A stretch of 64,000 nt of DNA, taken from Schistosoma haematobium. Taxonomy: Eukaryota > Platyhelminthes > Trematoda > Strigeidida > Schistosomatidae. How positions within the stretch are numbered: the stretch's first letter is position 1; every line of letters starts with the position of its first letter. This document shows, piece by piece, positions 1-64,000 of the stretch. Below the pieces are notes generated by a model. It had not been told where the DNA came from, ran no database searches, and saw nothing but the letters and a program-made list of their open reading frames with translations. The translations under genes were made by a program, and so were the position numbers. Where the stretch lies: assembly GCF_000699445.3 (NCBI RefSeq), contig NC_067198.1, forward strand, positions 23,943,536 to 24,007,535, in the 5' to 3' direction.

Positions 1-1440
1 AAACAAAAGTGGATCTAATACGCTTCCCTGGATGACTCCACTGGTGATTGGTCTAGGTGACGAGAGACAGTCATTGTACTTTACCATCTGTTTACGTTCT
101 GTTAAGAACGAAGCAAAGCATGAGTACAGTGGGTTGTGTATTCCGAAGGACTTTAGTTTGACGAGTAGCCTTTTGTGTGGGACCTTATCAAAGGCTTTCT
201 TAAAGTCTAGAAATAGGACTGATACAAGGAGTCCGCTGTCTCGTTTCAGAGTTATATCATTCAGGTAGTCTACTAGGCATGTATCGCATGATCTGGACCT
301 AAGAAATCCATGCTGGGAGGTCGAGATGAGATTATTAGTTAGTAGATGTTGGACTACAGCCGCCTTAACTACTTTTTCCATCACTCTGGATACCACTTGA
401 AGTTATGTTAATAGGCCGGTAATTTTCAACGTTTGCTTCAGGTCCTGTTTTAATTTTGGGAATGATATGTGTAGTTTTCCAGGCAGTAGGGTAACACGCT
501 GAAGAGAGTGATATCGCGAATAGTTTGAGAAGCAAAACACACATATCGTCACCTCCATGTTTTAGCATCCAAGATGGAATACCATCTGGTCCATCAGTGT
601 ACGAGTGTTTCAATGTACTGATTGCTTTGGAGATATTTTGTACACTGAATTCTACATTAGTAATTTCACAGGGAGTTACTGGGATTGGTTCTGAATCATT
701 AAATGGTTTTTCGTTAGTTAGTAAGAAACAAAAATGTTCACTAAATAATTCCGTGATAAGTTTGGGATCTTCGTATACTTGTTTGCCTTTAATGAATATA
801 CTCCCTCTCGATTTAGAGCGTTTAAGTTTATTTTGGAGTAGTATGGTGAGTGCAGAGGAGTTATTATTAAGCTGGACTGCACGTTTTTCCTGTGCTACTG
901 CTTTTTGTTTAGTTATTGCCTCTGTTCGGACAAGTATTTCTGTCATCGTTACCAAAGAGGAAAAGTCATTTAAGTTATGGGATCGAGTACAATGTCTTTG
1001 AAGACGTCTTCTTGTACTGACCGGTATATAGAGATCTTTGGAGAACGTAGGTTTACAGTATTCTAAAGGTGCGGTGTTGTTGATGATACTTTTGATGTTG
1101 TGATAAAATATATTGGTTAATGTGTCGGTATTGTTTGAGGTAAAGAAAGTTCTCCAGTCAGTGCTTCTTAGGTAATAGTGGAAGTTATTCCAATCAACCT
1201 TGCGATAGTTTCTACGCAGTGTTACGGTTTTACTTCTATCGGTTGTGGTTTTTACATTAAGGCTGCATATGACAATGTTATGATCACTACCTGGGAACTT
1301 TTTTCCAATATACAAAGTATTGGGGATGAGGCCACTGGTAAAGACTAAGTCTAAGATGTTTTGACGTCTGGTAGGGCTATCGACATACTAAGTCCATTGT
1401 CCAAGCTCTAGACATTCAATAAATGATTCATAACGTCTCG
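1..1440 (-). pseudogene. CR1-like non-LTR retrotransposon fragment (endonuclease end, RT start)
   Basis: Read on the minus strand this is the middle of a non-LTR retrotransposon ORF2. From about 1440 downwards it shows the tail of an exonuclease-endonuclease-phosphatase (EEP) domain: NILDLVFT, then GSDHNIVIC with the catalytic SDH at about 1285. A basic linker follows, then the start of a reverse transcriptase with DGPDGIPSWMLKHGG, AWKTTHIIPKIKTG and NYRPINITS. The frame breaks at about 397-400, right after NYRPINITS. In another frame the RT goes on with SQHGFL, LFLDFKKAFDKVP and GVIQGSVLDPLLF down to position 1. An in-frame TAG also lies near 1390, upstream of NILDLVFT. The longest open stretch (365-1315) has no ATG start, so it is only an open piece of a dead gene. 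The RT active-site FADD would lie outside the window. The clade is inferred from motif style; CR1-like is most likely. Confidence 0.85.
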
Positions 1441-1442
1441 AC

Positions 1443-1958
1443 TCAATATAAAATTCTGCGGTGATTTTGAGTAACATCTGGTACAATTTGGTTCATCGTG
1501 TTCCTCCAGTTATTTTCTGAATACGAGTCACCATAGCTTTCTCGATTAATAGCACGTGGACCACAATTTTGTTCGAGCTGACGTTTATTTTCGCAGCTAG
1601 ACAGTACCAGTAGTGTTTCATTTGATTCTGGACTCTGGGCATCATCTACAGGATCTGGCTCCTGATCATCTGGTATTGTCACAACTTCATGTGCATTTAG
1701 CACAATATTTTCTTGCTCTGAGCTGGACACGTTACCAATATTACGTTTTCCTTCTGGTATAGAGGGATTTGAATCCTGCACAGGATATGCTTCTGAAATG
1801 TCCATTACTGCACCATTATCTGCATGATACATAGATTTCTTATTTTCTGCTTGAATGCAAAGTCTGCCCAAAACTGTTACAAATAGCTGTTGTTGCAAGG
1901 CAAACATCTTCTGCTGGTGCTGTAATATTAACCGCAACTGTTCGAAAGAAATCGACAT
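1443..1958 (-). pseudogene. Truncated gag-like ORF, array copy 1 (left edge)
   Basis: This copy starts at the same ATG as the others (A9 run before it) but stops after 171 codons, because the array is cut at about 1441 and a 5-bp deletion (tcttc) near 1459 shifts the frame, so the C-terminus becomes RRILY. It carries two substitutions absent from the copies to its right: a Ser to Asn change in the PRAIS region and a Ser to Arg change in NNWSN. Edge copies of arrays often escape homogenisation, which fits. It joins the CR1-like fragment directly; no LTR or target-site duplication is seen at this edge. Confidence 0.85.
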
Positions 1959-2061
1959 TTTTTTTTGCCAATAATATTAGCTCCAAAAATCACCGGCAAT
2001 TATACAGCTAATTTATTTCCAAAATCTGAGTCACCACTTGTATTATTATTATTTCTTTGTT

Positions 2062-2152
2062 GCCAAAATCCCCGTCGCCAATTGTTATGACCTTGCGTCT
2101 CCCAATTATTTTGTTTTTGCCAAAATCCCCGTCGCCAATTGTTATGACCTTG
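2062..2152. repeat. 34-bp direct repeat across the LTR/PBS junction, in every unit
   Basis: Positions 2062-2095 and 2119-2152 are identical for 34 bp with a 57-bp offset. Each copy contains the LTR terminal TGTTATGACC and a whole primer-binding site, so every unit has two LTR-end/PBS modules in tandem. The pattern recurs in all 27 units, so it predates the amplification. Confidence 0.9.
2068..2080 (-). other. Primer-binding site (outer copy)
   Basis: The minus strand reads TGGCGACGGGGAT starting 2 nt after the LTR end, the normal place for the tRNA primer-binding site. It is close to TGGCGACGAGGA, the complement of a serine tRNA (GCU) 3' end that many invertebrate Ty3/gypsy elements use; the tRNA identity is from general knowledge and differs here by one base. 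The same 13 bases occur again at 2125-2137. Confidence 0.65.
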
Positions 2153-2649
2153 GATGTCTGACTTTTCGATCACACGACTTATCTACCAATCCGAATACGA
2201 CTTATACGAATCTTCGCACTAGGCCAACCAATGACGTTCAACCGGTGTGGGCAGTTTAGTGTCCTTATTGGTCCTATGTCCTACGAGCCCTTCCACTTGA
2301 GTCCAGAACAAGATACCAGCTTCCGAATCAGAGCAGATCGTTTATTTCAAGCATACTTAGTTTATATATCAATCACACAGACCGCAACGTACCATAAAAT
2401 AGGAAATAATATTTGTACACAAATAAGCCCAAAAAGTGGCTGTGAATGTGGGAGGCAGTAGTTAATAAACTGAACATAACTTAAGAACCGTAAATCGTAC
2501 AATAATAAATTATAGGCCAAAATAAAGCTTGTCATAAGAGGGATATAAATATACATAGTGTAATTGTTGAGTAGTTATACAATAAGAATATTAGTCCATG
2601 AATAGTCCTCGGAAGTTACCTGTAACTTAATCTCCACTCGGATATAACA
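2083..2649 (-). repeat. LTR, leftmost copy (described in full)
   Basis: On the minus strand the LTR begins TGTTATATCC and ends GGTCATAACA, so its ends form the short inverted repeat TGTTAT/ATAACA with TG...CA termini. It is preceded by a polypurine tract and followed, after 2 nt, by a primer-binding site, which fixes its identity and its orientation. A second match to the LTR end (TGTTATGACC on the plus strand) starts at 2140, so the true LTR could be 510 bp (2140-2649) instead of 567. The ambiguity arises from a 34-bp direct repeat at 2062-2095 and 2119-2152. Ty3/gypsy-type elements have this architecture; without pol the superfamily remains an inference. Confidence 0.9.
2341..2368 (-). promoter_or_regulatory. 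LTR TATA box and polyadenylation signal
   Basis: On the minus strand TATATAAA lies at 2368-2361 and AATAAA at 2346-2341, inside the LTR. This close pairing of a TATA box and a poly(A) signal is typical of compact retrotransposon LTRs. The same pair recurs in every LTR of the array, for example at 45118-45111 and 45096-45091 in the rightmost copy. Transcription would run leftwards through the gag-like ORF. Function is inferred from the motifs only. Confidence 0.6.
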
Positions 2650-2665
2650 CCCCCTTTTTTTTTTT
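2650..2665 (-). other. Polypurine tract
   Basis: On the minus strand a run of A11 followed by G5 lies immediately before the LTR start TGTTATATCC, the expected place for the plus-strand primer of an LTR element. In other units the tract varies from A8 to A11 and G4 to G5. A second purine-rich stretch, GAGGAGGAGGAGAATG, overlaps the end of the gag-like ORF about 80 bp upstream. Confidence 0.75.
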
Positions 2666-2725
2666 GAAAATTCCAACTTTAGATTCTTATTAAAAAAAAA
2701 AGAATTATATGTGACTTTAAATTCC

Positions 2726-3604
2726 TCAACATTCTCCTCCTCCTCGAAATAATGTTGGGTCCTTATGGCTCCAAATTACAACTAGTAGGACTTTATTTAA
2801 ACCATGTTTCTTGTATTGACTGGAGAATCCACTAAAAATGACTAGATGATGATGAACGACCTTTGATCTGAGTTCATTATTTTCAAATTCATTATGAATC
2901 TCGTTAGCAGATAACGAGTCATTAAGAAAGTCAACGTCTAACAGAATTAAATTAGATTTTTGGCCATCATTCGACTCAGCTGACATATTTCCCTCATTGT
3001 TATAAGAAGTTTCATCAAAATCATATGCATTATTCTGAGAATCAATATCTGGCACACTGTCATTAGAAATGGGATAAGTTGACTCAATATAAAATTCTGT
3101 CTTCCGGTGATTTTGAGTAACATCTGGTACAATTTGGTTCATCGTGTTGCTCCAGTTATTTTCTGAATACGAGTCACCATAGCTTTCTCGACTAATAGCA
3201 CGTGGACCACAATTTTGTTCGAGCTGACGTTTATTTTCGCAGCTAGACAGTACCAGTAGTGTTTCATTTGATTCTGGACTCTGGGCATCATCTACAGGAT
3301 CTGGCTCCTGATCATCTGGTATTGTCACAACTTCATGTGCATTTAGCACAATATTTTCTTGCTCTGAGCTGGACACGTTACCAATATTACGTTTTCCTTC
3401 TGGTATAGAGGGATTTGAATCCTGCACAGGATATGCTTCTGAAATGTCCATTACTGCACCATTATCTGCATGATACATAGATTTCTTATTTTCTGCTTGA
3501 ATGCAAAGTCTGCCCAAAACTGTTACAAATAGCTGTTGTTGCAAGGCAAACATCTTCTGCTGGTGCTGTAATATTAACCGCAACTGTTCGAAAGAAATCG
3601 ACAT
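2726..3604 (-). CDS. Gag-like protein of non-autonomous LTR element, copy 2 (reference description)
   Basis: A 292-residue ORF, the only coding region of each unit. Residues 1-33 form a glutamine-rich, helix-prone segment (FEQLRLILQHQQKMF, ALQQQLFVTVL) like the N-termini of Gag proteins from flatworm Ty3/gypsy elements. Residues from about 40 to 240 are acidic, rich in Asn and Ser, and of low complexity. The C-terminus is more basic and hydrophobic and ends RGGGEC. No CCHC knuckle, protease (D-S/T-G), RT, RNase H or integrase motif is present. A plausible origin is an internal deletion joining the start of gag to the end of pol, but this is inference. The ATG is the first in frame; apparent upstream extensions in some copies begin at TTG. 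An A9 run abuts the ATG. Whether the protein is made is unknown. Confidence 0.75.
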   Translation of the reverse strand: MSISFEQLRLILQHQQKMFALQQQLFVTVLGRLCIQAENKKSMYHADNGAVMDISEAYPVQDSNPSIPEGKRNIGNVSSSEQENIVLNAHEVVTIPDDQEPDPVDDAQSPESNETLLVLSSCENKRQLEQNCGPRAISRESYGDSYSENNWSNTMNQIVPDVTQNHRKTEFYIESTYPISNDSVPDIDSQNNAYDFDETSYNNEGNMSAESNDGQKSNLILLDVDFLNDSLSANEIHNEFENNELRSKVVHHHLVIFSGFSSQYKKHGLNKVLLVVIWSHKDPTLFRGGGEC

Positions 3605-4368
3605 TTTTTTTTGCCAATAATATTAGCTCCAAAAATCACCGGCAATTATACAGCTAATTTATTTCCAAAATCTGAGTCACCACTTGTATTATTATTATTT
3701 CTTTGTTGCCAAAATCCCCGTCGCCAATTGTTATGACCTTGCGTCTCCCAATTATTTTGTTTTTGCCAAAATCCCCGTCGCCAATTGTTATGACCTTGGA
3801 TGTCTGACTTTTCGATCACACGACTTATCTACCAATCCGAATACGACTTATACGAATCTTCGCACTAGGCCAACCAATGACGTTCAACCGGTGTGGGCAG
3901 TTTAGTGTCCTTATTGGTCCTATGTCCTACGAGCCCTTCCACTTGAGTCCAGAACAAGATACCAGCTTCCGAATCAGAGCAGATCGTTTATTTCAAGCAT
4001 ACTTAGTTTATATATCAATCACACAGACCGCAACGTACCATAAAATAGGAAATAATATTTGTACACAAATAAGCCCAAAAAGTGGCTGTGAATGTGGGAG
4101 GCAGTAGTTAATAAACTGAACATAACTTAAGAACCGTAAATCGTACAATAATAAATTATAGGCCAAAATAAAGCTTGTCATAAGAGGGATATAAATATAC
4201 ATAGTGTAATTGTTGAGTAGTTATACAATAAGAATATTAGTCCATGAATAGTCCTCGGAAGTTACCTGTAACTTAATCTCCACTCGGATATAACACCCCC
4301 TTTTTTTTTGAAAATTCCAACTTTAGATTCTTATTAAAAAAAAAGAATTATATGTGACTTTAAATTCC

Positions 4369-5247
4369 TCAACATTCTCCTCCTCCTCGAAATAATGTTG
4401 GGTCCTTATGGCTCCAAATTACAACTAGTAGGACTTTATTTAAACCATGTTTCTTGTATTGACTGGAGAATCCACTAAAAATGACTAGATGATGATGAAC
4501 GACCTTTGATCTGAGTTCATTATTTTCAAATTCATTATGAATCTCGTTAGCAGATAACGAGTCATTAAGAAAGTCAACGTCTAACAGAATTAAATTAGAT
4601 TTTTGGCCATCATTCGACTCAGCTGACATATTTCCCTCATTGTTATAAGAAGTTTCATCAAAATCATATGCATTATTCTGAGAATCAATATCTGGCACAC
4701 TGTCATTAGAAATGGGATAAGTTGACTCAATATAAAATTCTGTCTTCCGGTGATTTTGAGTAACATCTGGTACAATTTGGTTCATCGTGTTGCTCCAGTT
4801 ATTTTCTGAATACGAGTCACCATAGCTTTCTCGACTAATAGCACGTGGACCACAATTTTGTTCGAGCTGACGTTTATTTTCGCAGCTAGACAGTACCAGT
4901 AGTGTTTCATTTGATTCTGGACTCTGGGCATCATCTACAGGATCTGGCTCCTGATCATCTGGTATTGTCACAACTTCATGTGCATTTAGCACAATATTTT
5001 CTTGCTCTGAGCTGGACACGTTACCAATATTACGTTTTCCTTCTGGTATAGAGGGATTTGAATCCTGCACAGGATATGCTTCTGAAATGTCCATTACTGC
5101 ACCATTATCTGCATGATACATAGATTTCTTATTTTCTGCTTGAATGCAAAGTCTGCCCAAAACTGTTACAAATAGCTGTTGTTGCAAGGCAAACATCTTC
5201 TGCTGGTGCTGTAATATTAACCGCAACTGTTCGAAAGAAATCGACAT
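4369..5247 (-). CDS. Gag-like ORF, array copy 3
   Basis: Predicted protein identical to copy 2. The A run before the ATG is 10. Confidence 0.75.
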   Translation of the reverse strand: MSISFEQLRLILQHQQKMFALQQQLFVTVLGRLCIQAENKKSMYHADNGAVMDISEAYPVQDSNPSIPEGKRNIGNVSSSEQENIVLNAHEVVTIPDDQEPDPVDDAQSPESNETLLVLSSCENKRQLEQNCGPRAISRESYGDSYSENNWSNTMNQIVPDVTQNHRKTEFYIESTYPISNDSVPDIDSQNNAYDFDETSYNNEGNMSAESNDGQKSNLILLDVDFLNDSLSANEIHNEFENNELRSKVVHHHLVIFSGFSSQYKKHGLNKVLLVVIWSHKDPTLFRGGGEC

Positions 5248-6014
5248 TTTTTTTTTGCCAATAATATTAGCTCCAAAAATCACCGGCAATTATACAGCTA
5301 ATTTATTTCCAAAATCTGAGTCACCACTTGTATTATTATTATTTCTTTGTTGCCAAAATCCCCGTCGCCAATTGTTATGACCTTGCGTCTCCCAATTATT
5401 TTGTTTTTGCCAAAATCCCCGTCGCCAATTGTTATGACCTTGGATGTCTGACTTTTCGATCACACGACTTATCTACCAATCCGAATACGACTTATACGAA
5501 TCTTCGCACTAGGCCAACCAATGACGTTCAACCGGTGTGGGCAGTTTAGTGTCCTTATTGGTCCTATGTCCTACGAGCCCTTCCACTTGAGTCCAGAACA
5601 AGATACCAGCTTCCGAATCAGAGCAGATCGTTTATTTCAAGCATACTTAGTTTATATATCAATCACACAGACCGCAACGTACCATAAAATAGGAAATAAT
5701 ATTTGTACACAAATAAGCCCAAAAAGTGGCTGTGAATGTGGGAGGCAGTAGTTAATAAACTGAACATAACTTAAGAACCGTAAATCGTACAATAATAAAT
5801 TATAGGCCAAAATAAAGCTTGTCATAAGAGGGATATAAATATACATAGTGTAATTGTTGAGTAGTTATACAATAAGAATATTAGTCCATGAATAGTCCTC
5901 GGAAGTTACCTGTAACTTAATCTCCACTCGGATATAACACCCCCTTTTTTTTTGAAAATTCCAACTTTAGATTCTTATTAAAAAAAAAAAGAATTATATG
6001 TGACTTTAAATTCC

Positions 6015-6893
6015 TCAACATTCTCCTCCTCCTCGAAATAATGTTGGGTCCTTATGGCTCCAAATTACAACTAGTAGGACTTTATTTAAACCATGTTTCT
6101 TGTATTGACTGGAGAATCCACTAAAAATGACTAGATGATGATGAACGACCTTTGATCTGAGTTCATTATTTTCAAATTCATTATGAATCTCGTTAGCAGA
6201 TAACGAGTCATTAAGAAAGTCAACGTCTAACAGAATTAAATTAGATTTTTGGCCATCATTCGACTCAGCTGACATATTTCCCTCATTGTTATAAGAAGTT
6301 TCATCAAAATCATATGCATTATTCTGAGAATCAATATCTGGCACACTGTCATTAGAAATGGGATAAGTTGACTCAATATAAAATTCTGTCTTCCGGTGAT
6401 TTTGAGTAACATCTGGTACAATTTGGTTCATCGTGTTGCTCCAGTTATTTTCTGAATACGAGTCACCATAGCTTTCTCGACTAATAGCACGTGGACCACA
6501 ATTTTGTTCGAGCTGACGTTTATTTTCGCAGCTAGACAGTACCAGTAGTGTTTCATTTGATTCTGGACTCTGGGCATCATCTACAGGATCTGGCTCCTGA
6601 TCATCTGGTATTGTCACAACTTCATGTGCATTTAGCACAATATTTTCTTGCTCTGAGCTGGACACGTTACCAATATTACGTTTTCCTTCTGGTATAGAGG
6701 GATTTGAATCCTGCACAGGATATGCTTCTGAAATGTCCATTACTGCACCATTATCTGCATGATACATAGATTTCTTATTTTCTGCTTGAATGCAAAGTCT
6801 GCCCAAAACTGTTACAAATAGCTGTTGTTGCAAGGCAAACATCTTCTGCTGGTGCTGTAATATTAACCGCAACTGTTCGAAAGAAATCGACAT
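6015..6893 (-). CDS. Gag-like ORF, array copy 4
   Basis: Predicted protein identical to copy 2. The A run before the ATG is 7. Confidence 0.75.
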   Translation of the reverse strand: MSISFEQLRLILQHQQKMFALQQQLFVTVLGRLCIQAENKKSMYHADNGAVMDISEAYPVQDSNPSIPEGKRNIGNVSSSEQENIVLNAHEVVTIPDDQEPDPVDDAQSPESNETLLVLSSCENKRQLEQNCGPRAISRESYGDSYSENNWSNTMNQIVPDVTQNHRKTEFYIESTYPISNDSVPDIDSQNNAYDFDETSYNNEGNMSAESNDGQKSNLILLDVDFLNDSLSANEIHNEFENNELRSKVVHHHLVIFSGFSSQYKKHGLNKVLLVVIWSHKDPTLFRGGGEC

Positions 6894-7656
6894 TTTTTTG
6901 CCAATAATATTAGCTCCAAAAATCACCGGCAATTATACAGCTAATTTATTTCCAAAATCTGAGTCACCACTTGTATTATTATTATTTCTTTGTTGCCAAA
7001 ATCCCCGTCGCCAATTGTTATGACCTTGCGTCTCCCAATTATTTTGTTTTTGCCAAAATCCCCGTCGCCAATTGTTATGACCTTGGATGTCTGACTTTTC
7101 GATCACACGACTTATCTACCAATCCGAATACGACTTATACGAATCTTCGCACTAGGCCAACCAATGACGTTCAACCGGTGTGGGCAGTTTAGTGTCCTTA
7201 TTGGTCCTATGTCCTACGAGCCCTTCCACTTGAGTCCAGAACAAGATACCAGCTTCCGAATCAGAGCAGATCGTTTATTTCAAGCATACTTAGTTTATAT
7301 ATCAATCACACAGACCGCAACGTACCATAAAATAGGAAATAATATTTGTACACAAATAAGCCCAAAAAGTGGCTGTGAATGTGGGAGGCAGTAGTTAATA
7401 AACTGAACATAACTTAAGAACCGTAAATCGTACAATAATAAATTATAGGCCAAAATAAAGCTTGTCATAAGAGGGATATAAATATACATAGTGTAATTGT
7501 TGAGTAGTTATACAATAAGAATATTAGTCCATGAATAGTCCTCGGAAGTTACCTGTAACTTAATCTCCACTCGGATATAACACCCCCTTTTTTTTTTGAA
7601 AATTCCAACTTTAGATTCTTATTAAAAAAAAAGAATTATATGTGACTTTAAATTCC

Positions 7657-8535
7657 TCAACATTCTCCTCCTCCTCGAAATAATGTTGGGTCCTTATGGC
7701 TCCAAATTACAACTAGTAGGACTTTATTTAAACCATGTTTCTTGTATTGACTGGAGAATCCACTAAAAATGACTAGATGATGATGAACGACCTTTGATCT
7801 GAGTTCATTATTTTCAAATTCATTATGAATCTCGTTAGCAGATAACGAGTCATTAAGAAAGTCAACGTCTAACAGAATTAAATTAGATTTTTGGCCATCA
7901 TTCGACTCAGCTGACATATTTCCCTCATTGTTATAAGAAGTTTCATCAAAATCATATGCATTATTCTGAGAATCAATATCTGGCACACTGTCATTAGAAA
8001 TGGGATAAGTTGACTCAATATAAAATTCTGTCTTCCGGTGATTTTGAGTAACATCTGGTACAATTTGGTTCATCGTGTTGCTCCAGTTATTTTCTGAATA
8101 CGAGTCACCATAGCTTTCTCGACTAATAGCACGTGGACCACAATTTTGTTCGAGCTGACGTTTATTTTCGCAGCTAGACAGTACCAGTAGTGTTTCATTT
8201 GATTCTGGACTCTGGGCATCATCTACAGGATCTGGCTCCTGATCATCTGGTATTGTCACAACTTCATGTGCATTTAGCACAATATTTTCTTGCTCTGAGC
8301 TGGACACGTTACCAATATTACGTTTTCCTTCTGGTATAGAGGGATTTGAATCCTGCACAGGATATGCTTCTGAAATGTCCATTACTGCACCATTATCTGC
8401 ATGATACATAGATTTCTTATTTTCTGCTTGAATGCAAAGTCTGCCCAAAACTGTTACAAATAGCTGTTGTTGCAAGGCAAACATCTTCTGCTGGTGCTGT
8501 AATATTAACCGCAACTGTTCGAAAGAAATCGACAT
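7657..8535 (-). CDS. Gag-like ORF, array copy 5
   Basis: Predicted protein identical to copy 2. The A run before the ATG is 9. Confidence 0.75.
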   Translation of the reverse strand: MSISFEQLRLILQHQQKMFALQQQLFVTVLGRLCIQAENKKSMYHADNGAVMDISEAYPVQDSNPSIPEGKRNIGNVSSSEQENIVLNAHEVVTIPDDQEPDPVDDAQSPESNETLLVLSSCENKRQLEQNCGPRAISRESYGDSYSENNWSNTMNQIVPDVTQNHRKTEFYIESTYPISNDSVPDIDSQNNAYDFDETSYNNEGNMSAESNDGQKSNLILLDVDFLNDSLSANEIHNEFENNELRSKVVHHHLVIFSGFSSQYKKHGLNKVLLVVIWSHKDPTLFRGGGEC

Positions 8536-9302
8536 TTTTTTTTGCCAATAATATTAGCTCCAAAAATCACCGGCAATTATACAGCTAATTTATTTCCAAA
8601 ATCTGAGTCACCACTTGTATTATTATTATTTCTTTGTTGCCAAAATCCCCGTCGCCAATTGTTATGACCTTGCGTCTCCCAATTATTTTGTTTTTGCCAA
8701 AATCCCCGTCGCCAATTGTTATGACCTTGGATGTCTGACTTTTCGATCACACGACTTATCTACCAATCCGAATACGACTTATACGAATCTTCGCACTAGG
8801 CCAACCAATGACGTTCAACCGGTGTGGGCAGTTTAGTGTCCTTATTGGTCCTATGTCCTACGAGCCCTTCCACTTGAGTCCAGAACAAGATACCAGCTTC
8901 CGAATCAGAGCAGATCGTTTATTTCAAGCATACTTAGTTTATATATCAATCACACAGACCGCAACGTACCATAAAATAGGAAATAATATTTGTACACAAA
9001 TAAGCCCAAAAAGTGGCTGTGAATGTGGGAGGCAGTAGTTAATAAACTGAACATAACTTAAGAACCGTAAATCGTACAATAATAAATTATAGGCCAAAAT
9101 AAAGCTTGTCATAAGAGGGATATAAATATACATAGTGTAATTGTTGAGTAGTTATACAATAAGAATATTAGTCCATGAATAGTCCTCGGAAGTTACCTGT
9201 AACTTAATCTCCACTCGGATATAACACCCCCTTTTTTTTTTGAAAATTCCAACTTTAGATTCTTATTAAAAAAAAAAAGAATTATATGTGACTTTAAATT
9301 CC

Positions 9303-10181
9303 TCAACATTCTCCTCCTCCTCGAAATAATGTTGGGTCCTTATGGCTCCAAATTACAACTAGTAGGACTTTATTTAAACCATGTTTCTTGTATTGACTGG
9401 AGAATCCACTAAAAATGACTAGATGATGATGAACGACCTTTGATCTGAGTTCATTATTTTCAAATTCATTATGAATCTCGTTAGCAGATAACGAGTCATT
9501 AAGAAAGTCAACGTCTAACAGAATTAAATTAGATTTTTGGCCATCATTCGACTCAGCTGACATATTTCCCTCATTGTTATAAGAAGTTTCATCAAAATCA
9601 TATGCATTATTCTGAGAATCAATATCTGGCACACTGTCATTAGAAATGGGATAAGTTGACTCAATATAAAATTCTGTCTTCCGGTGATTTTGAGTAACAT
9701 CTGGTACAATTTGGTTCATCGTGTTGCTCCAGTTATTTTCTGAATACGAGTCACCATAGCTTTCTCGACTAATAGCACGTGGACCACAATTTTGTTCGAG
9801 CTGACGTTTATTTTCGCAGCTAGACAGTACCAGTAGTGTTTCATTTGATTCTGGACTCTGGGCATCATCTACAGGATCTGGCTCCTGATCATCTGGTATT
9901 GTCACAACTTCATGTGCATTTAGCACAATATTTTCTTGCTCTGAGCTGGACACGTTACCAATATTACGTTTTCCTTCTGGTATAGAGGGATTTGAATCCT
10001 GCACAGGATATGCTTCTGAAATGTCCATTACTGCACCATTATCTGCATGATACATAGATTTCTTATTTTCTGCTTGAATGCAAAGTCTGCCCAAAACTGT
10101 TACAAATAGCTGTTGTTGCAAGGCAAACATCTTCTGCTGGTGCTGTAATATTAACCGCAACTGTTCGAAAGAAATCGACAT
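9303..10181 (-). CDS. Gag-like ORF, array copy 6
   Basis: Predicted protein identical to copy 2. The A run before the ATG is 10. Confidence 0.75.
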   Translation of the reverse strand: MSISFEQLRLILQHQQKMFALQQQLFVTVLGRLCIQAENKKSMYHADNGAVMDISEAYPVQDSNPSIPEGKRNIGNVSSSEQENIVLNAHEVVTIPDDQEPDPVDDAQSPESNETLLVLSSCENKRQLEQNCGPRAISRESYGDSYSENNWSNTMNQIVPDVTQNHRKTEFYIESTYPISNDSVPDIDSQNNAYDFDETSYNNEGNMSAESNDGQKSNLILLDVDFLNDSLSANEIHNEFENNELRSKVVHHHLVIFSGFSSQYKKHGLNKVLLVVIWSHKDPTLFRGGGEC

Positions 10182-10947
10182 TTTTTTTTTGCCAATAATA
10201 TTAGCTCCAAAAATCACCGGCAATTATACAGCTAATTTATTTCCAAAATCTGAGTCACCACTTGTATTATTATTATTTCTTTGTTGCCAAAATCCCCGTC
10301 GCCAATTGTTATGACCTTGCGTCTCCCAATTATTTTGTTTTTGCCAAAATCCCCGTCGCCAATTGTTATGACCTTGGATGTCTGACTTTTCGATCACACG
10401 ACTTATCTACCAATCCGAATACGACTTATACGAATCTTCGCACTAGGCCAACCAATGACGTTCAACCGGTGTGGGCAGTTTAGTGTCCTTATTGGTCCTA
10501 TGTCCTACGAGCCCTTCCACTTGAGTCCAGAACAAGATACCAGCTTCCGAATCAGAGCAGATCGTTTATTTCAAGCATACTTAGTTTATATATCAATCAC
10601 ACAGACCGCAACGTACCATAAAATAGGAAATAATATTTGTACACAAATAAGCCCAAAAAGTGGCTGTGAATGTGGGAGGCAGTAGTTAATAAACTGAACA
10701 TAACTTAAGAACCGTAAATCGTACAATAATAAATTATAGGCCAAAATAAAGCTTGTCATAAGAGGGATATAAATATACATAGTGTAATTGTTGAGTAGTT
10801 ATACAATAAGAATATTAGTCCATGAATAGTCCTCGGAAGTTACCTGTAACTTAATCTCCACTCGGATATAACACCCCCTTTTTTTTTGAAAATTCCAACT
10901 TTAGATTCTTATTAAAAAAAAAAGAATTATATGTGACTTTAAATTCC

Positions 10948-11826
10948 TCAACATTCTCCTCCTCCTCGAAATAATGTTGGGTCCTTATGGCTCCAAATTA
11001 CAACTAGTAGGACTTTATTTAAACCATGTTTCTTGTATTGACTGGAGAATCCACTAAAAATGACTAGATGATGATGAACGACCTTTGATCTGAGTTCATT
11101 ATTTTCAAATTCATTATGAATCTCGTTAGCAGATAACGAGTCATTAAGAAAGTCAACGTCTAACAGAATTAAATTAGATTTTTGGCCATCATTCGACTCA
11201 GCTGACATATTTCCCTCATTGTTATAAGAAGTTTCATCAAAATCATATGCATTATTCTGAGAATCAATATCTGGCACACTGTCATTAGAAATGGGATAAG
11301 TTGACTCAATATAAAATTCTGTCTTCCGGTGATTTTGAGTAACATCTGGTACAATTTGGTTCATCGTGTTGCTCCAGTTATTTTCTGAATACGAGTCACC
11401 ATAGCTTTCTCGACTAATAGCACGTGGACCACAATTTTGTTCGAGCTGACGTTTATTTTCGCAGCTAGACAGTACCAGTAGTGTTTCATTTGATTCTGGA
11501 CTCTGGGCATCATCTACAGGATCTGGCTCCTGATCATCTGGTATTGTCACAACTTCATGTGCATTTAGCACAATATTTTCTTGCTCTGAGCTGGACACGT
11601 TACCAATATTACGTTTTCCTTCTGGTATAGAGGGATTTGAATCCTGCACAGGATATGCTTCTGAAATGTCCATTACTGCACCATTATCTGCATGATACAT
11701 AGATTTCTTATTTTCTGCTTGAATGCAAAGTCTGCCCAAAACTGTTACAAATAGCTGTTGTTGCAAGGCAAACATCTTCTGCTGGTGCTGTAATATTAAC
11801 CGCAACTGTTCGAAAGAAATCGACAT
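10948..11826 (-). CDS. Gag-like ORF, array copy 7
   Basis: Predicted protein identical to copy 2. The A run before the ATG is 8. Confidence 0.75.
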   Translation of the reverse strand: MSISFEQLRLILQHQQKMFALQQQLFVTVLGRLCIQAENKKSMYHADNGAVMDISEAYPVQDSNPSIPEGKRNIGNVSSSEQENIVLNAHEVVTIPDDQEPDPVDDAQSPESNETLLVLSSCENKRQLEQNCGPRAISRESYGDSYSENNWSNTMNQIVPDVTQNHRKTEFYIESTYPISNDSVPDIDSQNNAYDFDETSYNNEGNMSAESNDGQKSNLILLDVDFLNDSLSANEIHNEFENNELRSKVVHHHLVIFSGFSSQYKKHGLNKVLLVVIWSHKDPTLFRGGGEC

Positions 11827-12591
11827 TTTTTTTGCCAATAATATTAGCTCCAAAAATCACCGGCAATTATACAGCTAATTTATTTCCAAAATCTGAGTCA
11901 CCACTTGTATTATTATTATTTCTTTGTTGCCAAAATCCCCGTCGCCAATTGTTATGACCTTGCGTCTCCCAATTATTTTGTTTTTGCCAAAATCCCCGTC
12001 GCCAATTGTTATGACCTTGGATGTCTGACTTTTCGATCACACGACTTATCTACCAATCCGAATACGACTTATACGAATCTTCGCACTAGGCCAACCAATG
12101 ACGTTCAACCGGTGTGGGCAGTTTAGTGTCCTTATTGGTCCTATGTCCTACGAGCCCTTCCACTTGAGTCCAGAACAAGATACCAGCTTCCGAATCAGAG
12201 CAGATCGTTTATTTCAAGCATACTTAGTTTATATATCAATCACACAGACCGCAACGTACCATAAAATAGGAAATAATATTTGTACACAAATAAGCCCAAA
12301 AAGTGGCTGTGAATGTGGGAGGCAGTAGTTAATAAACTGAACATAACTTAAGAACCGTAAATCGTACAATAATAAATTATAGGCCAAAATAAAGCTTGTC
12401 ATAAGAGGGATATAAATATACATAGTGTAATTGTTGAGTAGTTATACAATAAGAATATTAGTCCATGAATAGTCCTCGGAAGTTACCTGTAACTTAATCT
12501 CCACTCGGATATAACACCCCCTTTTTTTTTGAAAATTCCAACTTTAGATTCTTATTAAAAAAAAAAAGAATTATATGTGACTTTAAATTCC

Positions 12592-13470
12592 TCAACATTC
12601 TCCTCCTCCTCGAAATAATGTTGGGTCCTTATGGCTCCAAATTACAACTAGTAGGACTTTATTTAAACCATGTTTCTTGTATTGACTGGAGAATCCACTA
12701 AAAATGACTAGATGATGATGAACGACCTTTGATCTGAGTTCATTATTTTCAAATTCATTATGAATCTCGTTAGCAGATAACGAGTCATTAAGAAAGTCAA
12801 CGTCTAACAGAATTAAATTAGATTTTTGGCCATCATTCGACTCAGCTGACATATTTCCCTCATTGTTATAAGAAGTTTCATCAAAATCATATGCATTATT
12901 CTGAGAATCAATATCTGGCACACTGTCATTAGAAATGGGATAAGTTGACTCAATATAAAATTCTGTCTTCCGGTGATTTTGAGTAACATCTGGTACAATT
13001 TGGTTCATCGTGTTGCTCCAGTTATTTTCTGAATACGAGTCACCATAGCTTTCTCGACTAATAGCACGTGGACCACAATTTTGTTCGAGCTGACGTTTAT
13101 TTTCGCAGCTAGACAGTACCAGTAGTGTTTCATTTGATTCTGGACTCTGGGCATCATCTACAGGATCTGGCTCCTGATCATCTGGTATTGTCACAACTTC
13201 ATGTGCATTTAGCACAATATTTTCTTGCTCTGAGCTGGACACGTTACCAATATTACGTTTTCCTTCTGGTATAGAGGGATTTGAATCCTGCACAGGATAT
13301 GCTTCTGAAATGTCCATTACTGCACCATTATCTGCATGATACATAGATTTCTTATTTTCTGCTTGAATGCAAAGTCTGCCCAAAACTGTTACAAATAGCT
13401 GTTGTTGCAAGGCAAACATCTTCTGCTGGTGCTGTAATATTAACCGCAACTGTTCGAAAGAAATCGACAT
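12592..13470 (-). CDS. Gag-like ORF, array copy 8
   Basis: Predicted protein identical to copy 2. The A run before the ATG is 9. Confidence 0.75.
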   Translation of the reverse strand: MSISFEQLRLILQHQQKMFALQQQLFVTVLGRLCIQAENKKSMYHADNGAVMDISEAYPVQDSNPSIPEGKRNIGNVSSSEQENIVLNAHEVVTIPDDQEPDPVDDAQSPESNETLLVLSSCENKRQLEQNCGPRAISRESYGDSYSENNWSNTMNQIVPDVTQNHRKTEFYIESTYPISNDSVPDIDSQNNAYDFDETSYNNEGNMSAESNDGQKSNLILLDVDFLNDSLSANEIHNEFENNELRSKVVHHHLVIFSGFSSQYKKHGLNKVLLVVIWSHKDPTLFRGGGEC

Positions 13471-14238
13471 TTTTTTTTGCCAATAATATTAGCTCCAAAA
13501 ATCACCGGCAATTATACAGCTAATTTATTTCCAAAATCTGAGTCACCACTTGTATTATTATTATTTCTTTGTTGCCAAAATCCCCGTCGCCAATTGTTAT
13601 GACCTTGCGTCTCCCAATTATTTTGTTTTTGCCAAAATCCCCGTCGCCAATTGTTATGACCTTGGATGTCTGACTTTTCGATCACACGACTTATCTACCA
13701 ATCCGAATACGACTTATACGAATCTTCGCACTAGGCCAACCAATGACGTTCAACCGGTGTGGGCAGTTTAGTGTCCTTATTGGTCCTATGTCCTACGAGC
13801 CCTTCCACTTGAGTCCAGAACAAGATACCAGCTTCCGAATCAGAGCAGATCGTTTATTTCAAGCATACTTAGTTTATATATCAATCACACAGACCGCAAC
13901 GTACCATAAAATAGGAAATAATATTTGTACACAAATAAGCCCAAAAAGTGGCTGTGAATGTGGGAGGCAGTAGTTAATAAACTGAACATAACTTAAGAAC
14001 CGTAAATCGTACAATAATAAATTATAGGCCAAAATAAAGCTTGTCATAAGAGGGATATAAATATACATAGTGTAATTGTTGAGTAGTTATACAATAAGAA
14101 TATTAGTCCATGAATAGTCCTCGGAAGTTACCTGTAACTTAATCTCCACTCGGATATAACACCCCCTTTTTTTTTTGAAAATTCCAACTTTAGATTCTTA
14201 TTAAAAAAAAAAAAGAATTATATGTGACTTTAAATTCC

Positions 14239-15117
14239 TCAACATTCTCCTCCTCCTCGAAATAATGTTGGGTCCTTATGGCTCCAAATTACAACTAGTA
14301 GGACTTTATTTAAACCATGTTTCTTGTATTGACTGGAGAATCCACTAAAAATGACTAGATGATGATGAACGACCTTTGATCTGAGTTCATTATTTTCAAA
14401 TTCATTATGAATCTCGTTAGCAGATAACGAGTCATTAAGAAAGTCAACGTCTAACAGAATTAAATTAGATTTTTGGCCATCATTCGACTCAGCTGACATA
14501 TTTCCCTCATTGTTATAAGAAGTTTCATCAAAATCATATGCATTATTCTGAGAATCAATATCTGGCACACTGTCATTAGAAATGGGATAAGTTGACTCAA
14601 TATAAAATTCTGTCTTCCGGTGATTTTGAGTAACATCTGGTACAATTTGGTTCATCGTGTTGCTCCAGTTATTTTCTGAATACGAGTCACCATAGCTTTC
14701 TCGACTAATAGCACGTGGACCACAATTTTGTTCGAGCTGACGTTTATTTTCGCAGCTAGACAGTACCAGTAGTGTTTCATTTGATTCTGGACTCTGGGCA
14801 TCATCTACAGGATCTGGCTCCTGATCATCTGGTATTGTCACAACTTCATGTGCATTTAGCACAATATTTTCTTGCTCTGAGCTGGACACGTTACCAATAT
14901 TACGTTTTCCTTCTGGTATAGAGGGATTTGAATCCTGCACAGGATATGCTTCTGAAATGTCCATTACTGCACCATTATCTGCATGATACATAGATTTCTT
15001 ATTTTCTGCTTGAATGCAAAGTCTGCCCAAAACTGTTACAAATAGCTGTTGTTGCAAGGCAAACATCTTCTGCTGGTGCTGTAATATTAACCGCAACTGT
15101 TCGAAAGAAATCGACAT
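14239..15117 (-). CDS. Gag-like ORF, array copy 9
   Basis: Predicted protein identical to copy 2. The A run before the ATG is 7. Confidence 0.75.
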   Translation of the reverse strand: MSISFEQLRLILQHQQKMFALQQQLFVTVLGRLCIQAENKKSMYHADNGAVMDISEAYPVQDSNPSIPEGKRNIGNVSSSEQENIVLNAHEVVTIPDDQEPDPVDDAQSPESNETLLVLSSCENKRQLEQNCGPRAISRESYGDSYSENNWSNTMNQIVPDVTQNHRKTEFYIESTYPISNDSVPDIDSQNNAYDFDETSYNNEGNMSAESNDGQKSNLILLDVDFLNDSLSANEIHNEFENNELRSKVVHHHLVIFSGFSSQYKKHGLNKVLLVVIWSHKDPTLFRGGGEC

Positions 15118-15882
15118 TTTTTTGCCAATAATATTAGCTCCAAAAATCACCGGCAATTATACAGCTAATTTATTTCCAAAATCTGAGTCACCACTTGTAT
15201 TATTATTATTTCTTTGTTGCCAAAATCCCCGTCGCCAATTGTTATGACCTTGCGTCTCCCAATTATTTTGTTTTTGCCAAAATCCCCGTCGCCAATTGTT
15301 ATGACCTTGGATGTCTGACTTTTCGATCACACGACTTATCTACCAATCCGAATACGACTTATACGAATCTTCGCACTAGGCCAACCAATGACGTTCAACC
15401 GGTGTGGGCAGTTTAGTGTCCTTATTGGTCCTATGTCCTACGAGCCCTTCCACTTGAGTCCAGAACAAGATACCAGCTTCCGAATCAGAGCAGATCGTTT
15501 ATTTCAAGCATACTTAGTTTATATATCAATCACACAGACCGCAACGTACCATAAAATAGGAAATAATATTTGTACACAAATAAGCCCAAAAAGTGGCTGT
15601 GAATGTGGGAGGCAGTAGTTAATAAACTGAACATAACTTAAGAACCGTAAATCGTACAATAATAAATTATAGGCCAAAATAAAGCTTGTCATAAGAGGGA
15701 TATAAATATACATAGTGTAATTGTTGAGTAGTTATACAATAAGAATATTAGTCCATGAATAGTCCTCGGAAGTTACCTGTAACTTAATCTCCACTCGGAT
15801 ATAACACCCCTTTTTTTTTGAAAATTCCAACTTTAGATTCTTATTAAAAAAAAAAAAAGAATTATATGTGACTTTAAATTCC

Positions 15883-16761
15883 TCAACATTCTCCTCCTCC
15901 TCGAAATAATGTTGGGTCCTTATGGCTCCAAATTACAACTAGTAGGACTTTATTTAAACCATGTTTCTTGTATTGACTGGAGAATCCACTAAAAATGACT
16001 AGATGATGATGAACGACCTTTGATCTGAGTTCATTATTTTCAAATTCATTATGAATCTCGTTAGCAGATAACGAGTCATTAAGAAAGTCAACGTCTAACA
16101 GAATTAAATTAGATTTTTGGCCATCATTCGACTCAGCTGACATATTTCCCTCATTGTTATAAGAAGTTTCATCAAAATCATATGCATTATTCTGAGAATC
16201 AATATCTGGCACACTGTCATTAGAAATGGGATAAGTTGACTCAATATAAAATTCTGTCTTCCGGTGATTTTGAGTAACATCTGGTACAATTTGGTTCATC
16301 GTGTTGCTCCAGTTATTTTCTGAATACGAGTCACCATAGCTTTCTCGACTAATAGCACGTGGACCACAATTTTGTTCGAGCTGACGTTTATTTTCGCAGC
16401 TAGACAGTACCAGTAGTGTTTCATTTGATTCTGGACTCTGGGCATCATCTACAGGATCTGGCTCCTGATCATCTGGTATTGTCACAACTTCATGTGCATT
16501 TAGCACAATATTTTCTTGCTCTGAGCTGGACACGTTACCAATATTACGTTTTCCTTCTGGTATAGAGGGATTTGAATCCTGCACAGGATATGCTTCTGAA
16601 ATGTCCATTACTGCACCATTATCTGCATGATACATAGATTTCTTATTTTCTGCTTGAATGCAAAGTCTGCCCAAAACTGTTACAAATAGCTGTTGTTGCA
16701 AGGCAAACATCTTCTGCTGGTGCTGTAATATTAACCGCAACTGTTCGAAAGAAATCGACAT
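15883..16761 (-). CDS. Gag-like ORF, array copy 10
   Basis: Predicted protein identical to copy 2. The A run before the ATG is 7. The polypurine tract on its left, 15807-15819, has G4 instead of G5. Confidence 0.75.
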   Translation of the reverse strand: MSISFEQLRLILQHQQKMFALQQQLFVTVLGRLCIQAENKKSMYHADNGAVMDISEAYPVQDSNPSIPEGKRNIGNVSSSEQENIVLNAHEVVTIPDDQEPDPVDDAQSPESNETLLVLSSCENKRQLEQNCGPRAISRESYGDSYSENNWSNTMNQIVPDVTQNHRKTEFYIESTYPISNDSVPDIDSQNNAYDFDETSYNNEGNMSAESNDGQKSNLILLDVDFLNDSLSANEIHNEFENNELRSKVVHHHLVIFSGFSSQYKKHGLNKVLLVVIWSHKDPTLFRGGGEC

Positions 16762-17527
16762 TTTTTTGCCAATAATATTAGCTCCAAAAATCACCGGCAA
16801 TTATACAGCTAATTTATTTCCAAAATCTGAGTCACCACTTGTATTATTATTATTTCTTTGTTGCCAAAATCCCCGTCGCCAATTGTTATGACCTTGCGTC
16901 TCCCAATTATTTTGTTTTTGCCAAAATCCCCGTCGCCAATTGTTATGACCTTGGATGTCTGACTTTTCGATCACACGACTTATCTACCAATCCGAATACG
17001 ACTTATACGAATCTTCGCACTAGGCCAACCAATGACGTTCAACCGGTGTGGGCAGTTTAGTGTCCTTATTGGTCCTATGTCCTACGAGCCCTTCCACTTG
17101 AGTCCAGAACAAGATACCAGCTTCCGAATCAGAGCAGATCGTTTATTTCAAGCATACTTAGTTTATATATCAATCACACAGACCGCAACGTACCATAAAA
17201 TAGGAAATAATATTTGTACACAAATAAGCCCAAAAAGTGGCTGTGAATGTGGGAGGCAGTAGTTAATAAACTGAACATAACTTAAGAACCGTAAATCGTA
17301 CAATAATAAATTATAGGCCAAAATAAAGCTTGTCATAAGAGGGATATAAATATACATAGTGTAATTGTTGAGTAGTTATACAATAAGAATATTAGTCCAT
17401 GAATAGTCCTCGGAAGTTACCTGTAACTTAATCTCCACTCGGATATAACACCCCCTTTTTTTTTTGAAAATTCCAACTTTAGATTCTTATTAAAAAAAAA
17501 AAAGAATTATATGTGACTTTAAATTCC

Positions 17528-18406
17528 TCAACATTCTCCTCCTCCTCGAAATAATGTTGGGTCCTTATGGCTCCAAATTACAACTAGTAGGACTTTATTT
17601 AAACCATGTTTCTTGTATTGACTGGAGAATCCACTAAAAATGACTAGATGATGATGAACGACCTTTGATCTGAGTTCATTATTTTCAAATTCATTATGAA
17701 TCTCGTTAGCAGATAACGAGTCATTAAGAAAGTCAACGTCTAACAGAATTAAATTAGATTTTTGGCCATCATTCGACTCAGCTGACATATTTCCCTCATT
17801 GTTATAAGAAGTTTCATCAAAATCATATGCATTATTCTGAGAATCAATATCTGGCACACTGTCATTAGAAATGGGATAAGTTGACTCAATATAAAATTCT
17901 GTCTTCCGGTGATTTTGAGTAACATCTGGTACAATTTGGTTCATCGTGTTGCTCCAGTTATTTTCTGAATACGAGTCACCATAGCTTTCTCGACTAATAG
18001 CACGTGGACCACAATTTTGTTCGAGCTGACGTTTATTTTCGCAGCTAGACAGTACCAGTAGTGTTTCATTTGATTCTGGACTCTGGGCATCATCTACAGG
18101 ATCTGGCTCCTGATCATCTGGTATTGTCACAACTTCATGTGCATTTAGCACAATATTTTCTTGCTCTGAGCTGGACACGTTACCAATATTACGTTTTCCT
18201 TCTGGTATAGAGGGATTTGAATCCTGCACAGGATATGCTTCTGAAATGTCCATTACTGCACCATTATCTGCATGATACATAGATTTCTTATTTTCTGCTT
18301 GAATGCAAAGTCTGCCCAAAACTGTTACAAATAGCTGTTGTTGCAAGGCAAACATCTTCTGCTGGTGCTGTAATATTAACCGCAACTGTTCGAAAGAAAT
18401 CGACAT
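17528..18406 (-). CDS. Gag-like ORF, array copy 11
   Basis: Predicted protein identical to copy 2. The A run before the ATG is 9. Confidence 0.75.
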   Translation of the reverse strand: MSISFEQLRLILQHQQKMFALQQQLFVTVLGRLCIQAENKKSMYHADNGAVMDISEAYPVQDSNPSIPEGKRNIGNVSSSEQENIVLNAHEVVTIPDDQEPDPVDDAQSPESNETLLVLSSCENKRQLEQNCGPRAISRESYGDSYSENNWSNTMNQIVPDVTQNHRKTEFYIESTYPISNDSVPDIDSQNNAYDFDETSYNNEGNMSAESNDGQKSNLILLDVDFLNDSLSANEIHNEFENNELRSKVVHHHLVIFSGFSSQYKKHGLNKVLLVVIWSHKDPTLFRGGGEC

Positions 18407-19173
18407 TTTTTTTTGCCAATAATATTAGCTCCAAAAATCACCGGCAATTATACAGCTAATTTATTTCCAAAATCTGAGTCACCACTTGTATTATTATTAT
18501 TTCTTTGTTGCCAAAATCCCCGTCGCCAATTGTTATGACCTTGCGTCTCCCAATTATTTTGTTTTTGCCAAAATCCCCGTCGCCAATTGTTATGACCTTG
18601 GATGTCTGACTTTTCGATCACACGACTTATCTACCAATCCGAATACGACTTATACGAATCTTCGCACTAGGCCAACCAATGACGTTCAACCGGTGTGGGC
18701 AGTTTAGTGTCCTTATTGGTCCTATGTCCTACGAGCCCTTCCACTTGAGTCCAGAACAAGATACCAGCTTCCGAATCAGAGCAGATCGTTTATTTCAAGC
18801 ATACTTAGTTTATATATCAATCACACAGACCGCAACGTACCATAAAATAGGAAATAATATTTGTACACAAATAAGCCCAAAAAGTGGCTGTGAATGTGGG
18901 AGGCAGTAGTTAATAAACTGAACATAACTTAAGAACCGTAAATCGTACAATAATAAATTATAGGCCAAAATAAAGCTTGTCATAAGAGGGATATAAATAT
19001 ACATAGTGTAATTGTTGAGTAGTTATACAATAAGAATATTAGTCCATGAATAGTCCTCGGAAGTTACCTGTAACTTAATCTCCACTCGGATATAACACCC
19101 CCTTTTTTTTTGAAAATTCCAACTTTAGATTCTTATTAAAAAAAAAAAAGAATTATATGTGACTTTAAATTCC

Positions 19174-20052
19174 TCAACATTCTCCTCCTCCTCGAAATAA
19201 TGTTGGGTCCTTATGGCTCCAAATTACAACTAGTAGGACTTTATTTAAACCATGTTTCTTGTATTGACTGGAGAATCCACTAAAAATGACTAGATGATGA
19301 TGAACGACCTTTGATCTGAGTTCATTATTTTCAAATTCATTATGAATCTCGTTAGCAGATAACGAGTCATTAAGAAAGTCAACGTCTAACAGAATTAAAT
19401 TAGATTTTTGGCCATCATTCGACTCAGCTGACATATTTCCCTCATTGTTATAAGAAGTTTCATCAAAATCATATGCATTATTCTGAGAATCAATATCTGG
19501 CACACTGTCATTAGAAATGGGATAAGTTGACTCAATATAAAATTCTGTCTTCCGGTGATTTTGAGTAACATCTGGTACAATTTGGTTCATCGTGTTGCTC
19601 CAGTTATTTTCTGAATACGAGTCACCATAGCTTTCTCGACTAATAGCACGTGGACCACAATTTTGTTCGAGCTGACGTTTATTTTCGCAGCTAGACAGTA
19701 CCAGTAGTGTTTCATTTGATTCTGGACTCTGGGCATCATCTACAGGATCTGGCTCCTGATCATCTGGTATTGTCACAACTTCATGTGCATTTAGCACAAT
19801 ATTTTCTTGCTCTGAGCTGGACACGTTACCAATATTACGTTTTCCTTCTGGTATAGAGGGATTTGAATCCTGCACAGGATATGCTTCTGAAATGTCCATT
19901 ACTGCACCATTATCTGCATGATACATAGATTTCTTATTTTCTGCTTGAATGCAAAGTCTGCCCAAAACTGTTACAAATAGCTGTTGTTGCAAGGCAAACA
20001 TCTTCTGCTGGTGCTGTAATATTAACCGCAACTGTTCGAAAGAAATCGACAT
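19174..20052 (-). CDS. Gag-like ORF, array copy 12
   Basis: Predicted protein identical to copy 2. The A run before the ATG is 7. Confidence 0.75.
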   Translation of the reverse strand: MSISFEQLRLILQHQQKMFALQQQLFVTVLGRLCIQAENKKSMYHADNGAVMDISEAYPVQDSNPSIPEGKRNIGNVSSSEQENIVLNAHEVVTIPDDQEPDPVDDAQSPESNETLLVLSSCENKRQLEQNCGPRAISRESYGDSYSENNWSNTMNQIVPDVTQNHRKTEFYIESTYPISNDSVPDIDSQNNAYDFDETSYNNEGNMSAESNDGQKSNLILLDVDFLNDSLSANEIHNEFENNELRSKVVHHHLVIFSGFSSQYKKHGLNKVLLVVIWSHKDPTLFRGGGEC

Positions 20053-20818
20053 TTTTTTGCCAATAATATTAGCTCCAAAAATCACCGGCAATTATACAGC
20101 TAATTTATTTCCAAAATCTGAGTCACCACTTGTATTATTATTATTTCTTTGTTGCCAAAATCCCCGTCGCCAATTGTTATGACCTTGCGTCTCCCAATTA
20201 TTTTGTTTTTGCCAAAATCCCCGTCGCCAATTGTTATGACCTTGGATGTCTGACTTTTCGATCACACGACTTATCTACCAATCCGAATACGACTTATACG
20301 AATCTTCGCACTAGGCCAACCAATGACGTTCAACCGGTGTGGGCAGTTTAGTGTCCTTATTGGTCCTATGTCCTACGAGCCCTTCCACTTGAGTCCAGAA
20401 CAAGATACCAGCTTCCGAATCAGAGCAGATCGTTTATTTCAAGCATACTTAGTTTATATATCAATCACACAGACCGCAACGTACCATAAAATAGGAAATA
20501 ATATTTGTACACAAATAAGCCCAAAAAGTGGCTGTGAATGTGGGAGGCAGTAGTTAATAAACTGAACATAACTTAAGAACCGTAAATCGTACAATAATAA
20601 ATTATAGGCCAAAATAAAGCTTGTCATAAGAGGGATATAAATATACATAGTGTAATTGTTGAGTAGTTATACAATAAGAATATTAGTCCATGAATAGTCC
20701 TCGGAAGTTACCTGTAACTTAATCTCCACTCGGATATAACACCCCCTTTTTTTTTTGAAAATTCCAACTTTAGATTCTTATTAAAAAAAAAAAAGAATTA
20801 TATGTGACTTTAAATTCC

Positions 20819-21697
20819 TCAACATTCTCCTCCTCCTCGAAATAATGTTGGGTCCTTATGGCTCCAAATTACAACTAGTAGGACTTTATTTAAACCATGT
20901 TTCTTGTATTGACTGGAGAATCCACTAAAAATGACTAGATGATGATGAACGACCTTTGATCTGAGTTCATTATTTTCAAATTCATTATGAATCTCGTTAG
21001 CAGATAACGAGTCATTAAGAAAGTCAACGTCTAACAGAATTAAATTAGATTTTTGGCCATCATTCGACTCAGCTGACATATTTCCCTCATTGTTATAAGA
21101 AGTTTCATCAAAATCATATGCATTATTCTGAGAATCAATATCTGGCACACTGTCATTAGAAATGGGATAAGTTGACTCAATATAAAATTCTGTCTTCCGG
21201 TGATTTTGAGTAACATCTGGTACAATTTGGTTCATCGTGTTGCTCCAGTTATTTTCTGAATACGAGTCACCATAGCTTTCTCGACTAATAGCACGTGGAC
21301 CACAATTTTGTTCGAGCTGACGTTTATTTTCGCAGCTAGACAGTACCAGTAGTGTTTCATTTGATTCTGGACTCTGGGCATCATCTACAGGATCTGGCTC
21401 CTGATCATCTGGTATTGTCACAACTTCATGTGCATTTAGCACAATATTTTCTTGCTCTGAGCTGGACACGTTACCAATATTACGTTTTCCTTCTGGTATA
21501 GAGGGATTTGAATCCTGCACAGGATATGCTTCTGAAATGTCCATTACTGCACCATTATCTGCATGATACATAGATTTCTTATTTTCTGCTTGAATGCAAA
21601 GTCTGCCCAAAACTGTTACAAATAGCTGTTGTTGCAAGGCAAACATCTTCTGCTGGTGCTGTAATATTAACCGCAACTGTTCGAAAGAAATCGACAT
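20819..21697 (-). CDS. Gag-like ORF, array copy 13
   Basis: Predicted protein identical to copy 2. The A run before the ATG is 10. Confidence 0.75.
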   Translation of the reverse strand: MSISFEQLRLILQHQQKMFALQQQLFVTVLGRLCIQAENKKSMYHADNGAVMDISEAYPVQDSNPSIPEGKRNIGNVSSSEQENIVLNAHEVVTIPDDQEPDPVDDAQSPESNETLLVLSSCENKRQLEQNCGPRAISRESYGDSYSENNWSNTMNQIVPDVTQNHRKTEFYIESTYPISNDSVPDIDSQNNAYDFDETSYNNEGNMSAESNDGQKSNLILLDVDFLNDSLSANEIHNEFENNELRSKVVHHHLVIFSGFSSQYKKHGLNKVLLVVIWSHKDPTLFRGGGEC

Positions 21698-22466
21698 TTT
21701 TTTTTTGCCAATAATATTAGCTCCAAAAATCACCGGCAATTATACAGCTAATTTATTTCCAAAATCTGAGTCACCACTTGTATTATTATTATTTCTTTGT
21801 TGCCAAAATCCCCGTCGCCAATTGTTATGACCTTGCGTCTCCCAATTATTTTGTTTTTGCCAAAATCCCCGTCGCCAATTGTTATGACCTTGGATGTCTG
21901 ACTTTTCGATCACACGACTTATCTACCAATCCGAATACGACTTATACGAATCTTCGCACTAGGCCAACCAATGACGTTCAACCGGTGTGGGCAGTTTAGT
22001 GTCCTTATTGGTCCTATGTCCTACGAGCCCTTCCACTTGAGTCCAGAACAAGATACCAGCTTCCGAATCAGAGCAGATCGTTTATTTCAAGCATACTTAG
22101 TTTATATATCAATCACACAGACCGCAACGTACCATAAAATAGGAAATAATATTTGTACACAAATAAGCCCAAAAAGTGGCTGTGAATGTGGGAGGCAGTA
22201 GTTAATAAACTGAACATAACTTAAGAACCGTAAATCGTACAATAATAAATTATAGGCCAAAATAAAGCTTGTCATAAGAGGGATATAAATATACATAGTG
22301 TAATTGTTGAGTAGTTATACAATAAGAATATTAGTCCATGAATAGTCCTCGGAAGTTACCTGTAACTTAATCTCCACTCGGATATAACACCCCCTTTTTT
22401 TTTTGAAAATTCCAACTTTAGATTCTTATTAAAAAAAAAAAAGAATTATATGTGACTTTAAATTCC

Positions 22467-23345
22467 TCAACATTCTCCTCCTCCTCGAAATAATGTTGGG
22501 TCCTTATGGCTCCAAATTACAACTAGTAGGACTTTATTTAAACCATGTTTCTTGTATTGACTGGAGAATCCACTAAAAATGACTAGATGATGATGAACGA
22601 CCTTTGATCTGAGTTCATTATTTTCAAATTCATTATGAATCTCGTTAGCAGATAACGAGTCATTAAGAAAGTCAACGTCTAACAGAATTAAATTAGATTT
22701 TTGGCCATCATTCGACTCAGCTGACATATTTCCCTCATTGTTATAAGAAGTTTCATCAAAATCATATGCATTATTCTGAGAATCAATATCTGGCACACTG
22801 TCATTAGAAATGGGATAAGTTGACTCAATATAAAATTCTGTCTTCCGGTGATTTTGAGTAACATCTGGTACAATTTGGTTCATCGTGTTGCTCCAGTTAT
22901 TTTCTGAATACGAGTCACCATAGCTTTCTCGACTAATAGCACGTGGACCACAATTTTGTTCGAGCTGACGTTTATTTTCGCAGCTAGACAGTACCAGTAG
23001 TGTTTCATTTGATTCTGGACTCTGGGCATCATCTACAGGATCTGGCTCCTGATCATCTGGTATTGTCACAACTTCATGTGCATTTAGCACAATATTTTCT
23101 TGCTCTGAGCTGGACACGTTACCAATATTACGTTTTCCTTCTGGTATAGAGGGATTTGAATCCTGCACAGGATATGCTTCTGAAATGTCCATTACTGCAC
23201 CATTATCTGCATGATACATAGATTTCTTATTTTCTGCTTGAATGCAAAGTCTGCCCAAAACTGTTACAAATAGCTGTTGTTGCAAGGCAAACATCTTCTG
23301 CTGGTGCTGTAATATTAACCGCAACTGTTCGAAAGAAATCGACAT
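22467..23345 (-). CDS. Gag-like ORF, array copy 14
   Basis: Predicted protein identical to copy 2. The A run before the ATG is 10. Confidence 0.75.
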   Translation of the reverse strand: MSISFEQLRLILQHQQKMFALQQQLFVTVLGRLCIQAENKKSMYHADNGAVMDISEAYPVQDSNPSIPEGKRNIGNVSSSEQENIVLNAHEVVTIPDDQEPDPVDDAQSPESNETLLVLSSCENKRQLEQNCGPRAISRESYGDSYSENNWSNTMNQIVPDVTQNHRKTEFYIESTYPISNDSVPDIDSQNNAYDFDETSYNNEGNMSAESNDGQKSNLILLDVDFLNDSLSANEIHNEFENNELRSKVVHHHLVIFSGFSSQYKKHGLNKVLLVVIWSHKDPTLFRGGGEC

Positions 23346-24111
23346 TTTTTTTTTGCCAATAATATTAGCTCCAAAAATCACCGGCAATTATACAGCTAAT
23401 TTATTTCCAAAATCTGAGTCACCACTTGTATTATTATTATTTCTTTGTTGCCAAAATCCCCGTCGCCAATTGTTATGACCTTGCGTCTCCCAATTATTTT
23501 GTTTTTGCCAAAATCCCCGTCGCCAATTGTTATGACCTTGGATGTCTGACTTTTCGATCACACGACTTATCTACCAATCCGAATACGACTTATACGAATC
23601 TTCGCACTAGGCCAACCAATGACGTTCAACCGGTGTGGGCAGTTTAGTGTCCTTATTGGTCCTATGTCCTACGAGCCCTTCCACTTGAGTCCAGAACAAG
23701 ATACCAGCTTCCGAATCAGAGCAGATCGTTTATTTCAAGCATACTTAGTTTATATATCAATCACACAGACCGCAACGTACCATAAAATAGGAAATAATAT
23801 TTGTACACAAATAAGCCCAAAAAGTGGCTGTGAATGTGGGAGGCAGTAGTTAATAAACTGAACATAACTTAAGAACCGTAAATCGTACAATAATAAATTA
23901 TAGGCCAAAATAAAGCTTGTCATAAGAGGGATATAAATATACATAGTGTAATTGTTGAGTAGTTATACAATAAGAATATTAGTCCATGAATAGTCCTCGG
24001 AAGTTACCTGTAACTTAATCTCCACTCGGATATAACACCCCCTTTTTTTTGAAAATTCCAACTTTAGATTCTTATTAAAAAAAAAAAGAATTATATGTGA
24101 CTTTAAATTCC

Positions 24112-24990
24112 TCAACATTCTCCTCCTCCTCGAAATAATGTTGGGTCCTTATGGCTCCAAATTACAACTAGTAGGACTTTATTTAAACCATGTTTCTTGT
24201 ATTGACTGGAGAATCCACTAAAAATGACTAGATGATGATGAACGACCTTTGATCTGAGTTCATTATTTTCAAATTCATTATGAATCTCGTTAGCAGATAA
24301 CGAGTCATTAAGAAAGTCAACGTCTAACAGAATTAAATTAGATTTTTGGCCATCATTCGACTCAGCTGACATATTTCCCTCATTGTTATAAGAAGTTTCA
24401 TCAAAATCATATGCATTATTCTGAGAATCAATATCTGGCACACTGTCATTAGAAATGGGATAAGTTGACTCAATATAAAATTCTGTCTTCCGGTGATTTT
24501 GAGTAACATCTGGTACAATTTGGTTCATCGTGTTGCTCCAGTTATTTTCTGAATACGAGTCACCATAGCTTTCTCGACTAATAGCACGTGGACCACAATT
24601 TTGTTCGAGCTGACGTTTATTTTCGCAGCTAGACAGTACCAGTAGTGTTTCATTTGATTCTGGACTCTGGGCATCATCTACAGGATCTGGCTCCTGATCA
24701 TCTGGTATTGTCACAACTTCATGTGCATTTAGCACAATATTTTCTTGCTCTGAGCTGGACACGTTACCAATATTACGTTTTCCTTCTGGTATAGAGGGAT
24801 TTGAATCCTGCACAGGATATGCTTCTGAAATGTCCATTACTGCACCATTATCTGCATGATACATAGATTTCTTATTTTCTGCTTGAATGCAAAGTCTGCC
24901 CAAAACTGTTACAAATAGCTGTTGTTGCAAGGCAAACATCTTCTGCTGGTGCTGTAATATTAACCGCAACTGTTCGAAAGAAATCGACAT
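24112..24990 (-). CDS. Gag-like ORF, array copy 15
   Basis: Predicted protein identical to copy 2. The A run before the ATG is 7. Confidence 0.75.
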   Translation of the reverse strand: MSISFEQLRLILQHQQKMFALQQQLFVTVLGRLCIQAENKKSMYHADNGAVMDISEAYPVQDSNPSIPEGKRNIGNVSSSEQENIVLNAHEVVTIPDDQEPDPVDDAQSPESNETLLVLSSCENKRQLEQNCGPRAISRESYGDSYSENNWSNTMNQIVPDVTQNHRKTEFYIESTYPISNDSVPDIDSQNNAYDFDETSYNNEGNMSAESNDGQKSNLILLDVDFLNDSLSANEIHNEFENNELRSKVVHHHLVIFSGFSSQYKKHGLNKVLLVVIWSHKDPTLFRGGGEC

Positions 24991-25754
24991 TTTTTTGCCA
25001 ATAATATTAGCTCCAAAAATCACCGGCAATTATACAGCTAATTTATTTCCAAAATCTGAGTCACCACTTGTATTATTATTATTTCTTTGTTGCCAAAATC
25101 CCCGTCGCCAATTGTTATGACCTTGCGTCTCCCAATTATTTTGTTTTTGCCAAAATCCCCGTCGCCAATTGTTATGACCTTGGATGTCTGACTTTTCGAT
25201 CACACGACTTATCTACCAATCCGAATACGACTTATACGAATCTTCGCACTAGGCCAACCAATGACGTTCAACCGGTGTGGGCAGTTTAGTGTCCTTATTG
25301 GTCCTATGTCCTACGAGCCCTTCCACTTGAGTCCAGAACAAGATACCAGCTTCCGAATCAGAGCAGATCGTTTATTTCAAGCATACTTAGTTTATATATC
25401 AATCACACAGACCGCAACGTACCATAAAATAGGAAATAATATTTGTACACAAATAAGCCCAAAAAGTGGCTGTGAATGTGGGAGGCAGTAGTTAATAAAC
25501 TGAACATAACTTAAGAACCGTAAATCGTACAATAATAAATTATAGGCCAAAATAAAGCTTGTCATAAGAGGGATATAAATATACATAGTGTAATTGTTGA
25601 GTAGTTATACAATAAGAATATTAGTCCATGAATAGTCCTCGGAAGTTACCTGTAACTTAATCTCCACTCGGATATAACACCCCCTTTTTTTTTGAAAATT
25701 CCAACTTTAGATTCTTATTAAAAAAAAAAAGAATTATATGTGACTTTAAATTCC

Positions 25755-26633
25755 TCAACATTCTCCTCCTCCTCGAAATAATGTTGGGTCCTTATGGCTC
25801 CAAATTACAACTAGTAGGACTTTATTTAAACCATGTTTCTTGTATTGACTGGAGAATCCACTAAAAATGACTAGATGATGATGAACGACCTTTGATCTGA
25901 GTTCATTATTTTCAAATTCATTATGAATCTCGTTAGCAGATAACGAGTCATTAAGAAAGTCAACGTCTAACAGAATTAAATTAGATTTTTGGCCATCATT
26001 CGACTCAGCTGACATATTTCCCTCATTGTTATAAGAAGTTTCATCAAAATCATATGCATTATTCTGAGAATCAATATCTGGCACACTGTCATTAGAAATG
26101 GGATAAGTTGACTCAATATAAAATTCTGTCTTCCGGTGATTTTGAGTAACATCTGGTACAATTTGGTTCATCGTGTTGCTCCAGTTATTTTCTGAATACG
26201 AGTCACCATAGCTTTCTCGACTAATAGCACGTGGACCACAATTTTGTTCGAGCTGACGTTTATTTTCGCAGCTAGACAGTACCAGTAGTGTTTCATTTGA
26301 TTCTGGACTCTGGGCATCATCTACAGGATCTGGCTCCTGATCATCTGGTATTGTCACAACTTCATGTGCATTTAGCACAATATTTTCTTGCTCTGAGCTG
26401 GACACGTTACCAATATTACGTTTTCCTTCTGGTATAGAGGGATTTGAATCCTGCACAGGATATGCTTCTGAAATGTCCATTACTGCACCATTATCTGCAT
26501 GATACATAGATTTCTTATTTTCTGCTTGAATGCAAAGTCTGCCCAAAACTGTTACAAATAGCTGTTGTTGCAAGGCAAACATCTTCTGCTGGTGCTGTAA
26601 TATTAACCGCAACTGTTCGAAAGAAATCGACAT
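25755..26633 (-). CDS. Gag-like ORF, array copy 16
   Basis: Predicted protein identical to copy 2. The A run before the ATG is 8. Confidence 0.75.
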   Translation of the reverse strand: MSISFEQLRLILQHQQKMFALQQQLFVTVLGRLCIQAENKKSMYHADNGAVMDISEAYPVQDSNPSIPEGKRNIGNVSSSEQENIVLNAHEVVTIPDDQEPDPVDDAQSPESNETLLVLSSCENKRQLEQNCGPRAISRESYGDSYSENNWSNTMNQIVPDVTQNHRKTEFYIESTYPISNDSVPDIDSQNNAYDFDETSYNNEGNMSAESNDGQKSNLILLDVDFLNDSLSANEIHNEFENNELRSKVVHHHLVIFSGFSSQYKKHGLNKVLLVVIWSHKDPTLFRGGGEC

Positions 26634-27398
26634 TTTTTTTGCCAATAATATTAGCTCCAAAAATCACCGGCAATTATACAGCTAATTTATTTCCAAAATC
26701 TGAGTCACCACTTGTATTATTATTATTTCTTTGTTGCCAAAATCCCCGTCGCCAATTGTTATGACCTTGCGTCTCCCAATTATTTTGTTTTTGCCAAAAT
26801 CCCCGTCGCCAATTGTTATGACCTTGGATGTCTGACTTTTCGATCACACGACTTATCTACCAATCCGAATACGACTTATACGAATCTTCGCACTAGGCCA
26901 ACCAATGACGTTCAACCGGTGTGGGCAGTTTAGTGTCCTTATTGGTCCTATGTCCTACGAGCCCTTCCACTTGAGTCCAGAACAAGATACCAGCTTCCGA
27001 ATCAGAGCAGATCGTTTATTTCAAGCATACTTAGTTTATATATCAATCACACAGACCGCAACGTACCATAAAATAGGAAATAATATTTGTACACAAATAA
27101 GCCCAAAAAGTGGCTGTGAATGTGGGAGGCAGTAGTTAATAAACTGAACATAACTTAAGAACCGTAAATCGTACAATAATAAATTATAGGCCAAAATAAA
27201 GCTTGTCATAAGAGGGATATAAATATACATAGTGTAATTGTTGAGTAGTTATACAATAAGAATATTAGTCCATGAATAGTCCTCGGAAGTTACCTGTAAC
27301 TTAATCTCCACTCGGATATAACACCCCCTTTTTTTTTTGAAAATTCCAACTTTAGATTCTTATTAAAAAAAAAAGAATTATATGTGACTTTAAATTCC

Positions 27399-28277
27399 TC
27401 AACATTCTCCTCCTCCTCGAAATAATGTTGGGTCCTTATGGCTCCAAATTACAACTAGTAGGACTTTATTTAAACCATGTTTCTTGTATTGACTGGAGAA
27501 TCCACTAAAAATGACTAGATGATGATGAACGACCTTTGATCTGAGTTCATTATTTTCAAATTCATTATGAATCTCGTTAGCAGATAACGAGTCATTAAGA
27601 AAGTCAACGTCTAACAGAATTAAATTAGATTTTTGGCCATCATTCGACTCAGCTGACATATTTCCCTCATTGTTATAAGAAGTTTCATCAAAATCATATG
27701 CATTATTCTGAGAATCAATATCTGGCACACTGTCATTAGAAATGGGATAAGTTGACTCAATATAAAATTCTGTCTTCCGGTGATTTTGAGTAACATCTGG
27801 TACAATTTGGTTCATCGTGTTGCTCCAGTTATTTTCTGAATACGAGTCACCATAGCTTTCTCGACTAATAGCACGTGGACCACAATTTTGTTCGAGCTGA
27901 CGTTTATTTTCGCAGCTAGACAGTACCAGTAGTGTTTCATTTGATTCTGGACTCTGGGCATCATCTACAGGATCTGGCTCCTGATCATCTGGTATTGTCA
28001 CAACTTCATGTGCATTTAGCACAATATTTTCTTGCTCTGAGCTGGACACGTTACCAATATTACGTTTTCCTTCTGGTATAGAGGGATTTGAATCCTGCAC
28101 AGGATATGCTTCTGAAATGTCCATTACTGCACCATTATCTGCATGATACATAGATTTCTTATTTTCTGCTTGAATGCAAAGTCTGCCCAAAACTGTTACA
28201 AATAGCTGTTGTTGCAAGGCAAACATCTTCTGCTGGTGCTGTAATATTAACCGCAACTGTTCGAAAGAAATCGACAT
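27399..28277 (-). CDS. Gag-like ORF, array copy 17
   Basis: Predicted protein identical to copy 2. The A run before the ATG is 9. Confidence 0.75.
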   Translation of the reverse strand: MSISFEQLRLILQHQQKMFALQQQLFVTVLGRLCIQAENKKSMYHADNGAVMDISEAYPVQDSNPSIPEGKRNIGNVSSSEQENIVLNAHEVVTIPDDQEPDPVDDAQSPESNETLLVLSSCENKRQLEQNCGPRAISRESYGDSYSENNWSNTMNQIVPDVTQNHRKTEFYIESTYPISNDSVPDIDSQNNAYDFDETSYNNEGNMSAESNDGQKSNLILLDVDFLNDSLSANEIHNEFENNELRSKVVHHHLVIFSGFSSQYKKHGLNKVLLVVIWSHKDPTLFRGGGEC

Positions 28278-29043
28278 TTTTTTTTGCCAATAATATTAGC
28301 TCCAAAAATCACCGGCAATTATACAGCTAATTTATTTCCAAAATCTGAGTCACCACTTGTATTATTATTATTTCTTTGTTGCCAAAATCCCCGTCGCCAA
28401 TTGTTATGACCTTGCGTCTCCCAATTATTTTGTTTTTGCCAAAATCCCCGTCGCCAATTGTTATGACCTTGGATGTCTGACTTTTCGATCACACGACTTA
28501 TCTACCAATCCGAATACGACTTATACGAATCTTCGCACTAGGCCAACCAATGACGTTCAACCGGTGTGGGCAGTTTAGTGTCCTTATTGGTCCTATGTCC
28601 TACGAGCCCTTCCACTTGAGTCCAGAACAAGATACCAGCTTCCGAATCAGAGCAGATCGTTTATTTCAAGCATACTTAGTTTATATATCAATCACACAGA
28701 CCGCAACGTACCATAAAATAGGAAATAATATTTGTACACAAATAAGCCCAAAAAGTGGCTGTGAATGTGGGAGGCAGTAGTTAATAAACTGAACATAACT
28801 TAAGAACCGTAAATCGTACAATAATAAATTATAGGCCAAAATAAAGCTTGTCATAAGAGGGATATAAATATACATAGTGTAATTGTTGAGTAGTTATACA
28901 ATAAGAATATTAGTCCATGAATAGTCCTCGGAAGTTACCTGTAACTTAATCTCCACTCGGATATAACACCCCCTTTTTTTTGAAAATTCCAACTTTAGAT
29001 TCTTATTAAAAAAAAAAAAGAATTATATGTGACTTTAAATTCC

Positions 29044-29922
29044 TCAACATTCTCCTCCTCCTCGAAATAATGTTGGGTCCTTATGGCTCCAAATTACAAC
29101 TAGTAGGACTTTATTTAAACCATGTTTCTTGTATTGACTGGAGAATCCACTAAAAATGACTAGATGATGATGAACGACCTTTGATCTGAGTTCATTATTT
29201 TCAAATTCATTATGAATCTCGTTAGCAGATAACGAGTCATTAAGAAAGTCAACGTCTAACAGAATTAAATTAGATTTTTGGCCATCATTCGACTCAGCTG
29301 ACATATTTCCCTCATTGTTATAAGAAGTTTCATCAAAATCATATGCATTATTCTGAGAATCAATATCTGGCACACTGTCATTAGAAATGGGATAAGTTGA
29401 CTCAATATAAAATTCTGTCTTCCGGTGATTTTGAGTAACATCTGGTACAATTTGGTTCATCGTGTTGCTCCAGTTATTTTCTGAATACGAGTCACCATAG
29501 CTTTCTCGACTAATAGCACGTGGACCACAATTTTGTTCGAGCTGACGTTTATTTTCGCAGCTAGACAGTACCAGTAGTGTTTCATTTGATTCTGGACTCT
29601 GGGCATCATCTACAGGATCTGGCTCCTGATCATCTGGTATTGTCACAACTTCATGTGCATTTAGCACAATATTTTCTTGCTCTGAGCTGGACACGTTACC
29701 AATATTACGTTTTCCTTCTGGTATAGAGGGATTTGAATCCTGCACAGGATATGCTTCTGAAATGTCCATTACTGCACCATTATCTGCATGATACATAGAT
29801 TTCTTATTTTCTGCTTGAATGCAAAGTCTGCCCAAAACTGTTACAAATAGCTGTTGTTGCAAGGCAAACATCTTCTGCTGGTGCTGTAATATTAACCGCA
29901 ACTGTTCGAAAGAAATCGACAT
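29044..29922 (-). CDS. Gag-like ORF, array copy 18
   Basis: Predicted protein identical to copy 2. The A run before the ATG is 8. Confidence 0.75.
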   Translation of the reverse strand: MSISFEQLRLILQHQQKMFALQQQLFVTVLGRLCIQAENKKSMYHADNGAVMDISEAYPVQDSNPSIPEGKRNIGNVSSSEQENIVLNAHEVVTIPDDQEPDPVDDAQSPESNETLLVLSSCENKRQLEQNCGPRAISRESYGDSYSENNWSNTMNQIVPDVTQNHRKTEFYIESTYPISNDSVPDIDSQNNAYDFDETSYNNEGNMSAESNDGQKSNLILLDVDFLNDSLSANEIHNEFENNELRSKVVHHHLVIFSGFSSQYKKHGLNKVLLVVIWSHKDPTLFRGGGEC

Positions 29923-30688
29923 TTTTTTTGCCAATAATATTAGCTCCAAAAATCACCGGCAATTATACAGCTAATTTATTTCCAAAATCTGAGTCACCAC
30001 TTGTATTATTATTATTTCTTTGTTGCCAAAATCCCCGTCGCCAATTGTTATGACCTTGCGTCTCCCAATTATTTTGTTTTTGCCAAAATCCCCGTCGCCA
30101 ATTGTTATGACCTTGGATGTCTGACTTTTCGATCACACGACTTATCTACCAATCCGAATACGACTTATACGAATCTTCGCACTAGGCCAACCAATGACGT
30201 TCAACCGGTGTGGGCAGTTTAGTGTCCTTATTGGTCCTATGTCCTACGAGCCCTTCCACTTGAGTCCAGAACAAGATACCAGCTTCCGAATCAGAGCAGA
30301 TCGTTTATTTCAAGCATACTTAGTTTATATATCAATCACACAGACCGCAACGTACCATAAAATAGGAAATAATATTTGTACACAAATAAGCCCAAAAAGT
30401 GGCTGTGAATGTGGGAGGCAGTAGTTAATAAACTGAACATAACTTAAGAACCGTAAATCGTACAATAATAAATTATAGGCCAAAATAAAGCTTGTCATAA
30501 GAGGGATATAAATATACATAGTGTAATTGTTGAGTAGTTATACAATAAGAATATTAGTCCATGAATAGTCCTCGGAAGTTACCTGTAACTTAATCTCCAC
30601 TCGGATATAACACCCCCTTTTTTTTTGAAAATTCCAACTTTAGATTCTTATTAAAAAAAAAAAAGAATTATATGTGACTTTAAATTCC

Positions 30689-31567
30689 TCAACATTCTCC
30701 TCCTCCTCGAAATAATGTTGGGTCCTTATGGCTCCAAATTACAACTAGTAGGACTTTATTTAAACCATGTTTCTTGTATTGACTGGAGAATCCACTAAAA
30801 ATGACTAGATGATGATGAACGACCTTTGATCTGAGTTCATTATTTTCAAATTCATTATGAATCTCGTTAGCAGATAACGAGTCATTAAGAAAGTCAACGT
30901 CTAACAGAATTAAATTAGATTTTTGGCCATCATTCGACTCAGCTGACATATTTCCCTCATTGTTATAAGAAGTTTCATCAAAATCATATGCATTATTCTG
31001 AGAATCAATATCTGGCACACTGTCATTAGAAATGGGATAAGTTGACTCAATATAAAATTCTGTCTTCCGGTGATTTTGAGTAACATCTGGTACAATTTGG
31101 TTCATCGTGTTGCTCCAGTTATTTTCTGAATACGAGTCACCATAGCTTTCTCGACTAATAGCACGTGGACCACAATTTTGTTCGAGCTGACGTTTATTTT
31201 CGCAGCTAGACAGTACCAGTAGTGTTTCATTTGATTCTGGACTCTGGGCATCATCTACAGGATCTGGCTCCTGATCATCTGGTATTGTCACAACTTCATG
31301 TGCATTTAGCACAATATTTTCTTGCTCTGAGCTGGACACGTTACCAATATTACGTTTTCCTTCTGGTATAGAGGGATTTGAATCCTGCACAGGATATGCT
31401 TCTGAAATGTCCATTACTGCACCATTATCTGCATGATACATAGATTTCTTATTTTCTGCTTGAATGCAAAGTCTGCCCAAAACTGTTACAAATAGCTGTT
31501 GTTGCAAGGCAAACATCTTCTGCTGGTGCTGTAATATTAACCGCAACTGTTCGAAAGAAATCGACAT
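30689..31567 (-). CDS. Gag-like ORF, array copy 19
   Basis: Predicted protein identical to copy 2. The A run before the ATG is 8. Confidence 0.75.
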   Translation of the reverse strand: MSISFEQLRLILQHQQKMFALQQQLFVTVLGRLCIQAENKKSMYHADNGAVMDISEAYPVQDSNPSIPEGKRNIGNVSSSEQENIVLNAHEVVTIPDDQEPDPVDDAQSPESNETLLVLSSCENKRQLEQNCGPRAISRESYGDSYSENNWSNTMNQIVPDVTQNHRKTEFYIESTYPISNDSVPDIDSQNNAYDFDETSYNNEGNMSAESNDGQKSNLILLDVDFLNDSLSANEIHNEFENNELRSKVVHHHLVIFSGFSSQYKKHGLNKVLLVVIWSHKDPTLFRGGGEC

Positions 31568-32332
31568 TTTTTTTGCCAATAATATTAGCTCCAAAAATCA
31601 CCGGCAATTATACAGCTAATTTATTTCCAAAATCTGAGTCACCACTTGTATTATTATTATTTCTTTGTTGCCAAAATCCCCGTCGCCAATTGTTATGACC
31701 TTGCGTCTCCCAATTATTTTGTTTTTGCCAAAATCCCCGTCGCCAATTGTTATGACCTTGGATGTCTGACTTTTCGATCACACGACTTATCTACCAATCC
31801 GAATACGACTTATACGAATCTTCGCACTAGGCCAACCAATGACGTTCAACCGGTGTGGGCAGTTTAGTGTCCTTATTGGTCCTATGTCCTACGAGCCCTT
31901 CCACTTGAGTCCAGAACAAGATACCAGCTTCCGAATCAGAGCAGATCGTTTATTTCAAGCATACTTAGTTTATATATCAATCACACAGACCGCAACGTAC
32001 CATAAAATAGGAAATAATATTTGTACACAAATAAGCCCAAAAAGTGGCTGTGAATGTGGGAGGCAGTAGTTAATAAACTGAACATAACTTAAGAACCGTA
32101 AATCGTACAATAATAAATTATAGGCCAAAATAAAGCTTGTCATAAGAGGGATATAAATATACATAGTGTAATTGTTGAGTAGTTATACAATAAGAATATT
32201 AGTCCATGAATAGTCCTCGGAAGTTACCTGTAACTTAATCTCCACTCGGATATAACACCCCCTTTTTTTTGAAAATTCCAACTTTAGATTCTTATTAAAA
32301 AAAAAAAAGAATTATATGTGACTTTAAATTCC

Positions 32333-33211
32333 TCAACATTCTCCTCCTCCTCGAAATAATGTTGGGTCCTTATGGCTCCAAATTACAACTAGTAGGACTT
32401 TATTTAAACCATGTTTCTTGTATTGACTGGAGAATCCACTAAAAATGACTAGATGATGATGAACGACCTTTGATCTGAGTTCATTATTTTCAAATTCATT
32501 ATGAATCTCGTTAGCAGATAACGAGTCATTAAGAAAGTCAACGTCTAACAGAATTAAATTAGATTTTTGGCCATCATTCGACTCAGCTGACATATTTCCC
32601 TCATTGTTATAAGAAGTTTCATCAAAATCATATGCATTATTCTGAGAATCAATATCTGGCACACTGTCATTAGAAATGGGATAAGTTGACTCAATATAAA
32701 ATTCTGTCTTCCGGTGATTTTGAGTAACATCTGGTACAATTTGGTTCATCGTGTTGCTCCAGTTATTTTCTGAATACGAGTCACCATAGCTTTCTCGACT
32801 AATAGCACGTGGACCACAATTTTGTTCGAGCTGACGTTTATTTTCGCAGCTAGACAGTACCAGTAGTGTTTCATTTGATTCTGGACTCTGGGCATCATCT
32901 ACAGGATCTGGCTCCTGATCATCTGGTATTGTCACAACTTCATGTGCATTTAGCACAATATTTTCTTGCTCTGAGCTGGACACGTTACCAATATTACGTT
33001 TTCCTTCTGGTATAGAGGGATTTGAATCCTGCACAGGATATGCTTCTGAAATGTCCATTACTGCACCATTATCTGCATGATACATAGATTTCTTATTTTC
33101 TGCTTGAATGCAAAGTCTGCCCAAAACTGTTACAAATAGCTGTTGTTGCAAGGCAAACATCTTCTGCTGGTGCTGTAATATTAACCGCAACTGTTCGAAA
33201 GAAATCGACAT
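32333..33211 (-). CDS. Gag-like ORF, array copy 20
   Basis: Predicted protein identical to copy 2. The A run before the ATG is 7. Confidence 0.75.
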   Translation of the reverse strand: MSISFEQLRLILQHQQKMFALQQQLFVTVLGRLCIQAENKKSMYHADNGAVMDISEAYPVQDSNPSIPEGKRNIGNVSSSEQENIVLNAHEVVTIPDDQEPDPVDDAQSPESNETLLVLSSCENKRQLEQNCGPRAISRESYGDSYSENNWSNTMNQIVPDVTQNHRKTEFYIESTYPISNDSVPDIDSQNNAYDFDETSYNNEGNMSAESNDGQKSNLILLDVDFLNDSLSANEIHNEFENNELRSKVVHHHLVIFSGFSSQYKKHGLNKVLLVVIWSHKDPTLFRGGGEC

Positions 33212-33977
33212 TTTTTTGCCAATAATATTAGCTCCAAAAATCACCGGCAATTATACAGCTAATTTATTTCCAAAATCTGAGTCACCACTTGTATTATTAT
33301 TATTTCTTTGTTGCCAAAATCCCCGTCGCCAATTGTTATGACCTTGCGTCTCCCAATTATTTTGTTTTTGCCAAAATCCCCGTCGCCAATTGTTATGACC
33401 TTGGATGTCTGACTTTTCGATCACACGACTTATCTACCAATCCGAATACGACTTATACGAATCTTCGCACTAGGCCAACCAATGACGTTCAACCGGTGTG
33501 GGCAGTTTAGTGTCCTTATTGGTCCTATGTCCTACGAGCCCTTCCACTTGAGTCCAGAACAAGATACCAGCTTCCGAATCAGAGCAGATCGTTTATTTCA
33601 AGCATACTTAGTTTATATATCAATCACACAGACCGCAACGTACCATAAAATAGGAAATAATATTTGTACACAAATAAGCCCAAAAAGTGGCTGTGAATGT
33701 GGGAGGCAGTAGTTAATAAACTGAACATAACTTAAGAACCGTAAATCGTACAATAATAAATTATAGGCCAAAATAAAGCTTGTCATAAGAGGGATATAAA
33801 TATACATAGTGTAATTGTTGAGTAGTTATACAATAAGAATATTAGTCCATGAATAGTCCTCGGAAGTTACCTGTAACTTAATCTCCACTCGGATATAACA
33901 CCCCCTTTTTTTTTTGAAAATTCCAACTTTAGATTCTTATTAAAAAAAAAAAAGAATTATATGTGACTTTAAATTCC

Positions 33978-34856
33978 TCAACATTCTCCTCCTCCTCGAA
34001 ATAATGTTGGGTCCTTATGGCTCCAAATTACAACTAGTAGGACTTTATTTAAACCATGTTTCTTGTATTGACTGGAGAATCCACTAAAAATGACTAGATG
34101 ATGATGAACGACCTTTGATCTGAGTTCATTATTTTCAAATTCATTATGAATCTCGTTAGCAGATAACGAGTCATTAAGAAAGTCAACGTCTAACAGAATT
34201 AAATTAGATTTTTGGCCATCATTCGACTCAGCTGACATATTTCCCTCATTGTTATAAGAAGTTTCATCAAAATCATATGCATTATTCTGAGAATCAATAT
34301 CTGGCACACTGTCATTAGAAATGGGATAAGTTGACTCAATATAAAATTCTGTCTTCCGGTGATTTTGAGTAACATCTGGTACAATTTGGTTCATCGTGTT
34401 GCTCCAGTTATTTTCTGAATACGAGTCACCATAGCTTTCTCGACTAATAGCACGTGGACCACAATTTTGTTCGAGCTGACGTTTATTTTCGCAGCTAGAC
34501 AGTACCAGTAGTGTTTCATTTGATTCTGGACTCTGGGCATCATCTACAGGATCTGGCTCCTGATCATCTGGTATTGTCACAACTTCATGTGCATTTAGCA
34601 CAATATTTTCTTGCTCTGAGCTGGACACGTTACCAATATTACGTTTTCCTTCTGGTATAGAGGGATTTGAATCCTGCACAGGATATGCTTCTGAAATGTC
34701 CATTACTGCACCATTATCTGCATGATACATAGATTTCTTATTTTCTGCTTGAATGCAAAGTCTGCCCAAAACTGTTACAAATAGCTGTTGTTGCAAGGCA
34801 AACATCTTCTGCTGGTGCTGTAATATTAACCGCAACTGTTCGAAAGAAATCGACAT
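33978..34856 (-). CDS. Gag-like ORF, array copy 21
   Basis: Predicted protein identical to copy 2. The A run before the ATG is 8. Confidence 0.75.
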   Translation of the reverse strand: MSISFEQLRLILQHQQKMFALQQQLFVTVLGRLCIQAENKKSMYHADNGAVMDISEAYPVQDSNPSIPEGKRNIGNVSSSEQENIVLNAHEVVTIPDDQEPDPVDDAQSPESNETLLVLSSCENKRQLEQNCGPRAISRESYGDSYSENNWSNTMNQIVPDVTQNHRKTEFYIESTYPISNDSVPDIDSQNNAYDFDETSYNNEGNMSAESNDGQKSNLILLDVDFLNDSLSANEIHNEFENNELRSKVVHHHLVIFSGFSSQYKKHGLNKVLLVVIWSHKDPTLFRGGGEC

Positions 34857-35618
34857 TTTTTTTGCCAATAATATTAGCTCCAAAAATCACCGGCAATTAT
34901 ACAGCTAATTTATTTCCAAAATCTGAGTCACCACTTGTATTATTATTATTTCTTTGTTGCCAAAATCCCCGTCGCCAATTGTTATGACCTTGCGTCTCCC
35001 AATTATTTTGTTTTTGCCAAAATCCCCGTCGCCAATTGTTATGACCTTGGATGTCTGACTTTTCGATCACACGACTTATCTACCAATCCGAATACGACTT
35101 ATACGAATCTTCGCACTAGGCCAACCAATGACGTTCAACCGGTGTGGGCAGTTTAGTGTCCTTATTGGTCCTATGTCCTACGAGCCCTTCCACTTGAGTC
35201 CAGAACAAGATACCAGCTTCCGAATCAGAGCAGATCGTTTATTTCAAGCATACTTAGTTTATATATCAATCACACAGACCGCAACGTACCATAAAATAGG
35301 AAATAATATTTGTACACAAATAAGCCCAAAAAGTGGCTGTGAATGTGGGAGGCAGTAGTTAATAAACTGAACATAACTTAAGAACCGTAAATCGTACAAT
35401 AATAAATTATAGGCCAAAATAAAGCTTGTCATAAGAGGGATATAAATATACATAGTGTAATTGTTGAGTAGTTATACAATAAGAATATTAGTCCATGAAT
35501 AGTCCTCGGAAGTTACCTGTAACTTAATCTCCACTCGGATATAACACCCCTTTTTTTTGAAAATTCCAACTTTAGATTCTTATTAAAAAAAAAAGAATTA
35601 TATGTGACTTTAAATTCC

Positions 35619-36497
35619 TCAACATTCTCCTCCTCCTCGAAATAATGTTGGGTCCTTATGGCTCCAAATTACAACTAGTAGGACTTTATTTAAACCATGT
35701 TTCTTGTATTGACTGGAGAATCCACTAAAAATGACTAGATGATGATGAACGACCTTTGATCTGAGTTCATTATTTTCAAATTCATTATGAATCTCGTTAG
35801 CAGATAACGAGTCATTAAGAAAGTCAACGTCTAACAGAATTAAATTAGATTTTTGGCCATCATTCGACTCAGCTGACATATTTCCCTCATTGTTATAAGA
35901 AGTTTCATCAAAATCATATGCATTATTCTGAGAATCAATATCTGGCACACTGTCATTAGAAATGGGATAAGTTGACTCAATATAAAATTCTGTCTTCCGG
36001 TGATTTTGAGTAACATCTGGTACAATTTGGTTCATCGTGTTGCTCCAGTTATTTTCTGAATACGAGTCACCATAGCTTTCTCGACTAATAGCACGTGGAC
36101 CACAATTTTGTTCGAGCTGACGTTTATTTTCGCAGCTAGACAGTACCAGTAGTGTTTCATTTGATTCTGGACTCTGGGCATCATCTACAGGATCTGGCTC
36201 CTGATCATCTGGTATTGTCACAACTTCATGTGCATTTAGCACAATATTTTCTTGCTCTGAGCTGGACACGTTACCAATATTACGTTTTCCTTCTGGTATA
36301 GAGGGATTTGAATCCTGCACAGGATATGCTTCTGAAATGTCCATTACTGCACCATTATCTGCATGATACATAGATTTCTTATTTTCTGCTTGAATGCAAA
36401 GTCTGCCCAAAACTGTTACAAATAGCTGTTGTTGCAAGGCAAACATCTTCTGCTGGTGCTGTAATATTAACCGCAACTGTTCGAAAGAAATCGACAT
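35619..36497 (-). CDS. Gag-like ORF, array copy 22
   Basis: Predicted protein identical to copy 2. The A run before the ATG is 7. The polypurine tract on its left has G4. Confidence 0.75.
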   Translation of the reverse strand: MSISFEQLRLILQHQQKMFALQQQLFVTVLGRLCIQAENKKSMYHADNGAVMDISEAYPVQDSNPSIPEGKRNIGNVSSSEQENIVLNAHEVVTIPDDQEPDPVDDAQSPESNETLLVLSSCENKRQLEQNCGPRAISRESYGDSYSENNWSNTMNQIVPDVTQNHRKTEFYIESTYPISNDSVPDIDSQNNAYDFDETSYNNEGNMSAESNDGQKSNLILLDVDFLNDSLSANEIHNEFENNELRSKVVHHHLVIFSGFSSQYKKHGLNKVLLVVIWSHKDPTLFRGGGEC

Positions 36498-37260
36498 TTT
36501 TTTGCCAATAATATTAGCTCCAAAAATCACCGGCAATTATACAGCTAATTTATTTCCAAAATCTGAGTCACCACTTGTATTATTATTATTTCTTTGTTGC
36601 CAAAATCCCCGTCGCCAATTGTTATGACCTTGCGTCTCCCAATTATTTTGTTTTTGCCAAAATCCCCGTCGCCAATTGTTATGACCTTGGATGTCTGACT
36701 TTTCGATCACACGACTTATCTACCAATCCGAATACGACTTATACGAATCTTCGCACTAGGCCAACCAATGACGTTCAACCGGTGTGGGCAGTTTAGTGTC
36801 CTTATTGGTCCTATGTCCTACGAGCCCTTCCACTTGAGTCCAGAACAAGATACCAGCTTCCGAATCAGAGCAGATCGTTTATTTCAAGCATACTTAGTTT
36901 ATATATCAATCACACAGACCGCAACGTACCATAAAATAGGAAATAATATTTGTACACAAATAAGCCCAAAAAGTGGCTGTGAATGTGGGAGGCAGTAGTT
37001 AATAAACTGAACATAACTTAAGAACCGTAAATCGTACAATAATAAATTATAGGCCAAAATAAAGCTTGTCATAAGAGGGATATAAATATACATAGTGTAA
37101 TTGTTGAGTAGTTATACAATAAGAATATTAGTCCATGAATAGTCCTCGGAAGTTACCTGTAACTTAATCTCCACTCGGATATAACACCCCCTTTTTTTTG
37201 AAAATTCCAACTTTAGATTCTTATTAAAAAAAAAAAGAATTATATGTGACTTTAAATTCC

Positions 37261-38139
37261 TCAACATTCTCCTCCTCCTCGAAATAATGTTGGGTCCTTA
37301 TGGCTCCAAATTACAACTAGTAGGACTTTATTTAAACCATGTTTCTTGTATTGACTGGAGAATCCACTAAAAATGACTAGATGATGATGAACGACCTTTG
37401 ATCTGAGTTCATTATTTTCAAATTCATTATGAATCTCGTTAGCAGATAACGAGTCATTAAGAAAGTCAACGTCTAACAGAATTAAATTAGATTTTTGGCC
37501 ATCATTCGACTCAGCTGACATATTTCCCTCATTGTTATAAGAAGTTTCATCAAAATCATATGCATTATTCTGAGAATCAATATCTGGCACACTGTCATTA
37601 GAAATGGGATAAGTTGACTCAATATAAAATTCTGTCTTCCGGTGATTTTGAGTAACATCTGGTACAATTTGGTTCATCGTGTTGCTCCAGTTATTTTCTG
37701 AATACGAGTCACCATAGCTTTCTCGACTAATAGCACGTGGACCACAATTTTGTTCGAGCTGACGTTTATTTTCGCAGCTAGACAGTACCAGTAGTGTTTC
37801 ATTTGATTCTGGACTCTGGGCATCATCTACAGGATCTGGCTCCTGATCATCTGGTATTGTCACAACTTCATGTGCATTTAGCACAATATTTTCTTGCTCT
37901 GAGCTGGACACGTTACCAATATTACGTTTTCCTTCTGGTATAGAGGGATTTGAATCCTGCACAGGATATGCTTCTGAAATGTCCATTACTGCACCATTAT
38001 CTGCATGATACATAGATTTCTTATTTTCTGCTTGAATGCAAAGTCTGCCCAAAACTGTTACAAATAGCTGTTGTTGCAAGGCAAACATCTTCTGCTGGTG
38101 CTGTAATATTAACCGCAACTGTTCGAAAGAAATCGACAT
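37261..38139 (-). CDS. Gag-like ORF, array copy 23
   Basis: Predicted protein identical to copy 2. The A run before the ATG is 7. Confidence 0.75.
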   Translation of the reverse strand: MSISFEQLRLILQHQQKMFALQQQLFVTVLGRLCIQAENKKSMYHADNGAVMDISEAYPVQDSNPSIPEGKRNIGNVSSSEQENIVLNAHEVVTIPDDQEPDPVDDAQSPESNETLLVLSSCENKRQLEQNCGPRAISRESYGDSYSENNWSNTMNQIVPDVTQNHRKTEFYIESTYPISNDSVPDIDSQNNAYDFDETSYNNEGNMSAESNDGQKSNLILLDVDFLNDSLSANEIHNEFENNELRSKVVHHHLVIFSGFSSQYKKHGLNKVLLVVIWSHKDPTLFRGGGEC

Positions 38140-38901
38140 TTTTTTGCCAATAATATTAGCTCCAAAAATCACCGGCAATTATACAGCTAATTTATTTCCA
38201 AAATCTGAGTCACCACTTGTATTATTATTATTTCTTTGTTGCCAAAATCCCCGTCGCCAATTGTTATGACCTTGCGTCTCCCAATTATTTTGTTTTTGCC
38301 AAAATCCCCGTCGCCAATTGTTATGACCTTGGATGTCTGACTTTTCGATCACACGACTTATCTACCAATCCGAATACGACTTATACGAATCTTCGCACTA
38401 GGCCAACCAATGACGTTCAACCGGTGTGGGCAGTTTAGTGTCCTTATTGGTCCTATGTCCTACGAGCCCTTCCACTTGAGTCCAGAACAAGATACCAGCT
38501 TCCGAATCAGAGCAGATCGTTTATTTCAAGCATACTTAGTTTATATATCAATCACACAGACCGCAACGTACCATAAAATAGGAAATAATATTTGTACACA
38601 AATAAGCCCAAAAAGTGGCTGTGAATGTGGGAGGCAGTAGTTAATAAACTGAACATAACTTAAGAACCGTAAATCGTACAATAATAAATTATAGGCCAAA
38701 ATAAAGCTTGTCATAAGAGGGATATAAATATACATAGTGTAATTGTTGAGTAGTTATACAATAAGAATATTAGTCCATGAATAGTCCTCGGAAGTTACCT
38801 GTAACTTAATCTCCACTCGGATATAACACCCCTTTTTTTTTGAAAATTCCAACTTTAGATTCTTATTAAAAAAAAAAGAATTATATGTGACTTTAAATTC
38901 C

Positions 38902-39780
38902 TCAACATTCTCCTCCTCCTCGAAATAATGTTGGGTCCTTATGGCTCCAAATTACAACTAGTAGGACTTTATTTAAACCATGTTTCTTGTATTGACTGGA
39001 GAATCCACTAAAAATGACTAGATGATGATGAACGACCTTTGATCTGAGTTCATTATTTTCAAATTCATTATGAATCTCGTTAGCAGATAACGAGTCATTA
39101 AGAAAGTCAACGTCTAACAGAATTAAATTAGATTTTTGGCCATCATTCGACTCAGCTGACATATTTCCCTCATTGTTATAAGAAGTTTCATCAAAATCAT
39201 ATGCATTATTCTGAGAATCAATATCTGGCACACTGTCATTAGAAATGGGATAAGTTGACTCAATATAAAATTCTGTCTTCCGGTGATTTTGAGTAACATC
39301 TGGTACAATTTGGTTCATCGTGTTGCTCCAGTTATTTTCTGAATACGAGTCACCATAGCTTTCTCGACTAATAGCACGTGGACCACAATTTTGTTCGAGC
39401 TGACGTTTATTTTCGCAGCTAGACAGTACCAGTAGTGTTTCATTTGATTCTGGACTCTGGGCATCATCTACAGGATCTGGCTCCTGATCATCTGGTATTG
39501 TCACAACTTCATGTGCATTTAGCACAATATTTTCTTGCTCTGAGCTGGACACGTTACCAATATTACGTTTTCCTTCTGGTATAGAGGGATTTGAATCCTG
39601 CACAGGATATGCTTCTGAAATGTCCATTACTGCACCATTATCTGCATGATACATAGATTTCTTATTTTCTGCTTGAATGCAAAGTCTGCCCAAAACTGTT
39701 ACAAATAGCTGTTGTTGCAAGGCAAACATCTTCTGCTGGTGCTGTAATATTAACCGCAACTGTTCGAAAGAAATCGACAT
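38902..39780 (-). CDS. Gag-like ORF, array copy 24
   Basis: Predicted protein identical to copy 2. The A run before the ATG is 9. The polypurine tract on its left has G4. Confidence 0.75.
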   Translation of the reverse strand: MSISFEQLRLILQHQQKMFALQQQLFVTVLGRLCIQAENKKSMYHADNGAVMDISEAYPVQDSNPSIPEGKRNIGNVSSSEQENIVLNAHEVVTIPDDQEPDPVDDAQSPESNETLLVLSSCENKRQLEQNCGPRAISRESYGDSYSENNWSNTMNQIVPDVTQNHRKTEFYIESTYPISNDSVPDIDSQNNAYDFDETSYNNEGNMSAESNDGQKSNLILLDVDFLNDSLSANEIHNEFENNELRSKVVHHHLVIFSGFSSQYKKHGLNKVLLVVIWSHKDPTLFRGGGEC

Positions 39781-40546
39781 TTTTTTTTGCCAATAATATT
39801 AGCTCCAAAAATCACCGGCAATTATACAGCTAATTTATTTCCAAAATCTGAGTCACCACTTGTATTATTATTATTTCTTTGTTGCCAAAATCCCCGTCGC
39901 CAATTGTTATGACCTTGCGTCTCCCAATTATTTTGTTTTTGCCAAAATCCCCGTCGCCAATTGTTATGACCTTGGATGTCTGACTTTTCGATCACACGAC
40001 TTATCTACCAATCCGAATACGACTTATACGAATCTTCGCACTAGGCCAACCAATGACGTTCAACCGGTGTGGGCAGTTTAGTGTCCTTATTGGTCCTATG
40101 TCCTACGAGCCCTTCCACTTGAGTCCAGAACAAGATACCAGCTTCCGAATCAGAGCAGATCGTTTATTTCAAGCATACTTAGTTTATATATCAATCACAC
40201 AGACCGCAACGTACCATAAAATAGGAAATAATATTTGTACACAAATAAGCCCAAAAAGTGGCTGTGAATGTGGGAGGCAGTAGTTAATAAACTGAACATA
40301 ACTTAAGAACCGTAAATCGTACAATAATAAATTATAGGCCAAAATAAAGCTTGTCATAAGAGGGATATAAATATACATAGTGTAATTGTTGAGTAGTTAT
40401 ACAATAAGAATATTAGTCCATGAATAGTCCTCGGAAGTTACCTGTAACTTAATCTCCACTCGGATATAACACCCCCTTTTTTTTGAAAATTCCAACTTTA
40501 GATTCTTATTAAAAAAAAAAAAGAATTATATGTGACTTTAAATTCC

Positions 40547-41425
40547 TCAACATTCTCCTCCTCCTCGAAATAATGTTGGGTCCTTATGGCTCCAAATTAC
40601 AACTAGTAGGACTTTATTTAAACCATGTTTCTTGTATTGACTGGAGAATCCACTAAAAATGACTAGATGATGATGAACGACCTTTGATCTGAGTTCATTA
40701 TTTTCAAATTCATTATGAATCTCGTTAGCAGATAACGAGTCATTAAGAAAGTCAACGTCTAACAGAATTAAATTAGATTTTTGGCCATCATTCGACTCAG
40801 CTGACATATTTCCCTCATTGTTATAAGAAGTTTCATCAAAATCATATGCATTATTCTGAGAATCAATATCTGGCACACTGTCATTAGAAATGGGATAAGT
40901 TGACTCAATATAAAATTCTGTCTTCCGGTGATTTTGAGTAACATCTGGTACAATTTGGTTCATCGTGTTGCTCCAGTTATTTTCTGAATACGAGTCACCA
41001 TAGCTTTCTCGACTAATAGCACGTGGACCACAATTTTGTTCGAGCTGACGTTTATTTTCGCAGCTAGACAGTACCAGTAGTGTTTCATTTGATTCTGGAC
41101 TCTGGGCATCATCTACAGGATCTGGCTCCTGATCATCTGGTATTGTCACAACTTCATGTGCATTTAGCACAATATTTTCTTGCTCTGAGCTGGACACGTT
41201 ACCAATATTACGTTTTCCTTCTGGTATAGAGGGATTTGAATCCTGCACAGGATATGCTTCTGAAATGTCCATTACTGCACCATTATCTGCATGATACATA
41301 GATTTCTTATTTTCTGCTTGAATGCAAAGTCTGCCCAAAACTGTTACAAATAGCTGTTGTTGCAAGGCAAACATCTTCTGCTGGTGCTGTAATATTAACC
41401 GCAACTGTTCGAAAGAAATCGACAT
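40547..41425 (-). CDS. Gag-like ORF, array copy 25
   Basis: Predicted protein identical to copy 2. The A run before the ATG is 7. Confidence 0.75.
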   Translation of the reverse strand: MSISFEQLRLILQHQQKMFALQQQLFVTVLGRLCIQAENKKSMYHADNGAVMDISEAYPVQDSNPSIPEGKRNIGNVSSSEQENIVLNAHEVVTIPDDQEPDPVDDAQSPESNETLLVLSSCENKRQLEQNCGPRAISRESYGDSYSENNWSNTMNQIVPDVTQNHRKTEFYIESTYPISNDSVPDIDSQNNAYDFDETSYNNEGNMSAESNDGQKSNLILLDVDFLNDSLSANEIHNEFENNELRSKVVHHHLVIFSGFSSQYKKHGLNKVLLVVIWSHKDPTLFRGGGEC

Positions 41426-42189
41426 TTTTTTGCCAATAATATTAGCTCCAAAAATCACCGGCAATTATACAGCTAATTTATTTCCAAAATCTGAGTCACC
41501 ACTTGTATTATTATTATTTCTTTGTTGCCAAAATCCCCGTCGCCAATTGTTATGACCTTGCGTCTCCCAATTATTTTGTTTTTGCCAAAATCCCCGTCGC
41601 CAATTGTTATGACCTTGGATGTCTGACTTTTCGATCACACGACTTATCTACCAATCCGAATACGACTTATACGAATCTTCGCACTAGGCCAACCAATGAC
41701 GTTCAACCGGTGTGGGCAGTTTAGTGTCCTTATTGGTCCTATGTCCTACGAGCCCTTCCACTTGAGTCCAGAACAAGATACCAGCTTCCGAATCAGAGCA
41801 GATCGTTTATTTCAAGCATACTTAGTTTATATATCAATCACACAGACCGCAACGTACCATAAAATAGGAAATAATATTTGTACACAAATAAGCCCAAAAA
41901 GTGGCTGTGAATGTGGGAGGCAGTAGTTAATAAACTGAACATAACTTAAGAACCGTAAATCGTACAATAATAAATTATAGGCCAAAATAAAGCTTGTCAT
42001 AAGAGGGATATAAATATACATAGTGTAATTGTTGAGTAGTTATACAATAAGAATATTAGTCCATGAATAGTCCTCGGAAGTTACCTGTAACTTAATCTCC
42101 ACTCGGATATAACACCCCCTTTTTTTTGAAAATTCCAACTTTAGATTCTTATTAAAAAAAAAAAAGAATTATATGTGACTTTAAATTCC

Positions 42190-43068
42190 TCAACATTCTC
42201 CTCCTCCTCGAAATAATGTTGGGTCCTTATGGCTCCAAATTACAACTAGTAGGACTTTATTTAAACCATGTTTCTTGTATTGACTGGAGAATCCACTAAA
42301 AATGACTAGATGATGATGAACGACCTTTGATCTGAGTTCATTATTTTCAAATTCATTATGAATCTCGTTAGCAGATAACGAGTCATTAAGAAAGTCAACG
42401 TCTAACAGAATTAAATTAGATTTTTGGCCATCATTCGACTCAGCTGACATATTTCCCTCATTGTTATAAGAAGTTTCATCAAAATCATATGCATTATTCT
42501 GAGAATCAATATCTGGCACACTGTCATTAGAAATGGGATAAGTTGACTCAATATAAAATTCTGTCTTCCGGTGATTTTGAGTAACATCTGGTACAATTTG
42601 GTTCATCGTGTTGCTCCAGTTATTTTCTGAATACGAGTCACCATAGCTTTCTCGACTAATAGCACGTGGACCACAATTTTGTTCGAGCTGACGTTTATTT
42701 TCGCAGCTAGACAGTACCAGTAGTGTTTCATTTGATTCTGGACTCTGGGCATCATCTACAGGATCTGGCTCCTGATCATCTGGTATTGTCACAACTTCAT
42801 GTGCATTTAGCACAATATTTTCTTGCTCTGAGCTGGACACGTTACCAATATTACGTTTTCCTTCTGGTATAGAGGGATTTGAATCCTGCACAGGATATGC
42901 TTCTGAAATGTCCATTACTGCACCATTATCTGCATGATACATAGATTTCTTATTTTCTGCTTGAATGCAAAGTCTGCCCAAAACTGTTACAAATAGCTGT
43001 TGTTGCAAGGCAAACATCTTCTGCTGGTGCTGTAATATTAACCGCAACTGTTCGAAAGAAATCGACAT
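42190..43068 (-). CDS. Gag-like ORF, array copy 26
   Basis: Predicted protein identical to copy 2. The A run before the ATG is 9. Confidence 0.75.
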   Translation of the reverse strand: MSISFEQLRLILQHQQKMFALQQQLFVTVLGRLCIQAENKKSMYHADNGAVMDISEAYPVQDSNPSIPEGKRNIGNVSSSEQENIVLNAHEVVTIPDDQEPDPVDDAQSPESNETLLVLSSCENKRQLEQNCGPRAISRESYGDSYSENNWSNTMNQIVPDVTQNHRKTEFYIESTYPISNDSVPDIDSQNNAYDFDETSYNNEGNMSAESNDGQKSNLILLDVDFLNDSLSANEIHNEFENNELRSKVVHHHLVIFSGFSSQYKKHGLNKVLLVVIWSHKDPTLFRGGGEC

Positions 43069-43832
43069 TTTTTTTTGCCAATAATATTAGCTCCAAAAAT
43101 CACCGGCAATTATACAGCTAATTTATTTCCAAAATCTGAGTCACCACTTGTATTATTATTATTTCTTTGTTGCCAAAATCCCCGTCGCCAATTGTTATGA
43201 CCTTGCGTCTCCCAATTATTTTGTTTTTGCCAAAATCCCCGTCGCCAATTGTTATGACCTTGGATGTCTGACTTTTCGATCACACGACTTATCTACCAAT
43301 CCGAATACGACTTATACGAATCTTCGCACTAGGCCAACCAATGACGTTCAACCGGTGTGGGCAGTTTAGTGTCCTTATTGGTCCTATGTCCTACGAGCCC
43401 TTCCACTTGAGTCCAGAACAAGATACCAGCTTCCGAATCAGAGCAGATCGTTTATTTCAAGCATACTTAGTTTATATATCAATCACACAGACCGCAACGT
43501 ACCATAAAATAGGAAATAATATTTGTACACAAATAAGCCCAAAAAGTGGCTGTGAATGTGGGAGGCAGTAGTTAATAAACTGAACATAACTTAAGAACCG
43601 TAAATCGTACAATAATAAATTATAGGCCAAAATAAAGCTTGTCATAAGAGGGATATAAATATACATAGTGTAATTGTTGAGTAGTTATACAATAAGAATA
43701 TTAGTCCATGAATAGTCCTCGGAAGTTACCTGTAACTTAATCTCCACTCGGATATAACACCCCCTTTTTTTTGAAAATTCCAACTTTAGATTCTTATTAA
43801 AAAAAAAAGAATTATATGTGACTTTAAATTCC

Positions 43833-44711
43833 TCAACATTCTCCTCCTCCTCGAAATAATGTTGGGTCCTTATGGCTCCAAATTACAACTAGTAGGACTT
43901 TATTTAAACCATGTTTCTTGTATTGACTGGAGAATCCACTAAAAATGACTAGATGATGATGAACGACCTTTGATCTGAGTTCATTATTTTCAAATTCATT
44001 ATGAATCTCGTTAGCAGATAACGAGTCATTAAGAAAGTCAACGTCTAACAGAATTAAATTAGATTTTTGGCCATCATTCGACTCAGCTGACATATTTCCC
44101 TCATTGTTATAAGAAGTTTCATCAAAATCATATGCATTATTCTGAGAATCAATATCTGGCACACTGTCATTAGAAATGGGATAAGTTGACTCAATATAAA
44201 ATTCTGTCTTCCGGTGATTTTGAGTAACATCTGGTACAATTTGGTTCATCGTGTTGCTCCAGTTATTTTCTGAATACGAGTCACCATAGCTTTCTCGACT
44301 AATAGCACGTGGACCACAATTTTGTTCGAGCTGACGTTTATTTTCGCAGCTAGACAGTACCAGTAGTGTTTCATTTGATTCTGGACTCTGGGCATCATCT
44401 ACAGGATCTGGCTCCTGATCATCTGGTATTGTCACAACTTCATGTGCATTTAGCACAATATTTTCTTGCTCTGAGCTGGACACGTTACCAATATTACGTT
44501 TTCCTTCTGGTATAGAGGGATTTGAATCCTGCACAGGATATGCTTCTGAAATGTCCATTACTGCACCATTATCTGCATGATACATAGATTTCTTATTTTC
44601 TGCTTGAATGCAAAGTCTGCCCAAAACTGTTACAAATAGCTGTTGTTGCAAGGCAAACATCTTCTGCTGGTGCTGTAATATTAACCGCAACTGTTCGAAA
44701 GAAATCGACAT
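43833..44711 (-). CDS. Gag-like ORF, array copy 27 (right edge, first in transcription order)
   Basis: Predicted protein identical to copy 2; the A run before the ATG is 7. About 30 bp upstream of the ATG, near 44736, this copy lacks one A of an A5 run found in the other units (ccaaaatcacc instead of ccaaaaatcacc). It is the copy next to the intact 5' LTR. Confidence 0.75.
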   Translation of the reverse strand: MSISFEQLRLILQHQQKMFALQQQLFVTVLGRLCIQAENKKSMYHADNGAVMDISEAYPVQDSNPSIPEGKRNIGNVSSSEQENIVLNAHEVVTIPDDQEPDPVDDAQSPESNETLLVLSSCENKRQLEQNCGPRAISRESYGDSYSENNWSNTMNQIVPDVTQNHRKTEFYIESTYPISNDSVPDIDSQNNAYDFDETSYNNEGNMSAESNDGQKSNLILLDVDFLNDSLSANEIHNEFENNELRSKVVHHHLVIFSGFSSQYKKHGLNKVLLVVIWSHKDPTLFRGGGEC

Positions 44712-44832
44712 TTTTTTGCCAATAATATTAGCTCCAAAATCACCGGCAATTATACAGCTAATTTATTTCCAAAATCTGAGTCACCACTTGTATTATTATT
44801 ATTTCTTTGTTGCCAAAATCCCCGTCGCCAAT

Positions 44833-45399
44833 TGTTATGACCTTGCGTCTCCCAATTATTTTGTTTTTGCCAAAATCCCCGTCGCCAATTGTTATGACCT
44901 TGGATGTCTGACTTTTCGATCACACGACTTATCTACCAATCCGAATACGACTTATACGAATCTTCGCACTAGGCCAACCAATGACGTTCAACCGGTGTGG
45001 GCAGTTTAGTGTCCTTATTGGTCCTATGTCCTACGAGCCCTTCCACTTGAGTCCAGAACAAGATACCAGCTTCCGAATCAGAGCAGATCGTTTATTTCAA
45101 GCATACTTAGTTTATATATCAATCACACAGACCGCAACGTACCATAAAATAGGAAATAATATTTGTACACAAATAAGCCCAAAAAGTGGCTGTGAATGTG
45201 GGAGGCAGTAGTTAATAAACTGAACATAACTTAAGAACCGTAAATCGTACAATAATAAATTATAGGCCAAAATAAAGCTTGTCATAAGAGGGATATAAAT
45301 ATACATAGTGTAATTGTTGAGTAGTTATACAATAAGAATATTAGTCCATGAATAGTCCTCGGAAGTTACCTGTAACTTAATCTCCACTCGGATATAACA
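44833..45399 (-). repeat. LTR, rightmost copy (5' LTR of the array)
   Basis: In transcription order this is the first LTR. It starts precisely at 45399 with TGTTATATCC and abuts unrelated sequence (tgtttgcatg on the plus strand), so it preserves one genuine insertion boundary. TATATAAA is at 45118-45111 and AATAAA at 45096-45091. As in the other units an alternative inner LTR end lies at 44890. Confidence 0.9.
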
Positions 45400-47332
45400 T
45401 GTTTGCATGTGGTTTGAAATTACCTGGGCTATATGCTTCAACAGAGGTGTCACTACGGGTCTTACTCCAAATAAAATCTTGTACAGGCCTACTGTGAACT
45501 ATATGGTTATTTGTAAAATATTTTTGATGGTTAGACTCCTAGCCCCTCTTATGGCTATTTAAGTTAGCTTGAGAGGAGTCTGCTACGCGTAACTGGGAGG
45601 TGTTGCGACTGTTGTTTTACATGGGAGCCGTTGTTATGTGATGGGTCGGTACTAAAAGGTGTGAGAAGTTTTGTTTCTGAGAGTATTTACAGTTGCGATC
45701 CTGGGGAATGTAGGTAGGGTGTGGAGTGAGAAACCTATTATTACCATTCTTATTTATGGTTTTAGGCTTCAGGGGGTGATTTGGGTGGCCAGTTCTCTGG
45801 TAGTTTTCGTTAGTCTGCGTGTAAGAAGGCTTGCTACGCTGAAGCCACCACCCATTTTGCAACTTAGAGGTGTTGAAGGCAAGTTGTACGATAGCAGCGG
45901 GGAGAACCTGTTCACTGTTCTTGGGATACCTATAGAGCAGTTGGGTTCAATCTTACGTGTTTCCCTATTCGGTATCATGAGTTTTGTCTTCCCACCCTTT
46001 ATTTTCAGAGCTGGAGTCTTTCGTTGTCTCTGTGAGATGAACTTAAGTTCATTCAAGTCTACTTGTGGAATATCTTTAGGAGGACAAATTTTCAGGTGTA
46101 TAGGTTTAGTTGGATGTGTGTTGTCACACGACTCACATTTAGTGAACGAACAGCTGGGATTAGTCATGTCGTTATGGTTTTTGGTGTCAGTTAGGGTTCG
46201 TATCTTATCCAAAGGTTTCTGATTTGTAGACTCATCTAGATCAACAGAGTGATCAGCCGTATGTGGAGTGGTGTCATGCTGTTCGTGTGCTTTAAACTAT
46301 TTGCTGTGTTGCAAACTGTCTCTGGCTGATTATTAACTGTAACACTCCCATACAATTCTATCGCTTCGTGTCTTCTTACACGACGTTGACAGGGCGTAAG
46401 GTCTGGAGTGACTTTTATATTCTTGTATGGAATTAGTGAGCTAATATTTTTGCTCAAATTAATAAACTGCTTAGCATCGTTACAACAGCCAAACATAAAC
46501 AAAAGGGGGCAAGTCGATCTGTCTGACTTTTTTCTAAGGCGAATGAATTTGCAGTTAACGTTCGGCATACCGCATGCTCTAAGGCAAATATCCCTTAACT
46601 TAGATGGGTGTGTGCGGTCGGGGAGGTTATACACAACTGCATTGAAGGAGGACATCACTCTCTTCGTCACTTCTTCAGCCACAAACTCCAAAATACACTC
46701 AGCTTTAGTGAGTTGCTCAAGATTTCTGTCTGTCAAGGCCCCATATATGAGTGAGGGGTGCTAATTGCTCAGGTTTGCCGTTAATTTCGGATAGAGAGTT
46801 TTGTAGCTGTCGGATGTCATTACTATATCTATCAGTATTTTGGTGTGTATGAGGTGGACCATTGGACCCTTTAGTTTTTGAAATTTTAGATTTAGGCCTT
46901 GGTAGCACATACTGTCTAGTAGACTGTGCTGACTTTTCTATGCACGTAGGTATAGTGTCTTGTATGACAACCAGTCTTACCGTTGGCATACTGCACGTAG
47001 AGATAGAGGGGCTGCGACAAGGAGAATCTGGTGACGATAGAGACATTTGTGTACAATACACATATTTTTCAGTAGTTGAAGGTTCGACATTGTCAAGCAC
47101 TGAGTCGTCAGTTGTAGGGGTTACAGATTTGGACCTTTTATTTGGTTTAGAAGTTGGTGAAATTTCTCTTTTACTGGAGTTATTGGACATGATATGAGAA
47201 TAAGTGAGCACAGTGCTCGTTAAATTAAATATAATATCTGAGTATTAGTTGTTATTAAGCATCAACCTGGTTAATACTAGGATAAGAGACTGTGAGTATA
47301 TAATGAATCGCAGATCTGTTTACGACTTAAGT
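45400..47332 (-). pseudogene. Decayed ORF1 region of a CR1-like non-LTR retrotransposon
   Basis: An ORF1 with at least two frameshifts. It starts at an ATG at 47190 (MSNNSSKREIS), with a serine-, threonine- and proline-rich region to about 46717. The frame changes near 46740 into FVAEEVTKRVMSSF, AVVYNLPDRTHPSKL, CKFIRLRKKSDRS, CPLLFMF and KVTPDLTPCQRRV, the pattern of the RNA-binding domain of LINE ORF1 proteins. The frame changes again near 46280 and continues as DESTNQKPLDKIRTLTD and a Cys-rich piece (CSFTKCESC) to about 45769. Weak coding-like sequence in other frames continues to the array edge. Positions 47191-47332 look like the 5' untranslated part. No endonuclease start is present before the array. 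It may belong to the same element as 1-1440, on the other side of the array. Confidence 0.7.
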
Positions 47333-47533
47333 CCGCAATAGGTACAATACGAACTGGTAATTGTTCGTCGAATAAAAATAAGTTTTTTCTTATTTTTCGG
47401 GGTAAGATCTACCCGATGTACAGGATAGGATGATAATCACAGTATAATACACCCTACAAAAGAGCAAGTCGAAGAATTCCTAAACCACGTGAAAAAATGT
47501 TACCACTTTCAAAGCTCGCGGGTCACGTTTTCA
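47333..47533. repeat. Target repeat, left part of the filled site
   Basis: This 201-bp sequence recurs at 52430-52630 with the same length and, by eye, two substitutions (a/t in cacagtataata; t/c in gcgggtcacg). It contains a perfect 9-bp stem hairpin (aaaaataag, T6 loop, cttattttt). It ends with ttttca, the left copy of the target-site duplication of the element that follows. Origin unknown. Confidence 0.85.
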
Positions 47534-47583
47534 GTCAGTTAGTCAGTCTTCAGTAATAAGGATAGTAGGTTGATGAACCTGTG

Positions 47584-50391
47584 TTAATCCTGACACACTG
47601 CTTTCCAGTGAAGGTCCAGCTTTTCCTTGAAAGTATTCACTGATGGGGCTGATGCCACTTGTTCGGGTAAGGCGTTCCAATGATTGACTACTCGATGAGA
47701 AAAACGGGATCCCACTTTAAGTTTATTAGATCGTGGTTTGTGAACCTTCTTGCTGTGACCTCGGAGATTATTAGTGCTGGAGGGAGCAAAAAGATAAGAC
47801 ATATTAACACCCAAATCATAATTAAAGATACGAAATGCCAGTATAAGGTCACCTCGTGTCCTACGATACGACAACGGGAAAAGATTTAGGCGTTTTAAGC
47901 GCTCATCGTAAGGGAGTCTAGAAAGACCCTTCACTAATTTCGTTCCCACACGCTGGACACGCTTGAGGGAGTTACTATCCTTTTCTAGACACGGGCTAGC
48001 TGCTTGGATACAGTACTCTAAATGTGGTCTAACATATATGGGATATAAAATTCGAAACGTTTCCTCGTCAAAAGATTTGAACGCTCGGCGAGGTGACCAT
48101 AACGCACGAAGACCTTTGACAGCGGCTGCTTTGCAATGCGCAGTAGTTTTTAAGTCATGACTTAATATCACTCCTAAGTCCTTATGCTCTTGAACGCATG
48201 GAAGAGGTTTACCCTCAATAGTGTAACGGTAACTATTACCGTGACCGACGTGCATTAGTACGCTCTTCCTAGCATTGATTTCTAAGCCCCACTCTCGAGC
48301 CCATCTAACTAAATCGTCTAAGTCAGCTTGAAGATCCACATGATCAGCCGCACTTTTTATTGTTCTCCAGATTTTTACATCATCCGCAAACAATAATGTC
48401 GACGACCTAAGTAACAGTGGTAACTCATTAACGTAGAGAAGGAAGAGCAGAGGGCCTAAGATGGTGCCTTGGGGTACACCACTTTTGACCGGCTTCCAAT
48501 CGGATAGCGTTCCATTGACCCTAACTCTCTGTCTGCGGTCACATAAGAAATTTCCTATCCACTCATGTACAGTACCTATTATTCCGAAGCTCGTGAGCTT
48601 CTGCATAAGACCTACGTGTGAAACCTTATCAAACGCTTTACTAAAATCTATGAATATCACGTCGACAGACAGACCGTGATCTAGGGCTGCTGTCCAATCC
48701 TCCCTCGCAATAAGCAAGTTAGTCAAGCATGAACGCTTGTTACGAAATCCGTGTTGCTCAGGAGCTAACAGATTGTGTAAATCTATGTGGCTTAGCAACC
48801 TAACCCGAATTATCTTTTCAAGTAACTTAACGACTATGCTAGTTAGACTGACAGGCCGGTAGTTAGATACTATCTGTCGCTGACCGTCCTTAAATATAGG
48901 ACTAACTATAGCGTCCTTCCAATCTCTAGGGAGTTGAGCGAGTGAGAGGGACATGTTGAAGAGTGTCGCAAGCGGTTTTGAAATAATGTCCGCAAGAGAT
49001 GACAGCAACTGTGGATGTAACCTGTCAGGGCCCGGTATCTTACCAGGTTTGAGGTTAGTTATCAACGGAAGGACAGTTTCCTCAGTCACCTGTACAGATT
49101 CCATGGTTGGTATCTCGGTGTGAGTGGGACAAGTATTTGTTACAATAAACGTAGAGAAGACTCCGCTAAAATAATCTGAAAAAGTCTCAGCTTTTGCTCG
49201 ATCTGATTCAGCTAGTAGTTCTGAATTTTCGTGTAACATTAACAGGGGAATACCATCACTACGTTTCATTTGCCGTTTAACATACGAAAACAATCGTTTC
49301 GGACAAGTACGGCTATCATATACTAACTGTCGTTCGTAAGTGGTACGGGATTTCGCTATGGTTTTCTTACAGATATTACGGTATTTTTGATACTCACGCT
49401 TAATTAGTGCATGACCTGTCAACAAGAATAAGTCCCAGAAATGTTTCCTACGCTTTAACAGCTTCCGGGTTTCCTTATTAATCCATGGAGGGCAATGTGA
49501 TAGCTTACGTGCTGACCATGGGATAAACGGCGACGTTACGGACTCGAATGTAGCCTTAAACTTATTCCATTCATCTTCCATCAATCCATCCGCGTCGACC
49601 GACCAATCGGTCGAGATAGCACGGTTTCTGATTTCCGGAATATTAGCTCGCCAGATATTGGGACGGGGTGGAGCAAATACGAATTGTATACCATGTGTCC
49701 TAAACTTAAAGTGAATTACAACGTGATCACTGTTCACTAGTGGGGGAAGGTGCTGGATATCAAAGACATCCTCACAGTGGTGGGTGAGGGTGAGTTCCAG
49801 CAGTGACGGAACATGTTGCAAATCAATATGTGTCGGTTTTGTGATACATTGTACAAGTGCACACTGAATAACGGTAGATAAAAGGTCGCTATCGAAACCA
49901 CTACCTGGAGCCGTAAGCTCTATCCAGTTGATATGCGGTGCGTTGAAGTCCCCAATGATGAGACAACATTCTGCCATACTCCAAGAACAGATGTGTCTTA
50001 GGATAAAGTCGTCAGCCAGACAAGACGGACTACGGTATATTCCCCCTATAGTCACTAACCCATTTCTAGATTTAATCTTACAACATGCAACCTCACATGT
50101 GCCACTGATATGAGCCTCCGATATGGTTGATTGTATAAGAAAGTGATCCCTAACGTATAGTATTATACCTCCCCCTTTGCGACTTGAAACTCTATCACTT
50201 CTAATACAGATATAGCCTGCAATGAACAGAGAACAGTCTATATCTACTGTGAACCAAGTTTCTGTAACAACGATTATATCGGGACATAATTCTTCCACCA
50301 TCAGACTTAGCTCGGACGTTTTATTTCCAAGACTACGAGCGTTCGTGTAGCACACACTTAAGGTGTTTTGGAAATCAATCGTTCTACCCAT
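47584..50391 (-). CDS. ORF2: EEP endonuclease and reverse transcriptase of the CR1-like element
   Basis: Carries out target-primed reverse transcription: the endonuclease nicks target DNA and the RT copies the element RNA. The ATG at 50391 gives 935 residues; the frame is open a further 9 codons (from 50418) without an ATG, and numbering here counts from that point. Endonuclease: YTNARSL (24-30), TETW (52-55), GDFNAP (156-161), SLLELTLTH (205-213, Glu where Asp is usual) and SDH (230-232). RT: PGPDRLHP (462-469), NYRPVSLTS (519-527), QHGFRNKRSC (555-564), FIDFSKAFDKV (589-599), SGVPQGTILGPLLF (646-659) and FADD (677-680). The C-terminal part has HWNALPEQV near 913, usual for CR1-like proteins. 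All main catalytic residues are present and no stop interrupts it. It overlaps the end of ORF1 by 34 nt in a different frame. Confidence 0.93.
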   Translation of the reverse strand: MGRTIDFQNTLSVCYTNARSLGNKTSELSLMVEELCPDIIVVTETWFTVDIDCSLFIAGYICIRSDRVSSRKGGGIILYVRDHFLIQSTISEAHISGTCEVACCKIKSRNGLVTIGGIYRSPSCLADDFILRHICSWSMAECCLIIGDFNAPHINWIELTAPGSGFDSDLLSTVIQCALVQCITKPTHIDLQHVPSLLELTLTHHCEDVFDIQHLPPLVNSDHVVIHFKFRTHGIQFVFAPPRPNIWRANIPEIRNRAISTDWSVDADGLMEDEWNKFKATFESVTSPFIPWSARKLSHCPPWINKETRKLLKRRKHFWDLFLLTGHALIKREYQKYRNICKKTIAKSRTTYERQLVYDSRTCPKRLFSYVKRQMKRSDGIPLLMLHENSELLAESDRAKAETFSDYFSGVFSTFIVTNTCPTHTEIPTMESVQVTEETVLPLITNLKPGKIPGPDRLHPQLLSSLADIISKPLATLFNMSLSLAQLPRDWKDAIVSPIFKDGQRQIVSNYRPVSLTSIVVKLLEKIIRVRLLSHIDLHNLLAPEQHGFRNKRSCLTNLLIAREDWTAALDHGLSVDVIFIDFSKAFDKVSHVGLMQKLTSFGIIGTVHEWIGNFLCDRRQRVRVNGTLSDWKPVKSGVPQGTILGPLLFLLYVNELPLLLRSSTLLFADDVKIWRTIKSAADHVDLQADLDDLVRWAREWGLEINARKSVLMHVGHGNSYRYTIEGKPLPCVQEHKDLGVILSHDLKTTAHCKAAAVKGLRALWSPRRAFKSFDEETFRILYPIYVRPHLEYCIQAASPCLEKDSNSLKRVQRVGTKLVKGLSRLPYDERLKRLNLFPLSYRRTRGDLILAFRIFNYDLGVNMSYLFAPSSTNNLRGHSKKVHKPRSNKLKVGSRFSHRVVNHWNALPEQVASAPSVNTFKEKLDLHWKAVCQD

Positions 50392-51458
50392 ACAGGCCTC
50401 GGAAGCATTGGCTTCCAAGACCTGACTACCCGAAAACCCTTAATGGTAAGGTTATTTTCGTCATTTAATTTGCGAGTCCTCAACTCCGTAAGAGCATTCT
50501 TCCACTTGATTCGATCCTCAAGCGGCCAATCTGGTCGAATACGGATGCTTGAGTCACGAGTTTTTGGTGCGTTTTTCAATAATATGTCTCTTTCTTTGAA
50601 ATTCCCAAGAACCAGCTTCAGGATTCTTCTTGGTTGGGTCTCGCCTCCAACCCATTTACCGAGTCGTATTACTTTTGTAATATGTACCCCTGAAACCTCT
50701 TCAGGTAGTACATTCCTTACCACAGACTTCACTAACTGCAGGTCATGTGCGTGTCTTATAGCAGGGTTGTTGTCTTTCGACTCCTCTAGATTCCAAATAA
50801 TTAAACTAGGGATGGGTTTATCTTCTTTTGAAACTGTGTTCACAGCTTTCGACCGTGACGTTAGATCCTGTACTTTAACTACTGGTAGCTTACGATTAGT
50901 TTTTATTTTAACAGAGTCCTGGGAGTCAAGCGAATGACTCACAACAATGTCAGACGAAGCTTTACTATGAGACTTTGGCGGATTGGTCTGAGAGTCCACC
51001 AAGGACTTACCAAGTAAACAGTCATTAGTTTTAGCTATCTTTCCTACTCTTCTGCGTTTTCGCCTCATCCATTTTCCATCAGTCGAAACGTCTACATTAG
51101 AACAACTCGGGACAGTAATTGTTTTATCTGGGTCACCGGTTGCTGCTGTAGCAATATGGCCACCAACGTCTAATGACGTGTCACTCACTGATCGTTTCGG
51201 GGGAGAACGTTTAACCGCGGGTTGCACAGGTAGATGTCTGGCTTGCGCCGTGATAGCACTTACGACACTAACGCAATCTTCCCCATCCGTACCAATGTTA
51301 TCAGTACAGCCCTCATCAACCTTCTTATTAGCCAACACCAGGAGACTAATTGCTTCCTGGATAAGCAATGTTTTGCTCGAGCAACAAAAACTACAAAGCC
51401 AATGAGAGTTGGGCTTTGAACACCTTTTATATGCAGTGGGGCTTAATCGGGTGCACAT
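50358..51458 (-). CDS. ORF1 protein of the CR1-like element (N-terminus interrupted by a stop)
   Basis: ORF1 proteins of CR1-like elements bind the element RNA and act as its chaperone. The open part has 366 residues from an internal ATG. It begins inside a PHD-type zinc finger (MCTRLSP...WLCSFCC). A middle region is rich in Lys, Ser and Arg (KWMRRKRRRVGK near 130, a likely nuclear localisation signal). The C-terminal RNA-binding-like domain has SLIIWNLEES, ITKVIRLGKW, RRILKLVLGNFKERD and IRIRPDWPLEDRI. In the same frame upstream (51566-51471) the rest of the finger is readable: KCGQPYC, MQCDECNK, then TAG at 51470-51468 where the finger normally has Trp, then FHK. An earlier TAG lies at 51569-51567 and no ATG lies between them. 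So this copy probably makes no full ORF1 protein. Confidence 0.85.
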   Translation of the reverse strand: MCTRLSPTAYKRCSKPNSHWLCSFCCSSKTLLIQEAISLLVLANKKVDEGCTDNIGTDGEDCVSVVSAITAQARHLPVQPAVKRSPPKRSVSDTSLDVGGHIATAATGDPDKTITVPSCSNVDVSTDGKWMRRKRRRVGKIAKTNDCLLGKSLVDSQTNPPKSHSKASSDIVVSHSLDSQDSVKIKTNRKLPVVKVQDLTSRSKAVNTVSKEDKPIPSLIIWNLEESKDNNPAIRHAHDLQLVKSVVRNVLPEEVSGVHITKVIRLGKWVGGETQPRRILKLVLGNFKERDILLKNAPKTRDSSIRIRPDWPLEDRIKWKNALTELRTRKLNDENNLTIKGFRVVRSWKPMLPRPVWVERLISKTP

Positions 51459-51821
51459 CTTATGGAACTACTTATTACACTCATCACATTGCATCCCTTC
51501 ATCCACGGGAAATAAGCAGTATGGTTGTCCACATTTATGAGTAGACCTAGCCGTCTTGAAAATCAACTATAACGGTGATGAAAACAGGATATGTAGAAGG
51601 ATTTTCAAACCTTAACTAAATAAACCAAGTAAAAGTCGACCAAGTATGCTTCGATGCAATAAATACACAGAAGCAAAATCGAAAAACTCAATAAAATATC
51701 ACTTTAACTGGGGTAGATGCAATTAAAGTGTAAACAGTAGTTTTGATGCGTAATTTACGATCAAAACAGTTAATTAACTCAACGAGAAAGAATACCACTG
51801 TCCTTTTAAATAGAGCGCGCT
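51459..51821 (-). other. 5' untranslated region of the CR1-like element, with the broken start of ORF1
   Basis: Positions 51471-51566 encode the first half of the PHD finger. Upstream of that, to 51821, no coding potential is seen. The 5' end is GC-rich (AGCGCGC) followed by TATTTAAAAGG. An internal promoter would be expected for such elements but I cannot point to one. Confidence 0.6.
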
Positions 51822-51888
51822 TTTTCATGTTACGAAGTATCGTAAACATAGTAGATCATCTAATGAAATAATGAAAAAACTGGATTAT
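51822..51888. repeat. Target-site duplication and right part of the filled site
   Basis: Positions 51822-51827 (ttttca) duplicate 47528-47533. Positions 51828-51888 match 52631-52691 with one visible substitution (gaaaaaactgg against gaaacaactgg). Confidence 0.88.
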
Positions 51889-52429
51889 GAGCAGATATGT
51901 GTGGAGATATGACTGACAAGCTTATTTTGTAAATAGTTTTTAATATTATTTATTTTGTCAATTTTTCACTGTATGTACATTCATCATTAAATGACTGTAC
52001 ATGTTGTTTTAGTCAGTGACCTTGAAGACACTTTCCGTTGTGATTCCAACATAGCGTGACATATTCTTTCTGGCTAACAAATACATTACTACTCACACAT
52101 CCCTCGTTCTGTTTTCATTCGAGATTGAGTTAACTTAGGTCTAAAACAAATATTATTTACATTCATAGACTGAGAAAGTGAATACATCATATCTTACTTT
52201 GGATTACACTACTGGGGAGATCATCGATACGTTTGGAATTACTAAGCATCTATAATTGTGGATTTATTGTACCAGATCAAAGCCGAACACGCATCATTTT
52301 GAGTGAACTTAAGTAAAGTCCCATTTTTATTGTATTTGTAACATTTAACTTGTATATATTAATATTACTATTGATTGTTATTAACTTTGTTGATATCTTT
52401 TGCTTTTATATATTGTCTGGTCCACCACA
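51889..52429. other. No gene recognised
   Basis: AT-rich, with no convincing ORF on either strand. Next to 52430 the minus strand reads TGTGGTGGACCAGACAATATATAAAAGC, which resembles the start of an LTR with a TATA box, but no matching second end is visible, so it is not called. Confidence 0.5.
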
Positions 52430-52691
52430 CCGCAATAGGTACAATACGAACTGGTAATTGTTCGTCGAATAAAAATAAGTTTTTTCTTATTTTTCGGGGT
52501 AAGATCTACCCGATGTACAGGATAGGATGATAATCACAGTTTAATACACCCTACAAAAGAGCAAGTCGAAGAATTCCTAAACCACGTGAAAAAATGTTAC
52601 CACTTTCAAAGCTCGCGGGCCACGTTTTCATGTTACGAAGTATCGTAAACATAGTAGATCATCTAATGAAATAATGAAACAACTGGATTAT
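52430..52691. repeat. Uninterrupted copy of the target sequence (empty site)
   Basis: Equals 47333-47533 joined directly to 51828-51888, with a single ttttca at 52625-52630. I count three substitutions over 262 bp. It shows what the target looked like before the CR1-like element inserted. The duplication therefore covered the intact sequence, or the insertion happened in one of two pre-existing copies. Confidence 0.88.
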
Positions 52692-53029
52692 TTTCGGAAT
52701 TAAGATTAGCTGGTAGATTTGACCTATGAAAAGCCAATTATAACACGTGAACAAATTTAAAAAAGTATCAGATCAAACACAGAGTACTGCAACTAATTTT
52801 TGGATGTGCGTGATGCTGTTGACTTCGTCATTCGATTAAATCAGTTCGGATAACCGCGAGAGGCCTGATGAATACGTGGCACTTTCAGAATTGATGATTT
52901 AAAATTAGCTTAAAACTGTAGAAGTCGCATGACTTGAAATTGCCGCACATATTTTGTGTAACACGTCTGATTTTGAGGATTAGTATCGAAAATTGGAAGT
53001 TACACAGGCAGTGATAAAATAGGAGTCTA
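52692..53029. other. No gene recognised
   Basis: AT-rich intergenic sequence without ORFs or clear repeats. Confidence 0.5.
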
Positions 53030-53330
53030 TGGAGTAACAGTTCAGGATGATGCGATGAAATCCTTAGTTAGCTGCATAGAATAATTGTCAAATATCAGTT
53101 TTATGGGTCACACATACATGATAAAAATGACGTCAATATGAAAAGTCAATTAATTAAGTGTAGCACGAGGTACGTATTTTATTAGAAACGTTGGATAGTT
53201 AAGTATAAAACATATGTGGAAGGAAAAGAGTGGGAAAAATGAAAGGAACATCTAATGTTTCAGAGCGCCAATCACGATATTGTTACATCAACTTCGGAAT
53301 TTTGGCACACTGAAACATTAAATTATGAAG
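53030..53330 (-). repeat. Decayed repeat related to 57830-58060 and 58190-58340
   Basis: Shares gatgcgatgaaa, a following run of weak similarity, and ggaacatctaatgtttc (compare gaatatctaatgtgtcg at 58297). It lies at about the same distance from the decayed CR1-like tail at 53551 as 58190-58340 lies from the tail at 58430, so it is probably the 3' untranslated part of the same family. Confidence 0.45.
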
Positions 53331-53550
53331 CTACATAAAAGAAAGTTCTGAAAAACACAGAGCGAAGAAAGCCGACCGCCAATGCTAAGAACGATGACAG
53401 ATATAATAATTCCCGCAGACTGCCACGTCTATGAAATGGAGTCGCGTTTAATTGGAGCCCGGTAAATACGATCATATGGGGACCCCAGACGTTCTGTTTT
53501 GTTTTATAGCCATTTAAATAGGTACCGAAATTTCCTTGTATAAATAACTA

Positions 53551-54215
53551 GCAATCACATCGATATTTAATAGGTGATATAAACCACTTTCGGAAAAAAC
53601 ATCAGTCAACCAGACGTTTGAACTGTGTCATGGTTTTGTTGCAACTGAGGCTTGCTGAGAGTTTGTTTCACATGGTTGGATAGTTCTGCGATGTGAGGTG
53701 TCCGGAAATCTGATGCTGATACACGGTTTGCTACGCACTAACCCTCTAACTGACCACTTGGGCGAGAACACAATTCTGAGTAAAAAAAAGTATATAGGAC
53801 TCCTGAATAAGATGCACAGAATATTCATTAATATTTATACAACTATATACTTAGGAAATTGACTTACTGACCCCGTTGGAATAGACCTGACCTTTAGATC
53901 ACTTCTAACTACCATCAATTGACCGTTTGCTTCTGATCGGCTCTCCACATAAGATAGCTAATAACGAAGAGATTCTGATTTTGATTTGTGTAGATTCTCG
54001 GAATCGATGGAATGTTTTCATAATTGCTCAGGTTGGGAGATGATCTTATGGAGTATGAAGGGTTGGCTGCCAAAGAATTGGAAAATGCCGTTTATAAGCC
54101 GGCGGATGAAGACATAATTTGATTCATTGTTTCTGATCAAGAGGGGTTCTAAATTGAGTTATTGATACTTCTGGAGCTAATCCTAATCGTAGAAATACCC
54201 CAAAACAGGTATAAT
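53551..54215 (-). pseudogene. Heavily decayed C-terminal part of a CR1-like ORF2
   Basis: Nucleotide similarity to the better preserved element at 58490-58870: gatatttaataggtgatat / gatattaaataggtgacat, ccactttcgg, cacatggttg, and further right gaagggttgg and aataccccaaaacag. About 270 bp (roughly 53700-53967) has no counterpart there and looks like an insertion. Frames are destroyed. Confidence 0.6.
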
Positions 54216-57200
54216 GTGTCTTTTTGATTACAGTATGTTTCGCTATCTGATGCTCATTCAGCAAATATCTTACAATCTTGTTAGTCTAATTGGAGATTTG
54301 GCGACACAATCATGCATGCAAATCATCAATATAAGTAGTAGAACAAGTCTCCTGAAAACGGAATTGAATTTATCACAACACACAAATTTCATGCCGTTGT
54401 CGTAGACACTGGTAGAAGTTGTACTCCACTTGGTTACAACTCCTGTTCTTCTTGACAATCGTGTTAGCAGCGTTCATTGTTCATCAAATTGTAAATATTT
54501 ATTTATCGAGAGAACTATCCGAAATTATTTCATTTTTATTTAAATATATGAACAACATATAATCACTACATTTCAAATAAGTCTATTTCTACCTTATGCC
54601 ACATTTAATACTTGCGACTAAGTCGTATGCAACATCAACTTGTAAGTGTGAATACTAATAATTGGTTTGTTTCAAACCAGACCATTGTGTCTAGAGCATG
54701 TCTCTCACAGATGTAATAACATTCAACTAACTACCGTCAGTTGTCTGTTGGGAATCCTTACAACTATCATTATTTTCGCGTATTAATAAAATTTTTGATG
54801 GCAGTCCATATTTATTAGCAGTACTACTAAATCCTATCACAGTCAAACAATGACGAGGTCAAAGAACTTTTCATATTTGAGTAAATAGTATTAAAGTTAA
54901 TAAACCAACCGGAATACCGGGTGGTATTCTCCCTTTAAGCGGTTATATTTCTGTTCCGCCAGTCAGCTTGCTAGTGCAGATTGACCTAAAAATGTACACA
55001 CACGAACATCGAACCGACATAGCCGTTAACTAACTTTCCAGTTTAAACCAAAGTTAATAGTAGTAAAAACATTTATACAACATCAGTTGCTTTTCCATTT
55101 TAAAGCACAAAATAGTTGTACTGCACATAAGTTATGTTATTAGCCAACGGATATTACTATGCACCTTAATGTGGCTCGTGAAAACATATCTATACTTAAT
55201 CACGACAATCCCATCTAGTTTTGTATCGAATTAACATCACATTTTATTCTAAAGGGATTGACATGAGATGGTACTGTTTCCCAAAAGCACTATCTTTGAA
55301 ACTAAACATATTATATTTGAGAAGACTTACGTCCAAAATTTCACATCTAAAGAAAGCTTAATCGGTTTTACATGGCTCGTCCATTTAAGCGTGTTTACTT
55401 TATGTGACTTCTTTTTTCAAAGTAAGTATATATCCGGAGCATAAATATGTTCTTCAGAAATCCTAAACAACATGATGTTGACTATCAAAATAGGACGAGT
55501 TTGTATGGACTAGTATGTGAATTCCACGTTGGATCTTATAGATTAGGTGGTCAGGTTTCACTACAATAGATGATATCATTTTATTGAGTATTTCAGGAGG
55601 CCACGTTTTCTATTAGTACCATGAAATTTACTCGAGACTGTTGAAAAGCTGGAACACCAGTTGTTGGTATAGTGTATTGTTATTAATTAATAAAATCCGT
55701 ATGTATGCGAAATGCAGGCACGTTGGGTATTTGATGAGTGAGTGGATGGTCGAAATATCCGTACATATTTTGCGAATTTTGATCAATTTGTGTAAGTTAT
55801 TGATTATCTGTGTCAACAATTGTTAGGATTATAGATCACGACTGAGGTGCAGACATGCGCTCAATCAGACCCAAACACACTTTTACACAGGTAAGTAATA
55901 AACAATCCCGTAGGCTTCCTTTAATCATGTAATGGCAATTCTAAAATCTGAGATTAGGTCTTATTTCAGTACTAAAGATAAGTATACTAATACCGGTCTG
56001 GACATTCATCCCATAGTTAGGTGAGATGTTTAGGCCTGCATAGTCGAGCTAGTCCGTCTTCATCAATTGTTTTTGCCTCCATTTTTTCTGACCCACACTG
56101 TATCTTCGATGGCGGATATTATTCTCCTTTATTGTATGTTTAGTTTCAAAAATCATGTGTTAAGGAACCAGTACCACTACAATCTCCGTAAAAATGCAAA
56201 CTACTGTATTATTGTGCTTAAATGTGGTTAAATAAGCTGTACGTTTTTCTAGGTAGCAATTTTTATGCCTGACATATTAAACTGTCCTCAACTACTGCGT
56301 CTTCAGTGTCTATCATCATGATGAGCTACGGTGTCACTCATGGAAGTCTAGTGGAGTGATAAGTTTCCAAATGCAGTAAAAATATTTGTCAAAGAATTTA
56401 AAATGTAGGTCTTTGACTGTATATACACCTTTGAAAGTTCATTGTTTATATGGCTGGCTTCATCATCCCTTTCGACCACCTTAGAACACTTGCATCAATT
56501 CGATCATGCATGCATCGTGGCATACCCCGTGCAACGTATTACTATTCGAGAATGAATTGTTACCAATATTGTCATATTCCCGTTGGTACGTCCTCTCTCA
56601 TTACTAGATAAGTATCCACTTATTAAGTTATTTATTTAATCCTCAAAAAAACCATCTTTATAACATCCATATCACAGTCGCTCACTTTACAAAGGGTAGG
56701 TAACAAGTAAATTTTAGGAACACTTATATTCATGTGAAATTTTAATATTTAATTTGCATCCTGGCCATAACATTTATACGACTTTACAGCTGTTATTAAC
56801 GCCCAGAACTGTTGGGGTTTTGTTTGTTGGCAGATATATGACTGTTGACGAAATCTTTAGAGGATGCATTTCAAGCTACTTGGTGCTGTATATACAGACG
56901 TAGTTGCTAACATAATCTCTGGGAACTCGGAAAAATAGTTTTGACATGAAGTCAGAATGGACTTAATGAAAATACTGTGATCATTGTGTAAGCTAAGATT
57001 ACTATATATTACGGCTCACTTGATTGAACAGCCGAAGATCAGTAGTACAGAATCATCATAAATCAACTATGTCAAGAGTCACTTATGTTATGATACGGCA
57101 AATAGTGCCACATTTTTAAAGTCGTCCCATGTTGGGAAAAGACTTAAAAAATGCGGTCATCTACGTTTACGCCTCCTTCTGCCAAGGCTCTAGAAACAAA

Positions 57201-57425
57201 GTAAGCAAATGAGAGTCGGAATATGAAATTGTCTACAATCATAAATTTATCGAAACGGTATATTATATGCATATGGTATTGCTTTATTTTCATAGATTTT
57301 TATAGGGTTGACAAATAACTGTTGGTTTCCAATTTTCAGCTGGACTCATAAATGTTGTGCTAGTTTATTGATTCGAAATATATTCTTTCATACAAAGTTA
57401 CCGGGACTTGTGTTATTTCACAGGT
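54216..57425. other. AT-rich region without recognisable genes
   Basis: Only short open frames of about 60 codons occur, with no domains or family resemblance on either strand. No tRNA or rRNA was recognised. A short Cys-containing reading (near 54330-54460, minus) was considered and not called. Confidence 0.5.
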
Positions 57426-57442
57426 TATTATTATTATTATTA
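57426..57442 (+). repeat. Short (TTA)n microsatellite
   Basis: Five to six ttatta units. In this genome such runs often mark the 3' end of an old retroposon, but no element body is recognised next to it. Confidence 0.6.
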
Positions 57443-57829
57443 TTCACAAACATCTTATGGATACATAAGTGCTGTGAAGAAACCATTTCGGGTTTCTTCA
57501 AAAATGCTATAATACACAATTTTCAATAATGGTAGCATTATACTTGCCATTTAAAAAAAAATTAGAGTAAGAGTACTAGAATATTAATAATTATAAATCG
57601 AGTCTGTGTAATTGAGAAGAATATTGAATTGAGCTCAAAGAAGGAAATGGAGAGAATAAGGGAATAGAAATAAAGGAGACATGAAATACGCAAACAGTTT
57701 AATTGGCGTGTTTATGAACATAAAACAAGAACAAACGATTATGTATATAACGTCAAATTGGTAACAAAAAATAATTAAGAAAAAAGAACTTATTATTGTA
57801 GTAAGATATGGCGCCAGAATGAATGTTTG

Positions 57830-58060
57830 TGCAGTCATAGTTTGGAGTGATGCGATGAAAGTCTCAATTGAGTGAAATATCAATATGTATGAGTCATATA
57901 TGCATAGTGAAGATATAACGGGTCTGAGAATTTAATTTAAGTGTAACACAAGTTATTGTTTTAATTACAAACTTCGTAATCTTAAGAATATTTATTTAGA
58001 GGGAAAGAAGAGAGAAAAGAAGTGAACACTTAGTGAAAAGTTTTGATCCATGATAAGAAT
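57830..58060 (-). repeat. Decayed repeat, second copy
   Basis: Contains gtgatgcgatgaaagtc, then gtaacacaagttattgtttta (compare gtagcacgaggtacgtatttta near 53160) and aaagaagagagaaaagaagtg. Related to 53030-53330. Confidence 0.45.
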
Positions 58061-58189
58061 AATAATTGTGTAATGAATATCAACCTCACAAGGAAACCAG
58101 CAATTGAAAAAATAAAATAAAAATCCGTTAAAGCACTCGGATGAATACATTTAGATTTCTGTAATAGTATACAGAGTGAAACCGGATAT

Positions 58190-58340
58190 TAGTACAAATA
58201 TTTGTGCAATAATAATTAAGATTGATGCTATGAAAGTCAAAATTGATTTTAAAGGACAATCTGGAGTTAAATATGTTTAGAAGGATAAGAAGATACAAAA
58301 AGAATATCTAATGTGTCGGGGAACTAATAATGATATTAAT
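58190..58340 (-). repeat. Decayed repeat, third copy
   Basis: Contains gatgctatgaaagtc and atatctaatgtgtcg. Related to 57830-58060; the two lie in tandem just before the 3' end of the CR1-like element at 58430. Confidence 0.4.
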
Positions 58341-58429
58341 AACCGTAATAATGATAAACATGTACATAAGCAGACTTCATATATTAAGATAAAGAGAAAT
58401 AAAACAAGATAGACGTGGAAAGATTTAAA

Positions 58430-60010
58430 GGTTTTATTTTGCTTTTCAAGCAATTAAATGGATGATGGACCTTGTTTGTATAAATCATTATTGAATACAT
58501 TGATATTAAATAGGTGACATAATCCACTTTCGGAAAGAAAATCGTCAAGGAGACTTTTGAACCGGGTTGTAGTTTCACTGCAACGGAGGTTCACTGGCAG
58601 TCTGTTCCACATGGTTGAGTAGCGAATAAGGATAAAATTCTGACGTAAGTTTGTATGGGTTCTTGGAAACGCCAGAATATTCTCCTTATTGCGTAGATTG
58701 TGGGATGATATCATAAGATATGAAGGGGTGGATACCGAAGAGTAGGAAATACCGTTAATAAGCTGGTAGATAAAGACAAGGTTTAATTTGATACATCTGA
58801 TCCAAAGAAGTTCTAAGTTGGGTTGATGACATCTTTGGTGATAGTCTTTGTTATCGGAATACCCCAGAACAGCTTTGGTGAACTTTCTTTGAACACCTTC
58901 AATTCTAATCAGGTCATTATGTCTACAATTACTGTAAACTAAAATACCATATTCAAGAATGGGTAAGATACATTTTCTGTATAGTAACAATCTCGATTCG
59001 ATATTATTGATGTTTATCATTATCAATCCGATCAGCTTTCTAGCTTTGGATACTTGAGATATAATGTGTTCAGAAAAGTTCAGACTATTGCTATATGTTA
59101 AACCCAGGTCACGAACAGTGTTGAGAGGTTTGAGTGTATGTGTCTGTACAGTCAGATTTAAGTTAAGACAGCGACCAATGTGAATAAATCCACTTTTGTC
59201 AACATTAAGTGGCATATTCCACGAAATAGTCCATTCGTACAACTTGTTTATTTCCTCTTGGATTACCGCTGAAATATAGCTTTCTTTCGTGGGAGAAGAG
59301 AATGAATAAACTACTTTCAGGTCATCAGCAAAAAGGAAAGGCTTACCATACTAAAAGAGGGAACACACATCATTGATAAAAAGGAGAAAGAGTAATGGAC
59401 CAACCACACTTCCTTGTATAACCCCACTGGTTACATTCACAGGTTTAGAGTAGCAAGATCCAAAGCGAACGATTTGGCTACGTTCTTCTAAAAAAGAGTT
59501 GAGCCAAGATAAATGGGGATCCTGTATACCAAATGAAGAAAGATTTAGAAGAAGAAGTTTGTGTGAGTCTGTCTAAAGCCTTACTAAAATCGAAGTACAG
59601 AATTATCACTGACTGACCAACATCTCTTCTCTGGGTAATTTGATCAGAAAATGTCGTGTACGATATAAAGCATTAGTGTTTACTCATAAACCCGTGTTGG
59701 GATGGGCTAATCAGACTAGCTGAAAGTAAAAATGATAATAGCTGTTTGTGGATGATTTTTCCATGGTTCTTGAGAGCACGCATGTCAAATTAATTGGCCT
59801 ATAGTTAACAATATCAGTACGTGATCCCGTTGTGAAGTTACGGGTGATAAGAGATGTTTTCCATACAGATGGATAGGTTCGATATTCCATAGATAGATTG
59901 GAAAGTTTCAAACAAAATAGTGGAAATTCTCTACTTCCATATTTCACAAATGATGAAGGGATCCCGTCAGGTCCACCATCATAAGACTTTTTCAGGGCAG
60001 CTACGGTTCA
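58430..60010 (-). pseudogene. 5'-truncated CR1-like non-LTR retrotransposon (RT and C-terminus)
   Basis: Begins (minus) near 60010 with LKKSYDGGPDGIPS and KYGSREFPLFCLK, then YPSVWKTSLIT and NYRPINLTCVLSRTMEK in another frame (59947-59711), then broken SPSQHGF and YFDFSKALDRL. From GVIQGSVVGPLLFLLF the frame is readable to an in-frame TAG at 59353-59351 and then open from there to the end at 58454: FADDLKVVYSF (catalytic FADD near 59330), NMPLNVDKSGF, LNTVRDLGLTYS, RIEGVQRKFTKAV, STMWNRLPVNLR. The upstream part, including the endonuclease and ORF1, is missing, as usual for 5'-truncated insertions. Several frameshifts and one stop make it inactive. It is the best preserved relative of the fragment at 53551-54215. 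Confidence 0.88.
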
Positions 60011-60185
60011 ATATCACTCCTATTACGTGTATGATTTTAATGTTTTATCGGAACAACTGAACAGTACAGCATTATTGGCTGATCAGTATGCATTTTAAAC
60101 TGCACTGTTTTGTTAAATAAAGACATTCTAAGCAAGTCGTTATGTATATTATTTTTGTATACTATTGATTCCTGTTTAGATCAGA

Positions 60186-60500
60186 TTATTATTATTATTG
60201 TTATTATTATTATCAGCTTTATTCAATATTATATTTTTGGTACAATATAGAATTCTCAGCACAAAGTATTTCAACAAGTTTCCGTTTCTTTCTTCTTGGT
60301 CGGTCCTGGCGATAAATATTGAGTGGTCGCCAGTTAGATGTTAGCAGTTCACTGAATGAACATCTGAATAATGTGCATTCTTTCCGTTGTATATTGCCAG
60401 CAACCACATTGTCTCTTATTGAGTTTTTTGTAACTCTGACAACAAAAGGTTTTACACTTTTCAGAAACGCAGCAGAATAGGTTATGCGATTAGTAGACAT
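60186..60500 (-). mobile_element. Probable 3' end of a retroposon with (ATA)n tail
   Basis: On the minus strand an open reading stretch of about 93 codons (60500-60219) ends shortly before AATAAA (in TATTGAATAAAGC) and an (ATA)n microsatellite at 60186-60213. A poly(A) signal followed by a short tandem repeat is the usual 3' end of schistosome non-LTR elements. The reading contains RPLNIYRQDRPRRKKRKL but no RT motif. It could also be an old gene fragment. Confidence 0.4.
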
Positions 60501-61497
60501 AACGATATATTAAAACAAACAAAAATAGATAACTTGTTGAAATATCTAGATGGCAGGAACAGGTAGCCCAGATGCTCAAGCAGGCACTTCATTAGGAATA
60601 CATTGAGCACAGTAAACTCCGGTTAATTGCTAATTTGGTCTTTTTCAGTTTACTGTGTTAACCGTTTGTTTTTCTTAACCATCTGAACGTTTCTGTCACT
60701 TTTAAAGTTACTCAAAGTTTGCAGAATACTGACCAAAATGTTGATAATTAAACAGTATAACTCCACAGCATTAAATACGAGTGTTGCGACAACCGACAGT
60801 GCAGATAGGTTTGTTTACGAAACGGTGATATTTTAAAAAACTTCGCCACTACTGCATTAAATGACGATATTGTGCATATAAGTAATTTGGTTAAGGATCA
60901 AGAACAGCCCACACAGCAATAAATTGAACTTCGCAACTGACCATAAAAATTTAAAAAAATAATTACTTGATGCCACTTTGTCTTACCGGACTCCTTAACT
61001 GCGGCGTATTATCCCAAATTCCATGTTAATCGTTGTTGGCATCTCTTATATGTCTGTTCAGCAAGAGGACGAGCTACTTCTTATTGTGCCTTGACCTTAC
61101 TCTAGGCTGGAAGAATGTATGACGTAAATCTTGTTACGAAATCTATATAATACCCGAAGTGCTCATATTCGTAAATAAACCAAAGGACCGATGAGAAAAA
61201 CATCACCTCATTATAATGGGGAAGCAGTAAGACAACATTATTAGTAAAAGGTGATCATGATGAACATTTTTATGAGACCGGTATCTCGCTACCTAAATAT
61301 GTGACTGAAAGCTCATCTGTGAACTCTTTTGAAAAGAAGATAAATCAGTTGAGAGAATAGTATTGTCATTAATAACACAGACCACCAAAGAGTCTTGTCA
61401 TTGCAAAACTGATAGTGGTTTTTGAACTTTTAACTGTCTGCAGTTTTTCTGAATAGTTAAGGTTACCCGCGCAACTCAGTTGTGCCGCGTTAAAGTT
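60501..61497. other. Upstream region of CHMP5
   Basis: AT-rich, no ORF of note. It must hold the CHMP5 promoter and 5' leader, but no TATA box or trans-splice site can be assigned with confidence. Confidence 0.5.
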
Positions 61498-61921
61498 ATG
61501 AACCGGATCTTCGGGCAAGCTAAACCGAAACAGCCCCCTCCAAATCTGACTGATGTGATTTCCAATGTAATTGCGTCAAAATTTGAATATTTAGGTATTT
61601 TAGGTAGATAGCCGGGCCGAATCTGTTGATAAAAAAATCGATAAACTGGATGAGGAACTTAAAAAATATAAACTACAAATGCAAAAGATGAGAGACGGTC
61701 CTGCTAAAGAGAGCGTCAAAATGAAGGCTTTAAGAATTTTAAAGCAAAAGAAGGTGTATGAAAATCAAAAGGAACAACTTTCCAACCAAAGTTTTAATAT
61801 GGAACAGACTAATTTTGCTATCCAGACTGTGCGTGATACCAAAGTTACAGTGGATGCCATGAAAGTCGGTGCCAAAGAATTAAAACTGGAGATGAAAAAA
61901 ATTAACCTAAATAATGTGGAA
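61498..61921 (+). CDS. CHMP5: Charged multivesicular body protein 5 (ESCRT-III), exons 1-2, partial
   Basis: CHMP5 is an accessory ESCRT-III subunit (yeast Vps60) that works with LIP5/Vta1 to control Vps4 at late endosomes. Exon 1 is 61498-61566 (23 codons: [20 protein letters not shown], then ISN). Exon 2 is 61604-61921 (106 codons). Splicing joins ISN to [16 protein letters not shown], giving the family's RAESVDKK. Then come [63 protein letters not shown] and NNVE. These match residues 1-129 of the animal protein without gaps (human family length about 219). They cover the basic helical core; the acidic C-terminal part, with the LIP5-binding and autoinhibitory region, must lie in exons beyond the window. 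The exon 2 donor is GAA|gtaagt at 61921/61922. The start is the first ATG and fits the family N-terminus. Confidence 0.95.
61567..61603 (+). other. CHMP5: 37-nt intron 1 of CHMP5
   Basis: Bounded by gtaatt...ttttag. Only this choice restores the family sequence (AAT|GTA GAT AGC CGG); the nearer AG at 61593-61594 would lead to a stop. Very short introns near the 5' end are known in schistosome genes. Confidence 0.9.
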
Positions 61922-62956
61922 GTAAGTCCACTAGTGTGGATGTATCTGGTACCATTTGCAATTTTGTAGTCTATAGAAATCTTTGCGGGAAGCAATATCT
62001 TTAGGATCATAATTGTGTGTCAATGGTTTATTCATTAATTTTGTACCAGAGGCACTTGCTTGTCTATAAAAGTAAATTTACGCCGTTAGTATCAAACAGT
62101 TTTACGTAAGACCATGCTAGTCATACTTCGTTGAAGCTCTCCTTTTCCGTCCATCGAGCTAAATGTAGCTAACACCATATGTGGACCTTTGAGCGACACA
62201 ACTGACTTTGAGAGTGTTCACCTAATAACTAAGGCCAAATGAGGGTTATAAATTAGTATAAGGAGTTCGAATGATGATTTACGGTTGACGGTTAAGGTTT
62301 GAAATTAAATTTAAGGTTTTAATCACGAACTAACATCAGCTATGATGTCATGACTTTATTTAACCAAATGGATGAGCGAATTTCGCGCCAAAATCCGTTT
62401 CCTGTTATCGTATACTTGATTGGTTCGTCCATAAATTGTAGTCTCTCCATTCGAACCTGACGTTAACGTTTTGTTTTAACTGTGGGTTGTTACGTGCGGT
62501 CAGAGCTTTAGAACACAACACTAATTGATATATGCTTTCAATTCAGCTATGAACTAAATTCTTTATACTTCTGGATGCATGTTCGACTAATATCAAAGTT
62601 GTTAAAATATATATACATGTACCATTCGAATAAGACTAGAGATTCAGTCTGGTAAATAGAAATATTGGATCTATCCTAAAGAATTACGAGTATTAATTGC
62701 CAAACTTAACATCACACCTAAGAAAAGTCAGCAAGATTATTGTAGAATCATAAAGAGTCAATTAGAAGGGTTATACAATTCAAACAATTCAGGTAACCGA
62801 GATACATTTTTCAAGAGCCAAGTCACAAATTACTCGTATGTGTGATCCTCGCTTCATCATCATTTGGCTGAAAAAACAGTGCAGACTGAAACATGCGACC
62901 AACTCTTGGAGTTGCTTATTGTTGGTCTTAGAGATGTCAGAAGGTTTAGATTCCAT

Positions 62957-63230
62957 ACTAGGTCTTCAAGACGCCCTTGGCCATTGCTGCTACCTTGACG
63001 TGGTGGTTGAGTTTGCCTGACGCGATAAACCAATTGGGCTATACTGGCCGGAATTATCGTATCTCAAGGTCCTACCATGCCAGACAGGTCGGTTGGAGTA
63101 CGGTAAGATTAAAAGCAGCAAACCCTTGGTCGGAGAGCGAAATCATACTGCTGACTGTACCGAGATGTGACGGCTGAAGACGAGAAACAGTCGGTAGCAA
63201 AAGATGTAGAGTGATGCTGTGAAAATGAGT
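62957..63230. repeat. Possible retroposon (SINE-like or 5' UTR) fragment in CHMP5 intron
   Basis: More GC-rich than its surroundings (gccattgctgctaccttgac, caaggtcctaccatgccaga, gaaacagtcggtagc). It looks like dispersed schistosome repeat sequence from memory, but I cannot assign a family or orientation. Box-A-like and box-B-like stretches are weak. Confidence 0.35.
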
Positions 63231-63633
63231 GCATTCATACAATATCAGCCGTCTCTGAGCTTTATTACTTAGTTCTTAATAAGTGAATATGGTTGTCTGA
63301 CACCAACTAAAAATATTACACATGTCAAGACTTAATACTGAGTCCGTTGACTAATTTCCTCTCTTGACCTAATATTTCTCAAGGTTTTGTCTGTTTTACT
63401 ATCCCTCGTTGTCTTTCATATCTGATATTATAGTGAGAAATATTATAGAGAATTAAATGTAAATATGTCTCCTCTAGCTTTTGCATAGTATGTGGTATGG
63501 TCTATAGATCTACCTTGACTAATGTATTCTAACATCAAGTTGAAACTTCTAAATCTCATTAAATGCAACATGACTTAGTGGCTTATGATTAGTCAGGAGC
63601 AATTTCATCCAGGAGACTAGTTAGAAAATAACT

Positions 63634-64000
63634 TATTTATTTATTTATTTGAACACATAAATATTGGTACAAGAGAGCGCCAATATATATGCGCCACACA
63701 AAACAATGAGAATTCGAAGAGGAAGAAAAAAAGGTAAGGAGTGCAAAAAAGGAGAACAATAACGAAGAGGTTGGTGCAAGGTAGTGTAGTAATAATAATA
63801 ATGGGGGAACGGAAAGGTACAATCAGAAGAAATCTTTCAGTTAAGTAAGATACAACCACGTTTTATGAAGAAAGTAAAAGGTTACAGCAGGATCGCCACT
63901 GGCTTCTATTCTGAGCCATATCTGATAACGTCTCTAGCCACTGTGTCGCACCATCTCTCGGACCCCAGCCAGGGAGTCGTGAAGGGCCAACACAAGCCAG
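63634..64000 (-). mobile_element. 3' end of an RTE-like non-LTR retrotransposon
   Basis: On the minus strand the reading from 64000 to the stop at 63865-63863 ends GATQWLETLSDMAQNRSQWR, then SCCNLLLSS. This is the C-terminal tail style of RTE-clade polyproteins, including the schistosome SR2-type family. A 3' UTR of about 230 bp follows and ends in an AAATAAATAAAT tail near 63634. The element continues beyond the window. It is antisense inside the CHMP5 intron. Confidence 0.75.

What the first reader, a model, noticed from the sequence alone, without database searches (positions are those of the whole stretch)
1441..45399. A 44-kb satellite-like array built from a gag-only LTR retrotransposon
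Twenty-seven LTRs alternate with 26 complete and one truncated internal region in strict head-to-tail order, with a period near 1645 bp and one LTR shared between neighbours. Transposition by itself makes isolated LTR-internal-LTR copies. Long multi-LTR arrays need unequal exchange between LTRs, or rolling-circle copying or integration of circular DNA. An array this long and this uniform suggests an LTR element that has become a satellite. I do not know of a described schistosome example with this unit.
Basis: partly seen in the sequence, partly recalled or inferred. Interest (0 to 1): 0.88.

Follow-up and report, generated by a model that had tools for sequence, protein, structure and literature searches.

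The report
44-kb array of identical LTR units
A 44-kb stretch of what is likely a blood-fluke genome consists of 27 identical 510-bp repeats alternating with 26 almost identical copies of a 1.1-kb insert that looks like the inside of a small LTR retrotransposon, and it likely grew in place by unequal exchange between the repeats.

Summary
Window 1440-45399 holds 27 LTR-like repeats (510 bp, 27 of 27 identical) and 26 full plus one truncated internal region, head to tail on the minus strand, period 1640-1648 bp. Of the 26 full units, 25 differ only in three long homopolymer tracts; the outermost (u26) also lacks one base of a 5-base run. The truncated edge unit has two substitutions and a 5-bp deletion, all in its outer 107 bp.

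Both flanks match one LINE protein (P0038, Schistosoma intercalatum) in order, with about 237 codons missing at the truncated edge. The other edge is exactly an LTR terminus. This fits insertion into a LINE, growth by unequal exchange, and a deletion at one end (inferred).

"Gag-only" is not supported. The 292-aa ORF, the same in 26 of 26 units, has 36 relatives (34 named Schistosoma, 2 unnamed), no Gag domain and a very low-confidence model.

LTR-sharing arrays are known in plants, clams and tapeworms; I found none reported for schistosomes. New are the near-perfect uniformity and a genus-wide ORF in every unit. Copy number and abundance need reads; the genome search did not complete (8 tries).

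The parts
1440..45399 (-). whole array: 27 LTRs, 26 full internals, one truncated internal; element sense is the minus strand
1440..2139 (-). truncated internal region (unit T); two substitutions (1503, 1546) and a 5-bp deletion (1458/1459) relative to the full units
2140..2649 (-). LTR 1 (of unit T)
3786..4295 (-). LTR 2
5430..5939 (-). LTR 3
7073..7582 (-). LTR 4
8717..9226 (-). LTR 5
10364..10873 (-). LTR 6
12007..12516 (-). LTR 7
13652..14161 (-). LTR 8
15297..15806 (-). LTR 9
16941..17450 (-). LTR 10
18588..19097 (-). LTR 11
20232..20741 (-). LTR 12
21880..22389 (-). LTR 13
23528..24037 (-). LTR 14
25170..25679 (-). LTR 15
26814..27323 (-). LTR 16
28459..28968 (-). LTR 17
30103..30612 (-). 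LTR 18
31748..32257 (-). LTR 19
33391..33900 (-). LTR 20
35037..35546 (-). LTR 21
36677..37186 (-). LTR 22
38319..38828 (-). LTR 23
39962..40471 (-). LTR 24
41605..42114 (-). LTR 25
43250..43759 (-). LTR 26
44890..45399 (-). LTR 27; its outer TG end is the right edge of the array
2120..2137 (-). primer-binding-site-like sequence 2 bp from the LTR end (one of 27 such sites); tRNA match not tested
   Evidence: 27 sites at offset 2
2063..2080 (-). second copy of the PBS-like sequence, with the last bases of the LTR, 57 bp further in (one of 27)
   Evidence: 27 sites at offset 59
2650..2665 (-). polypurine tract A11G5 directly before the LTR's TG end in unit u1 (A8-11, G4-5 over 26 units)
2726..3604 (-). 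292-aa ORF of unit u1 (stop codon included); the same protein in 26 of 26 full units
1..1439 (-). left flank: endonuclease/RT part of a broken LINE, matching residues 496-845 of P0038 (at 1438-371)
45400..46167 (-). right flank: upstream part of the same LINE type, residues 1-258 of P0038 (with one frame change), ending at the LTR terminus

Best explanation
The 44-kb block is an array of 27 identical LTR-like repeats and 26 full internal regions inside what is likely one LINE copy, likely begun by an ordinary insertion of one non-autonomous LTR element and likely lengthened by unequal homologous exchange between its LTRs. Shown: the shared-LTR architecture, the near-absence of differences, the exact LTR terminus at the right edge, the truncated left edge, and LINE sequence on both sides in the order of one LINE protein with about 237 codons missing. 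Inferred: (1) an element inserted into the LINE; (2) its 5' LTR mispaired with the 3' LTR on a sister or homologous chromatid, giving LTR-int-LTR-int-LTR; (3) further exchanges in the 1.64-kb register lengthened and homogenised the array recently; (4) a deletion removed the last LTR, part of the last internal region and about 0.7 kb of the LINE. Mobilisation by another element's enzymes is inferred from the lack of any pol gene. The function of the 292-aa protein is unknown; it is not shown to be Gag.
For: Shared LTRs and constant register: 27 LTRs, 26 periods of 1640-1648 bp. Identity: 27 of 27 LTRs identical; 25 of 26 full units differ only in three long homopolymers, and u26 in one more base. 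Edge effect: all four changes outside those tracts lie in the two outermost units; the three in T would fall there by chance with p about 2e-5 on uniform placement (post hoc). A toy simulation of unequal exchange (60 runs, arbitrary rates) put about 5.5 times as many private changes in terminal as in interior units. Precise right edge at the LTR's TG end, as integrase leaves and as random circle integration would not. The two flanks match one LINE protein in order: P0038 residues 1-258 at 46167-45404 (82-91% identity) and 496-845 at 1438-371 (90%). Some spatial order in the homopolymers: PPT A-run against position rho -0.61, p 0.001, and T-run lag-1 p 0.04, both uncorrected for eight tests. 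The authors of PMC4558846 explain tapeworm ta-TRIM tandems by unequal crossing over (passages).
Against: No target-site duplication can be seen because the 3' edge is lost. No single dispersed copy, empty allele, solo LTR or read was available. The spread of homopolymer lengths is 10,000-17,000 times what the absence of substitutions allows at equal rates, so either slippage is very fast or part of it is sequencing error. Most spatial tests were negative (lag-1: A-run p 0.73, PPT A-run p 0.32, G-run p 1.0; trends: A, T and G runs p 0.09, 0.26, 0.33). The data cannot separate sister-chromatid exchange from gene conversion or break-induced copying. The three changes next to the left edge could also come from error-prone repair at the deletion.
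Confidence: 0.6

Rival explanations
1. A multi-LTR cDNA, made by reverse transcription of read-through transcripts or by template switching, was integrated as a concatemer in one step.
For: The right edge is an exact LTR end, as integrase would leave. Every unit has two PBS-like sites (54 in all), which might allow irregular priming. Kalendar et al. propose template switching and report Cassandra transcripts of two to five units. A single burst would explain the lack of substitutions.
Against: 26 units in 44 kb are far more than the two to five units per transcript reported there. Reverse transcription would be expected to leave some substitutions (general knowledge). The weak spatial order in the homopolymers and the changed edge unit are not predicted.
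Confidence: 0.12
2. Rolling-circle copying of a one-LTR circle made the tandem, which then entered the LINE by end joining.
For: One-LTR circles would give exactly this unit; near-perfect identity; about 0.7 kb of LINE missing at the truncated end.
Against: A break at the exact LTR TG end by chance is about 1 in 1,645 (arithmetic on the period). The three changes at the left edge sit only in the outer 107 bp.
Confidence: 0.12
3. Assembly artefact: one or a few physical units were strung into 26, or amplified DNA was assembled.
For: Units are identical outside homopolymers (bar one base), the class of site where long reads err most (error profile recalled). No reads or second assembly could be checked (genome search did not complete).
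Against: The 26 units show 23 different tract-length combinations, though read errors could cause that; both flanks match one LINE protein in order; assemblers usually collapse such arrays (recalled; said of short-read assemblies in PMC7215508), so 26 could be too few.
Confidence: 0.12

Closest known systems
Cassandra TRIM tandem arrays in plants (Kalendar et al. 2020, PMC7215508; abstract, part 1 of 2 of Results, and Discussion read)
   Same: LTR-internal-LTR-internal arrays with shared LTRs; almost identical units; truncated end units occur; no pol gene
   Different: Plant element of about half a kb per unit with 5S sequences in the LTR and no coding capacity; up to 12 units (13 LTRs, ~6 kb)
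biv-TRIM arrays in bivalves (Sci Rep 2019, PMC6934838; passages read)
   Same: Animal, LTR-sharing arrays of pattern TDRx_I(x-1); longest locus TDR58_I57, more units than here
   Different: Much shorter units (longest locus 16.6 kb); described as a TRIM; the 93.9-96.5% similarities I saw are for variants within species, not for one array
ta-TRIM of taeniid tapeworms (Koziol et al. 2015, PMC4558846; passages read)
   Same: Flatworm, non-autonomous LTR element; a few tandems, ascribed by the authors to unequal crossing over
   Different: 198-bp LTRs, ~590 bp inside, no ORF over 120 codons; tRNA-Leu PBS; the authors found nothing similar in other flatworms, S. mansoni included
W-elements of Schistosoma mansoni (Stitz et al. 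2021, PMC8490949; passages read)
   Same: Schistosome satellite-like tandem repeats, some with stretches similar to LTR elements Saci-1 or Boudicca
   Different: In the passages I saw, monomers are not LTR-internal units and no complete element with LTR, PBS and PPT is described
Nonaut elements of S. mansoni (named in review PMC8293314, passages read; the original 2005 paper is not held)
   Same: Listed among the LTR elements of S. mansoni and by name non-autonomous; a relative of this family could be among them
   Different: Sequences not seen here, so relation untested; the review's text does not contain the words tandem or satellite
Satellites from LTR-retrotransposons in Lathyrus sativus (PMC7004042; passages read)
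   Same: Retrotransposon-derived tandem repeats that expanded into longer arrays
   Different: There short tandem repeats inside Ogre elements expanded; here the unit is the whole LTR plus internal region

Membership tests
LTR retrotransposon | Repeats with TG...CA ends | tested here: met
   TGTTAT...ATAACA, 510 bp, 27 of 27
LTR retrotransposon | Polypurine tract directly before the 3' LTR | tested here: met
   A8-11 G4-5 before TG in 26 of 26 full units; the truncated unit lacks this part
LTR retrotransposon | Primer binding site complementary to a host tRNA | tested here: inconclusive
   TGG-starting site 2 bp after the LTR in 27 of 27; no schistosome tRNA set to compare
LTR retrotransposon | Target-site duplication | tested here: inconclusive
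   Right edge is an LTR end; left edge truncated with LINE sequence missing
LTR retrotransposon | Dispersed single copies in the genome | not testable with these tools
   The genome search unanswered 8 times; one unit has no match outside the array in the window; 36 ORF relatives of 38-100% identity suggest a dispersed family
Gag-only element (TR-GAG; definition recalled, papers seen only as a listing) | ORF with a Gag domain | tested here: not met
   No Gag family in 23 of 23 proteins scanned at E up to 1 (the window's and 22 of the 36 relatives); no Cys-His box in the sequence; pLDDT 30.6 with one helix
TRIM | Small element without coding capacity | tested here: not met
   292-aa ORF in 26 of 26 full units; 0 of 3000 simulated sequences had one as long
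LTR retrozyme | Hammerhead ribozyme in the LTR | tested here: not met
   No Rfam match at E up to 1 in window 1-6000, which holds three of the 27 identical LTRs
Satellite DNA | Long head-to-tail array | tested here: met
   26 full units, 43,960 bp
Satellite DNA | High abundance or several loci | not testable with these tools
   No whole genome reached

The most novel reading that the evidence does not exclude
A coding satellite caught being born: an LTR element turned into an rDNA-like cluster of 26 identical, LTR-driven copies of a Schistosoma-only protein gene, growing and shrinking between worms, with the array rather than transposition now spreading and homogenising the gene.
Probability: 0.15. 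Interest if true: 0.75.

Novelty: new variant of a known kind. Interest (0 to 1): 0.52.

Why it matters
It is a fresh, nearly mutation-free case of a mobile element turning into a tandem repeat, with both ends readable against a known LINE. That makes the first steps of satellite birth testable (unequal exchange, concatemer integration or circles) in a parasite genus whose satellites and sex-chromosome repeats are of interest. It also draws attention to a protein family found so far only in Schistosoma, unnamed in the databases searched, that the unit carries.

Tried and rejected
Gag identity: Pfam on the ORF and on 23 family members gave no Gag family, only a LIM domain in one member (P0036, probably a chimeric gene model) and sub-threshold matches. 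A second protein search with 60 N-terminal residues returned only proteins already found, 17 of 17; it could see only proteins of about 164-521 aa, so a long Gag-Pol partner would be missed. AlphaFold2 gave pLDDT 30.6, pTM 0.18 and one helix at residues 11-44, so I ran no fold search. The alignment was shallow (23 sequences), so this is absence of support, not proof of disorder.

Retrozyme idea: no Rfam match. tRNA genes in the window: 0, by a tool set for bacterial code.

DNA relatives: none in phages, none in viral contigs; two bacterial loci from one 20-base pattern were taken as chance and not used. These collections are not of animal genomes, so the misses say little.

Dating from homopolymers was given up: their spread is out of proportion to the zero substitutions. 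The simulation used arbitrary rates and only shows the direction of the edge effect.

Papers: searches (open-access library only). Sections or passages were read of PMC7215508, PMC8490949, PMC4558846, PMC6934838, PMC8293314, PMC7004042 and PMC554778 (Sinbad; its passages hold no PBS or tRNA data to compare). Two papers were not held. No paper holds any of five gene names of relatives.
Full report
WHAT IS THERE. The window carries a tandem array from 1440 to 45399. Read on the minus strand it runs LTR-internal-LTR-internal and ends in a truncated internal region at the left. Exact matching finds 27 LTRs of 510 bp, all 27 identical in sequence, and 26 internal regions of 1130-1138 bp; the period is 1640-1648 bp with mean 1644.2 (a first fuzzy count gave 512 bp). 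The 25-mers of the array occur about 24-28 times (500-bp means) and those of bins wholly outside it 1.0-1.3 times.

WHY THE REPEATS ARE READ AS LTRs. In a pure tandem array repetition alone cannot show where an LTR begins. The evidence is positional. The 510-bp block has TGTTAT...ATAACA ends. It is preceded by a polypurine tract (A8-11 G4-5) in 26 of 26 full units and followed after two bases by a PBS-like site in 27 of 27. TATA-like and AATAAA motifs lie inside it (motifs only). The right edge of the whole array falls exactly on the TG end. The PBS-like site together with the last bases of the LTR is repeated 57 bp further in, so there are two such sites after every LTR (54 in all). No tRNA comparison was possible.

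UNIFORMITY. An alignment of all 27 units shows no substitution among the 26 full units once the polypurine tract is read as A- and G-run lengths. Differences are confined to three homopolymer tracts (A7-10 before the ATG, T9-13, and the polypurine tract) plus one missing base in a 5-base run of u26, the outermost full unit. The 26 units show 23 distinct tract-length combinations. The truncated unit T has two substitutions and a 5-bp deletion, all within its outer 107 bp; its LTR is identical to the others. All four changes outside the long tracts thus sit in the two terminal units. Under uniform placement the chance for the three in T is about 2e-5 (chosen after seeing the data). Zero substitutions over about 40,100 interior sites gives a 95% upper bound of 7.5e-5 per site since the units separated (star-like descent assumed), so the interior is young or recently homogenised. 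The tract-length variances (0.8-1.3) are then 10,000-17,000 times the substitution bound. I read this as fast slippage, sequencing error, or both, and do not date with it. One tract shows a trend along the array (PPT A-run, rho -0.61, p 0.001 uncorrected) and one a weak neighbour correlation (T-run, p 0.04 uncorrected); the other six tests were negative.

THE ORF IS NOT SHOWN TO BE GAG. Each full unit has the same 292-aa ORF (26 of 26); none of 3000 sequences simulated from the dinucleotides of one internal region had one that long (maximum 156 codons). 36 proteins matched: 34 named Schistosoma (S. haematobium up to 99%, S. bovis, S. curassoni, S. margrebowiei, S. intercalatum, S. guineensis, S. 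mattheei, and S. mansoni and S. rodhaini at 38-43%) and 2 unnamed ENA records, one of them 100% identical over its best local alignment. No Pfam Gag family matches any of the 23 proteins scanned, namely the window's own and 22 of the 36 relatives. The N-terminal part alone finds only the same family. The model is of very low confidence with one helix. The ORF's openness across species suggests that it is maintained, but no codon test was possible. The window is likely from the S. haematobium group (inferred from these identities and the LINE below).

THE INSERTION SITE. The sequences on both sides are minus-strand LINE. I joined translations of the two flanks for one search (2279 proteins with E up to 0.001, 120 listed). 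A protein of S. intercalatum (P0038, 845 aa) matches the right flank with residues 1-258 (46167-45404, two pieces of 91% and 82% identity) and the left flank with residues 496-845 (1438-371, 90%). So both flanks likely come from one LINE copy (less simply, two of the same family), and about 237 codons, roughly 0.7 kb, are missing between them. I place the missing stretch at the truncated left edge, because the right edge is an intact LTR end. A deletion that took the last part of the array and 0.7 kb of LINE explains this best (inferred). It also explains why no target-site duplication remains.

HOW IT LIKELY AROSE. One element inserted into the LINE; its two LTRs mispaired and gave a three-LTR form; repeated exchange in the 1.64-kb register lengthened and homogenised it; a deletion trimmed one end. 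Koziol et al. invoke unequal crossing over for tapeworm ta-TRIM tandems, and Kalendar et al. give LTR recombination beside template switching for Cassandra. Terminal units that escape homogenisation are expected under such exchange; a toy simulation agrees in direction. Concatemer integration, circles and assembly error remain open; I give each 0.12.

WHAT IS KNOWN. LTR-sharing arrays are not new: Cassandra with 13 LTRs and 12 internals in about 6 kb, clam biv-TRIM with 58 repeats in a locus of at most 16.6 kb, tapeworm ta-TRIM. Schistosome satellites with LTR-derived pieces are known as W-elements. I found no schistosome array of this sort in the held papers, and most subscription papers, among them the 2005 paper naming the Nonaut elements, could not be read. 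This array differs from those by its 44-kb length, the absence of substitutions among full units, and a long conserved ORF in each full unit. By definition it is neither a TRIM (it codes) nor a shown TR-GAG (no Gag domain).

LIMITS. No read, second assembly or whole genome could be consulted: the genome search failed eight times. Copy number, abundance, dispersal and expression are therefore untested.

Noticed in passing
window 47333-47533 and 52430-52630: A 201-bp direct repeat (99%) flanks a minus-strand LINE with two ORFs (47584-50439, 50358-51467): it looks like a nested LINE with an unusually long target-site duplication of about 200 bp, just upstream of the LINE sequence that borders the array.
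   Followed up: partly
window 51822-51888 and 52625-52691: A 67-bp direct repeat (98.5%) overlapping the end of that 201-bp repeat.
   Followed up: no
window 61604-61969 (+): An exon-like ORF with a Snf7 domain, by recall most like CHMP5, so the array lies about 16 kb from a likely host gene.
   Followed up: no
window 58454-60007 (-): A LINE RT fragment of the same broad family as the LINE that borders the array.
   Followed up: no
proteins P0049, P0050, P0052, P0061, P0074, P0098: Records labelled Streptococcus dysgalactiae or Lactococcus garvieae hold proteins 37-40% identical to this fluke LINE, possibly animal DNA in bacterial assemblies.
   Followed up: no
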